NCBI GenBank assembly: GCA_001798855.1
Contig: MGQQ01000170.1
Location: forward strand, 1-37,854
Length of the DNA stretch: 37,854 nt
Reading direction: 5' to 3'
Source of the DNA: Deltaproteobacteria bacterium RBG_16_49_23
Lineage (GTDB): Bacteria > Desulfobacterota > BSN033 > UBA1163
Positions 1-37,854 of this stretch are shown piece by piece. Each line of letters opens with the position of its first letter. The stretch's first letter is position 1. Position numbers and translations under genes: made by a program. The notes under the pieces were generated by a model. That model was not told where the DNA came from. It did no database searches and saw nothing but the letters and a program-made list of their open reading frames with translations.

Positions 1-87
1 AAAGTTTCTTCCATTGTCCATCTCAAAATAATCCTCTCACCCTTGGTGAGGGAGGGTGGCTTGGGAGTGAAAGGGGGAGGGAGAACG

Positions 88-945
88 ATGGAAATCAAAA
101 AGATTTGTGTGCTGGGGGCGGGTTTGATGGGAGCCGGGATTGCCCAGGTCTCTGCAGAGGCAGGTTTTGATGTCTCGATGAGGGATATCGAGGCCCGTTT
201 TGTGCAGGGCGGCCTCAACATCATTCAAAAAAATTACGAGCGGGCCATCAACAAAGGAAAGATGACAAAGGAGAAGGCCGACGCACTCCTGTCCAAAGTG
301 AACGGGACCGTCGATATCGTTGAAGCTGTAAAAAGGGCGGAGGTCGTAATTGAAGCAGTGATCGAGAATATGGAACTCAAAAAGGAGGTCTATCGGGAGC
401 TGGATCAGATCTGTCCGAAAGAGACGATCTTAACCTCCAATACATCGGGGCTTTCGATTACGGAAATCGCTTCTGTCACCCGGAGGCCCGATAAGGTCAT
501 CGGCATGCACTTTTTTAATCCTGTTCCGGCAATGAAACTGGTTGAGATTATAAAAGGCCAGTCCACCTCCGAGGAGACCTATCAGATCATCAAAACCTTA
601 TCTGAGAAATTAGGGAAAGTACCTGTCTTGGTGAATGAGGCGCCTGGTTTTGTTGTGAACCGCATCTTCGTTCCCATGATTAATGAGGCCATCTTTGTCC
701 TTCAGGAGGGAATTGCATCAGCCGAGGATATTGACCAGGCAATGGTCCTCGGAGTGAATCACCCGATGGGCCCCTTAGCGCTTGCTGACCTGATCGGGCT
801 TGATACGCTCCTGATGGTTCAGGAGAATCTCTACAAAGAGTTCGGAGACTCGAAGTACCGGCCCTGTTCCCTGCTCCGCAAGATGGTCCGTGCAGGGCAG
901 TTAGGAAGAAAGAGCGGGAAGGGATTCTACGATTACACAACATAG
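88..945 (+). CDS. hbd: 3-hydroxyacyl-CoA (3-hydroxybutyryl-CoA) dehydrogenase
   Basis: Oxidises a 3-hydroxyacyl-CoA to the 3-oxoacyl-CoA with NAD(P) (or the reverse), the third step of beta-oxidation or of butyrate-type pathways, in the cytoplasm. The 285-residue product has the usual length for a stand-alone enzyme. Visible are the N-terminal Rossmann loop [11 protein letters not shown], the [12 protein letters not shown] segment, the catalytic-histidine motif GMHFFNP and the C-terminal helical domain ending [11 protein letters not shown]. An ATG at 43 is also in frame, but the 15 extra residues are translated repeat sequence; the ATG at 88 follows a GGGAGGGAG ribosome site and begins at the conserved strand. 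It lies upstream of a Liv importer, acyl-CoA synthetases and a thiolase, which fits carboxylate degradation. Substrate chain length cannot be read from the sequence. Confidence 0.93.
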
Positions 946-966
946 GCTGCGCACTCCATTTTTAAA

Positions 967-995
967 TTGACAAAGGGTTTTTAAACTGCTAAAAA
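967..995 (+). promoter_or_regulatory. Candidate sigma-70 promoter of the first Liv operon
   Basis: TTGACA (967-972) is followed after 17 bp by TAAAAA (990-995; 4 of 6 match the -10 consensus). It lies 108 bp before the binding-protein gene. The same stretch contains an inverted repeat (GGGTTTTT / AAAAACCC, about 975-999) covering the spacer and -10. It lacks a trailing T-tract, so it is more likely an operator or leader hairpin than a terminator of hbd. Prediction only. Confidence 0.45.
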
Positions 996-1102
996 ACCCG
1001 TTATTCATTTATGAGAGGAGGTGAACAAAACAGCTACCTTAAAATAGTCTATTCTATGACCGGCTTATTAATCGTCAGACATTTTTCAAAGGAGGTGGGA
1101 GA

Positions 1103-2422
1103 ATGAAGAAAAAGATATTGTTTATGATCCTGACAATGGGAATGTTAACGTGTTTTTTACTAACTTCTGCACTGACCGCAACTGCTCAACCACCCGCAAA
1201 GCCAGCCGCAGCTGGGAAACCCATCATCATTGGAGTGCCGACTTCATTATATACTCCCTTTGGAAGGGATGGACTGAAGGCCGTAAACCTCGCTGTGGAG
1301 GAAGTCAACGCCAAAGGAGGAGTCTTGGTAGGGAAAGAAAAGCGACCATTCAAAGTGGTCGTAACGGATACGAGAGACGGTGAACCTGCAACTCCTACCC
1401 ATGACGCCCTGATGGCCTATGAAAAATTACTCCTGGAGCAGAAACCGCATGCCGTGTTGATCGCTCCTTTCCGTTCCGAAGCCCTGATTGCGAGCATGGA
1501 TCTGGTGGCGAAGTACAAAGTCCCACAGATTCATACCATTGCTCAGACTCCTGCATTTCAGAGGCAATTTAGAACTGATCCAGAAAAGTATAAATATCTG
1601 TTTCGCGTGACCACGGACGCCACTGTTCCCGGGATGTATATATCCCGGGCTCTGGATCTTCTTAAGAAAGAGTTCAACCTCGAAAATCTCTATATTCTTT
1701 ACCAAGATACCCTGTGGGCCAAGGCATTTGCAGATGTTGTGAAGAAACATGGCCAGGAAACCGGCTGGAAAGAAGTGGGCTATGATGCCTATGCAGCGGG
1801 CGCCTCCGATTTCTCGCCCGGACTGACGAAGGCGAAGGAAGGAAAGGCCCAAGTCATTGCCATGATGTGGGATGTTCCACTCGGCGCCGGCATCTTTGCC
1901 AAACAATATGTTGCCATGCAGGTGCCTGCTCTTCTTGTAGGGTTTATCCCGCCCATGGGTTCTCCGGCAGCGGTGAGGGCTGTAGGTCCTGAGGTTGAAT
2001 ACAGCATCACGGTCGAGTTTCCGGTTGGAGCGTCATTGCCACTGAAGAAACTACCGAAGACCTTGGAGTTCCTCGACAAGTTTAAGAAGAAATATAAAGA
2101 TCTTCCCGAACCACCCGCCGTGAACTCATCCGCCTACGATTCGGTTTTTATTCTAGCCCAGGCGATTGAACGGGCAGGGACTCTTGATGCGGATAAGCTC
2201 GTGACCGCGCTGGAGCAGACCGACTATAAGGGGGTTTCCGGAAGAATAAGATTCAACAAGGAGCAACACACAGCAATATTTGGCGATAAGGATCCCAATG
2301 AGACAGGCGTCGCAGTCGTATTTCAGTGGCAGAAGGATAAAGCAGGAACACTTACAAGAGTTCCTATCTATCCGGACTTTGTGGCAGAGGGGAAAGTAAT
2401 GCTTCCTCCATGGATGAAATAG
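1103..2422 (+). CDS. Liv-type ABC transporter substrate-binding protein
   Basis: Periplasmic binding protein that would capture the substrate for the LivHMGF importer encoded directly downstream. The 439-residue product starts with a signal peptide (basic MKKK, hydrophobic stretch about 5-25, likely cleavage after ATA near residue 28). The type I periplasmic-binding fold (Peripl_BP_6, HAAT family) follows, beginning IIIGVPTSLYTPFGRDGLKAVNLAVEEVNAKGG. There is no lipobox, so the protein is probably soluble in the periplasm. The start is set by a strong AAAGGAGGTGGGAGA site. The family binds leucine-type amino acids but also aromatic acids, amides and other carboxylates; the flanking acyl-CoA synthetases make a carboxylic acid more likely here. 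That substrate is an inference. Confidence 0.92.
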   Translation: MKKKILFMILTMGMLTCFLLTSALTATAQPPAKPAAAGKPIIIGVPTSLYTPFGRDGLKAVNLAVEEVNAKGGVLVGKEKRPFKVVVTDTRDGEPATPTHDALMAYEKLLLEQKPHAVLIAPFRSEALIASMDLVAKYKVPQIHTIAQTPAFQRQFRTDPEKYKYLFRVTTDATVPGMYISRALDLLKKEFNLENLYILYQDTLWAKAFADVVKKHGQETGWKEVGYDAYAAGASDFSPGLTKAKEGKAQVIAMMWDVPLGAGIFAKQYVAMQVPALLVGFIPPMGSPAAVRAVGPEVEYSITVEFPVGASLPLKKLPKTLEFLDKFKKKYKDLPEPPAVNSSAYDSVFILAQAIERAGTLDADKLVTALEQTDYKGVSGRIRFNKEQHTAIFGDKDPNETGVAVVFQWQKDKAGTLTRVPIYPDFVAEGKVMLPPWMK

Positions 2423-2506
2423 AATAAAAATCCCCCACTCTTCCTTTGCGACACCGTCTCGATAGAGGGGTGGGGGAATAAGTTTTCTCAGGTTCAAGAG
2501 GGGGAC

Positions 2507-3373
2507 ATGTCTCTTCTCATCTATGGTACGATAACAAGTATCATTTTAGCTCTATATGCCGCGGGGTTCAGTCTCGCTTATGGGATTAGCGGATTGGCCA
2601 ATTTTGCCCATGGCGCCCTTTATATTCTCACCGGATATTCGGTCTGGACATTTCTGAATCAGATCGGACTTCCTTACTTCCTTTCAGCCTTGCTCTCTGT
2701 GATCATCATCGGTTTTCTCGGATTTGCTCTTTATTGGGGGCTTTTGCTCCGGGTTCGAGGGGTTCCGCTTGCCGAACTCATTGTTACTTTTGCGGCAGGA
2801 ATAGCGATTTTAGAATTATTAATGTGGAAAGGTTTTTACGGGATTCAATATAGCCTTCCCCTTTTTGTAAGAGGAGGTGTGAAGTTAGGGGGGGTCGCCG
2901 TAGATTATCAGCGGCTTTTTGTCATCGGGACCGGAATCGTTCTGGTTGTCCTTCTCTATCTCTTTGTTCATCATACCAAGATCGGGTTAGCCTTCAGGGG
3001 AATGGCCCAGAATGAACGTACGGCCCTTTCCGTGGGGATTGAGTCGGATTGGATCGGGTCGCTCAGTTTAGCCGCAGGGTCAGCATTAGCCGCGGTAGCT
3101 GCCGTGGTCGTCCTTCCATTGGGCGTGATGGAATCAGCCATCGGGTATGAGGTGCTCATCTACGCCCTTGCCGTTGCAATCATCGGCGGATTAGAGAGCA
3201 CCCCGGGGATGATTCTGGGAAGCTTCATTATCGGATTTGGTCAGGTCGCTACCGCGAAGTATCTCGGCCCTAAATGGATGATCATCGTCCCATTGGTCGC
3301 CATTATCCTGGTTTTGGCGGTCAGACCTTCCGGTTTATTTGGTCAATTCAAGGAGCTGGAAGAAAGGATTTAG
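2507..3373 (+). CDS. livH: Branched-chain-type ABC transporter permease LivH
   Basis: One of two inner-membrane permeases of the importer. The 288-residue product is almost wholly hydrophobic, with about eight predicted membrane segments and the LivH hallmarks YGISGLANFAHGALY near residue 25 and the late cytoplasmic segment AIIGGLESTPGMILGSFIIG that contacts the ATPases. The GAGGGGG ribosome site supports the ATG at 2507. The next permease begins two bases after this stop, so the two are translationally linked. The gap before it (2423-2506) holds an inverted repeat of the ATCCCCCACTC / GAGGGGTGGGGGAT type. Confidence 0.93.
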   Translation: MSLLIYGTITSIILALYAAGFSLAYGISGLANFAHGALYILTGYSVWTFLNQIGLPYFLSALLSVIIIGFLGFALYWGLLLRVRGVPLAELIVTFAAGIAILELLMWKGFYGIQYSLPLFVRGGVKLGGVAVDYQRLFVIGTGIVLVVLLYLFVHHTKIGLAFRGMAQNERTALSVGIESDWIGSLSLAAGSALAAVAAVVVLPLGVMESAIGYEVLIYALAVAIIGGLESTPGMILGSFIIGFGQVATAKYLGPKWMIIVPLVAIILVLAVRPSGLFGQFKELEERI

Positions 3374-3374
3374 G

Positions 3375-4391
3375 GTGGCTGAAATCGAAGCAAGGTACCG
3401 TAAGAAGAGGTTGGACCGGGGGATCAAAGCAAGAGCGGACACCATTTTTGCCATTGCTTCCCGCAGGGAAATACTCTATCTGATTCTCCCCAGAGTTTTG
3501 CCTGTCATCCTATTACTTTCTTTGCCCTTCCTATTACCCGTCTACTGGGGGAAGGTTCTCGTTTATGCCTGCATTTATGGCCTGCTTGCCCTGAGCTGGG
3601 ATTTTTTGGCTGCCTGTGGATTATTTTCTCTTGGACAGGCTTTCTTTTTAGGGATCGGAGCTTATATTGCCGGTGGACTGAGTTACTACTTTCATTGGTC
3701 TCCTTTCATTACCTTGCCCATTGCAACGATTGGCGGCGGGGTGATCTCCGCCGCATTGCTATCGCCTGTCGTAAGACTCAGGGGAGTTTATTTTGCCATG
3801 GTCACCTTGATGCTTCCCATGCTCTTCATGAAGATGATCGAGACTACGGGACTGCTTGGAGGCACCCACGGACTTTCCGCCCTCAAGCCCTTTCCGGCAG
3901 GATGGACGGGGACTTATTTAGTGATCGGCCTTTTTTGGGTATGCCTTTTTCTCTTCCGAAGGATCATCAACGAAGATTATGGCCTGGTTCTGAGGGCGAT
4001 TCGAGACGATGATCGAGCGGTGATGAGCGCTGCGATCAATATCTACTGGCGGAAAATTCAGGCCTTGTTCATCGCTGGAGCAGTGGGGTCCTTTGCCGGC
4101 GCCTTTATGACCCATCATTATCAGTTTGTGGGCATGAGCGCCTTTGCCCTGGACTTTTCCATCTTGCCCGTCGCCGCTGTTACTCTGGGTGGACCGGGAA
4201 CGTTTGCAGGCGCCGCTTTAGGCAGTATGATTCTGGTGCCCCTCTCGGAGGCCCTGAGAGCCCTGGGAGGGATGAGAATGGCGATCTACTGTGTGATCCT
4301 GATTTTGAGCGTGATTGCGTTGCCGGAGGGTATTTTCCATTATATCGAGCGAAAGTACCACCAGTTCGAAAAGTTGGTCAGGGTGGGATAG
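3375..4391 (+). CDS. livM: Branched-chain-type ABC transporter permease LivM
   Basis: Second permease subunit, 338 residues, with a hydrophilic basic N-terminus (about 30 residues) and roughly nine membrane segments. Family landmarks are LLALSWDFLAACGLFSLGQAFFLGIGAY (about 65-92) and the ATPase-contact region VAAVTLGGPGTFAGAALGS. The chosen start is GTG at 3375, one base after the livH stop, with AAAGGA six bases upstream. An in-frame ATG at 3339 would overlap livH by 35 bases and has no ribosome site. The stop is one base before the livG ATG, so livH-livM-livG form a tight block. Confidence 0.9.
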   Translation: MAEIEARYRKKRLDRGIKARADTIFAIASRREILYLILPRVLPVILLLSLPFLLPVYWGKVLVYACIYGLLALSWDFLAACGLFSLGQAFFLGIGAYIAGGLSYYFHWSPFITLPIATIGGGVISAALLSPVVRLRGVYFAMVTLMLPMLFMKMIETTGLLGGTHGLSALKPFPAGWTGTYLVIGLFWVCLFLFRRIINEDYGLVLRAIRDDDRAVMSAAINIYWRKIQALFIAGAVGSFAGAFMTHHYQFVGMSAFALDFSILPVAAVTLGGPGTFAGAALGSMILVPLSEALRALGGMRMAIYCVILILSVIALPEGIFHYIERKYHQFEKLVRVG

Positions 4392-4392
4392 G

Positions 4393-5151
4393 ATGAAAGG
4401 CGAGGAGATTTTAAAGGTTGAGAGCCTGAGCAAACATTTTGGCGGGGTTCAAGCCATCCTCGACTTTGGTTTCTTGCTCCGCAAGGGAGAATTTCTGGGA
4501 GTGATCGGACCCAATGGATCCGGGAAAACCACCCTTGTCAATCTGATCACCGGTTTTGTAAAACCTAATTCAGGAAAGGTCATCTTTCAGGGGAAAGATA
4601 TTACAGGCAAGATGCCCTATACCATCGCCGCTCTCGGTATTGTTCGCACGTTTCAGATGGTGAGGCTCTTTTATAATCTTCCCGCTTACAAGAATCTTAT
4701 TATTCCTTTATCCTCCACCCGTGTTAAAAAACTGAGGGGGGGGGAATATGGCGAAAGGGATGATGTGGCCGTCGACCTGTTGGATGATATGGGATTTGAG
4801 CGGGATTCCTTTGTTCCCTATAAATTAGCGGGTAGCCTTCCCCACGGGTATCTGAAGCGTCTCGATCTTGCCCGGGCAATGGCGCTTCGTCCGGATTTAT
4901 TGATCCTCGATGAGCTCTTCTCCGGTATGGCTATGTCCGAGGTTGCCAGTACTCTCCCCCTGATTGAAAAATTTCATGAAGAAGGATTGACGATCATCAT
5001 GATCGAACATAGATTGAAGGAGCTTTTCCGTGTTGTGGACCGGGTGATGGTATTGAACTTTGGTCAGAAGATCGCGGAGGGTTCGCCACAAGAGGTGATG
5101 AACACCGAGGAAGTGAGGAAGGCCTATCTGGGAACCGAGGTGGAAGGGTAG
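4393..5151 (+). CDS. livG: Liv-type ABC transporter ATPase LivG, with degenerate signature
   Basis: Cytoplasmic ATPase subunit energising import, 252 residues from the ATG at 4393; an upstream in-frame ATG at 4315 lies inside livM and is unlikely. Walker A is GPNGSGKTT (39-47), the Q-loop glutamine is in RTFQMV and the H-loop is IIMIEH. Two motifs deviate from the family: the signature reads LPHGYLKRLD (149-158) instead of LSYGxQRRLE, and Walker B reads LLILDEL (169-175), with Leu for the usual Pro after the catalytic Glu174. The Glu is kept, so the site may still hydrolyse ATP. LivG/LivF normally form a heterodimer with the livF product encoded 137 bp downstream. Confidence 0.9.
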   Translation: MKGEEILKVESLSKHFGGVQAILDFGFLLRKGEFLGVIGPNGSGKTTLVNLITGFVKPNSGKVIFQGKDITGKMPYTIAALGIVRTFQMVRLFYNLPAYKNLIIPLSSTRVKKLRGGEYGERDDVAVDLLDDMGFERDSFVPYKLAGSLPHGYLKRLDLARAMALRPDLLILDELFSGMAMSEVASTLPLIEKFHEEGLTIIMIEHRLKELFRVVDRVMVLNFGQKIAEGSPQEVMNTEEVRKAYLGTEVEG

Positions 5152-5155
5152 GAGA

Positions 5156-5265
5156 AACGATGAACGATGCACAATGAACGATGAACTAATGGAAACAAAA
5201 CATGGAGACAAAAAAATAATCCCCCCTTGCCCCCCTTTAGCAAAGAGGGGGATGGGGGGATTTGA
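5156..5265 (+). repeat. Intergenic word repeat plus C/G-rich hairpin between livG and livF
   Basis: About 30 bp reiterate the words ATGAACGATG / CAATGAACG (5156-5186). A C-rich/G-rich hairpin follows (about 5219-5265: CCCCCCTTTAGCAAAGAGGGGG core). Both types recur elsewhere in the window (33.1 and 33.6 kb for the word; 9.3, 11.2, 23.9, 27.7 and 33.2 kb for the hairpin). They split an otherwise tight livG-livF pair. Function unknown. Confidence 0.75.
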
Positions 5266-5288
5266 AAAATATTTTATGAGCCAAAAGA

Positions 5289-6041
5289 ATGGAGAAGATG
5301 CTGGAAGTTAAAAACCTGATGGTCTTTTTTGAGAATGCCCTCGCCCTCAATGATTTCAGTATGGCAGTGGAAAGAGGGGAAATTGTCGGCGTCCTCGGAT
5401 CCAACAGCGCCGGAAAGACCACCTTGATGAATACGATTTCGGGCTTAATCCTTGATATGAAGAAAAAAGAGGAACGGAGAGGCGGGGAGAGGATCAGCGT
5501 CCTCGGAGAATTGAAGTTTGAAGGGGAGGATATCCTGAATAAGAAGCCGAGTGAACGGGTGAAAAAAGGAATTGTCCTCAGCAGGGAGAGGCACCCCATT
5601 TTCCGCGATAGCGATGTTGTGGAAAATCTGAAAATCGCCGGATATCTGCACAAAAGACATGAGGTCAAGGAAAGAATCGACCTTACATTCAAACTCTTTC
5701 CCCATCTGCAAGGAATGAAAAAGAGAAAAGCGGGGTTGATGAGCGGAGGGGAGCAGCAGATGCTCGCCATCGGCATCGCACTGGTCGCCAAGCCCCGGCT
5801 CCTGCTCATGGATGAACCCCTGCTTGGATTGAGTCCCATGCTTCAGGCAGACCTCGTCAGAGCGATTAAGAATATTCGGCTGGCAGGGATCACCGTGCTG
5901 GTGACCGAACAATTTGCGAGAACCCTTCTGCCGATCATCGACCGGGGATATGTGATCGAAAACGGAATGCTTGTCTTTGAAGGTTCGAGACAAGAGCTAT
6001 TTGATAACCCTGAAGTCAAATCAGCCTATCTGGGGATCTAA
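5289..6041 (+). CDS. livF: Liv-type ABC transporter ATPase LivF
   Basis: Second ATPase of the importer, 250 residues. Walker A is GSNSAGKTT (Ser in place of the usual fourth-position Gly, consensus still met), the signature is LMSGGEQQMLAIG and Walker B is RLLLMDEPLLGLSP; the C-terminus has the typical LFDNPEVKSAYLGI ending. A charged stretch (KKKEERRGGERISVLG, about residues 58-73) makes the loop before the second beta-strand some 14 residues longer than in a compact LivF. Translation may begin at 5289 or at the ATG at 5298, which starts the conserved strand MLEVKN. The preceding 137 bp carry repeats, so co-transcription with livG is likely but not proven. Confidence 0.9.
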   Translation: MEKMLEVKNLMVFFENALALNDFSMAVERGEIVGVLGSNSAGKTTLMNTISGLILDMKKKEERRGGERISVLGELKFEGEDILNKKPSERVKKGIVLSRERHPIFRDSDVVENLKIAGYLHKRHEVKERIDLTFKLFPHLQGMKKRKAGLMSGGEQQMLAIGIALVAKPRLLLMDEPLLGLSPMLQADLVRAIKNIRLAGITVLVTEQFARTLLPIIDRGYVIENGMLVFEGSRQELFDNPEVKSAYLGI

Positions 6042-6047
6042 ACTACC

Positions 6048-6074
6048 GGCATAGAGCAAAGCGCATAGGGCATG
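6048..6074 (+). repeat. Word repeat containing the start codon of the next gene
   Basis: GGCATAGAGC, AAAGCGCATAG and GGGCATGG are imperfect reiterations of a GCATAG-type word. The ATG of the following acyl-CoA synthetase (6072) is inside the last copy, and no Shine-Dalgarno sequence is visible. The ten bases GGCATAGAGC recur exactly at 37581-37590 beside the release-factor-like gene. Confidence 0.65.
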
Positions 6075-7739
6075 GCATCCGTGGAACTGCTTAGCGATAC
6101 CATTTATGGATCTTTTGAAGAAGCAGCGGAAAGAAATCCCGGTAAGCCGGCGCTCATCTTTCTTGGGGAGAGTTATTCTTATTCCGAGCTGAAAGAGATG
6201 GTCCTGCACTTTGCCGCTTCCTTACATCGATTAGGGATTGGGGAAGATGACCGTATTATTTTGAATCTTTATAATCTTCCTCAAACGATCATCGCCTGGT
6301 TAGCCCTTCAACGTCTTGGTGTGATTCCTATCCTCGTGGCTCCTGTTTATACGGCTGAGGACCTCAAGTTTCTGGCCAGAGACAGTGGAGCTGAGACGAT
6401 TGTGTGCATGGATACAAACCTCAGGTATGTGGTCGAGATTCTCCCCGAGACCCCGTTAAAAAGAGTCATCGTAACCAATATGATCGATCTTGTTCCCTGG
6501 TGGAAGAGGCTGATCAGCAGAGGATTTGATCGTGTTCCGAAGGGGAAGATTCCTCTGGGAAAAGACTTTTTCTCTTTTATTCATCTCTTAAAGGAAGGCC
6601 GTCCGTCCTCTCTCCCTCCTTTCCAAAAGGGGGAGGAGGGCAGAACAGCCCTCATGCTTTACACGGGTGGCACCACGGGTTTTCCAAAAGGGGTTCCTCT
6701 TTCAGAAACGTATTTTCTCATCAGAGCGCTCGAGTGGAGGAGGGCAAGTGAGGGAGTCACCCCGTTAGGAGAATGTATTACGGCGCTCTCCGCTCCTCTT
6801 TATCATATCATCGGCGAGATGGATGCTCTGTCCCCTTTGATTATCGGCGGAGAGACGATCATCCTGCTGCCCCGGGTGGTTCTGGATGCTTTGTTCGATC
6901 ACATTCAACGATATCATGCCACCAACATGTTTGCCGTCCCCGCCATGTACCGGATGATACTGGAACATGACCGGGTCGATACCTATGATTTCAGTTCGCT
7001 TCGATATTGTGGAACAGGGGGCGATGCCATGCCCGCGGAAGTGGGCAATCGATGGTTGAAAAAATTTAACATCCCTTTATACCAGGGCTATGGAGCCACA
7101 GAACTGTGCGGGGCGATCTCCCTCTCTTATGCCAAAGATGGAATTCCACCGGAGGGTTCGGCAGGAAAGATTGTGCATACAGACCGATTTAAACTGGTGG
7201 ATCCGGAAACCCTTAAGGAGGTCCCGCCCGGTGAGCCGGGAGAATTATTAGGAACTTGTGACCATGCCGTAAAAGCTTACTGGAATAAACCTGAGGAGAC
7301 AACAGAATGTTTTTTAAATATGGATGGGGAGATCTGGTATCGAACAAAAGACATCGTCCGGGTGGATGAGAACCAGTGGCTCTTTTTCATGGACCGCTCC
7401 GTGGATATGATCAAACATAAAGGGTATCGTATCGCCGCGGCTGAAGTGGAAAGAATACTCCAGGCGCATCATGCAGTGCTTGCCGCCTGTGTGGTGGGCA
7501 TTCCGGATGCAGGTGTCGGAGAGCGCGTCAAGGCCTTTGTGGTTCTCAAAACAGATGTCAGAGGGGTCAGTAGTTACGAACTCATGAAGTGGTGCCGGGA
7601 TCGGTTGGCTCCCTACAAGGTTCCTACCTACATTGAATTCCGGGATATGTTGCCCAAATCGAAGGTGGGGAAAATGTTGAGGCGTGAAATGAGGGAAGGG
7701 GAACGAAGAAAACTTTGGGAGGAGGGGGAAAAAGAATGA
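6072..7739 (+). CDS. AMP-forming acyl-CoA synthetase (ligase)
   Basis: Activates a carboxylic acid with ATP and CoA, probably the acid imported by the preceding transporter. The 555-residue product has all ANL-family motifs: P-loop YTGGTTGFPKG (197-207), YQGYGATELCG, the A7-A8 region WYRTKDIVRVDENQWLFFMDRS followed by KGYRIAAAEVE, and the C-terminal PKSKVGKMLRRE with the catalytic lysine. Residues about 177-191 (RPSSLPPFQKGEEGR) look like translated intergenic repeat placed just before the P-loop. The start ATG lies in a word repeat without a ribosome site, but MASVELLSDTIYGSFEEAA is a normal family N-terminus. The stop overlaps the next start (ATGA). Exact substrate unknown; aryl, branched or medium-chain acids are all possible. 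Confidence 0.9.
   Translation: MASVELLSDTIYGSFEEAAERNPGKPALIFLGESYSYSELKEMVLHFAASLHRLGIGEDDRIILNLYNLPQTIIAWLALQRLGVIPILVAPVYTAEDLKFLARDSGAETIVCMDTNLRYVVEILPETPLKRVIVTNMIDLVPWWKRLISRGFDRVPKGKIPLGKDFFSFIHLLKEGRPSSLPPFQKGEEGRTALMLYTGGTTGFPKGVPLSETYFLIRALEWRRASEGVTPLGECITALSAPLYHIIGEMDALSPLIIGGETIILLPRVVLDALFDHIQRYHATNMFAVPAMYRMILEHDRVDTYDFSSLRYCGTGGDAMPAEVGNRWLKKFNIPLYQGYGATELCGAISLSYAKDGIPPEGSAGKIVHTDRFKLVDPETLKEVPPGEPGELLGTCDHAVKAYWNKPEETTECFLNMDGEIWYRTKDIVRVDENQWLFFMDRSVDMIKHKGYRIAAAEVERILQAHHAVLAACVVGIPDAGVGERVKAFVVLKTDVRGVSSYELMKWCRDRLAPYKVPTYIEFRDMLPKSKVGKMLRREMREGERRKLWEEGEKE
6600..6646 (+). repeat. Intragenic copy of the C/G-rich hairpin repeat
   Basis: Inside the acyl-CoA synthetase gene, CTCCCTCCTTTCC is followed at once by AAAAGGGGGAGGAG, the same layout as the intergenic hairpins (for example 11192-11232, where CTCCCTTTGGCAAAGGGAGG is seen). 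It is read through in frame as SLPPFQKGEEG, between the linker and the P-loop. Confidence 0.6.
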
Positions 7740-9271
7740 CAGTGCAAAGCTTTACCATCTACGATCTTTTTAAGAGGAACGGAAAAATTTATAGAAACCG
7801 GACGGCCATCCAGACAGAGAGTCAGCGGATCACTTTCGGAGAGCTCTTTGATCAGGTCAATATCCTGGCTGGATCGTTAAATCACAAAGGGATTAAAAAG
7901 GGGGACCGCATTGCCGTGCTGGCGAAGAATTACCCTCAATATTTAACCCTGATGGGCGGCATTGCCGCTCTTGGGGCAATCATGGTGCCTATTAATTTTC
8001 GTTTGTCCGCTGACGAGGTTGGCCATAATCTTACTAACACAGAACCCGTCATGATATTTGTAGACCCTGATTTTGAAAAGACCATTGCAGATCTACGGCC
8101 TATCTGCCCTTCGGTGAGAGATTGTGTGACGTTTGGTCCGGGAGGAGAGAAGTTCGAGCCCTTCGATTCACTCTTAAGCGGTCAGCCGGCTAAAGCCATC
8201 GACCTGAGCGGGGATGACCCTTACATCATCATGCATACGGCCGCCGTCCAGGGAAAACCCCGCGGCGCCATCATCAGTCATCATAATCTGATCGCCTGTT
8301 CCATTCAGACCATCGGAGTGATGAATTTAACCCATCTGGATATCTACCTGAACATCCTTCCCATTTTTCATATCGCAGGAATGATTGCCGCCCTGACCAC
8401 AATGCATGCGGGAGGGAAAAATCTGATCATTTCAAAATTTGATCCCAAAATTGCATTAAAGACGATACAGGAAGAAGGGGTGACCCTGATCGGTGACTTC
8501 CCGCCTATTTTATTCCAGTTACTCGATGAGGAGGCGAAAGGGGAATCCAGTATCTCTTCTTTAAAAAATGTTCTGGGCGTTGAGTTACCGGAGACCGTTA
8601 AGAGATTTGAAGGTCTTGGGCATGGCCAATTTTGGTTGGCCTATGGACAGACAGAGACGATGGGCCTGACTTCGATCTGTTTAAACCGGGAAAGACCGGG
8701 GTGCGCCGGGAAACCCGGTCCTTTGGTGAACATCAAGATCGTAGACGAGTTTGACAAAGAAGTCGAAACAGGGAAAGTGGGTGAGATCCTCATTCGAAGC
8801 CCGATGGTATTTCATGGATACTGGAGGGAAGAAGAACTGACCCAACATACGTTTCGCGATGGCTGGCACCATACCGGCGATTCAGGTCGACTGGACGAAG
8901 ACGGCTTTCTCTGGTTTGCAGGCAGAAAGGCTGAAAAGGAGCTGATCAAACCCGGCGGCGAAAATGTCTATCCCATCGAAGTGGAGAAAGTGATTCTCGA
9001 GCATCCCTGCATCCATGAGGTCTCGGTCATCGGGGTTCCCGATCCGAAATTCGGGGAAGGAATTAAGGCGGTCTGCGTCATGAAACCGAAAGCCAGATTA
9101 ACGGAACAGGAGCTGATTGATTTTGTAGCGGGGAAGATTGCCCGCTATAAAAAACCAGGCTATGTTCAATACGTCGATGCTCTCCCAAAAAAGGGGGATG
9201 GTTCCATCGACCGGCCAAAGGTGAAGGAGTTATACGGGAAGGGACGAGAGACGTTTGACGAAAGACGATAG
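7736..9271 (+). CDS. Acyl-CoA synthetase-like protein, degenerate active site
   Basis: ANL-superfamily protein, 511 residues from the ATG at 7736, which overlaps the upstream stop (ATGA); an in-frame ATG at 7715 is less likely. Fold motifs are present: YGQTETMG, WHHTGDSGRLDEDGFLWFAGR and PGGENVYPIEVE. However, the P-loop reads TAAVQGKPRG (168-177) instead of TSGTTGxPKG, and the C-terminal motif reads GSIDRP, with Ser490 where the adenylation lysine (G-K-I-x-R) should be. P-loop variants of the HTAA type occur in a subfamily of these proteins, from memory. It may be an altered or regulatory ligase, or act only in the thioester half-reaction. The last ten residues (KGRETFDERR) are encoded by a word repeat, so the natural C-terminus may have been replaced. 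Confidence 0.85.
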   Translation: MTVQSFTIYDLFKRNGKIYRNRTAIQTESQRITFGELFDQVNILAGSLNHKGIKKGDRIAVLAKNYPQYLTLMGGIAALGAIMVPINFRLSADEVGHNLTNTEPVMIFVDPDFEKTIADLRPICPSVRDCVTFGPGGEKFEPFDSLLSGQPAKAIDLSGDDPYIIMHTAAVQGKPRGAIISHHNLIACSIQTIGVMNLTHLDIYLNILPIFHIAGMIAALTTMHAGGKNLIISKFDPKIALKTIQEEGVTLIGDFPPILFQLLDEEAKGESSISSLKNVLGVELPETVKRFEGLGHGQFWLAYGQTETMGLTSICLNRERPGCAGKPGPLVNIKIVDEFDKEVETGKVGEILIRSPMVFHGYWREEELTQHTFRDGWHHTGDSGRLDEDGFLWFAGRKAEKELIKPGGENVYPIEVEKVILEHPCIHEVSVIGVPDPKFGEGIKAVCVMKPKARLTEQELIDFVAGKIARYKKPGYVQYVDALPKKGDGSIDRPKVKELYGKGRETFDERR

Positions 9272-9440
9272 ACGAAGGATGAGGGACGAGAGACTAATAT
9301 TCTGAAAATAGTAAAGACATCGATTTGTAAAATCCCTCCTACCCTCCCTTTTCCTAAGGGAGGAATTACCCCTCTTTGGTAAATGGTTCGACGAGACTCA
9401 CCATCCTGAGCTTGTCGAAGGAGAGGGGCGAGGGGAGATT
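9243..9440 (+). repeat. Composite repeat: word repeat, two hairpins and a nested TTCGAC element
   Basis: 9243-9294 reiterates GACGA(A/G)AGACG words and includes the end of the preceding gene. A hairpin with CTCCCTTTTCCTAAGGGAGG follows (about 9346-9366). Then comes CCCCTCTTTGGTAAATGG, interrupted by TTCGACGAG...CTTGTCGAA (about 9388-9420) before the closing GGAGAGGGG. It therefore appears that one repeat class is inserted in another. No gene is seen in this 223-bp gap. Confidence 0.7.
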
Positions 9441-9494
9441 TTCCGATGCCTATGTCAATTCAATTTTGAGAACCTTAATCAAACAGGAGCAAAG

Positions 9495-10652
9495 ATGAAA
9501 AAAGTAGGCATTGTTGGAATCGGTCATGGGAAGTTTGGGGTGAGATCGGATGCTTCTCTCAGAGAACTTGTCTTCGAGGCGGTGAAAGCCTGCATGGATG
9601 ACTCTGGGGTAACTTTAAAAGAAGTGGACAGCATGGTCACCGGTGTGGCTGGGGATGAATTCTCGTTTGGCATTCAGCCCTCTGCTCAGGTCCATGACTA
9701 CATCGGTTTTCATCCCAAACCCAATTTTCGCGTTGAAGCCGCATGCGCCACCGGGAGCGCTGCCTTAAGAACAGGGTGGATGAATATCGCCTCCGGCCTG
9801 GCGGATGTCGTTTTAGTGGTTGGTGTAGAGAAGATGACAGAGCTTCCTACGAGCACAGCCACGGAGATCATGGGCCGTGCAGGCGATGCGACCTGGGAGT
9901 ATCCCTTCGGAACGACCTTTCCGGGTTACTACGCCATGATCGCCAATGCCCATATGGCCGAATATGGAACGACGGAAGAGCAGCTGGCCAGGGTGGCGGT
10001 CAAGAACCATTATTACGGGAGCCTCAACCCCTATGCCCAGATGCAGAAGGAGATCACGCTGGAAAAGGCGATCACCTCCTTCACCGTCGCCTATCCGCTC
10101 AAGCTTTATGATTGCAGTCTGATTACCGATGGAGCCGCCGCCATCATTCTTGCCTCAGAAGAGAAGGCCAAGTCGATTTCAAAGAAGCCGATCTGGATCG
10201 CCGGTCTGGGCTGCGGGACGGATGCGATGAGGCTCGGCGACAGGAAATCCTTAACCTCTCTTGAGGCCACCCGCGTGGCTGCCAGGGCCGCTTATAAAAT
10301 GGCAGGCGTTGGGCCCTCGGATATCGATATTGCAACGGCCCATGACTGTTTTACCATTGCGGAGATTGTGGCTTATGAAGACCTCGGGTTCTGCGAGAAG
10401 GGAGAGGGAGGGAAATTGATCGAGGCGAAGGAGACCTATGTGGGCGGCCGAATTCCGGTCAATGTCGATGGCGGGTTAAAATCAAAAGGCCATCCTCTCG
10501 GAGCCACAGGCGTTTCCATGGCTATCGAAATTACGAAACAGTTAAGAGGAGAAGCGGACCAGAGGCAGGTGAAAAATGCGGAGATCGGCCTGACTCACAA
10601 TGTGGGCGGCTCCGGACAGGTGTCATTCATTCATATTTTCAGGAGGGAATAG
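9495..10652 (+). CDS. Thiolase (SCPx/acetyl-CoA acetyltransferase-like)
   Basis: Cleaves a 3-oxoacyl-CoA with CoA, or condenses two acyl-CoAs. The 385-residue length and motifs place it in the SCPx-type thiolase group: nucleophile Cys84 in VEAACATGSAA, the DGAAAIILAS loop, HDCFTIAEI (the SCPx replacement for NEAF) and KGHPLGATG with the catalytic histidine near the C-terminus. A CAGGAGC ribosome site precedes the ATG. One base separates its stop from the DUF35 gene; such thiolase-DUF35 pairs form complexes in which the OB-fold protein helps hand over CoA substrates (known for the archaeal thiolase/HMG-CoA synthase system). It probably performs the chain-shortening step of this locus. Confidence 0.9.
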   Translation: MKKVGIVGIGHGKFGVRSDASLRELVFEAVKACMDDSGVTLKEVDSMVTGVAGDEFSFGIQPSAQVHDYIGFHPKPNFRVEAACATGSAALRTGWMNIASGLADVVLVVGVEKMTELPTSTATEIMGRAGDATWEYPFGTTFPGYYAMIANAHMAEYGTTEEQLARVAVKNHYYGSLNPYAQMQKEITLEKAITSFTVAYPLKLYDCSLITDGAAAIILASEEKAKSISKKPIWIAGLGCGTDAMRLGDRKSLTSLEATRVAARAAYKMAGVGPSDIDIATAHDCFTIAEIVAYEDLGFCEKGEGGKLIEAKETYVGGRIPVNVDGGLKSKGHPLGATGVSMAIEITKQLRGEADQRQVKNAEIGLTHNVGGSGQVSFIHIFRRE

Positions 10653-10653
10653 A

Positions 10654-11091
10654 ATGGAGTTTAAGAATTTTTCTCTTTTCATCAACCAGACAAAGGTGAA
10701 CCGGTTTGCGGATGATCTGGCAGGGGGAAAGATCATGTCCACCCTCTGCAAGAAGTGCGGAAAGCAGTACTATCCTCCGGCGGCAGATTGTTCTTCCTGC
10801 ATGGGAAGCGAGATGGAATGGAAGGAGCTTAAGGCCGAGGGGAAACTGCTCACCTTTACTAAGATTCATGTCCCCCCGGAGCATTTTGCCGTCCGTCAGC
10901 CCCTGATGCCATTTTCGAGCATTCAATTTGAACCTTGTCCGATTGGCATCATTGAAGTGGGGAAAGAATTGCCCATCATGGGCTGGATACCCAAAATGGA
11001 TATCAAGAAGATCAAAGTAGGGATGAAGATGAAGGCCTCGCCCTTTGCTCTTCCCGACGGAAAGATCACAATTGTCTTGGAGCCGGTTTAA
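10654..11091 (+). CDS. Zn-ribbon OB-fold protein (DUF35), thiolase partner
   Basis: 145-residue small acyl-CoA-associated protein. A four-cysteine zinc ribbon (C32, C35, C46, C49 in LCKKCGKQYYPPAADCSSC) is followed by an OB-fold region from about residue 55, with the family pattern of a -GKLLTFTKI- strand and an FALPDGKITIVLEPV end. The ATG at 10654 follows AGGAGGGA and sits one base after the thiolase stop, which argues for an obligate complex with it. A longer in-frame ATG at 10600 lies within the thiolase gene and is unlikely. It is the last gene of the + strand operon; the next 516 bp hold repeats only. Confidence 0.9.
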   Translation: MEFKNFSLFINQTKVNRFADDLAGGKIMSTLCKKCGKQYYPPAADCSSCMGSEMEWKELKAEGKLLTFTKIHVPPEHFAVRQPLMPFSSIQFEPCPIGIIEVGKELPIMGWIPKMDIKKIKVGMKMKASPFALPDGKITIVLEPV

Positions 11092-11097
11092 AAAAAG

Positions 11098-11266
11098 TTC
11101 GTAACACTTTAGTTTTTTGAAAAAGAAGTCTAATCAAGATATCGAAATATCCCAAATCCCCCTCAATCCCCCTTTTTCAAAGGGGGAAGTATTTCTCCTC
11201 CCTTTGGCAAAGGGAGGTGGGGAGGGATTTTATGAAGCCTTTTTCAAAGCGTTATAGTGTTACAAA
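11098..11266 (+). mobile_element. MITE-like repeat with TAACACTTTAG ends (copy 1)
   Basis: Ends are imperfect inverted repeats of 29 bp (left 11097-11125, right 11238-11266; 22 of 29 positions match when paired) sharing GTAACACT and TTTGAAAAAG. The interior holds two C/G-rich hairpins (about 11155-11188 and 11192-11232). A related element lies at 33107-33260 with a matching left end and an identical about 40-bp inner hairpin. There is no transposase, so it would be non-autonomous. Confidence 0.65.
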
Positions 11267-11403
11267 AGTTCGGAGTTCGGAGCATAAACTTTTTAAGACA
11301 GCCATCCCTTCCTTCTAATACAAACGCAAAAAGATCCTTTTCATTCTAATTTCCACTTATCCCCTCTCTCTCCCCAGTGAGACTGTGTCGCAATTAGCCA
11401 TTT

Positions 11404-11558
11404 GCCCTTCGACACGCTCAGGGCGAACGGCTAAGTAATTGGTTTTAAATATGGATTTTTCCGTTCGTGGTGAACCCTTCGACTCACCGTTCGCGCTGAG
11501 GCTCTCGAAGGGACGAACGGTTTACTCAGGACAGGCTCTGTCGAACCATGAACGGACT
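11404..11558 (+). repeat. CCTTCGAC/GTCGAAGG inverted-repeat cluster
   Basis: The hairpin 11461-11520 has CCGTTCGT pairing with ACGAACGG at its outer ends and CCCTTCGA with TCGAAGGG inside. It is flanked by further copies (11405-11432 with CCCTTCGACACGCTCAGGGC, and a tail to about 11558 with GGCTCTGTCGAACCATGAACGG). Elements of the 'TTCGACAAGCTCAGGACGAACGG' type are widespread in many bacterial genomes. Other partial copies lie at about 9390 and 22120, and inside the hydrolase gene at about 23640. It fills the gap between the converging operons; no gene is seen in 11092-11606. Confidence 0.75.
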
Positions 11559-11606
11559 TACGACACGGTCTCAGTGGGGAGAGGGGTCGCCGAGCAGTGG
11601 TCAGAT

Positions 11607-13172
11607 TTAACGAAAATCTGCCTGCATCAATTCACCTGTGAGTTGGACCATCGTTGCCACTTGAGTATAAAATAACCTTTTATCAAATTTATTTATCCGG
11701 GCGGTGGTCGCCCAATAGGCTCCCTGGCTTCCCATTGTGGCAAACCCCGGGATGTTCCAATCCAGGGCAATTTTTCCCATCCCGTACCATACCCCTTGCG
11801 GCCCGCCATGAATCCCTGGTTTCTCGACACATTGAACCATGACCCTGGGCCATTTGTTATCTTTTACCGCCTTGATCGCCATCTTTATGAGCAACGGGTT
11901 ATTTCGAGTCCACAAAAAAGAAGGTTCGACCTTTCCGGTGGGCAGGAATGCGTTTCCCTCTTCCTTATATTCGATCTGGCCCAGATGTTCTGTCCCGATG
12001 AGGGCGACGACCGACTTTTTCGATTCCGGATATTTCGTAAACCAGTCTTCTTGTTCAAATCCCTTCTCCATCCCCGGCATGTAATGGCGATTATCCAAGA
12101 AGATCATCAATGTCTTCGGCCTCTCCGCTTGGGGAATGTGAGAGAAATAGGCCATAATCCCTAAAATCCCGAAGGCTCCATTATCTTGTGAGATCCCCGG
12201 ACCATCGGTGTGCGTAGTCAGAACAATCTTTTCGTCAGATGGTTTACCGTAATTCTTTCCAGGCAAATATCCGATCAGTTGGTAGGTCTCTGTCTTTTCT
12301 ATCTTTGCCAGCAATTTCAAGGTTGCTTTTCTCCCATTCTTGGCATCTTCCAAGACCTTCTTGCCTGCGACCCGATCAAGCAAGAGGGTAGGTGCGTTAT
12401 AGAGAACCGGCACAGGAAAGGTATACAGCCCGGCAATCCGGTCGTATGAACCATCGAAAATGATGATCCCTCCGGCCGCCTGACCTTTCTTTAACGTATC
12501 AATCATCCTGATGGTCTGGCGAAGTTGCCACCAAATGTCAAAACTTACAATTTCATTGACAGGAACCTTTGTATGCATGGGAGGGAATGTTTCAGGATCG
12601 GAGAGGTACTCGTAATCATTGATGGTAAACCACGTTTGATATCCCTTATCCAATGGAGGGTTGGGGTGGGGGGCTGTGGTAAAAACAGCAATTTTCCCCT
12701 TAATGGATGCTGGAGGGGAAGCGGGGTTGTAATAGATCAGTTCTGCGGCAATGCCATCGGGCCCTGTTGAGCCTGAATAAGCGCTGTAGTGAGCGACCTT
12801 GACCTGGGTCCCGTCAGAAATAAGCGTCCAATTTTTATCCTCCGGCCACTCCGAGGTATACCAGCGATCGTAAGTCCACTTATTTTTTGTGATATCAACC
12901 ACACCATACCTTTTAAATTCCTTTTCCAAAAAGGTCATGAATCTTTGCCAGGACGCATCCCCTGAATGGGTAGGGCCTCCCTTATCCTTATATCGGTGCC
13001 ATTGATACGCTTTATTCGGTTCCACCATGAAATCCGGGTGGATGCTTGTGAGGTAGGACTGATAAGATTGCGGGGGCTCCATGCTCACTTTTTTAGGAGA
13101 ACAGGCCGTTGAAAACCGGATAAGAAAAAATAGAGCTGCCAATAATATCAAACCTCTTAAAATATTCTTCAT
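11607..13172 (-). CDS. M28-peptidase-like lipoprotein with PA-type insert
   Basis: 521-residue exported protein. The N-terminus is a lipoprotein-type signal (basic start, hydrophobic 5-20, Cys24 in FSTAC), so it is probably anchored in a membrane facing the periplasm or the surface. A protease-associated-like region (about 140-290) is followed by an M28-like zinc domain with HTDG (H321, D323), DNGAFG (D330) and TEHLG (E395), the expected order of metal ligands and base for M28 aminopeptidases or amidohydrolases. It sits 20 bp downstream of livF with its own GAGGAGG site, as the last gene of the second Liv operon. It may release the substrate that the importer takes up. Peptidase activity on a real peptide is not shown by the sequence. 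Confidence 0.8.
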   Translation of the reverse strand: MKNILRGLILLAALFFLIRFSTACSPKKVSMEPPQSYQSYLTSIHPDFMVEPNKAYQWHRYKDKGGPTHSGDASWQRFMTFLEKEFKRYGVVDITKNKWTYDRWYTSEWPEDKNWTLISDGTQVKVAHYSAYSGSTGPDGIAAELIYYNPASPPASIKGKIAVFTTAPHPNPPLDKGYQTWFTINDYEYLSDPETFPPMHTKVPVNEIVSFDIWWQLRQTIRMIDTLKKGQAAGGIIIFDGSYDRIAGLYTFPVPVLYNAPTLLLDRVAGKKVLEDAKNGRKATLKLLAKIEKTETYQLIGYLPGKNYGKPSDEKIVLTTHTDGPGISQDNGAFGILGIMAYFSHIPQAERPKTLMIFLDNRHYMPGMEKGFEQEDWFTKYPESKKSVVALIGTEHLGQIEYKEEGNAFLPTGKVEPSFLWTRNNPLLIKMAIKAVKDNKWPRVMVQCVEKPGIHGGPQGVWYGMGKIALDWNIPGFATMGSQGAYWATTARINKFDKRLFYTQVATMVQLTGELMQADFR

Positions 13173-13192
13173 CTCTTACCTCCTCATGACCA

Positions 13193-13987
13193 TCAGGACA
13201 GCCATCTCTTTCTTCTTCGGTAGTGTTTCACTTCGCGAAAACTTTTTCTTTTTCCTACCTGGCTTAAGCCGAGATAGAACTCCTTGATATCCTCGTTCTC
13301 CTTCAGTTTGGGAGAGGGGCCATCTAAAACAACCCGGCCGTTCTCCATGATGTAGCCATAGTCCGAAGTGGACAGAGCGATGTTTGCATTCTGCTCTACC
13401 AGGAGAATCGATGTCTTCTCCTCCCGATTGATTTTTTTGATGACCTCAAAAATATCTCTCACGAGAAGGGGGCTTAGCCCGAGAGAGGGCTCGTCGAGAA
13501 GCATCACCTTTGGATGGGACATCAATGCACGACCCATGACCAGCATCTGCCTTTCTCCACCGGAGAGATAGCCGCTCACCTGTCTTCGGAGGTCTTTAAG
13601 CCTTGGGAAGTAGTGGTAGACCAAATCAAGGTCTTTTAGAATTCCCTCTTTATCATTTCGGGCATAGGCTCCCACCCAGAGATTCTCCTCTACGGTGAGA
13701 TGTTCGAACAGGCGGCGGCCCTCCATCACCTGAACAATTCCCATCTGAACGATCTCCTCCGGAGCTTTCCCATCGATTCTCTTTCCCTCAAACTCAATGC
13801 TTCCATCCGTGACCTCGCCCAATTCCGTATAGAGGACTCCTGAAATGGCCTTCAGGGCAGTCGTCTTCCCCGCGCCATTGGCGCCTAATAATGAGATGAT
13901 CTTTCCGTCAGGCACTTCAAGGGAGACCCCTTTCAGGACCAGGATCACATTACTGTAAATCACTTCAATGTTGTTGAGCCTTAGCAT
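13193..13987 (-). CDS. livF: Liv-type ABC transporter ATPase LivF (second set)
   Basis: 264-residue ATPase with Walker A GANGAGKTT, signature LSGGERQMLVMGRAL, Walker B VMLLDEPSLGLSP and an intact H-loop region (SILLVEQN). It is longer than a minimal LivF because of an acidic loop (YTELGEVTDGS) and a basic 23-residue C-terminal tail (SQVGKRKSFREVKHYRRRKRW...). From memory such tails occur in LivF proteins that sit beside acyl-CoA synthetases in deltaproteobacteria. It lies between the small lipoprotein and the M28-like lipoprotein and would pair with the LivG at 20160-20948, although seven genes lie between promoter and livF. Confidence 0.92.
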   Translation of the reverse strand: MLRLNNIEVIYSNVILVLKGVSLEVPDGKIISLLGANGAGKTTALKAISGVLYTELGEVTDGSIEFEGKRIDGKAPEEIVQMGIVQVMEGRRLFEHLTVEENLWVGAYARNDKEGILKDLDLVYHYFPRLKDLRRQVSGYLSGGERQMLVMGRALMSHPKVMLLDEPSLGLSPLLVRDIFEVIKKINREEKTSILLVEQNANIALSTSDYGYIMENGRVVLDGPSPKLKENEDIKEFYLGLSQVGKRKSFREVKHYRRRKRWLS

Positions 13988-14082
13988 TTTATCTTAACGG
14001 TGATTACCTCCACCTTCATCCTCCCCCGCAAGGGGGGGAGGACATATTTTTTTCTATCTGCCATCTGCTATCTGCAATCTCT

Positions 14083-14580
14083 TTATTTCTTTGGTGTCGG
14101 TGCTGCAAACTCCAATGTCGTTGTGGCCAAGGCTCCGGAGTCCGCTCCTGATGCTTTTATCTTATAGACTCCAGGAGGAATGGGATTGAGCGTCTTGGGA
14201 TCCGGTGCTAAAATAGGAGTCCATCCCACCCGAAAGAAGGTGTTCAATTTTGCGCTGGCAGGAACCTCTCCTTTGAAATTGCCTGCGTCATCTGCTTCAC
14301 CATACGCAATCCCCACATCCTCTCCAGGTTTGACCCCTTGCATTTGCACCCCCGGAGGGAGGACCATATCCACCACCACCATCTCTTTGGGTTTCCACCC
14401 CGTACCTGTGAAAACGATAGGCACCCTCAAGATGCCCGGGAATGCCAACTCCACCTGCGGAGGGGTGACGGCCACCGTTACATTCAGCTTCGGAGGCGGA
14501 GATAGGGTTTTGCAAGCGATGAAAGGCAAAAGGAACATTAAAAGGCTGAGAACAATCATTATTTTTCTGAAGGAGTTCAT
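14083..14580 (-). CDS. Small lipoprotein of unknown function, beta-sandwich-like
   Basis: 165-residue product with a lipoprotein signal (MNSFRKIMIVLSLLMFLLPFIAC; Cys23). The rest is rich in beta-forming and Pro/Gly segments (VTVAVTPPQVELAFPGILRVPIVFTG... VYKIKASG), which resemble an Ig-like or FN3-like fold by eye only. No catalytic motif is seen. It lies between the binding-protein gene and livF of the second Liv set, so it may be an accessory binding or surface subunit of the importer. I do not recognise a named family. Confidence 0.75.
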   Translation of the reverse strand: MNSFRKIMIVLSLLMFLLPFIACKTLSPPPKLNVTVAVTPPQVELAFPGILRVPIVFTGTGWKPKEMVVVDMVLPPGVQMQGVKPGEDVGIAYGEADDAGNFKGEVPASAKLNTFFRVGWTPILAPDPKTLNPIPPGVYKIKASGADSGALATTTLEFAAPTPKK

Positions 14581-14625
14581 CTATTTTCCCCCTTTCTTGA
14601 GATTTTTAAAAAAAGTTCAGAAATC

Positions 14626-14718
14626 ACTGATTACATAGATTATGAAACGATTACACAGATATGAAATGGATTGGAAATAGAAAAAATCTGCTTAATCCTT
14701 TTTTTAATCTGTGTAATC
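14626..14718. repeat. Word-repeat hairpin (GATTACACAGAT)
   Basis: The left arm reiterates GATTACA(T/C)AGAT words (14629-14660). The right arm carries the complement: GATTACACAGAT (14649-14660) pairs exactly with ATCTGTGTAATC (14707-14718), and AATCC/AAGCAGA-type words lie between. The same 12-mer ATCTGTGTAATC occurs before mtnA at 26540-26551. It lies within the second Liv operon; function unknown. Confidence 0.75.
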
Positions 14719-14756
14719 AAGAGAGCATAGAGCAGTTTTTTAGAGCTCTCTTCCCT

Positions 14757-15962
14757 TTAAAATTTGTGAAGGGATACGGCATCAGGAGCCTTTATCCAAC
14801 CCGATATGGAGACAACGTTTCCTGCTCGAACCTGATAGAATTTGATCTCCAGACTTCCACGGCGTGAGGTTGGACTGTAAGCACAAGGACCCTGGAGCCC
14901 AGCCCTCTGCACACCTGTCAGTTTTTGGTAAGTCTGGTAAATAACCTCTCCATCCAACTTTTTATAGCCCACTTCTTTTAAAGCGATTTTCAGAGCTGCC
15001 TCGAATGTCATGGCCCAAGCCATCCCAATGGTATAGACTTCATTCATATCCTCTAATTTTCCACGCCCATACTTTGTCCAGAGATTCGCTAAGGGATGTT
15101 TTCTCGCATCATCTCCACGGATATAGTAAGAGACGATCACTGTCCCTTCCAGAGCTTCAGGATGGAGTCGGGTGCCGAGGGAGGTAGGCCCCCAATAGTC
15201 ACAGAAGAACTGGATGGTTTTGGTTAAACCCAATTTATGGGCATCTCGAATCACATTAGTCGGTGTTGGATCGACTCCTCCCACGAAGATGTAATTGACC
15301 TCTGCCTTTGCCAATCGGGCGAGATAAACGGTATGGTCCAGTGATCCTGGCGGGAAAAACTCAGGCGGAGCCATAGCCACCCCCATCTTCTCAGCGTACT
15401 CTTTTCCGCCTCGGAGAGGTTCCCTGCCATAAGCGCTATCCCATGAGATGAAACCGAGCTTGGGGGTTCCTGTTTTTCCCTTCTTCTTCCAATCTGCAAG
15501 GAGCCAGTCAACGGTGGCAGCAAGAGCGTCCTGGTAAGTTGGACCCCATACGAAGATTCTTCCAAGATTAGCCTGAAATTCGCCATCTCCAGGAACGAGT
15601 TGAACCAATTTATCTTTTGTCGCCAATGGAGCAACTGCTTTGCCGATTGGGGTGCCAATGGCATTGACCACCAAAAGTTTAGGCTCTGCCCGGTAGCGTT
15701 TGTAGGCAGAAACCCCTCTTGCCACATCATATCGAGTATCCACTCCAATGAATTTTATCTTCACTCCATCCACACCGCCTCTGGCATTCAAGTCTTTGAT
15801 GTAGTCCTCACAACCCATATCTGCGGGGACATTCAGACCTGCTATGGCTGCGGTGTAATCAGCCAGGCTTAGGTAAGTGACTTCCTTTTGGGCGTAACTT
15901 GACATCACCCCTATCACAAACAGGAAAGTAAGAATAATGACTCCACACAATATCCTTCTCAT
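14757..15962 (-). CDS. Liv-type ABC transporter substrate-binding protein (second set)
   Basis: 401-residue periplasmic binding protein for the second importer. The signal peptide runs MRRILCGVIILTFLFVIGVM with likely cleavage after SYA, near residue 24. Peripl_BP_6-type features follow: a nucleotide-free binding lobe, ALAATVDWLLADWKKKG and the later LGFISWDSAYGREPLRGGKEYAEKMG. AAAGGAGG precedes two ATGs in tandem; the second (15962) has the better five-base spacing, while an upstream in-frame start at 15995 has none. The low similarity by eye to the binding protein at 1103 suggests a different substrate. Gaps of 176 and 206 bp either side hold repeats. Confidence 0.9.
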   Translation of the reverse strand: MRRILCGVIILTFLFVIGVMSSYAQKEVTYLSLADYTAAIAGLNVPADMGCEDYIKDLNARGGVDGVKIKFIGVDTRYDVARGVSAYKRYRAEPKLLVVNAIGTPIGKAVAPLATKDKLVQLVPGDGEFQANLGRIFVWGPTYQDALAATVDWLLADWKKKGKTGTPKLGFISWDSAYGREPLRGGKEYAEKMGVAMAPPEFFPPGSLDHTVYLARLAKAEVNYIFVGGVDPTPTNVIRDAHKLGLTKTIQFFCDYWGPTSLGTRLHPEALEGTVIVSYYIRGDDARKHPLANLWTKYGRGKLEDMNEVYTIGMAWAMTFEAALKIALKEVGYKKLDGEVIYQTYQKLTGVQRAGLQGPCAYSPTSRRGSLEIKFYQVRAGNVVSISGWIKAPDAVSLHKF

Positions 15963-16005
15963 CATAGCCTCCTTTCTATTTTCTCTCACGGTCAACCTGC
16001 CTAAT

Positions 16006-16081
16006 CCGTAAAGGGGTAGGGGTGAGGGGTAAGGGGTAAAACCTTTTTACGACTTACGCCTGACGCCTCACGGTTTACGGG
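16006..16081. repeat. Word-repeat hairpin (GGGGTAAGG / CGACTTACG type)
   Basis: The left arm reiterates GGGGTAA and GGGGTGA words and is bounded by CCGTAAA (16006-16012), which pairs with TTTACGG (16074-16080); the inner GTAAAA (16036-16041) pairs with TTTTAC (16045-16050). The right arm repeats CGACTTACGCC/TGACGCCTCACGG. A similar element lies at 34575-34640. Next to it, 16118-16168 holds another C/G-rich hairpin enclosing CCTGCCTGCGGTAGGCAGG. Confidence 0.75.
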
Positions 16082-16168
16082 ATTTCGAACTTTCCTATAT
16101 CACCTCCTTTTCATATTTTCCCCTCTTTTCTCCCTGCCTGCGGTAGGCAGGAATAGGGCGAGGGGAGA

Positions 16169-17215
16169 TTAATGTGAAAATGGGTAGAGCCTATAAGAAG
16201 CCTTAAAGATTTCCCAACGATGGGCGAGCCCTCTTGGTTCAAAGATTAAGAAGATAATAAGGACTATGCCAAATACTGAAACGCTCATGGAGGCTGCCGG
16301 ATGGATCCCTATCCAAGGAAAGGCGGCTGCCAACAATGGAGCCGAAAACATCACTCCCTCCTCAAGAAGGCGAAGGAAAATGACACCGAAAAAGACTCCC
16401 GGGATACTCCCCCCACCCCCAATGATGAGCATCCCAATGTAATTGAGAGCATGAAGCAGTGTAAATTGTTCAGGATGAACCACTTGAATCCAGTGTGCCC
16501 ATAAAGAACCCGCGATTCCTGCATAGAAACAGGAAATGAAAAAAGCAAGCAGTTTATAACGATAGAGTTCAATCCCCATCACCTCGGCTGCCAAATCGTT
16601 ATCTCGGATGGCCACGAAAGCCCTGCCCACTCGAGTCCGGACCATGTTTCGGGCGCCATAGGTCATCACTAACATCACGGTAATGATGATATAATAAATT
16701 CTTTCATCACTGTCGAAAGCAAAACTCCCGATCTGGGGTGCAGGGGGATGAAGGCCCTGAGTCTTTCCTGTGATATCGAGGTGAGGGATCAACCACATCA
16801 CTACAAAATGGATAGCGATTGTCGCCATGGCAAGATAAAAACCTTTAATCCGGAGGGAGGGAGCGCCTCCTCCCAGACCGATCAAACCTGCCACGATCCC
16901 TGAAATGGGAAGTGCAATAAAGAAGGAGAGTCCAAACTTTCCAGTAAGAATGGCTGAAGTATAAGCGCCGACAGCCATGAAAGCAGCCTGACCGAAAGAG
17001 ATCTGGCCACAGTAACCGCTGACGAGTTGAAGGCCCAGAACGATGATGATCGTAATGCTGAGGCTGTTGAGCAGACTGATAAAATAGTAGGACCCGTAGA
17101 GAGGAAAAGTGTAGAGAATGATTAATGCCCCGATCAAAAGCGCCCAATGCCTCTTGATCCTGAAGATCGCCATGTCCTGGCTATAGCGCTCATCAAAAGT
17201 TCCGCAAGGCCGCAT
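16169..17215 (-). CDS. livM: Branched-chain-type ABC transporter permease LivM (second set)
   Basis: 348-residue inner-membrane permease with a short basic N-terminus and about nine hydrophobic segments. Landmarks are GLQLVSGYCGQISFGQAAFMAVGAYTSA, the RTRVGRAFVAIRDNDLAAEVMGIE cytoplasmic loop and YIGMLIIGGGGSIPGVFFGVIF. The ATG at 17215 is preceded by a weak GGGG site; ATG 17173 (AGGAC upstream, start MAIFRIKRHW) is an alternative, and an in-frame TTG lies at 17227. It is separated from livH by 166 bp of word-repeat hairpin. Confidence 0.9.
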   Translation of the reverse strand: MRPCGTFDERYSQDMAIFRIKRHWALLIGALIILYTFPLYGSYYFISLLNSLSITIIIVLGLQLVSGYCGQISFGQAAFMAVGAYTSAILTGKFGLSFFIALPISGIVAGLIGLGGGAPSLRIKGFYLAMATIAIHFVVMWLIPHLDITGKTQGLHPPAPQIGSFAFDSDERIYYIIITVMLVMTYGARNMVRTRVGRAFVAIRDNDLAAEVMGIELYRYKLLAFFISCFYAGIAGSLWAHWIQVVHPEQFTLLHALNYIGMLIIGGGGSIPGVFFGVIFLRLLEEGVMFSAPLLAAAFPWIGIHPAASMSVSVFGIVLIIFLIFEPRGLAHRWEIFKASYRLYPFSH

Positions 17216-17246
17216 GTTAAACCCCAAAGAAATAAATTAGAAATAG

Positions 17247-17378
17247 TGGAAGAATGGAATATTGGAATAATGGGTTTCTAAGAAATAAATTATCTATCAC
17301 AACATTCAATTCTTTGCTCTTTCCATAATAGCAGTTTTTTTTCACATTATTCCATCATTCCAGCATTCCATTATTCCG
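17247..17378. repeat. Word-repeat hairpin (GGAATA / TATTCC)
   Basis: The left arm (17247-17273) reiterates GGAATATT and GGAATAATGG; the right arm (17346-17378) reiterates ATTCCATC, ATTCCAGC and ATTCCATTATTCC, complementary to the left. About 70 bp of A/T-rich sequence forms the loop. The same word is reiterated without a partner arm at 21119-21156, before tRNA-Arg. Confidence 0.75.
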
Positions 17379-17381
17379 GGA

Positions 17382-18266
17382 CTATACTCTTTCTATTCTC
17401 TTCAACCCGAAAAGTCCATAGGGTTTTACCAGCAAAATAATGAGAAGCAGGGCATAGGCTGCAACATCTTTGAGACCGCCCCCAACAAGTGGATCGAGAT
17501 AACCTGCGATTAAATTTTCGAGCACACCGAGGATGAGTCCTGCGAAAAGGGCGCCTGGAAGTGAATCCAATCCTCCGAAGAGGGCAACGATCAATCCTTT
17601 GATGCCGATATAGGGGAGTGGAAAATGGATATCCATCACATAGGCTGTTCCCATACCAGCTACCGAGGCGACAATGGCAGAGATGATCCAGATAAGAGAG
17701 AAGATTGTCCTGACATTGATCCCCGTGCTCTGGGAGAGCTGATGGTCCTCAGCTGTGGCTCGCATCCCCAGACCTGTTTTTGTGAATTGAAAGAAGAGGG
17801 CCAAAGAGAGAAAAACTAACAGGACCACACCAAAACTGATCAACTGCACAACCCGGATGGGCACCCCTGATATTTCAAACTCACCGAGTGATAAAAGAGT
17901 GGCATAGGTTTTTGATTCACCCTTGAGGATGAGTTGAAAGACTCCATCCAGAGCCATGAAGACGGCGAAGGTCATCAGGAATGCAGAAATCAATGGTTGC
18001 CCGATGAGGGGGCGAAGGGTTATCCGTTCAACAAGCCAACCCATCAGAATTGAACAAACCAATGCCATCAGGATGCTCAGAGGAAGGGGCAGCTTTAAGG
18101 CGACGAGGCCGATCCAGAAGAAAAGCCCACCAAAAGCCAGGAGTTGGCCATGGGCTAAGCTGACCACACGGGTCGATTTATAGACCAGGACGATCGCGGC
18201 AGCCACCAGGGCATAGAGGCTACCTACCATCAATCCCGGAATGGCAAGCTGAAGAAATTCCTTCAC
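17382..18266 (-). CDS. livH: Branched-chain-type ABC transporter permease LivH (second set)
   Basis: 294-residue permease with about eight membrane segments. LivH features are LVAAAIVLVYKSTRVVSLAHGQLLAFGG near the N-terminus, TKTGLGMRATAEDHQLSQSTGI in a cytoplasmic loop, and the ATPase-contact segment LIVALFGGLDSLPGALFAGLILG. Its ATG overlaps the stop of the upstream acyl-CoA synthetase (ATGA), so the two are translationally coupled. This coupling is direct evidence that the ligase works with the transporter. Confidence 0.93.
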   Translation of the reverse strand: MKEFLQLAIPGLMVGSLYALVAAAIVLVYKSTRVVSLAHGQLLAFGGLFFWIGLVALKLPLPLSILMALVCSILMGWLVERITLRPLIGQPLISAFLMTFAVFMALDGVFQLILKGESKTYATLLSLGEFEISGVPIRVVQLISFGVVLLVFLSLALFFQFTKTGLGMRATAEDHQLSQSTGINVRTIFSLIWIISAIVASVAGMGTAYVMDIHFPLPYIGIKGLIVALFGGLDSLPGALFAGLILGVLENLIAGYLDPLVGGGLKDVAAYALLLIILLVKPYGLFGLKRIERV

Positions 18267-20167
18267 TGGCTCTCCTCCACCTCATTGATATGGATCGATG
18301 TTTTAATCACTCCTTTTCTTCCATCCCGATAAGTGACCGAGGCTTCCACATTATACTCCCGATCTTTCCCATAGAGGGCTGTGATTAAATCGCTATAACG
18401 GCTTTCGACAAAAGTCCTCCGCAATTTCCTGGTTCTTGTCAGTTCTGCCTCATCGGCATCAAATTCCTTATACAGGTTAACAAATTTACGGATCCTGGAC
18501 CACTCCGGAAGAAATTTATTAATCCGCTGAATATCCTTTTTGATCAATTCGATCACTTCGGGTTTCTGTGAGAGGTCGGTGAAGGTGGTGTAGGGGATAC
18601 GCCTGGCTTCGGCCCACCGGCTGACGTTATCAAGATCGATATTGATGATGGCTGTAACCAAATCTTTATCTTCGCCTCCGATCACCAAGGCGTCCTTGAT
18701 ATAGGGGCAGAATCTCAGCCGGATTTCAGCAAACTGAGGCGAAAATTTTCTTCCCCCCTTTAGTTCTTTGAGGTCCTCCATGCGATCGATGACGACGAGA
18801 TGACGATCGTCGTCAATGTAACCAAAGTCGCCGGTATAATACCAGCCATCGCGAATCTTCTCCTGAGTGGCTTCGAGATTTTTATAATATCCCGAAAAGA
18901 TGTTCTCGCCTTTTACCATGATCTCCCCTACAGGGGAGAGACAGACTTCCACACCTGGCATGGGGGGACCACAGGTCTCATATTTGATTTGGCCATCGAG
19001 ATGGATGGTGACCAATCCCTGTTCCGAACCGCCATAGAGCTGTTTGATGTTGACTCCGATCGCCTGAAAATAGTTGAGGATGTCAGGACTGACTGCGCTG
19101 CCTGCGGTATAGGCGCATCGAATTTGAGAGAGCCCCACCCGGTCCTTAAGTGGACGGAAAAGGGTCCAATGGGCAACATGATAAAGGATATTTAAAAACA
19201 GCCCCAGTCCTTTTTGGGAGGAACGATATTCGGCCGCTTTATATCCTACGGGTAAAAAGAATCTATAAATCCATCTTCTCAGGGCCGAAGTGTCGGTAAT
19301 CTTGGCCTGGATCATCCTGTTGATATTCTCCCATAGGCGTGGGGCGAAGAAGAGGATGGAGGGGCCAATCTCCCTGATATTTTCCTGGACGGTCTCAGGC
19401 TCTTCAGGGAAATTGATCTCCATGCCTGAGACCAGTTGGCCTGCGACCCCGACGGCCTGCTCGGTAATCCAGCCTGGGGGAATAAATGAGACATACCGGT
19501 CGTCATCAGACCAATGATCGACATCACGCCATGCTTGAGCAATGGCCACCAGTCCCCCATGGCTGATCATGGCTCCTTTGGGTAAGCCCGTTGTCCCAGA
19601 AGTATAGCAGATCAGGGCAATCTCCTCACCCTTTCCCTTTTCAATACTTTTCTCAATTAGACCGGGATAGTCCTTCCCATACCTCTTGCCCAGATCGATC
19701 ATCTCCGTGAAACTGGTTAGGATCGGATCGTCATAATTCCATAATCCTTTCGGGTCCCAGTAGATCACTTTTTTTACCAGAGGGAGGTCATCCTTAATCT
19801 GCAGGAGTTTATCTACCTGTTCCTGATCGTGGGCTACAACAAACGTTGAATCCGAATCCGTAACGTAGAATTTGACCTCAGAGGGGGAGCAATCTGTAAA
19901 AATCCCAACCATTGTTCCCCCCGCGGCTTGAATCCCTAATTCAGCCCAGAAGATTTCAGGTTTATTCTCCCCAAGGATGGAAATCTTATCCCCTCTTTGC
20001 ATCCCGAGGGAGATGAGGCCGAGTGAGAAATATTTGACGTTCTCGTAATAATCGTTCCAGGTGAAGGACTGCCAGATGCCGCGGTCCTTTACCCTCATGG
20101 CTATCTTTCGGTCGCCATATTTTTCAGCATTCTTTTTTAGAAGCTTCGGGAGGGTGTTCTCAGCCAT
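18263..20167 (-). CDS. Long-chain-type AMP-forming acyl-CoA synthetase (FAA1-like)
   Basis: 634-residue ligase of the long-chain (COG1022) type, which would trap the imported acid as its CoA ester. Motifs: P-loop YTSGTTGLPKG (188-198), YGGSEQG, GWYYTGDFGYIDDDRHLVVIDR, and a long C-terminal region starting LKGGRKFSPQFAE. The subgroup, with extra C-terminal sequence after the DSEL-type region, is longer than the 510-555-residue ligases of the first locus. It starts 8 bp inside the end of livG and ends inside the livH start, so it is embedded in the transporter operon. The name 'long-chain' describes the family; aromatic or branched acids are equally plausible. Confidence 0.9.
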   Translation of the reverse strand: MAENTLPKLLKKNAEKYGDRKIAMRVKDRGIWQSFTWNDYYENVKYFSLGLISLGMQRGDKISILGENKPEIFWAELGIQAAGGTMVGIFTDCSPSEVKFYVTDSDSTFVVAHDQEQVDKLLQIKDDLPLVKKVIYWDPKGLWNYDDPILTSFTEMIDLGKRYGKDYPGLIEKSIEKGKGEEIALICYTSGTTGLPKGAMISHGGLVAIAQAWRDVDHWSDDDRYVSFIPPGWITEQAVGVAGQLVSGMEINFPEEPETVQENIREIGPSILFFAPRLWENINRMIQAKITDTSALRRWIYRFFLPVGYKAAEYRSSQKGLGLFLNILYHVAHWTLFRPLKDRVGLSQIRCAYTAGSAVSPDILNYFQAIGVNIKQLYGGSEQGLVTIHLDGQIKYETCGPPMPGVEVCLSPVGEIMVKGENIFSGYYKNLEATQEKIRDGWYYTGDFGYIDDDRHLVVIDRMEDLKELKGGRKFSPQFAEIRLRFCPYIKDALVIGGEDKDLVTAIINIDLDNVSRWAEARRIPYTTFTDLSQKPEVIELIKKDIQRINKFLPEWSRIRKFVNLYKEFDADEAELTRTRKLRRTFVESRYSDLITALYGKDREYNVEASVTYRDGRKGVIKTSIHINEVEESQ

Positions 20168-20948
20168 GGTTCTCGCTCTCAGGCGTCTCTTCTCCTAAAT
20201 AGGCCCGGATCACCAATGGGTTTTGCCTAATCTCCTCAGGGGTTCCTTCGGCAATCTTCTTTCCGAAGTCGAGGACGATCAGCCTTTCCGCAATATCCAT
20301 TACCACTTCCATATCATGTTCCACTAAAACAATGGGGATCCCCTTAAGTTCGTGGATGTCAATGATGAACCGGGCCATATCCTCTTTCTCCTCAAGGTTC
20401 ATTCCAGCCATGGGTTCATCAAGCAGAAGAAGTTTGGGTTCGAGGGCAAGAGCCCGTCCCAGTTCCACCCGCTTTCGTACACCGTAGGGAAGGAGACCAA
20501 CCGTTTTCTTTCGGTATGGCTCCATTTCAAGAAGGTCGATGATATCCTCAACGACTTCTCGATGCCGGATCTCTTCTTTGCAGGCAGGGCCAAAGTATAT
20601 AGCGCCGGCCAAAGCGCCTCGTTTCAAATGGAGATGCCTGGCTGCCATCAGATTGTCCAAGACGGAAAGGCCTGTGAAGAGCTCAATATTTTGGAAGGTT
20701 CGGCCAATGCCCAAGCATGCAATTCGGTGGGGAGGAAGATGATAGATGTTCTGCCCTTCAAAGATTAATTCTCCTTTTTGAGGCCGATAAAATCCATTGA
20801 TACAATTGAGGATGCTGGTTTTCCCTGCGCCATTGGGTCCAATAACGGCAAGCATCTCCCCCTCTCTCACATCGAAGCTGACCCCTGAAAGAGCGGAGAC
20901 GCCACCGAAGTTCAAACAGATGTCGTTGACTTTTAATTTAAAAGAAAT
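20160..20948 (-). CDS. livG: Liv-type ABC transporter ATPase LivG (second set), probable ATT start
   Basis: ATPase subunit with Walker A GPNGAGKTS, Q-loop RTFQNIE, signature LPYGVRKRVELGRAL, Walker B LLLLDEPMAGMN and H-loop VLVEHD. The first standard start codon in frame is TTG at 20915, but beginning there (MNFGGVSAL) would remove the first beta-strand found in all LivG proteins. The frame stays open upstream and encodes SFKLKVNDICLNFGG. The codon ATT at 20948 lies seven bases after AAGGA and some 40 bases after a TTGACA/TATACG promoter, giving 262 residues. No ATG, GTG, TTG or CTG fits as well. It is the first gene of the operon; its end overlaps the acyl-CoA synthetase by 8 bp. Confidence 0.85.
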   Translation of the reverse strand: MSFKLKVNDICLNFGGVSALSGVSFDVREGEMLAVIGPNGAGKTSILNCINGFYRPQKGELIFEGQNIYHLPPHRIACLGIGRTFQNIELFTGLSVLDNLMAARHLHLKRGALAGAIYFGPACKEEIRHREVVEDIIDLLEMEPYRKKTVGLLPYGVRKRVELGRALALEPKLLLLDEPMAGMNLEEKEDMARFIIDIHELKGIPIVLVEHDMEVVMDIAERLIVLDFGKKIAEGTPEEIRQNPLVIRAYLGEETPESENHG

Positions 20949-20991
20949 CTTTCCGTCCTTATGAAGAGAGGGGGGATTAAATGACCCTCAT

Positions 20992-21019
20992 CGTATAAAA
21001 TCGTACTACCTGATGTCAA
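20992..21019 (-). promoter_or_regulatory. Predicted promoter of the second Liv operon
   Basis: On the - strand, TTGACA (21019-21014) and TATACG (20997-20992) are separated by 16 bp. Predicted transcription would start near 20985, giving a leader of about 37 bases before the ATT start of livG. The -35 box lies back-to-back with that of the + strand promoter at 21029. Confidence 0.55.
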
Positions 21020-21028
21020 TAGAAAAAA

Positions 21029-21058
21029 TTGACAGGGTCTCCAAATTTATGGTAAATA
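21029..21058 (+). promoter_or_regulatory. Candidate promoter of tRNA-Arg
   Basis: TTGACA (21029-21034) with TAAATA at 21053-21058 (18-bp spacer, imperfect -10). It is 108 bp upstream of the tRNA, with a TTCCA word repeat in between. It diverges from the livG promoter. Confidence 0.4.
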
Positions 21059-21166
21059 TTTTAAACCAGAAACCGGAACCATGGAATGGTGGGTTTTAAA
21101 CATATTTAATTCAATGAGCCAATATTCCAGCATTCCAAAATTCCATTATTCCCTGGATGTTTGTTG

Positions 21167-21243
21167 GGGCGATTAGCTCAGTTGGATAGAGCGTTGGTCT
21201 CCGGAACCAAAGGCCGTGGGTTCAACTCCCGCATCGCCCACCA
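21167..21243 (+). tRNA. tRNA-Arg (anticodon CCG)
   Basis: Full cloverleaf of 77 nt with encoded CCA. Acceptor GGGCGAT pairs with ATCGCCC; the D-arm is GCTC...GAGC; the anticodon stem TTGGT/ACCAA encloses CTCCGGA (anticodon CCG, reading CGG); the T-arm is GTGGG-TTCAACT-CCCGC; discriminator A. The decayed toxin-antitoxin locus and repeats lie just downstream. Confidence 0.96.
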
Positions 21244-21400
21244 TATTTCCTCTACATTTCCGCTGTATCTTATGCCGGATCGAAGGACACTTTCAGGGAA
21301 AGCGTTATTACGCCATTATCCTGCCCCTTCACACACTGGATTACAGAAGGTTAAACGTTGACTGCTCTAATTAGAGTCTTACACAATAAATTCTGAGAAT

Positions 21401-21424
21401 TTATCTCTAACACTTTAGAGATAA
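21401..21424. repeat. Perfect 10-bp hairpin with TAACACTTTAG core
   Basis: TTATCTCTAA and TTAGAGATAA pair perfectly around CACT. The core TAACACTTTAG matches the end of the MITE-like elements at 11098 and 33107, and a C-rich stretch follows, as in those copies. A shorter palindrome CTCTAATTAGAG lies at 21365-21376. Confidence 0.55.
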
Positions 21425-21516
21425 CCCCAAAATATCTCCCCTCCCCTGGCGGGTCGAAGATCCCGTGGACGGAGAGAGGATGAAGGGGAGGGGGGACCAG
21501 GCGGTCTCTGTTTTCT

Positions 21517-21552
21517 CCACCCCCACCCCCACCCCCACCCTCACCCTCCCCC
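21517..21552. repeat. (CACCCC)n microsatellite with G-quadruplex potential
   Basis: About four tandem CACCCC units followed by CACCCT units. On the - strand this gives consecutive G5 and G3 runs separated by one or two bases, a strong G-quadruplex pattern. The rest of the 21244-21791 gap shows only repeats and a doubtful 105-codon frame made largely of this tract. Confidence 0.75.
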
Positions 21553-21791
21553 GTCGAAGGGGGAGGGAATTATTAGGGAAATTTCAAATATCTTTGGATA
21601 GATTTATGAAAAAAAGAGACATGATCCAGAAAAGGGTTCAACCCAATGTCATGCGGGATACTTTCGCCCCAACCCTTCTGGATAAAGGGAATAATTGGGG
21701 TAACAAAAAATCATTTCTAAGAAAATGCCTTGCTGACAAAATGGGGGGAGTTGTCCTCCGGAGGGGCTGGACGAAAGGGTAGAGAGGTGTA

Positions 21792-22046
21792 TCAGTCGAT
21801 AGCCAACACAAGGGCCAATGCCCTGCTTATTTCCTGCATGGTAGTCTCAGAGAGTCTCCCTAATTGTTGAACGAACCTGGACTGGGACAGAGAACGTACC
21901 TGAAAGGTATCTGCCGCTGACAGCTTGTCTAACTCATTCTGGGGATCGGGGGGCAAAGGGACCATCCATGGGGCCACAGCATAACGGTCTTTCCATTCGG
22001 TGATCGGTATGATTACTTTCAGAGGCAAAATTCCGAAAAGCTCGTC
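21792..22046 (-). pseudogene. PemK/MazF-family toxin, N-terminally deleted remnant
   Basis: The translated remnant (DELFGILPLKVIIPITEWKD... QVRSLSQSRFVQQLGRLSETTMQEISRALALVLAID) matches the C-terminal two-thirds of PemK/MazF-type endoribonuclease toxins. The usual first 35-40 residues, with the xKRGxIWxVxL start and the TRPAVVVS strand, are missing: upstream the frame meets a stop and the sequence changes into that of the antitoxin. With no start codon or N-terminal strand it should be inactive. Confidence 0.75.
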
Positions 22047-22243
22047 AGTTCACTATCTGTCTTATAATCTTGGAGCAAGACATTAGCTGCCTAAGACAGA
22101 AGTCTCTTCCGGTCCTGTAGAGTCGAAGGGTGCACCCTCAGGGTCAACTCATCCCGGAGCAGATGAATTGCAGCATCGATGACCTCAAGGCGCTCATTTA
22201 GCGAAAGTTTCTTGATCTGTTCCAGGATTTCAGCGTGGGTCAT
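22019..22243 (-). pseudogene. Antitoxin partner, interrupted by an amber stop and fused to the toxin remnant
   Basis: Starts at ATG 22243 after AAAGGAGG and reads MTHAEILEQIKKLSLNERLEV..., the N-terminus of the small antitoxins paired with PemK-like toxins. A TAG at 22093-22091 ends the frame at 50 residues, but the same frame continues with AANVLLQDYKTDSELTSF, the expected antitoxin C-terminus. It then runs into the toxin gene at a shared TGACGAGCTTTT junction and stops at 22021-22019. So one nonsense change and one deletion are seen. Confidence 0.7.
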
Positions 22244-22484
22244 GAAAGACCTCCTTTGTGCATATTCCTCTTTCCCCGCTTAATCATTATATAAAAATAT
22301 GAGCCTGTTTACAATGGCTGAGAAATTCAGGGAATTCAGAGAGTAATCCCCCCTATTAAATATGCGGCATGGCTGACAAAAGGTAATAAGGGTAAATAGG
22401 AATCCACAAAACTTTAATTTTGACTTTATTTCCGGTTTTTGTTAACCTTGCCTGAAGGTCAGTGAAATGTTTCAAAGAAGTAAC

Positions 22485-22601
22485 TCAAACCGCTACCGCA
22501 CCCTTCGAAAGCCTCCCCGGCCCGGGACAGGCAGGGTGATCGGTAAAGAATCGTTTACGTAAAAGCCGGAAGGACCATCCTTCGTACAAGGAGGGGTTTT
22601 T
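22485..22601 (+). promoter_or_regulatory. Structured leader with a hairpin over the ribosome site
   Basis: In the 358-bp gap before the small secreted protein, the last about 115 bases are G+C-rich and self-complementary: GCCTCCCCGGCCCGGGACAGGC, GTAAA...TTTAC, and TCCTTCGTACAAGGA, in which the SD (AAGGAGGGG, five bases before ATG) is paired with CCTT. It could form an RNA switch or thermosensor-like leader. Short pieces (AAAGCC, GGCAGGGT) recall the c-di-GMP-I riboswitch but do not make a full match by eye. 22244-22480 shows nothing clear. Confidence 0.35.
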
Positions 22602-22982
22602 ATGAGAAAGAGGATCGTGTATCTTTCGCCGCTTCTTTTCATCATTCTGTTAGGGTTGATTTTGAGTCCCCTCCATATCTCAGACCAGATAAAGCTGAAA
22701 AACACGCAAGGGATCCACATCAGGACCGCATGGGCTCAGACTACTGAAGGGGAGACACAGGAATCCCATTATGTCCAGTTGATGAAACAGTTAAGAGTGA
22801 AAGTGGATGGCTGGCTGAAGGACCTCAATAAAAGGATTGAAAGTGAGGATGTCACACGCTTTGAAGTCCGGTTTTTAGAGATTTTAAGAAGTTTTTTGGA
22901 ATGGGTGGGGGAGAAGATTGATAATCAGATTGAATCTGGAGAGAAAAAACCGAAAAAGAAAACGAGAGGAGAAGAGGTGTAA
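22602..22982 (+). CDS. Small secreted or membrane-anchored protein, unknown function
   Basis: 126 residues with an N-terminal signal-like segment (MRKRIVYLSPLLFIILLGLI). After about residue 50 the sequence is highly charged and likely helical (QLMKQLRVKVDGWLKDLNKRIESEDVTRFEVRFLEILRSFLEWVGEKIDNQIES), ending in a lysine-rich tail. No family is recognised. A good SD (AAGGAGGGG) supports the start. Its TAA stop is the first three bases of the MITE-like element downstream, so the original C-terminus may have been longer. Confidence 0.65.
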   Translation: MRKRIVYLSPLLFIILLGLILSPLHISDQIKLKNTQGIHIRTAWAQTTEGETQESHYVQLMKQLRVKVDGWLKDLNKRIESEDVTRFEVRFLEILRSFLEWVGEKIDNQIESGEKKPKKKTRGEEV

Positions 22983-23173
22983 ATTGCTAAGCCAGGCACG
23001 GCAACGACACCTCAAAAGCCTTGTAATGCGGGTTTATTGGAATTGAATGGGTTATGGCGTAATTCACTGAGAGTGGTCTTCGACAGGGTTAATGGATGAA
23101 GGTAGTTTGCATTGAAAAGGTTACCGCTACAAGGCTTATTCAGTGTCCCCGCCGTGCCTGGCTTAGCAATTTA
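22980..23173. mobile_element. 194-bp MITE-like element with long terminal inverted repeats
   Basis: The outermost 23 bp (TAAATTGCTAAGCCAGGCAC... and complement) are identical at both ends. Pairing continues imperfectly (GACAC, AAGCCTTGTA, GCGG) to about 50 bp on each side, around an about 90-bp centre. No coding capacity. The left end supplies the stop codon of the upstream gene. No target duplication is obvious. No second copy is seen in this window. Confidence 0.7.
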
Positions 23174-23204
23174 TTGTGATGTTGAGTGGTAATACTTTGA
23201 AAAG

Positions 23205-23900
23205 ATGAAAGAAGAAAGAGTTTTTTTTCCATCCGGAGGGATTCGATTGGAGGGCCTCCTGAATATGCATGAAGCCCTTTCTGTTAGGGGGGGCATGATC
23301 CTCTGTCATCCCCACCCGCAATTCGGCGGAGATATGCATAATACGGTGATCTCGACAACTGCAGAGACCGCCTGGCAGGAGGGATTTTCAACCCTCCGTT
23401 TCAATTTCAGGGGAGTTGGAGAAAGCGAAGGAACTTATGGAGAGGGAATAGGGGAGCAAGAGGATGTAAAGGCTGCCATTGATTTCTTCTCGGCCAGGCA
23501 GAATGAACCTCCCCGTCTCCTGATCGTCCTTGGATATTCTTTCGGCGCCTGGGCAGGATTGCCCGTTGCTATGAAAGATGAGAGAGTCAACGGGTTGATT
23601 GCTATTGCCCCGCCCCTCCAGATGATGGATTTTGACCCTTCGACTGCGTCAAGCTCTGCTCTTAAGAGCAGGGTCAGCGGCACGCTCAGGATAAACTTTT
23701 TAATGGGAAGTGAAAAACAGAAGCTTGTGATTGCAGGGACCAGGGATCTTTTCTGCCCGGCGCTCGATCTTGAGAAATGGTTTCATGCCCTGTCCGAACC
23801 GAAATCCCTCTCCATCATTCAGGGAGCAGACCACTTCTTCTCCTTCCATGCCAACCTTCTTATTCAACCCCTGCAAGAATTCTTAAAGAAATTTTATTAA
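23205..23900 (+). CDS. Alpha/beta hydrolase (small serine hydrolase, COG2945-like)
   Basis: 231-residue cytoplasmic hydrolase without a signal. Alpha/beta-hydrolase landmarks: an HPHPQFGGDMHNTV oxyanion region, FNFRGVGESEG, the nucleophile elbow GYSFGAW (Ser), the acid in AGTRDLFCP and the base in GADHFF. Between MMDFD and FLMGSEKQ sits a 20-residue stretch (about 145-164) encoded by a 60-bp repeat insertion; related proteins normally run straight from PP-x-F to the lysine-rich turn. The reading frame is kept, so the enzyme may still fold with an extra loop. Its substrate is unknown. It lies just after the MITE-like element, alone on this strand before gatB. Confidence 0.85.
   Translation: MKEERVFFPSGGIRLEGLLNMHEALSVRGGMILCHPHPQFGGDMHNTVISTTAETAWQEGFSTLRFNFRGVGESEGTYGEGIGEQEDVKAAIDFFSARQNEPPRLLIVLGYSFGAWAGLPVAMKDERVNGLIAIAPPLQMMDFDPSTASSSALKSRVSGTLRINFLMGSEKQKLVIAGTRDLFCPALDLEKWFHALSEPKSLSIIQGADHFFSFHANLLIQPLQEFLKKFY
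23637..23696 (+). repeat. Repeat insertion inside the hydrolase gene
   Basis: CCTTCGACTGCGTCAAG ... CACGCTCAGGATAAAC, with a perfect 16-bp palindrome CTGCTCTTAAGAGCAG at 23656-23671. The ends resemble the TTCGAC...GCTCAGG class at 11404-11558. Its length of about 60 bp keeps the frame. Confidence 0.65.
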
Positions 23901-23930
23901 AGATCTCAAAATAGTCAATACATAACCCCA

Positions 23931-23998
23931 CCTGACCTCCCCTTACCCTAAGGGGAGGGATATCTCCCCTCTTGGGTTAAGAGGGGGAAGGGGGAGTT
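23931..23998. repeat. Paired C/G-rich hairpins between convergent genes
   Basis: Two hairpins in a row: CTCCCCTTACCCTAAGGGGAGG and CCCCTCTTGGGTTAAGAGGGGG. The same two-hairpin layout is seen at 9331-9440, 11155-11232 and 33145-33256. At 24058-24123 a word repeat (CTCCGAACTC) runs into the end of the next gene. Confidence 0.7.
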
Positions 23999-24106
23999 AC
24001 TCCTATAGATTGCAACCATAGATTCGTTAGTGGCGACCATTCAATTATGAGACTGTTAATAGGTTTGAGGTTTAGAGGTCTGATTCCAGAATTTGACTCC
24101 GAACTC

Positions 24107-24970
24107 CTAACTCCGAACTATATCCTCAATCGCCCAGCCAATTCGATGGAAAAAGAGACCCATGGAGTGGGTCCGAAGGGCTTTCCGTATCGCCTTCAAG
24201 ATTTCCTGGTCTCCCCCTGCATAGGCCAGAAGAAAACGCCAGCGATCCGTTCTTGTAATCGACAGGCCGGAGGGTTTCCACTTTTCAACGGATCGATTGA
24301 GACGGAGAAGGTTTTTCGTCCTATCCCTGACGGAGAGAGCTTCTTTACGGAAGGACCGGTCAAAGTCGATGAGAAGAACCCGGTCTTCATCCGCAAGGAT
24401 ATTTTTAAGCTGGAGGTCGTTGTGGTAAAAACCTGCCTGATGAAATTGTCTAAGGAGAGCCCCCGAAGAGCGTATCGTTTTTCGCTTATGGAGGAGGTTT
24501 TCACGGGAAAGGTGAGGACCCTTTTCTTGAAAATACTGGATCAGGTTTTTAGCGTGAGGGATCTCTAATGAGAGGAAATAAGCCCGATAGATGAAATAAT
24601 AAACAGTTTGATGGATCGCTCCAATGGGTTGGATCGTCGGAATTCCGCAGGACCGGATCTCCTCTGTTATGGTCAGCTCCCGGAAGGATCTTGACCCAAT
24701 GAGGTAGAGGTTTCCTGTAAGAGCCCGTAAAAGTCCGCCATGTGAATATTGTCGAAGGACCATTCTTTTTCCATCTTCAAGTGGGATGGAAGGGTGGAGA
24801 GTTCTGCCTTCATGATAGTAAGTTTCATGAAGAGATCTCTTAAGAAATGTCTTTACTTCTTCGATTCCCTGCTGAAGAAGGCTCTCTTTATAATCGTTAT
24901 GGAGAAGAAGATAGGTTTTTCCTCTTTGGATCAAAGAGTAAGAAACCGGGATGGGTATTTTCTTAAACAT
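24107..24970 (-). CDS. Lipopolysaccharide (Kdo) kinase-like protein, KdkA/WaaP family
   Basis: 287-residue protein-kinase-fold enzyme expected to phosphorylate Kdo or heptose of the LPS inner core at the cytoplasmic face of the inner membrane. Seen: KRMVLRQYSHGGLLRALTGNLYLIGSRSFREL (about 68-99, typical of KdkA), catalytic loop HNDLQLKN (183-190) and metal-binding IDFDRS (201-206, replacing DFG). No membrane segment. It diverges from gatB with back-to-back -35 boxes in the 99-bp gap. The C-terminus ends within a word repeat (24058-24123). Confidence 0.85.
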   Translation of the reverse strand: MFKKIPIPVSYSLIQRGKTYLLLHNDYKESLLQQGIEEVKTFLKRSLHETYYHEGRTLHPSIPLEDGKRMVLRQYSHGGLLRALTGNLYLIGSRSFRELTITEEIRSCGIPTIQPIGAIHQTVYYFIYRAYFLSLEIPHAKNLIQYFQEKGPHLSRENLLHKRKTIRSSGALLRQFHQAGFYHNDLQLKNILADEDRVLLIDFDRSFRKEALSVRDRTKNLLRLNRSVEKWKPSGLSITRTDRWRFLLAYAGGDQEILKAIRKALRTHSMGLFFHRIGWAIEDIVRS

Positions 24971-25016
24971 TAGGGTTTAACGTAAAGGAATCCCCTATTT
25001 TTGTCAATTCTGAAAT

Positions 25017-25043
25017 TTGACAAGGAAGGACCTTTGTTATAAT
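25017..25043 (+). promoter_or_regulatory. Promoter of gatB (extended -10)
   Basis: TTGACA (25017-25022) and TGTTATAAT (25035-25043), a perfect -10 with the TG extension; the spacer is short, 15 bp. TTGTCAA at 25001-25007 gives a - strand TTGACA, so TTGTCAA and TTGACAA form an inverted repeat of two diverging -35 boxes, probably also serving the Kdo-kinase-like gene. Confidence 0.75.
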
Positions 25044-25069
25044 TTTAATCGAATACTTAAAGATAGGAG

Positions 25070-26515
25070 ATGCCTGTGGATTATGAACCTGTTATCGGAC
25101 TGGAAGTCCATGCCCAGCTTTTGACCCGATCAAAAATTTTCTGCGGATGTTCAACCGCTTTCGGCGAGGGGCCCAACACCCAGACCTGTCCTGTCTGCAC
25201 AGGCCAGCCCGGCTCTCTTCCTGTCATCAACCGGAAGGCTGTCGAATTTGCCATCAGGTTAGGCTTGGCTACAAGCTGCCGAATTGCACCCTATAGCGTA
25301 TTCGCCCGGAAGAACTATTTCTATCCCGATCTCCCAAAAGGTTATCAGATTTCAATGTATGAACATCCTCTGGCAGAACATGGTTTCATTGAAATCACCG
25401 TTCAGGGAGAAAAGAAACGGATAGGTCTCATCCGGATCCATATGGAAGAAGATGCCGGGAAGCTGAAACATGGCGAGACACCTGAAACAGCCCACTTCAG
25501 TTATGTCGATTTCAACCGGACCGGCGTCCCTCTCGTCGAGATTGTGAGCGGACCGGATATCCGCTCCCCTCTGGAGGCAGGGGAGTATTTGAGAAGGCTT
25601 CGCGCCATCCTTCAATATCTGGAGGTCTGCACGGGAGATATGGAGAAGGGGACTTTCCGGTGCGATGCCAATGTCTCGATCCGGCCCAAAGGAGAGACCA
25701 AACTTGGAACGAGGACCGAATTGAAAAATATGAACTCTTTTCGCTATGTGGAGAAGGCATTGGAATATGAGATCAAGCGTCAGATCGAAGTTTTAAAAGA
25801 CGGAGAAGAGGTCGTTCAGGAGACGAGGCTCTGGGATACGAATCAGGGCGTCACCCTGTCGATGAGAGGAAAGGAGGAGGCTCACGACTACCGATATTTT
25901 CCCGATCCGGACCTTGTTCCCTTAAGGATTGATGGAAAATGGATCGAAGAGATACGTCAGAGCCTTCCCGAGTTACCCGACCAGAAGAAGGAGAGGTTTG
26001 TAAAGGATTATAAGATCCCCGAATATGATGCCGAGATTCTAACCTCCGCAAAGGCCATGGCCAACTATTTTGAGGATTGCGTCCATCTCTTTCCTGAACC
26101 CAAAGCAGTGAGCAACTGGATGATGGGAGACCTCCTCAGAGAGTTAAAACATGACGAAAGGGAGATAGAACAGTGTCCTGTCACTCCTAAACATCTCGCG
26201 GAAATGCTGACCATGGTGAAGGAGGGGACGATCAGCGGGAAGATTGCAAAGGATGTTTTTGAAGAGATGTATCGAACCGGCGCTCCGCCTGCCGGGATCG
26301 TTAAGGAGAAGGGGTGGATCCAGATCCTTGATACCGGTGAGATCGAAAGGGTGATCGAAAAAGTGCTTCAATCCAATCCAAAACTAGTGGAGGATTACCG
26401 GAATGGAAAGGAAAAGGTCTTTGGCTTCCTCGTGGGGGAAGCGATGAAGGGAACAAAAGGGAAAGCCAACCCGAAGATAGTGAACGAACTACTCCGCAAG
26501 AAACTCAAAGGCTGA
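25070..26515 (+). CDS. gatB: Asp-tRNA(Asn)/Glu-tRNA(Gln) amidotransferase subunit B
   Basis: Kinase/tRNA-binding subunit of GatCAB, which converts misacylated Glu-tRNA(Gln) or Asp-tRNA(Asn) to the amidated form. 481 residues, the normal length. N-terminus [23 protein letters not shown] with zinc cysteines C25, C27, C40 and C43; [10 protein letters not shown]; cradle-domain motif [18 protein letters not shown]; and the C-terminal GatB/YqeY domain ending [21 protein letters not shown] precedes the ATG. gatA and gatC are not adjacent in this window. Confidence 0.97.
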
Positions 26516-26516
26516 G

Positions 26517-26579
26517 GTTAAGGTTTAGGTTGAGCCAAAATCTGTGTAATCGGCCTTTGGTAATCGGTGTAATCACATC
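26517..26579 (+). repeat. Word repeats directly before the mtnA start
   Basis: GTTAAGGTTTAGGTT is followed by ATCTGTGTAATCGG, GGTAATCGG and TGTAATCAC, which end at the mtnA ATG. ATCTGTGTAATC (26540-26551) is identical to one arm of the hairpin at 14626-14718. No SD is visible before mtnA. Confidence 0.65.
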
Positions 26580-27650
26580 ATGAAATTCAAAACCATCGAG
26601 TGGAAAGGCGACGCTATCAGGATCCTTGACCAGAGGAGGCTCCCTGGCGTGATCCGCTATCTTGACTGCAAGGACGCTTCCTCAATGGCTAAGGCCATCC
26701 GGAACATGGCCATCCGTGGCGCCCCCGCAATCGGCGTGGCAGCAGCCATGGGGATTGCCCTTGCTGCGAAGAAAGCTCGTGACAGTAAGCCACAGGCGTT
26801 CCTCACGGCCATTGAGAAGGTCTGCCATGAGATGAGCCAGACAAGACCCACGGCCGTCAACCTCTTCTGGGCTGTCGATCGGATGAGAAGGATTTTAGCG
26901 CAAGTTGGCGCTTACGGGGTTGAACAAACCAGAGTGCGATTGGTGGAGGAAGCTTTACTCATTTACAAGGAGGATATGGAGGTCAATCGAAAAATAGGGA
27001 AACATGGAAAGAGGCTCATTAAGAATGGAGACGGAATACTCACTCATTGCAATGCAGGGGCATTGGCCACCGCCGGATATGGAACAGCGCTTGGCGTGAT
27101 GTATGCGGCGCGTGACGGAGGGAAACGATTCCATGTCTTTGTAGATGAGACAAGGCCTATGCTCCAGGGCTGCAGATTGACGGCCTGGGAATTGGTTCAG
27201 GAGAAGATTCCGGCGACAGTGATTACCGATAATATGGCAGGAGTTTTGATGTCCCAGAAGAAGATCAATCTGGTTATTGTTGGAGCGGACCGGATTGCCC
27301 GCAATGGAGATACAGCCAATAAGATCGGAACCTATAGTCTCGCCGTACTCGCAAAATGGCACAACATACCGTTTTATGTGGCCGCACCCACCTCCACGCT
27401 TGATCTCTCCCTCGCCTCCGGGCAGGACATACCCATCGAGCAACGGGATGTCAGGGAAGTGACCCACTTCCGGGGATGCTCTATCGCTCCGGAGGGGGTT
27501 CAAGGGTTTAATCCCGCCTTTGATGTAACACTTCACTCCCTGATTGAGGGCATCATTACAGAGAAGGGAATTATTCGGGAGCCTTTTGAAAAGAATTTGA
27601 AAAAGATATTCAAAAAAGAAAAGAGGCTCATCGTGGGGGCGGGTGGGTAG
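26580..27650 (+). CDS. mtnA: S-methyl-5-thioribose-1-phosphate isomerase
   Basis: Converts methylthioribose-1-phosphate to methylthioribulose-1-phosphate in methionine salvage. 356 residues, the usual size, with RGAPAIGVAAA (46-56), catalytic Cys157 in THCNAGALATAGYGTALGV and the catalytic Asp237 in GADRIARNGDTANKIGTY. The start MKFKTIEWKG matches the family N-terminus, so ATG 26580 is accepted although the upstream bases are a word repeat and lack a ribosome site. Other salvage genes are not seen nearby, but a SAM hydrolase follows, keeping the SAM/methionine theme. Confidence 0.96.
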   Translation: MKFKTIEWKGDAIRILDQRRLPGVIRYLDCKDASSMAKAIRNMAIRGAPAIGVAAAMGIALAAKKARDSKPQAFLTAIEKVCHEMSQTRPTAVNLFWAVDRMRRILAQVGAYGVEQTRVRLVEEALLIYKEDMEVNRKIGKHGKRLIKNGDGILTHCNAGALATAGYGTALGVMYAARDGGKRFHVFVDETRPMLQGCRLTAWELVQEKIPATVITDNMAGVLMSQKKINLVIVGADRIARNGDTANKIGTYSLAVLAKWHNIPFYVAAPTSTLDLSLASGQDIPIEQRDVREVTHFRGCSIAPEGVQGFNPAFDVTLHSLIEGIITEKGIIREPFEKNLKKIFKKEKRLIVGAGG

Positions 27651-27682
27651 AAATATCATGAAGATATGGCTGTAATCTTTAT

Positions 27683-27955
27683 TATCCCCCTTTGGTCTCC
27701 GACCCAGAGCGGTTTCTGACCCGGAGGGCAAAGGGGGATGGAGGGGGATTTTAAGAACAAATGCTTCCTTTGAGAATATTGGCGGAGTGATGGAAGGTAT
27801 ATGGAGTTGTTTATGATTTATAAAATCTCCCCCCTGCCTTCGCCGAAGCGGCTTCGCGCAGGCAGGTCACCCCTCTTTGCCTGTCTAAGGACAGGAAAAG
27901 GATTACCAAAGAGGGGGAAAAGCACAGAGCTTTGCTAGGGGGGGGTAATTCGGTC
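27683..27955. repeat. Two composite C/G-rich hairpins with nested palindromes
   Basis: 27685-27750: CCCCCTTTGG...GCAAAGGGGG is split by an about 36-bp insert (TCTCCGACCCAGAGCGG...CCCGGAG) that recurs nearly identically at about 33166-33201. 27825-27950: the hairpin CCTGCCTTCGCC...GCAGGCAGG is followed by CCCCTCTTTGCC...CCAAAGAGGGG, whose loop encloses CCTGTCTAAGGACAGG. No gene is seen in this 313-bp gap. Confidence 0.7.
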
Positions 27956-27963
27956 GGGAACTA

Positions 27964-28752
27964 ATGAAAACCCCCATTATTACTCTGCTTACCGATTTTG
28001 GAACAAAGGACCATTATGTTGCTTCCATGAAGGGAGTGATATTGAGGATCAACTCCCGATGTGCGCTGATTGATATCAGCCATGGAGTGAGTCCGCAGGA
28101 TATCCGGGAAGGGGCGTTTCTTTTAACCGGCGCCTGTTCCTATTTTCCTAAAGGAACAATCCATATTGCGGTGGTCGATCCTGGAGTAGGGAGTCCAAGG
28201 AAGCCCATTCTTATTGAAACAAAAAACTATTTCTTCATCGGGCCTGATAACGGCCTCCTCACATTAGCGGCAAGAAAGGATGGAATCAGGCAGACCGTTG
28301 TTCTCACGAATAAGAAGTATTTTCTTTCTGAAGTGAGCGCCACTTTTCATGGCAGGGATATCTTTGCTCCTGTGGCAGGACATCTCTCCCTGGGTGTCAC
28401 CCCCGCATCCTTTGGAAAAAGGACAGAACATTGGGTGGAACTCGACCGAGGCAAGCCCAAAATAAAAGGTGACACATTGATCGGGGAGGTCATTCATATT
28501 GACGGTTTCGGAAACCTTATCAGTAATATTGAAAAGGAAGGATTTTCCAAATTCATTAAAGACCGGCCATTTCTGATCAGGGCAGGGAAGAAGACGATAC
28601 AGGATTTAAAAAGAGGGTATTACGAAGGTAAGAAGAACGACCCGATAGCTCTCTTCGGAAGCGGGGGATTTTTGGAAATTTCGGTGAGGGAAGGAAACGC
28701 CCAAAAAGTTTTGAAAGTGAAGAGGGGAGATCCAATTACAGCAATTATTTAG
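27964..28752 (+). CDS. S-adenosylmethionine hydrolase (adenosine-forming; DUF62 / SAM hydroxide adenosyltransferase)
   Basis: 262-residue member of the DUF62/fluorinase-like family, which hydrolyses SAM to adenosine and methionine. Motifs: TLLTDFGTKDHYVASMKG at the N-terminus, VDPGVGSPRKP carrying Asp72 and Arg79, PDNGLLT and FHGRDIFAP with His129; the Asp-Arg-His set, with seven residues between Asp and Arg, is the one used to activate water in characterised hydrolases. So hydrolase rather than halogenase activity is expected. It stands alone between repeats, with a weak ribosome site (GGGAA). Confidence 0.9.
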   Translation: MKTPIITLLTDFGTKDHYVASMKGVILRINSRCALIDISHGVSPQDIREGAFLLTGACSYFPKGTIHIAVVDPGVGSPRKPILIETKNYFFIGPDNGLLTLAARKDGIRQTVVLTNKKYFLSEVSATFHGRDIFAPVAGHLSLGVTPASFGKRTEHWVELDRGKPKIKGDTLIGEVIHIDGFGNLISNIEKEGFSKFIKDRPFLIRAGKKTIQDLKRGYYEGKKNDPIALFGSGGFLEISVREGNAQKVLKVKRGDPITAII

Positions 28753-28818
28753 CTAATAGCCGATGGCCAATACCGAATAGCAAAACCATAGGCTATATGC
28801 CATAAGCCATTAGCCATC
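28752..28818. repeat. Word-repeat hairpin (AATAGCC / GGCTAT)
   Basis: The left half reiterates AATAGCC, GATGGCC, AATACC and AATAGC; the right half reiterates GGCTATATGCC, ATAAGCC and ATTAGCC, giving complementary pairs. It fills the whole gap between the SAM hydrolase and the aminotransferase and touches the hydrolase stop. Confidence 0.7.
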
Positions 28819-28829
28819 AAGGGGAGTAA

Positions 28830-29975
28830 ATGATGATTTCTAAAAAAGCTCAAGAGATTCCGCCGTTCATCGTGATGGATGTGTTAGAGAAAGCGCAGGA
28901 ACTGGAGAGAAGGGGAGAGCATGTCATTCATCTGGAGGTGGGAGAGCCGGATTTCGATACTCCGGAATGTATCAATGAGGCGGGCTATCGGGCGATCTGC
29001 GATGGAAAGACTCATTACACCCACAGCATGGGCCTTATCGAGCTAAGAGAGGCCATCGCTGAAGATTACTGGAATAAGTATCGGGTCAAGATATCACCCG
29101 ATCAGGTCCTGGTGGCTTCAGGGACTTCTCCAGCCATGGTCCTCCTCTTTTCAGCTTTATTGGATGGAGGGGATGAGGTCATTCTCTCCAATCCATATTA
29201 CCCGTGTTATCCCAACATCATCCGGTTTGTGGACGGAGTGCCCATCTTTATTGAGGTGAGGGAAGAGGAGGGATTCCAGTACCTTCCTGAGATGATTGGG
29301 GAGAAACTGAGCCCAAAGGTCAAAGGGATCATGATCAATTCCCCGTCCAATCCGACCGGAAATATCATGTCCAGAGAGAGAATGGAGAGGATTGCCCAAT
29401 TTTCTCCTTACATCATTTCAGACGAAATTTACCATGGCCTGGTCTATAAAGGAGAGGCTCATTCGATTCTTGAGTTTACAGAGAGGGCCTTTGTCATCAA
29501 TGGGTTTTCAAAACTCTACGCAATGACCGGATGGAGGCTGGGATATCTGGTTGCGCCGAAAGAGTTTATCCGACCCATGCAAAAAATTCAGCAGAACCTC
29601 TTCATCTCCGCCAGCTCCTTTTCACAATGGGCGGCCCTTGCGGCTCTTCAGAGCGCAGACGAAGATGTTCAAAAGATGATTGAGACTTATGACCAACGGC
29701 GACGATATCTGATCCCCAGGCTTAAAGAGTTGGGGTTTGGAATCACGGTTGAACCCACAGGAGCATTCTACATTCTCGCCAATGCCAAACGGTTTTCTAA
29801 GGATTCCTACCGTCTGGCTTTTGACATCCTTCAGGAAGCAAAGGTGGGAGTGGCGCCAGGAATCGATTTCGGTTCAAATGCAGAAGGATACCTCCGGTTC
29901 TGTTATGCCAATTCCATGGAAAATATCGAGGAAGGAATGAACCGACTGGAAAGGTATCTGGAGCGTTATAAATAA
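28830..29975 (+). CDS. PLP-dependent aminotransferase, class I/II (aspartate aminotransferase-like)
   Basis: 381-residue fold-type I aminotransferase. Visible motifs: LEVGEPDFDTP, GLIELREAIAEDY, SPSNPTGNIMS, SDEIYHGLVY and the PLP-lysine motif NGFSKLYAMTGWRLGYL (Lys228), followed by the C-terminal EGYLRFCYANSMENIEEGM. The GGGGAG site favours the ATG at 28830, with a second ATG three bases later. It belongs to the AspC/AlaA-like group whose amino donor cannot be read from the sequence. It converges with the next gene across a short hairpin (CTCAATTAGTTGAG, about 30008-30021). Confidence 0.92.
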   Translation: MMISKKAQEIPPFIVMDVLEKAQELERRGEHVIHLEVGEPDFDTPECINEAGYRAICDGKTHYTHSMGLIELREAIAEDYWNKYRVKISPDQVLVASGTSPAMVLLFSALLDGGDEVILSNPYYPCYPNIIRFVDGVPIFIEVREEEGFQYLPEMIGEKLSPKVKGIMINSPSNPTGNIMSRERMERIAQFSPYIISDEIYHGLVYKGEAHSILEFTERAFVINGFSKLYAMTGWRLGYLVAPKEFIRPMQKIQQNLFISASSFSQWAALAALQSADEDVQKMIETYDQRRRYLIPRLKELGFGITVEPTGAFYILANAKRFSKDSYRLAFDILQEAKVGVAPGIDFGSNAEGYLRFCYANSMENIEEGMNRLERYLERYK

Positions 29976-30036
29976 TTCAGAGGATAAATGGGTGACCCCA
30001 CTCAATTACTCAATTAGTTGAGGGGGACGAGGGGGA

Positions 30037-31845
30037 TTAAGGTGAGAAATGTTCGATCTGGCCGTTTTTCACTCTTAGAATGGAGAGGGTTCGAATGGCT
30101 CTGCCATCCTCTCCAAACCCCTTTAAGCCTGAAACCCCCTGAAAGGGGTAGATCTTTCGAAGCTCTTCCTTCAATTCAGAAGGCGAGGAGGGCGATTTCG
30201 ATTGGAGGATCTCCCTCAAAAACCTCGCCCCGTCGTAACAGATGGCCTCAAGAGTCTCCGGCTGACGCAGATATTCTTTCTGAAATTCATCGACGAAGCT
30301 CTTAACAGAGTGGATTTTTGAAAAAGCATCAACAAATATTGCGCCCTCCGCTCCCTTCCCGGCAATGGAGATGAGTCCCGGGCCATTCCACGCATTTGTC
30401 CCCAGAAAGGTCGTTCCTTTGATATCGAAATAAGCCATCTGTGAAAGGATTGTCCCCACACGATCATGGGTGTCCGGGATAAAGAGCCCATTCACGGAGA
30501 GACCCTGTTTAAATTCGTCTTCCTTTTTCTTTGTTCCCTCCTGCTGCTGAAGGGGCTCTACTTTAAAAAACCCTTTGATCTCCTGCCGGAAATCGGTCTG
30601 TTCCTCCTGATAAACGACGGCGCCCAGTGTTTTAGCGCCCATCCGGGCAACCTCCTGATGGAAGAGGGTCTTGAAATGAGATCCATAGGGCGAGTTTGGA
30701 TAAAAAACAGCAAAGGTGCGAAGCTCCATCTCCTTGATGGCAAAAGTCACGAGCCTCTGGACCTGTTCGATCGGGGTTAGTGAATTCTGAAAGACGAATT
30801 CTCCTTTTCCGGAAGGGGGTTCTTTCTGAGAGAGGCTGAGGAGGGGAACTTTGAGCTGTTGGGCTTTTCTTGAGACCCTGTCTACGTTCATACTAAGAAG
30901 CGGGCCGATGATGGCGATCACCTTTTCTCCTTTTGCCAGTTCCTCGACAGCTTTTTCAGCTTCTGATGCGATTCCTTGCGAATCACGGATCACCAGAGAG
31001 ATGAGAGGGTTCTTCTCATGCGATTTTAAACCCAGACGAATTCCCTGAAGCGCCTTTTCTCCGAAAGGCTTATGAATTCCGCTCAGAGGGAGCACTACGC
31101 CGACTGAATATTTTGACTTGGGGATGGAGACCAAGACCGATTCGGAGACCTCTTTTGCCAGAACCCCATAGTCCATGCCGCGGTACTCTTTTTCAATCTC
31201 ATTTAACATTTTCCTGGCAATATGATCATATCCCAGGGTTTTTGCCATCTGGGCCAATTTCAATTTTGCATAGCCCCCGGCATAAGCGCCCCGATGAGCC
31301 GATTCAATTTGATTTAACTCTTCTTCGGTATCAAACGTATCGATGATCGCCCGGACCTTCTTCTTCAGTTCCTCCTGGGGTTGTCCTGCAATGAGAAGGC
31401 ATTTCCCATACCATAATAAGGCGCTGGTTCGGTCTTTCAATTCGAGGTAATTATCCCCGAGAAGGGTGAGGAGTTGAACCATTCGAGGGGGAGCAAGAAA
31501 CGTGGAAAGCAGATCATTGAGAGTCCGAATGGCATCCTTGTGCCTCTTGAGCTGGGTATAACAGATGGCCATCCTGAATCTGGCTTCGTTGAGGAGTGGG
31601 CTCCGGGGATGTTCGGTGGTCAACCTTTTGAATCGCCATAGAGCTTTTTCGATCTCGCCTCTTGAGAAGAGGATTTCACCTTCTCTGAAGAGAGCCGAAT
31701 CATCCGGAGCGGATGACCGGGGTTGGGATAGAGCGGGACCCTGAATGGTCATCAAGAGGAAAAAGAGAAAGAGGAAGAGGCCCCATGCAATTGCGGATTG
31801 CGTATTGCGAATTGCGAATTTTAAAATATAAAAAATAGAAAACAA
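30037..31845 (-). CDS. TPR plus periplasmic-binding-domain protein (LpoA-like / LivK-like)
   Basis: An exported protein with tetratricopeptide-like helices (about residues 50-210, e.g. LFREGEILFSRGEIEKALWRFKRLTTEHPRSPL) followed by a type I periplasmic-binding fold (from SVGVVLPLSGIHKPFGEKALQGIRLGLK to the end). This order recalls LpoA, the activator of peptidoglycan synthase, although homologues outside gammaproteobacteria are not proven activators. The start is uncertain. I favour TTG at 31845, five bases after AAAAAGG and just past the hpt stop, giving 602 residues whose signal peptide contains a word-repeat-encoded FAIRNTQSAIA. An in-frame ATG at 31884 lies inside hpt, and an in-frame start at 31950 is less likely. 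Confidence 0.8.
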   Translation of the reverse strand: MFSIFYILKFAIRNTQSAIAWGLFLFLFFLLMTIQGPALSQPRSSAPDDSALFREGEILFSRGEIEKALWRFKRLTTEHPRSPLLNEARFRMAICYTQLKRHKDAIRTLNDLLSTFLAPPRMVQLLTLLGDNYLELKDRTSALLWYGKCLLIAGQPQEELKKKVRAIIDTFDTEEELNQIESAHRGAYAGGYAKLKLAQMAKTLGYDHIARKMLNEIEKEYRGMDYGVLAKEVSESVLVSIPKSKYSVGVVLPLSGIHKPFGEKALQGIRLGLKSHEKNPLISLVIRDSQGIASEAEKAVEELAKGEKVIAIIGPLLSMNVDRVSRKAQQLKVPLLSLSQKEPPSGKGEFVFQNSLTPIEQVQRLVTFAIKEMELRTFAVFYPNSPYGSHFKTLFHQEVARMGAKTLGAVVYQEEQTDFRQEIKGFFKVEPLQQQEGTKKKEDEFKQGLSVNGLFIPDTHDRVGTILSQMAYFDIKGTTFLGTNAWNGPGLISIAGKGAEGAIFVDAFSKIHSVKSFVDEFQKEYLRQPETLEAICYDGARFLREILQSKSPSSPSELKEELRKIYPFQGVSGLKGFGEDGRAIRTLSILRVKNGQIEHFSP

Positions 31846-31846
31846 T

Positions 31847-32401
31847 TCAACCTTTTTCCTTTTCCTGTCCGGAAGGTGTGACATAGTAGATTTCGGGGAG
31901 GTTACGGTAGCCTTCGTTGAAGTCGATCCCGTAACCCACGATAAAAACATCTTCGATCACTTTCCCGAGGTAGTCGGCTTCAACCCTCACTTCCCTGCGG
32001 GCTTTCTTTTCCAGAAGGGCGCAGATCTTTATGGAACGGGGATTCGAAAGGGCCAGTCGTTCCTTCAGGAACTGGAGCGTATAGCCGCTGTCAACGATAT
32101 CTTCAATGATAAGCACATCCCTTCCCTCAATAGGGGTTTCGATATCTTTGGTGATCTCAACCTGACCGGAGCTCTTCGTGCCGGAACCATAACTGGCCAA
32201 CCTGACGAAATCGATCTTCACCGGGATCCGGAGATGACGAATCAGATCGGCGAGAAACATGAAACCGCCCTTCAGAATGCAGACCAGGATTAATTCCTTT
32301 CCGTCATAATCCCGGGATATCCTGTCCGCCAGGTTCTTGACAATCGAGGCGATTTCCCCTGCGGTTATCAATCGATTAAGACGGGGTTTTCCCATTGTCA
32401 T
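31847..32401 (-). CDS. hpt: Hypoxanthine(-guanine) phosphoribosyltransferase
   Basis: Purine salvage enzyme making IMP/GMP from base plus PRPP. 184 residues with the PRPP loop VLIIEDIVDSGYTL, the SYGSGTKSSG flexible loop, ILKGGFMFLADL and the C-terminal VGYGIDFNEGYRNLPEIYYV. ATG 32401 overlaps the stop of the upstream hydrolase gene by one base (TAATG); ATG 32395 is an alternative. The next gene starts two bases after the stop. Confidence 0.95.
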   Translation of the reverse strand: MTMGKPRLNRLITAGEIASIVKNLADRISRDYDGKELILVCILKGGFMFLADLIRHLRIPVKIDFVRLASYGSGTKSSGQVEITKDIETPIEGRDVLIIEDIVDSGYTLQFLKERLALSNPRSIKICALLEKKARREVRVEADYLGKVIEDVFIVGYGIDFNEGYRNLPEIYYVTPSGQEKEKG

Positions 32402-33057
32402 TACAGGGCATGCTCCAGGACGATGATCTCCATCTTCTTTGGAAGGGACGCTTTGTCGAAGGTCGCTTCACTGGTTCCGGGCCGTTTTGGAACGGGCTTT
32501 TCTTTGAGAAAGTCCTCTACCGGCGCAATGGGAAACCCGCACTTCTCGGTTTTAAAGTGCATGGGGATGAGGACTTTGGGTTTGATTTGTTCAGAAACAC
32601 GGGTTGCCTCTTTCGCATCAATCGTAAAAAATCCACCCACCGGGATGAGGAGAATATCTACGGGGCCGATCTCTGACAGCTCCTTTTCGCTCAAGATATG
32701 GCCCAGGTCTCCCAGGTGGCAGACCTGAATCCCGTCGACCTGAAGGTTAAAGATAGTATTCGCTCCCCGCTCGCTCCCCCTGGAAGGATCGTGATAGGTG
32801 GAAATGCCTTTGATGGAGATCCCTTTGACCGTCTTTGGGCCGCTCCCCTTGACCACCTGCGGCGTTCCTGGAAGGCTTTTCGTATCGTTGTGGTCGGCGT
32901 GATCGTGACTGGTAAGGGCAACATCCGCCTGGTCTTTAATCTTACCGTAAGAGAGCTGGCCTCCGAAGGCCCCTGGTTCGTAAGGATCGAGAATGATTTT
33001 TAACCCCTGGTCAGAGGTGATCAAAAAGGCCGCATGACCATACCATTTGATCTTCAT
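32401..33057 (-). CDS. Metal-dependent hydrolase, UPF0173 (metallo-beta-lactamase fold)
   Basis: 218-residue MBL-fold protein of the UPF0173 family. The metal motif HDHADHND gives His51, His53, Asp55 and His56; further ligands are in ISTYHD, VCHLGDLGH and LIPMHFKTE. It starts MKIKWYGHAAFLI, the family standard, at ATG 33057 after AAAGGAGG. Substrate not known for the family. It is translationally coupled to hpt. Confidence 0.92.
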   Translation of the reverse strand: MKIKWYGHAAFLITSDQGLKIILDPYEPGAFGGQLSYGKIKDQADVALTSHDHADHNDTKSLPGTPQVVKGSGPKTVKGISIKGISTYHDPSRGSERGANTIFNLQVDGIQVCHLGDLGHILSEKELSEIGPVDILLIPVGGFFTIDAKEATRVSEQIKPKVLIPMHFKTEKCGFPIAPVEDFLKEKPVPKRPGTSEATFDKASLPKKMEIIVLEHAL

Positions 33058-33106
33058 AATAACCTCCTTTTTGCTCAAAGCCCTGGACGATGAACGATAA
33101 ACCCTA

Positions 33107-33260
33107 TTTTTTGTAACACTTTAGCTCTTTGAAAAACGTTATCTAATCCCCCTTCATCCCCCTTTGGTCTCCGACCCAGAGCGGTCTCTGACCCGGAGGG
33201 CAAAAGGGGGAAATGTTTCTCCTCCCTTTGGCAAAGGGAGGTGGGGAGGGATTTTTAAAA
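33107..33260. mobile_element. MITE-like repeat with TAACACTTTAG end (copy 2)
   Basis: The left end TTTGTAACACTTTAG...CTTTGAAAAA (33110-33136) matches both ends of the element at 11098-11266. The interior holds one hairpin with the nested CTCCGACCCAGAG insert (about 33150-33208) and a second identical to copy 1 over about 40 bp (33216-33256). No matching right end is seen. A small ATGAACGATAA word precedes it (33087-33100). Confidence 0.65.
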
Positions 33261-33286
33261 GTTTATTTCAAACATCTAAATTATTA

Positions 33287-33595
33287 CTATCTTTTCTTTA
33301 ATTTGACCTCAACCGCTCTTTTCTTCCCCTCCATGGTCCCTTTCTTATCCCGGCGGTCGTCAAGCCTGATAGTGGTCAGAACTCGCTTGGCCCCTTTTTT
33401 GAAAGGAGCCTCATGCATCTTCATGACGACCCGCATCAGGTTCCTCAAGTCGCCTTCAAGATTCGATCCCATGGAGGTGAGCTCGTATTTGATCTTCTTC
33501 TCATTCTGTAAAATCCTCACACATTCCGCCACATAAAGGCTGAGGCTTGTTCCTGTTGTTCCAATAGGAACGACACTGATGTCAAGAATGGCCAT
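33287..33595 (-). CDS. MTH1187/UPF0045 family thiamine-binding-like protein
   Basis: 102-residue small alpha/beta protein. The start MAILDISVVPIGTTGTSLSLYVAECVRIL and the middle YELTSMGSNLEGDLRNLMRVVMKMHEAPF are typical of the MTH1187/YkoF-type family, members of which bind thiamine or related ligands. The ATG at 33595 follows TGGAGG; an in-frame start at 33610 would include that site. It stands alone between repeats. Function in this organism unknown. Confidence 0.88.
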   Translation of the reverse strand: MAILDISVVPIGTTGTSLSLYVAECVRILQNEKKIKYELTSMGSNLEGDLRNLMRVVMKMHEAPFKKGAKRVLTTIRLDDRRDKKGTMEGKKRAVEVKLKKR

Positions 33596-33629
33596 AACCT
33601 TTACCTCCACTCATGAAATTTAACTACCT

Positions 33630-33705
33630 ACAATGAACGATGGACAACGAACAATGAACAAAAACGGAATAAACTGTACCATGTTCATCGTTTAACGTTC
33701 ATTGT
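33630..33705. repeat. Word-repeat hairpin (ATGAACGATG / CATCGTTCAT)
   Basis: The left arm reiterates CAATGAACGATGGACAACG words; ACAATGAACG (33630-33639) pairs exactly with CGTTCATTGT (33696-33705), and ATGAACA (33654-33660) with TGTTCAT (33682-33688). It is the clearest hairpin of the word class and uses the word also found at 5156-5186. Confidence 0.8.
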
Positions 33706-33802
33706 TTCTATAATTACCATCGAGTTTCCCCATTGTCAACGGATTTAAAGGAAAAGTCTTCCCTTTTTCTCCGGATTGTTGTATATATTTATTTATTAAC
33801 CC

Positions 33803-34531
33803 ATGAAGCAGCCTCAAGAAATTTCAACGTTGATTGCCTTTGCAGCGGGACTTCTCTCCTTTATCTCGCCCTGTGTCCTCCCGCTTGTGCCTTCCTATAT
33901 CACCTATATTACCGGAGCCTCTTTCAAAGAGCTGACCGATGTTAAAGGAAAGGCGAAACTGCGGTGGGCCACGATGTTGCATTCCCTCTTCTTCATCATG
34001 GGATTTTCAACGGTTTTCATCCTGATGGGCGCTTCTGCCACTTATCTGGGGCAGCTTCTGATCGAATATCAAACCTGGATCATGCGAGCAGGAGGGGTGC
34101 TCATCATCATTCTGGGAATTCAGTTTACCGGGATCGTCAATATTCCATTCTTACAGATGGAGAAGCGATTTGAATTGAGAAAGAAGCCTCTGGGCCATCT
34201 GGGTTCTTTCCTCGTGGGAGTTATCTTTGTGGCAGGATGGACTCCCTGTATCGGTCCTATCCTCTCTACCATCCTGATCTATGCAAGCACTTCAAAGAAC
34301 TATACGACAGGCGTATATCTTTTGACGGTTTATTCCTTGGGGCTCGGTATTCCTTTCTTTCTCTCCTCTCTCGCCTTCAACACCTTTCTCTCAGCCTTCG
34401 ATAAAATCAAACATTATATGAGATGGGTCACCATCACCAGCGGAGTTTTTTTGATTATTATCGGAATCCTTTTTCTTACCGATACCTTCCGGGAGATCAG
34501 CGCCTACTTTAACAGCATCGCCAACCCCTGA
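33803..34531 (+). CDS. ccdA: CcdA/DsbD-type transmembrane thiol-disulfide transporter
   Basis: Moves reducing equivalents across the inner membrane for cytochrome c maturation or periplasmic thiol reduction. 242 residues, about six membrane segments, with the two functional cysteines in SPCVLPLVPSY (Cys24) and TPCIGPILS (Cys149). No ribosome site is visible before the ATG, and the upstream bases are A/T-rich (TATATATTTATTTATTAACCC), with an in-frame stop close by that excludes a longer product. No cytochrome genes are adjacent. Confidence 0.93.
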   Translation: MKQPQEISTLIAFAAGLLSFISPCVLPLVPSYITYITGASFKELTDVKGKAKLRWATMLHSLFFIMGFSTVFILMGASATYLGQLLIEYQTWIMRAGGVLIIILGIQFTGIVNIPFLQMEKRFELRKKPLGHLGSFLVGVIFVAGWTPCIGPILSTILIYASTSKNYTTGVYLLTVYSLGLGIPFFLSSLAFNTFLSAFDKIKHYMRWVTITSGVFLIIIGILFLTDTFREISAYFNSIANP

Positions 34532-34534
34532 CCT

Positions 34535-34640
34535 GTAATCAAAAATCCAAAATCCGAATATCGAAATCTTCATCCGTAAGGAGTAAGGCGTTAGGGGTAA
34601 GGGGAAAAACTCCTTACGACTTGCGTCTCACGCTTTCACA
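34535..34640. repeat. Word repeats and hairpin between ccdA and lptG
   Basis: 34537-34567 reiterates AATCAAAAATCC/AAAATCCGAA. In 34575-34640, CGTAAGGAGT (34575-34584) pairs exactly with ACTCCTTACG (34609-34618), around reiterated GTAAGG/GGGGTAAGGGG words and followed by CGACTTGCGTCTCACGC. The second part matches the element at 16006-16081. Confidence 0.7.
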
Positions 34641-34657
34641 GTGCTTCGGATTTAAAT

Positions 34658-35752
34658 TTATTGCCGGATGCTCATCAGAGTGAAGATCCCTGTCAGACCA
34701 AAGATGACGGTAGGCGTCCAGGCAGCAAGAAAAGGCGGAAGAACTCCTGATTTTCCGAAGGAGAGAAAGACATAGAAGGTCACCCCGTAGGCAAATCCGA
34801 TCATGACACTGATTCCGACACTCAAGGCCACTCCTCCCGACCGGCCGGTCTTTAAGGCAAAAGGAATTCCGATCAGGACCATGATCAAATTTAAAAAAGG
34901 ATAGGAAAGTTTCGAATAGAGCTCCGCCAGATAGCGGGTGGAATCGTAACCCGAGACCTGTATTCTCTGGATATAGTTCCGGAGTTCGGTGTAGCTCATC
35001 TCTCTTCCCTGGCGTTCGATCCTCTGAAAAGATTCCCAATCCTCCTGAAGGGCGATCTCCAGCGTTGAAAAAGGCACGGTCCGAATGGACCCTCCCTCTC
35101 CGAATTCCCGAATCGCCCCTTGAGAGAACCTCCATTTCCCATCGTCCCATTTTGCTTCCCTGGCATCGATGCGTTGTGTGCAACGGAACTGGTCATCGAA
35201 TTGATAGAGGGTGATCCCCTTCAATATTTTCTCCTTCGCATCCAACAGTTGAATATTAAAGATGCCGCGATCGCTGTGGTACCAGAGCTTGTAATTTTTA
35301 AAGAAACTGGTTTGCTGTTCCTTCCGGACTTTAACAGCGAGAAGATACCGGGTCTTCTGGTTGGTCAGGGGGACAAGATATTCGTTTCCCAGAAAGGAAA
35401 AGAGGCTGATGAAGAGCGCGATCATAAATAAAGGAATGGTGATCCGATAGAGGCTGACGCCTCCTGCTTTCATGGCGGTAATTTCGCTGTGGCGGGAAAG
35501 CGTCCCAAGCGTGAGAAGGGGAGAGAGCAAAACTGCATAGGGAAGAGTCCACTGGAAGACGACCTCAGGAATCTTATAGAGGAGGTATTCAAAGATAAGA
35601 AGGAAAGGGGCTTGATGTTTGATAAAGAGATCCACCTTCTGAAAGAAGAGGACGACGATATAGATAAGAATTAAACCGCTCAGGCTGAGAAAGAACACCT
35701 TCAGATATTCGCGGATGACATAACGGTTCAGAACCCAATAGCTTTCAAACAT
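34658..35752 (-). CDS. lptG: LPS export ABC transporter permease LptG
   Basis: Inner-membrane permease of the LptB2FG complex, which extracts LPS and passes it to the periplasmic bridge. 364 residues of the YjgP/YjgQ family: N-terminal membrane segments (YVIREYLKVFFLSLSGLILIY), the coupling-helix region LLTLGTLSRHSEITAMKAGGVSLYRI, a periplasmic beta-jellyroll (about 130-260) and three C-terminal membrane segments. It overlaps the end of lptF by 8 bp. lptB and lptC are not in this window. Confidence 0.93.
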   Translation of the reverse strand: MFESYWVLNRYVIREYLKVFFLSLSGLILIYIVVLFFQKVDLFIKHQAPFLLIFEYLLYKIPEVVFQWTLPYAVLLSPLLTLGTLSRHSEITAMKAGGVSLYRITIPLFMIALFISLFSFLGNEYLVPLTNQKTRYLLAVKVRKEQQTSFFKNYKLWYHSDRGIFNIQLLDAKEKILKGITLYQFDDQFRCTQRIDAREAKWDDGKWRFSQGAIREFGEGGSIRTVPFSTLEIALQEDWESFQRIERQGREMSYTELRNYIQRIQVSGYDSTRYLAELYSKLSYPFLNLIMVLIGIPFALKTGRSGGVALSVGISVMIGFAYGVTFYVFLSFGKSGVLPPFLAAWTPTVIFGLTGIFTLMSIRQ

Positions 35753-36926
35753 CTTCGAAGAGTCCTTTCCACTTCCTCTGGATGAAATCGAGCAGCTCGG
35801 TCAGCCAGGCGAGGGGTTTGAAGGGAGATTCTGTAGATGCTTTGATGAGGAGGTAAATCCCCAAGCTCCCAAAGAGGATGTTGGGAGCCCACCCTGCCAG
35901 AAAGGGGGGAAACGTTTTTCTGATGGCGAGGATTTCCGATGCGGTCAGGGAAATGTAATAAGTCAGCAGGATGAGCAGGCTGAGAACGAACCCGTAAGAT
36001 CTCCCTGAGCGGCGGGGCTGAATTCCCAGGGAGACCCCGATCAAACCGAAGACCAGACAGGAAAAAGGGATGGCGTATCGCTTGTGGAGCTCGACCTCCT
36101 GTGGGGTAATATCCTGCCCGGACAATCTTTTTTTCTCCATCTTCTCCTTGATATCCTCAATCGACATCTCGTGATCCCTCAGCTTCTTTCCCACCGCAGC
36201 GAAGGTCTTGGCCAATTCGAGTCTGAGATCATAGGTGTCGAATCGCATCTTTTGATAGATATTCGCTCGGGGCTCAAAGCGGTGGATGTCTCCGTTGAGG
36301 AGTCGCAGGACAACCTCCTGGGACTTCGAATCGCTGACGAGAAAGCCCTCCCTGGCGAAGATGGTATTGATTCTCTCTTTATCCCTCTCATCATTGATGA
36401 GGATGCCTTCCATTTTCTTGCCCCGGACCGGGACCTTCTCGACATAGATGACAAATCCATCGAAGTCATCGTTGAAAACCCTCTCTTTAATTTCGATATC
36501 CGCCTTGGATTGAGCCATCAGATAGAGCGTTGCCTTAAATCCACGGTTTCCCCAGGGGAGGCCATAGATCACCAGGGAAGTCGTGAGGAGATAGGTTCCG
36601 ATGGAGAAAAGGAGAACGGGAAGATAGAGCTGATAGAGGCTCATTCCGGAGGCTTTAAAAGCGGTAATTTCGCTGTCCCCGGATAATCTTCCGAAAGAGA
36701 GAAGGGTGGCCAGAAGAAAGGCCATCGGAATGGTGAAGATGAGAAAGGAAGGGGAGATGAAAAGAAGAAGCATGAGAATCTGGGAAGGGTTGACCCCTCT
36801 CGTCACAATCAGCTCGATCAGTTTAAGTATCTTATCCATCAGGAGGATCACGGTGAAGGTCATCAGGCCGATGAGAAAGATCGGGAAGATCTCCCTCAGG
36901 ATATAGAGATGAGTGGTCTTTTTCAT
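35745..36926 (-). CDS. lptF: LPS export ABC transporter permease LptF
   Basis: Partner permease of LptG, 393 residues, with the same layout: N-terminal membrane helices, SFGRLSGDSEITAFKASGMSLYQL, a periplasmic domain rich in acidic and basic residues (about 130-270), and the C-terminal YAIPFSCLVFGLIGVSLGIQPRRSGRSYGFVLS membrane part. First gene of lptF-lptG. A near-consensus promoter ends nine bases before the ATG and there is no SD, so the message may be leaderless. Confidence 0.93.
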   Translation of the reverse strand: MKKTTHLYILREIFPIFLIGLMTFTVILLMDKILKLIELIVTRGVNPSQILMLLLFISPSFLIFTIPMAFLLATLLSFGRLSGDSEITAFKASGMSLYQLYLPVLLFSIGTYLLTTSLVIYGLPWGNRGFKATLYLMAQSKADIEIKERVFNDDFDGFVIYVEKVPVRGKKMEGILINDERDKERINTIFAREGFLVSDSKSQEVVLRLLNGDIHRFEPRANIYQKMRFDTYDLRLELAKTFAAVGKKLRDHEMSIEDIKEKMEKKRLSGQDITPQEVELHKRYAIPFSCLVFGLIGVSLGIQPRRSGRSYGFVLSLLILLTYYISLTASEILAIRKTFPPFLAGWAPNILFGSLGIYLLIKASTESPFKPLAWLTELLDFIQRKWKGLFEDV

Positions 36927-36935
36927 TTTCAGTGT

Positions 36936-36964
36936 ATTCTAAGAAAGAGGGGAGGGGATGTCAA
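36936..36964 (-). promoter_or_regulatory. Promoter of lptF-lptG
   Basis: TTGACA (36964-36959), 17-bp spacer, TAGAAT (36941-36936) on the - strand. Only nine bases lie between the -10 box and the lptF ATG, so the predicted start of transcription is at or within a few bases of the start codon. Confidence 0.7.
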
Positions 36965-36981
36965 GAAACGGCTCGAATAAC

Positions 36982-37010
36982 TTGACAAATTTTAATGGAT
37001 GGATTAGTCT
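36982..37010 (+). promoter_or_regulatory. Candidate promoter of tRNA-fMet
   Basis: TTGACA (36982-36987) followed by TAGTCT (37005-37010) at 17 bp; the -10 is weak. It lies 10 bp upstream of the tRNA and back-to-back with the lptF promoter, 17 bp away. Confidence 0.5.
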
Positions 37011-37020
37011 TAACCCAGAT

Positions 37021-37097
<77 letters not shown>

Positions 37098-37105
37098 AAT
37101 ACATC

Positions 37106-37138
37106 AAGGGGTTGCAAAGGTTGCAACCCCTTTTTTTT
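37106..37138 (+). terminator. Rho-independent terminator after tRNA-fMet
   Basis: AAGGGGTTGCAA and TTGCAACCCCTT form a perfect 12-bp stem with loop AGG, followed by a run of T. It begins 9 bp after the tRNA. Confidence 0.92.
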
Positions 37139-37192
37139 CAGTGGAAAGGGAGGTTTTTCGTTTTTTCCTCCCGTGGATATCCAATACGTGCG

Positions 37193-37585
37193 TCATTCCC
37201 ATCGGTCAAGATCCCTCTCGACTGTTTTTCTTAATCGTTTCTTACCGGAAAGAAATTTCTTCTTTTCTTTTTTCCTTTCGATGGCTTTCTTAGGGACAGA
37301 GGTGGGGATCCGGCGCCTTTTGGGCCGGTTTAACTCGATCAGCCTTTTCTGAAGTCTTTCAAGGGCCAGCCTAAGATTTTGCGATTGATACCGATGTTCC
37401 GTTGCGGTTATCGTGATACCGGAGCGGAGATGTTTGAGACGGACTGCGGTCTCGGTTTTGTTCTTCCTCTGGCCGCCCGGTCCACTCGAACGGAAGGTCT
37501 CAACGATCACCTGCTTCTTGAGGATTTCAGGATCGGTATCGAATTTCACAGTCTCCAACACCTCGTGGCATGGAGCAAAGGGCAT
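37193..37585 (-). CDS. Release-factor-like protein with GGQ motif (class I RF domain / ArfB-like)
   Basis: 130-residue protein with the peptidyl-tRNA hydrolysis motif in SSGPGGQRKNKTETAVRLKHLRSGI (GGQ about 37-39) and a basic C-terminal tail (KRRRIPTSVPKKAIERKKEKKKFLSGKKRLRK) like that of stand-alone ribosome-rescue factors. There is no codon-recognition domain, so it is not RF1 or RF2. It may rescue stalled ribosomes; its class is distinct from typical ArfB. The first residues (MPFAPCH) come from a word repeat, and the true start may be an internal TTG or GTG before ETVKFD. Confidence 0.8.
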   Translation of the reverse strand: MPFAPCHEVLETVKFDTDPEILKKQVIVETFRSSGPGGQRKNKTETAVRLKHLRSGITITATEHRYQSQNLRLALERLQKRLIELNRPKRRRIPTSVPKKAIERKKEKKKFLSGKKRLRKTVERDLDRWE

Positions 37586-37631
37586 AGAGCAGAGAGTCGA
37601 ATTCTTTTACCCTTTGCGCTACGCCCTATGC
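37575..37631. repeat. Word-repeat hairpin (GCAAAGGGCATAG)
   Basis: GCAAAGGG (37575-37582) pairs with CCCTTTGC (37610-37617), and GCATAG words pair with CTATGC (37626-37631). It overlaps both the start of the release-factor-like gene and the phoU stop codon. GGCATAGAGC here is identical to that at 6048. Confidence 0.7.
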
Positions 37632-37854
37632 GTCTTTTTCTTTGGCATCGGCATGATGTTTGATCACCAGAGCGCTCACCATGAAGATCACATCCTCGGC
37701 GATATTGGTGGCGTGATCGGCAATGCGTTCGAGACATCGACCGACAATGATCAAATGAACTGCTCGCGTGATGGTCTTCTGATCTGAAATCATATAGGTG
37801 AGGAGCTCTCTGAAAACCTGGTCATTTAACCCATCGACGAGGTCGTCTCTCTCG
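37626..37854 (-). CDS. phoU: PhoU phosphate-signalling regulator (3' part, runs off the window)
   Basis: The last 75 codons of a PhoU-type protein; the 5' part lies beyond the window edge. Seen: LTYMISDQKTITRAVHLIIVGRCLERIADHATNIAEDVIFMV, the C-terminal three-helix bundle motif with E-R-I-A-D-H metal-associated residues, ending KEKDA. PhoU links the Pst phosphate transporter with PhoR. The stop codon lies in a word repeat shared with the end region of the next gene. Confidence 0.92.
   Translation of the reverse strand, partial: ERDDLVDGLNDQVFRELLTYMISDQKTITRAVHLIIVGRCLERIADHATNIAEDVIFMVSALVIKHHADAKEKDA

What the first reader, a model, noticed from the sequence alone, without database searches (positions are those of the whole stretch)
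5156..37631. A family of 'word-reiteration' hairpins fills the intergenic spaces
At least 14 sites (about 5156, 6048, 9243, 14053, 14626, 16006, 17247, 21119, 24058, 26517, 28752, 33630, 34535, 37575) show the same architecture: a 6-10 bp word repeated imperfectly three to five times, often followed by its complement to make a ragged hairpin. The word differs from site to site but the design does not. They are not simple microsatellites (copies vary and spacing drifts) nor standard REP elements (no common sequence). Ideas: slippage plus template-switch products, a non-coding RNA fold, or a selfish element that copies local words. This is the strongest candidate for something undescribed.
Basis: seen in the sequence. 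Interest (0 to 1): 0.75.

Follow-up and report, generated by a model that had tools for sequence, protein, structure and literature searches.

The report
Word-array hairpins from four-helix-bundle selfish elements
The odd intergenic hairpins built from a repeated 6-9 letter word are real, and most appear to be gene-less copies of small selfish elements in which a four-helix-bundle protein gene sits between two inverted arrays of a word that goes with that protein; this offers an explanation for heptamer repeats long noted in bacterial genomes.

Summary
In detail: 13 of the 14 sites carry 6-9 bp tandem words far beyond dinucleotide shuffles; the 14th (14626) is a different, hairpin-ended insertion element. 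Across 430 kb of this genome, intergenic DNA peaks at lag 7 (z 20.8), with 31 period-7 and 31 period-8 arrays against none in shuffles.

Local slippage or copying of local words does not explain them. Inverted word arrays bracket genes of one protein family, PF05635/TIGR02436 (four-helix bundle, 'S23p', the protein of 23S rRNA intervening sequences). In 101 of 121 such loci the two flanks match as inverted words above the 95th percentile of control genes. Non-orthologous genes at >=70% protein identity share the word in 29 of 31 pairs; below 40%, in 86 of 6242. Nine of 14 window sites use a word of a four-helix-bundle locus. One Nostoc plasmid site exists as gene-bearing, gene-less hairpin, and empty alleles.

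Best reading: window hairpins are mostly gene-less derivatives of IVS-like selfish elements, each word cognate to its protein. How they move is unknown. Words in orthologous gaps differ between species.

The parts
5156..5186 (.). array, period 7, word GAACGAT/GAACAAT; no clear second arm
   Evidence: 0/300 shuffles; word matched in four-helix-bundle locus L294 (0/40)
6048..6073 (.). array, period 7, word GCATAGN
   Evidence: 1/300; L328 (1/40)
9243..9294 (.). array, period 7, word GACGANR; starts inside the end of ORF 7715-9271
   Evidence: 0/300; L248 (0/40)
14054..14080 (.). array, period 7, word ATCTGCN
   Evidence: 0/300; no cognate locus found (27/40)
14599..14750 (.). different element: GATTACACAGAT words inside hairpin ends GAGATTT..AAATC and GAGAGC..GCTCTC
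   Evidence: a relative copy elsewhere shows a precise insertion with 7-bp duplication AATTTGA; not significant by period 6-9 score (101/300); 40/40
16011..16039 (.). left arm, period 7, GTAAGGGN
   Evidence: fold z -3.81; no match beyond control (14/40)
16047..16080 (.). right arm, period 7, complement of the left word
   Evidence: 33/40
17242..17273 (.). left arm, period 8, TGGAANNN
   Evidence: cognate four-helix-bundle locus L307 (0/40)
17345..17377 (.). right arm, period 8, NNNTTCCA
   Evidence: fold z -4.35; 0/40
21119..21152 (.). array, period 8, TTCCANNN, before tRNA-Arg
   Evidence: L057 (0/40)
24061..24083 (.). left arm, period 7, GAGGTTT, weak
   Evidence: not matched (29/40); fold of the whole site z -0.62
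24096..24119 (.). right arm, period 7, ACTCCGA
   Evidence: L246 (2/40)
26508..26531 (.). array, period 6, AGGTTA; overlaps the last bases of gatB
   Evidence: 0/300; L247 (1/40); word varies in orthologous gaps
28752..28779 (.). left arm, period 7, GCCAATA-like
   Evidence: 29/40; the orthologous gap holds ATCAGTN words in L059 and L060
28786..28817 (.). right arm, period 7, TAGCCAT-like
   Evidence: fold z -2.42; 34/40
   Evidence: L250 (0/40)
33630..33661 (.). left arm, period 7, GAACAAT/GAACGAT
   Evidence: 2/300; z -4.01; L294 (0/40)
33685..33706 (.). right arm, complement of the left word
   Evidence: 18/40
34537..34570 (.). remnant of a TCCGAAA element, period 7
   Evidence: L192 (0/40); fuller copies at this site in relatives
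34575..34604 (.). nested left arm, period 7, GTAAGGN; right arm about 34610-34635
   Evidence: z -2.91; 36/40
37575..37632 (.). both arms, period 7, GCAAAGG/GCATAGN and complement
   Evidence: 1/300; z -3.05; 11/40 (closest L316)

Best explanation
The hairpins are mostly gene-less (MITE-like) members of a family of small selfish elements. The complete element is a four-helix-bundle gene (PF05635/TIGR02436, S23p, relative of the retroelement protein Avd) between two inverted arrays, most often 4-5 copies of a 6-9 base word with a fixed core and free linker bases. Each protein clade has its own word. SHOWN: arrays around these genes in several phyla; word-protein pairing; empty, gene-bearing and gene-less alleles at one plasmid site; the genes lie in the sense direction between co-directional neighbours; different words in orthologous gaps of related species. 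INFERRED: the elements are carried in the transcripts of their neighbours; the protein reads its own word array, probably as RNA or other single strand (its solved relatives have five chains, one described as a ring); gene-less hairpins with the same word are spread or kept in trans. UNKNOWN: the strand-transfer step; a reverse transcriptase of family PF00078 was not found in 9 of 17 family genomes (drafts).
For: Flank match around four-helix-bundle genes: 44 of 49, 19 of 29 and 38 of 43 loci above score 13, which is the 95th percentile both of the 242 control genes and of the 263 (one search had no controls of its own); shuffled partners 22 of 400 and 13 of 300. Arrays on both sides: 39 of 49 against 24 of 242; 17 of 29 against 4 of 263; 27 of 43. 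Plasmid loci of cyanobacteria and Riemerella: 10 of 12 examined above 13. Word sharing between non-orthologous loci: 29 of 31 pairs at >=70% protein identity, 13 of 20 at 60-70%, 11 of 56 at 50-60%, 17 of 385 at 40-50%, 86 of 6242 below 40%; label permutation on the first 77 loci 0 of 1000. Window words found in four-helix-bundle flanks: 9 of 14 sites at <=2 of 40 unit-permuted controls (20 array segments tried at these 14 sites). Allele series on Nostoc plasmids: with gene L332, L333; gene-less hairpin of the same GGGAAC word in L344 (flanks 96% identical to L332); empty L345, L346, L347, L354. Sense orientation: 103 of 111 such genes with both neighbours called have both on their strand, against 62 of 115 other small genes. 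G-rich arm 5': 63 against 7 (25 mixed) around the genes, 19 against 2 (2 mixed) in own-genome non-coding pairs. Fold: 2GSC and 2RLD by sequence and structure; Avd 4DWL and retroelement complexes 8UB7/8UBB by structure only, at Foldseek E 0.2-0.6 but probability 0.99-1.00. In print: the Coxiella intervening sequence has tandem heptamers before its S23p gene and is cut by RNase III at the start of the first repeat (PMC4990558 passages).
Against: Five of 14 window sites found no cognate word beyond controls. The window itself has no four-helix-bundle gene. Presence of such a gene against presence of arrays in one 10-21 kb locus per genome was not associated (7 of 26 against 4 of 24, Fisher p 0.50); only a weak rank correlation of counts with array density (rho 0.36, p 0.01). 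20 of 121 loci did not pass the flank test, 10 of them among the 29 distant ones; of five own-genome loci in the set three passed (L057, L048, L241) and two did not (L239, L235). Wobble test gives no RNA-stem signal. No target duplication was seen at the two cyanobacterial sites with empty alleles. For Coxiella the authors conclude that S23p is probably not made in vivo, that its gene is decaying, and that the RNA matters more (PMC4990558 passages). Word-protein pairing could be co-inheritance on one element rather than recognition. The mode of 4-5 copies is partly shaped by the score threshold. The small-gene control for orientation rests on a simple ORF caller and may hold false genes.
Confidence: 0.82

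Rival explanations
1. Mutational products: replication slippage at 6-9 bp steps plus template switching makes arrays and their inverted copies on the spot; no element is involved.
For: Arrays gain and lose units (L332 against L333); arrays with period 14 and 16 are also common (18 each at threshold 11), in part only as multiples of 7 and 8; the literature suggests slippage for heptamers (PMC4692102 passages).
Against: The same words recur in dozens of places; words go with protein clades; arrays bracket one gene family; filled and empty alleles exist.
Confidence: 0.06
2. Regulatory binding sites: arrays bind global regulators or RNA-binding proteins that control neighbouring genes.
For: Fixed core, free linker, fixed period and paired arms; proposed for Geobacter (IHF/HU, PMC2700814 passages) and Beggiatoa (PMC4679880 abstract and passages).
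Against: Genomes differ in word and presence at the same gap (94 pairs of genomes with different words, 40 with the same), which does not look like a conserved regulon; no link to gene function was tested here.
Confidence: 0.12
3. Processing or termination hairpins: transcribed stems cut by RNase III or acting as terminators, kept for the host's benefit.
For: Six of seven folded sites have z <= -2.4; 103 of 111 four-helix-bundle genes lie sense between co-directional neighbours; RNase III cuts the Coxiella element.
Against: No excess of G-U over A-C mismatches; gaps with arrays are convergent in 10 of 58, all gaps in 30 of 242; presence and word differ between species.
Confidence: 0.15
4. Transposase-mobilised MITEs whose ends happen to be tandem words, with the four-helix-bundle gene as a passenger.
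For: A neighbouring class (site 14626) is such an insertion with a 7-bp duplication.
Against: No one terminal sequence; words change with the four-helix-bundle clade; no duplication seen at the word-array empty sites.
Confidence: 0.12

Closest known systems
23S rRNA intervening sequences (IVS) with S23p gene, e.g. Coxiella (PMC4990558, passages read)
   Same: S23p gene; stem with inverted repeats; tandem heptamers next to the gene; unit number varies between strains; called selfish
   Different: There in helix 45 of 23S rRNA and excised from it, the protein probably not made; here between protein genes, with many words and many gene-less copies
Cyanobacterial heptanucleotide repeats (the name STRR for them is recalled; STRR was seen only as a fingerprinting term in PMC5088731 passages) and the Nostoc trnL P6b stem with TDNGATT or NNTGAGT heptads (PMC4476775 passages)
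   Same: Degenerate 7-base words, paired arms, word class switching at one site; S23p genes on Nostoc, Calothrix and other cyanobacterial plasmids carry such arms
   Different: Published as repeats or intron stems, without a link to S23p genes in the passages seen; P6b lies in a group I intron
Geobacter metallireducens 'global regulator binding sites' classes 1-4 (PMC2700814 passages)
   Same: Classes 1-3: 3-5 tandem hepta- or octanucleotides in opposite-strand pairs at variable distance, several words in one genome
   Different: Proposed there as IHF/HU sites; no S23p link in the passages seen; class 4 is a pentanucleotide; that genome was not re-examined here
TAACTGA repeats of Beggiatoaceae (PMC4679880, abstract and passages) and GGGAATC repeats of Xanthomonas (PMC4692102, passages)
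   Same: Intergenic heptamer arrays; the first paper even suggests that a repeat-binding protein could be the mobile element; the solved S23p relative 2GSC is from Xanthomonas campestris
   Different: Beggiatoa: direct repeats of one word but for one inverted case; the terms 'four helix' and 'S23' have no occurrence in either main text
Avd protein of diversity-generating retroelements (4DWL, 8UB7)
   Same: Fold of the protein; Avd-like chains stand in a ribonucleoprotein with the reverse transcriptase (entry titles)
   Different: About 9% sequence identity; reverse transcriptases or template/variable repeats next to these genes were not sought; PF00078 not found in 9 of 17 family genomes

Membership tests
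S23p / 23S_rRNA_IVP four-helix-bundle protein family (for the gene inside complete elements) | Match to PF05635 / TIGR02436 above curated cut-off | tested here: met
   28 of 30 genomes searched (this one and 29 relatives) have a match over the PF05635 cut-off; own-genome protein L057 hits TIGR02436 at 71.3 bits, cut-off 24
S23p / 23S_rRNA_IVP four-helix-bundle protein family (for the gene inside complete elements) | Four-helix fold like 2GSC | tested here: met
   model of the L057 protein, pLDDT 92.2; best PDB match 2gsc_B, TM 0.80 by query length
23S rRNA intervening sequence (IVS) | Located inside a 23S rRNA gene (helix 25 or 45) | tested here: not met
   window sites lie in gaps or over ORF ends and Rfam finds no rRNA in the window; 111 of 120 four-helix-bundle genes have ORFs of 90 aa or more called on both sides; rRNA was not searched for in those loci
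23S rRNA intervening sequence (IVS) | Inverted ends around an S23p gene | tested here: met
   101 of 121 loci above the control 95th percentile (L222 and L270 are one place counted twice); not for the window copies, which have arms but no gene
23S rRNA intervening sequence (IVS) | Excised from RNA by RNase III | not testable with these tools
   needs RNA data; reported for Coxiella
Cyanobacterial heptanucleotide repeats | Tandem degenerate heptamers in intergenic DNA | tested here: met
   periods 6, 8 and 9 also occur
REP / RAYT system (features recalled) | One conserved short palindrome family with a Y1 transposase | tested here: inconclusive
   no common sequence among the sites by eye; a RAYT search was not made
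Diversity-generating retroelement | Reverse transcriptase with template and variable repeat | tested here: not met
   PF00078 found in 8 of 17 family genomes only, although all 17 have PF05635 matches (drafts 86-98% complete); template and variable repeats not sought
Classical MITE | One fixed terminal inverted repeat | tested here: not met
   words differ between protein clades
Classical MITE | Target duplication | tested here: inconclusive
   none seen by eye at two cyanobacterial sites; a 7-bp duplication only for the separate class of site 14626

The most novel reading that the evidence does not exclude
A word code: each four-helix-bundle protein forms a five-membered ring that reads its own element's array one word per subunit (core read, linker free), as RNA or single-stranded DNA, and so recognises and spreads both its own element and gene-less hairpins in trans without a classical transposase. 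Many heptamer repeats of bacteria, cyanobacterial ones included, would then be footprints of such protein-word pairs.
Probability: 0.3. Interest if true: 0.93.

Novelty: new variant of a known kind. Interest (0 to 1): 0.8.

Why it matters
Heptamer repeats have been noted in cyanobacteria, Xanthomonas, Beggiatoa and Geobacter and given separate explanations or none. A link to one small protein family makes the question testable at the bench: does a given protein bind its own word? It also suggests that S23p, a protein with 'no known function' (PMC4990558 passage), belongs to a widespread selfish element, and that a good part of the non-coding DNA of some genomes descends from it.

Tried and rejected
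Rfam at gathering scores gave only two tRNAs. Local slippage alone: rejected because words recur and pair with protein clades. RNA-stem selection by wobble pairs: 108 G-U against 87 A-C mismatches in 62 elements, p 0.15, so not supported. Yes/no association of PF05635 with arrays across 50 genomes: not significant, perhaps because one 10-21 kb locus per genome is a poor sample of arrays. Reverse transcriptase as the partner: not found in 9 of 17 family genomes, so not pursued. Phage records hold no match to the L057 protein at E 0.001. Site 14626 was split off as a different element. Matching window words to cognate loci failed at 14053, 14626, 16006, 28752 and 37575 under the permutation control, although by eye L328/L316 resemble 37575 and L218 resembles 16006; with 20 segments tried at the 14 sites one or two chance passes are expected at this cut. 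Tandem-array detection favours arrays of 4 or more degenerate units, so the copy-number mode of 4-5 is weak evidence for a ring. The control set comes from array-rich genomes (24 of 242 control genes have arrays on both sides), which makes that test conservative.

Rows dropped before counts: loci with a domain shorter than 200 bp or a flank under 150 bp, and repeated proteins (60 hits to 49 loci; 31 to 29; 47 to 43). L222 and L270 are the same place, counted in both and once in the 120 loci, where 6786 pairs (117 loci with a readable word) were scored. Orthologous gaps: L059 and a G009 contig appear to be the same record and were counted once; there, pairs with intermediate word similarity were left out of both counts. 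Of 15 plasmid records with a match 12 were examined; at the Calothrix site L351 carries another gene and was counted neither as filled nor as empty. The match lists were cut by the tool, so the 8 own-genome PF05635 matches are known by count, six by place.

Full report
What was checked. The window is contig C170 of a 3.83 Mb draft genome in 171 contigs. Its nearest named relatives by the GatB protein are metagenome-assembled genomes labelled Deltaproteobacteria and Syntrophaceae (85, 80 and 78% identity). I took 20 more stretches of the same genome, giving 430 kb with the window, of which about 15% is intergenic by a simple longest-ORF rule.

Intergenic DNA of this genome repeats itself at a distance of 7 bases far more than dinucleotide-shuffled DNA (lag 7 z 20.8 against 20 shuffles; lags 2-9, 12 and 14 are raised too; coding DNA shows mainly its period of 3). 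Arrays with period 6, 7 and 8 number 15, 31 and 31 in 63.5 kb of gaps, against 0.2, 0 and 0 in shuffles. At 13 of the 14 listed sites the best array is reached by at most 3 of 300 shuffles of that gap; 14626 is the exception. A unit has a fixed core and two or three free bases, for example TGGAANNN, TCCGNNN, CAATNNN, GTAAGGN (by eye). Of 116 arrays in the 430 kb, 23 inverted pairs lie within 150 bp and only 3 direct pairs. In those 23 pairs the G-rich arm comes first in 19, the C-rich arm in 2, and 2 are mixed.

Words recur and switch. One 501-bp query with the TGGAANNN pair has 57 BLAST matches in the own genome, the window included and arms counted apart. In relatives the same gap often holds another word. 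Between two permease genes (17227-17382) the window and G015, a genome of another genus, have TGGAANNN, while G002, G003, G007 and G009 of the window's own genus have TCCGAAA arms. The gap at 28752 holds GCCAATA-like words here and ATCAGTN words in L059 and L060. Over 27 gaps, 94 pairs of genomes with arrays have different words and 40 pairs the same.

The link to a gene. In G002 and G009 the TCCGAAA arms enclose a gene of the four-helix-bundle family, found with a profile that I built from the own-genome protein of L057. That protein matches TIGR02436, 'four helix bundle protein', and its Pfam counterpart is PF05635, the 23S rRNA intervening sequence protein. PF05635 has matches in 29 of 30 genomes searched (this one, with 8, and 29 relatives) and in 0 of 14 control genomes. 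I compared the left flank of each such gene with the reverse complement of its right flank. In the first sample, mostly of the window's relatives, 44 of 49 loci exceed the 95th percentile of 242 control genes; in distant bacteria 19 of 29 (263 control genes); in a second sample of relatives 38 of 43 by the same cut. Partners drawn at random from other loci exceed it in 22 of 400 and 13 of 300. Words differ from locus to locus, for example GATCAGT, TTAGCAG, GGGTTCAA, GCATAGC or AGGTTA. Of 12 plasmid loci examined (Nostoc, Calothrix, Leptolyngbya, Pseudanabaena, Stanieria, Geminocystis, Riemerella) 10 pass the same cut; one Calothrix and one Nostoc locus do not (two pairs of related records among the 12).

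Protein and word go together. Among the loci (120, of which 117 have a readable word), pairs in unrelated surroundings share the word in 29 of 31 cases at 70% protein identity or more, 13 of 20 at 60-70%, 11 of 56 at 50-60%, 17 of 385 at 40-50%, and 86 of 6242 below that. On the first 77 loci no label permutation of 1000 reached the observed value. Related proteins can have related words: L234 and L057, 55% identical, use TGGAGTA and TGGAATA. This shows that gene and arms travel as a unit; it does not by itself prove that the protein reads the word. Of 52 pairs in matching surroundings only 26 share the word, which was not looked into.

Gene-less hairpins belong to the same elements. For 9 of the 14 window sites an array finds a four-helix-bundle flank with the same word better than at least 38 of 40 arrays with permuted units (20 segments tried at these sites); an unlisted array at 31789 also does. 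14053, 14626, 16006, 28752 and 37575 do not. The clearest case is outside this genome. At one site of Nostoc plasmids the gene-bearing element stands in two records (L332, L333), a gene-less hairpin of the same GGGAAC word in a third whose flanks are 96% identical to those of L332 (L344), and nothing in four others (L345, L346, L347, L354), while L352 has a hairpin of another word. At a Calothrix site two records are filled (L340, L343), four empty (L348, L349, L350, L353), and L351 has another gene; the break is at the arms and no duplication of the target is seen.

How it may work. Of 111 four-helix-bundle genes with both neighbours called, 103 point the same way as both, against 62 of 115 other small genes (the ORF caller may add false small genes). 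So complete elements sit sense between co-directional genes, probably within transcripts, as intervening sequences do in rRNA. The predicted structure (pLDDT 92.2) matches 2GSC and 2RLD, each with five chains, and after them, with weak E-values (0.2-0.6) but high probability, Avd (4DWL) and the DGR reverse transcriptase complexes. A paper on Coxiella describes 2GSC's protein as a homopentamer forming a toroid, says that S23p proteins have no known function, and reports three tandem heptamers upstream of the S23p gene, varying in number between strains, with RNase III cutting at the start of the first; it also concludes that S23p is probably not made in that species and that the RNA is the more relevant part (PMC4990558, passages). 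Another paper notes that PF05635 resembles Avd (PMC10053308, passages). Arrays most often have 4 or 5 units. I therefore favour a model in which the ring reads the array, one word per subunit, on RNA or single-stranded DNA. This last step is inference, and a wobble-pair test that could have supported an RNA stem did not. The strand-transfer step is unknown; PF00078 reverse transcriptases were not found in 9 of 17 family genomes, among them G002 with 17 PF05635 matches.

What is known and what is new. Heptamer arrays, paired arms and even class switching are in print: Nostoc trnL P6b (PMC4476775, passages), Geobacter 'global regulator binding sites' (PMC2700814, passages), Beggiatoa TAACTGA (PMC4679880, abstract and passages) and Xanthomonas/Nostoc G-rich heptamers (PMC4692102, passages), which that paper generally did not find associated with mobile elements. 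The intervening sequence with S23p is also known. I found no paper that ties dispersed word-array hairpins to S23p genes or pairs words with protein clades, in searches of a library that lacks most subscription journals; of the papers named I saw abstracts or passages, none whole.

Limits. Genes were called by a simple ORF rule; genomes are drafts; controls for searches are genes of the same loci or genomes; the yes/no association across 50 genomes was not significant; the window has arms but no such gene.

Noticed in passing
window 33107-33287; by eye also parts of 27700-27760 and 11090-11290: A C/G-rich element of about 180 bp (ATCCCCCTTC...GGTCTCCGACCCAGAG...) present in the window but absent at the same place in G003 and G007, with scores of further matches in the family's genomes (list cut).
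   Followed up: partly
window 22985-23187: A roughly 211-bp insertion with inverted ends (TTGCTAAGCCAGGCACGGC...GCCGTGCCTGGCTTAGCAA), absent at the same place in G003, G006 and G007.
   Followed up: no
window 14599-14750; L174 3004-3152; L169 17211-17384: GATTACACAGAT element with hairpins at both ends; precise insertion with 7-bp duplication AATTTGA in G002 (empty in G006 and G009) and in G007 (empty in G006); in G015 the hairpin ends stand without the GATTACA words.
   Followed up: partly
L242 1106-1706 (own genome C69); gap 26515-26580 of G012 in L185: An open frame that looks like a GIY-YIG nuclease by eye interrupts a four-helix-bundle gene inside GGGAGAT arms; a similar frame fills an orthologous gap in G012. 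Name is by eye, no family search made.
   Followed up: no
L338 (Pseudanabaena plasmid): A four-helix-bundle gene with very long AAAAGCT/AAAAGCC arrays, which run in the same direction next to the gene, lies between cas6 and cas4.
   Followed up: no
four-helix-bundle loci in matching surroundings: Of 52 such pairs only 26 share the word, as if one element were replaced by another at the same site.
   Followed up: no
window 5218-5265 and other gaps: C-rich hairpins (AATCCCCCCTTGCCCCCC...GGGGGGATTT) distinct from the word arrays.
   Followed up: no
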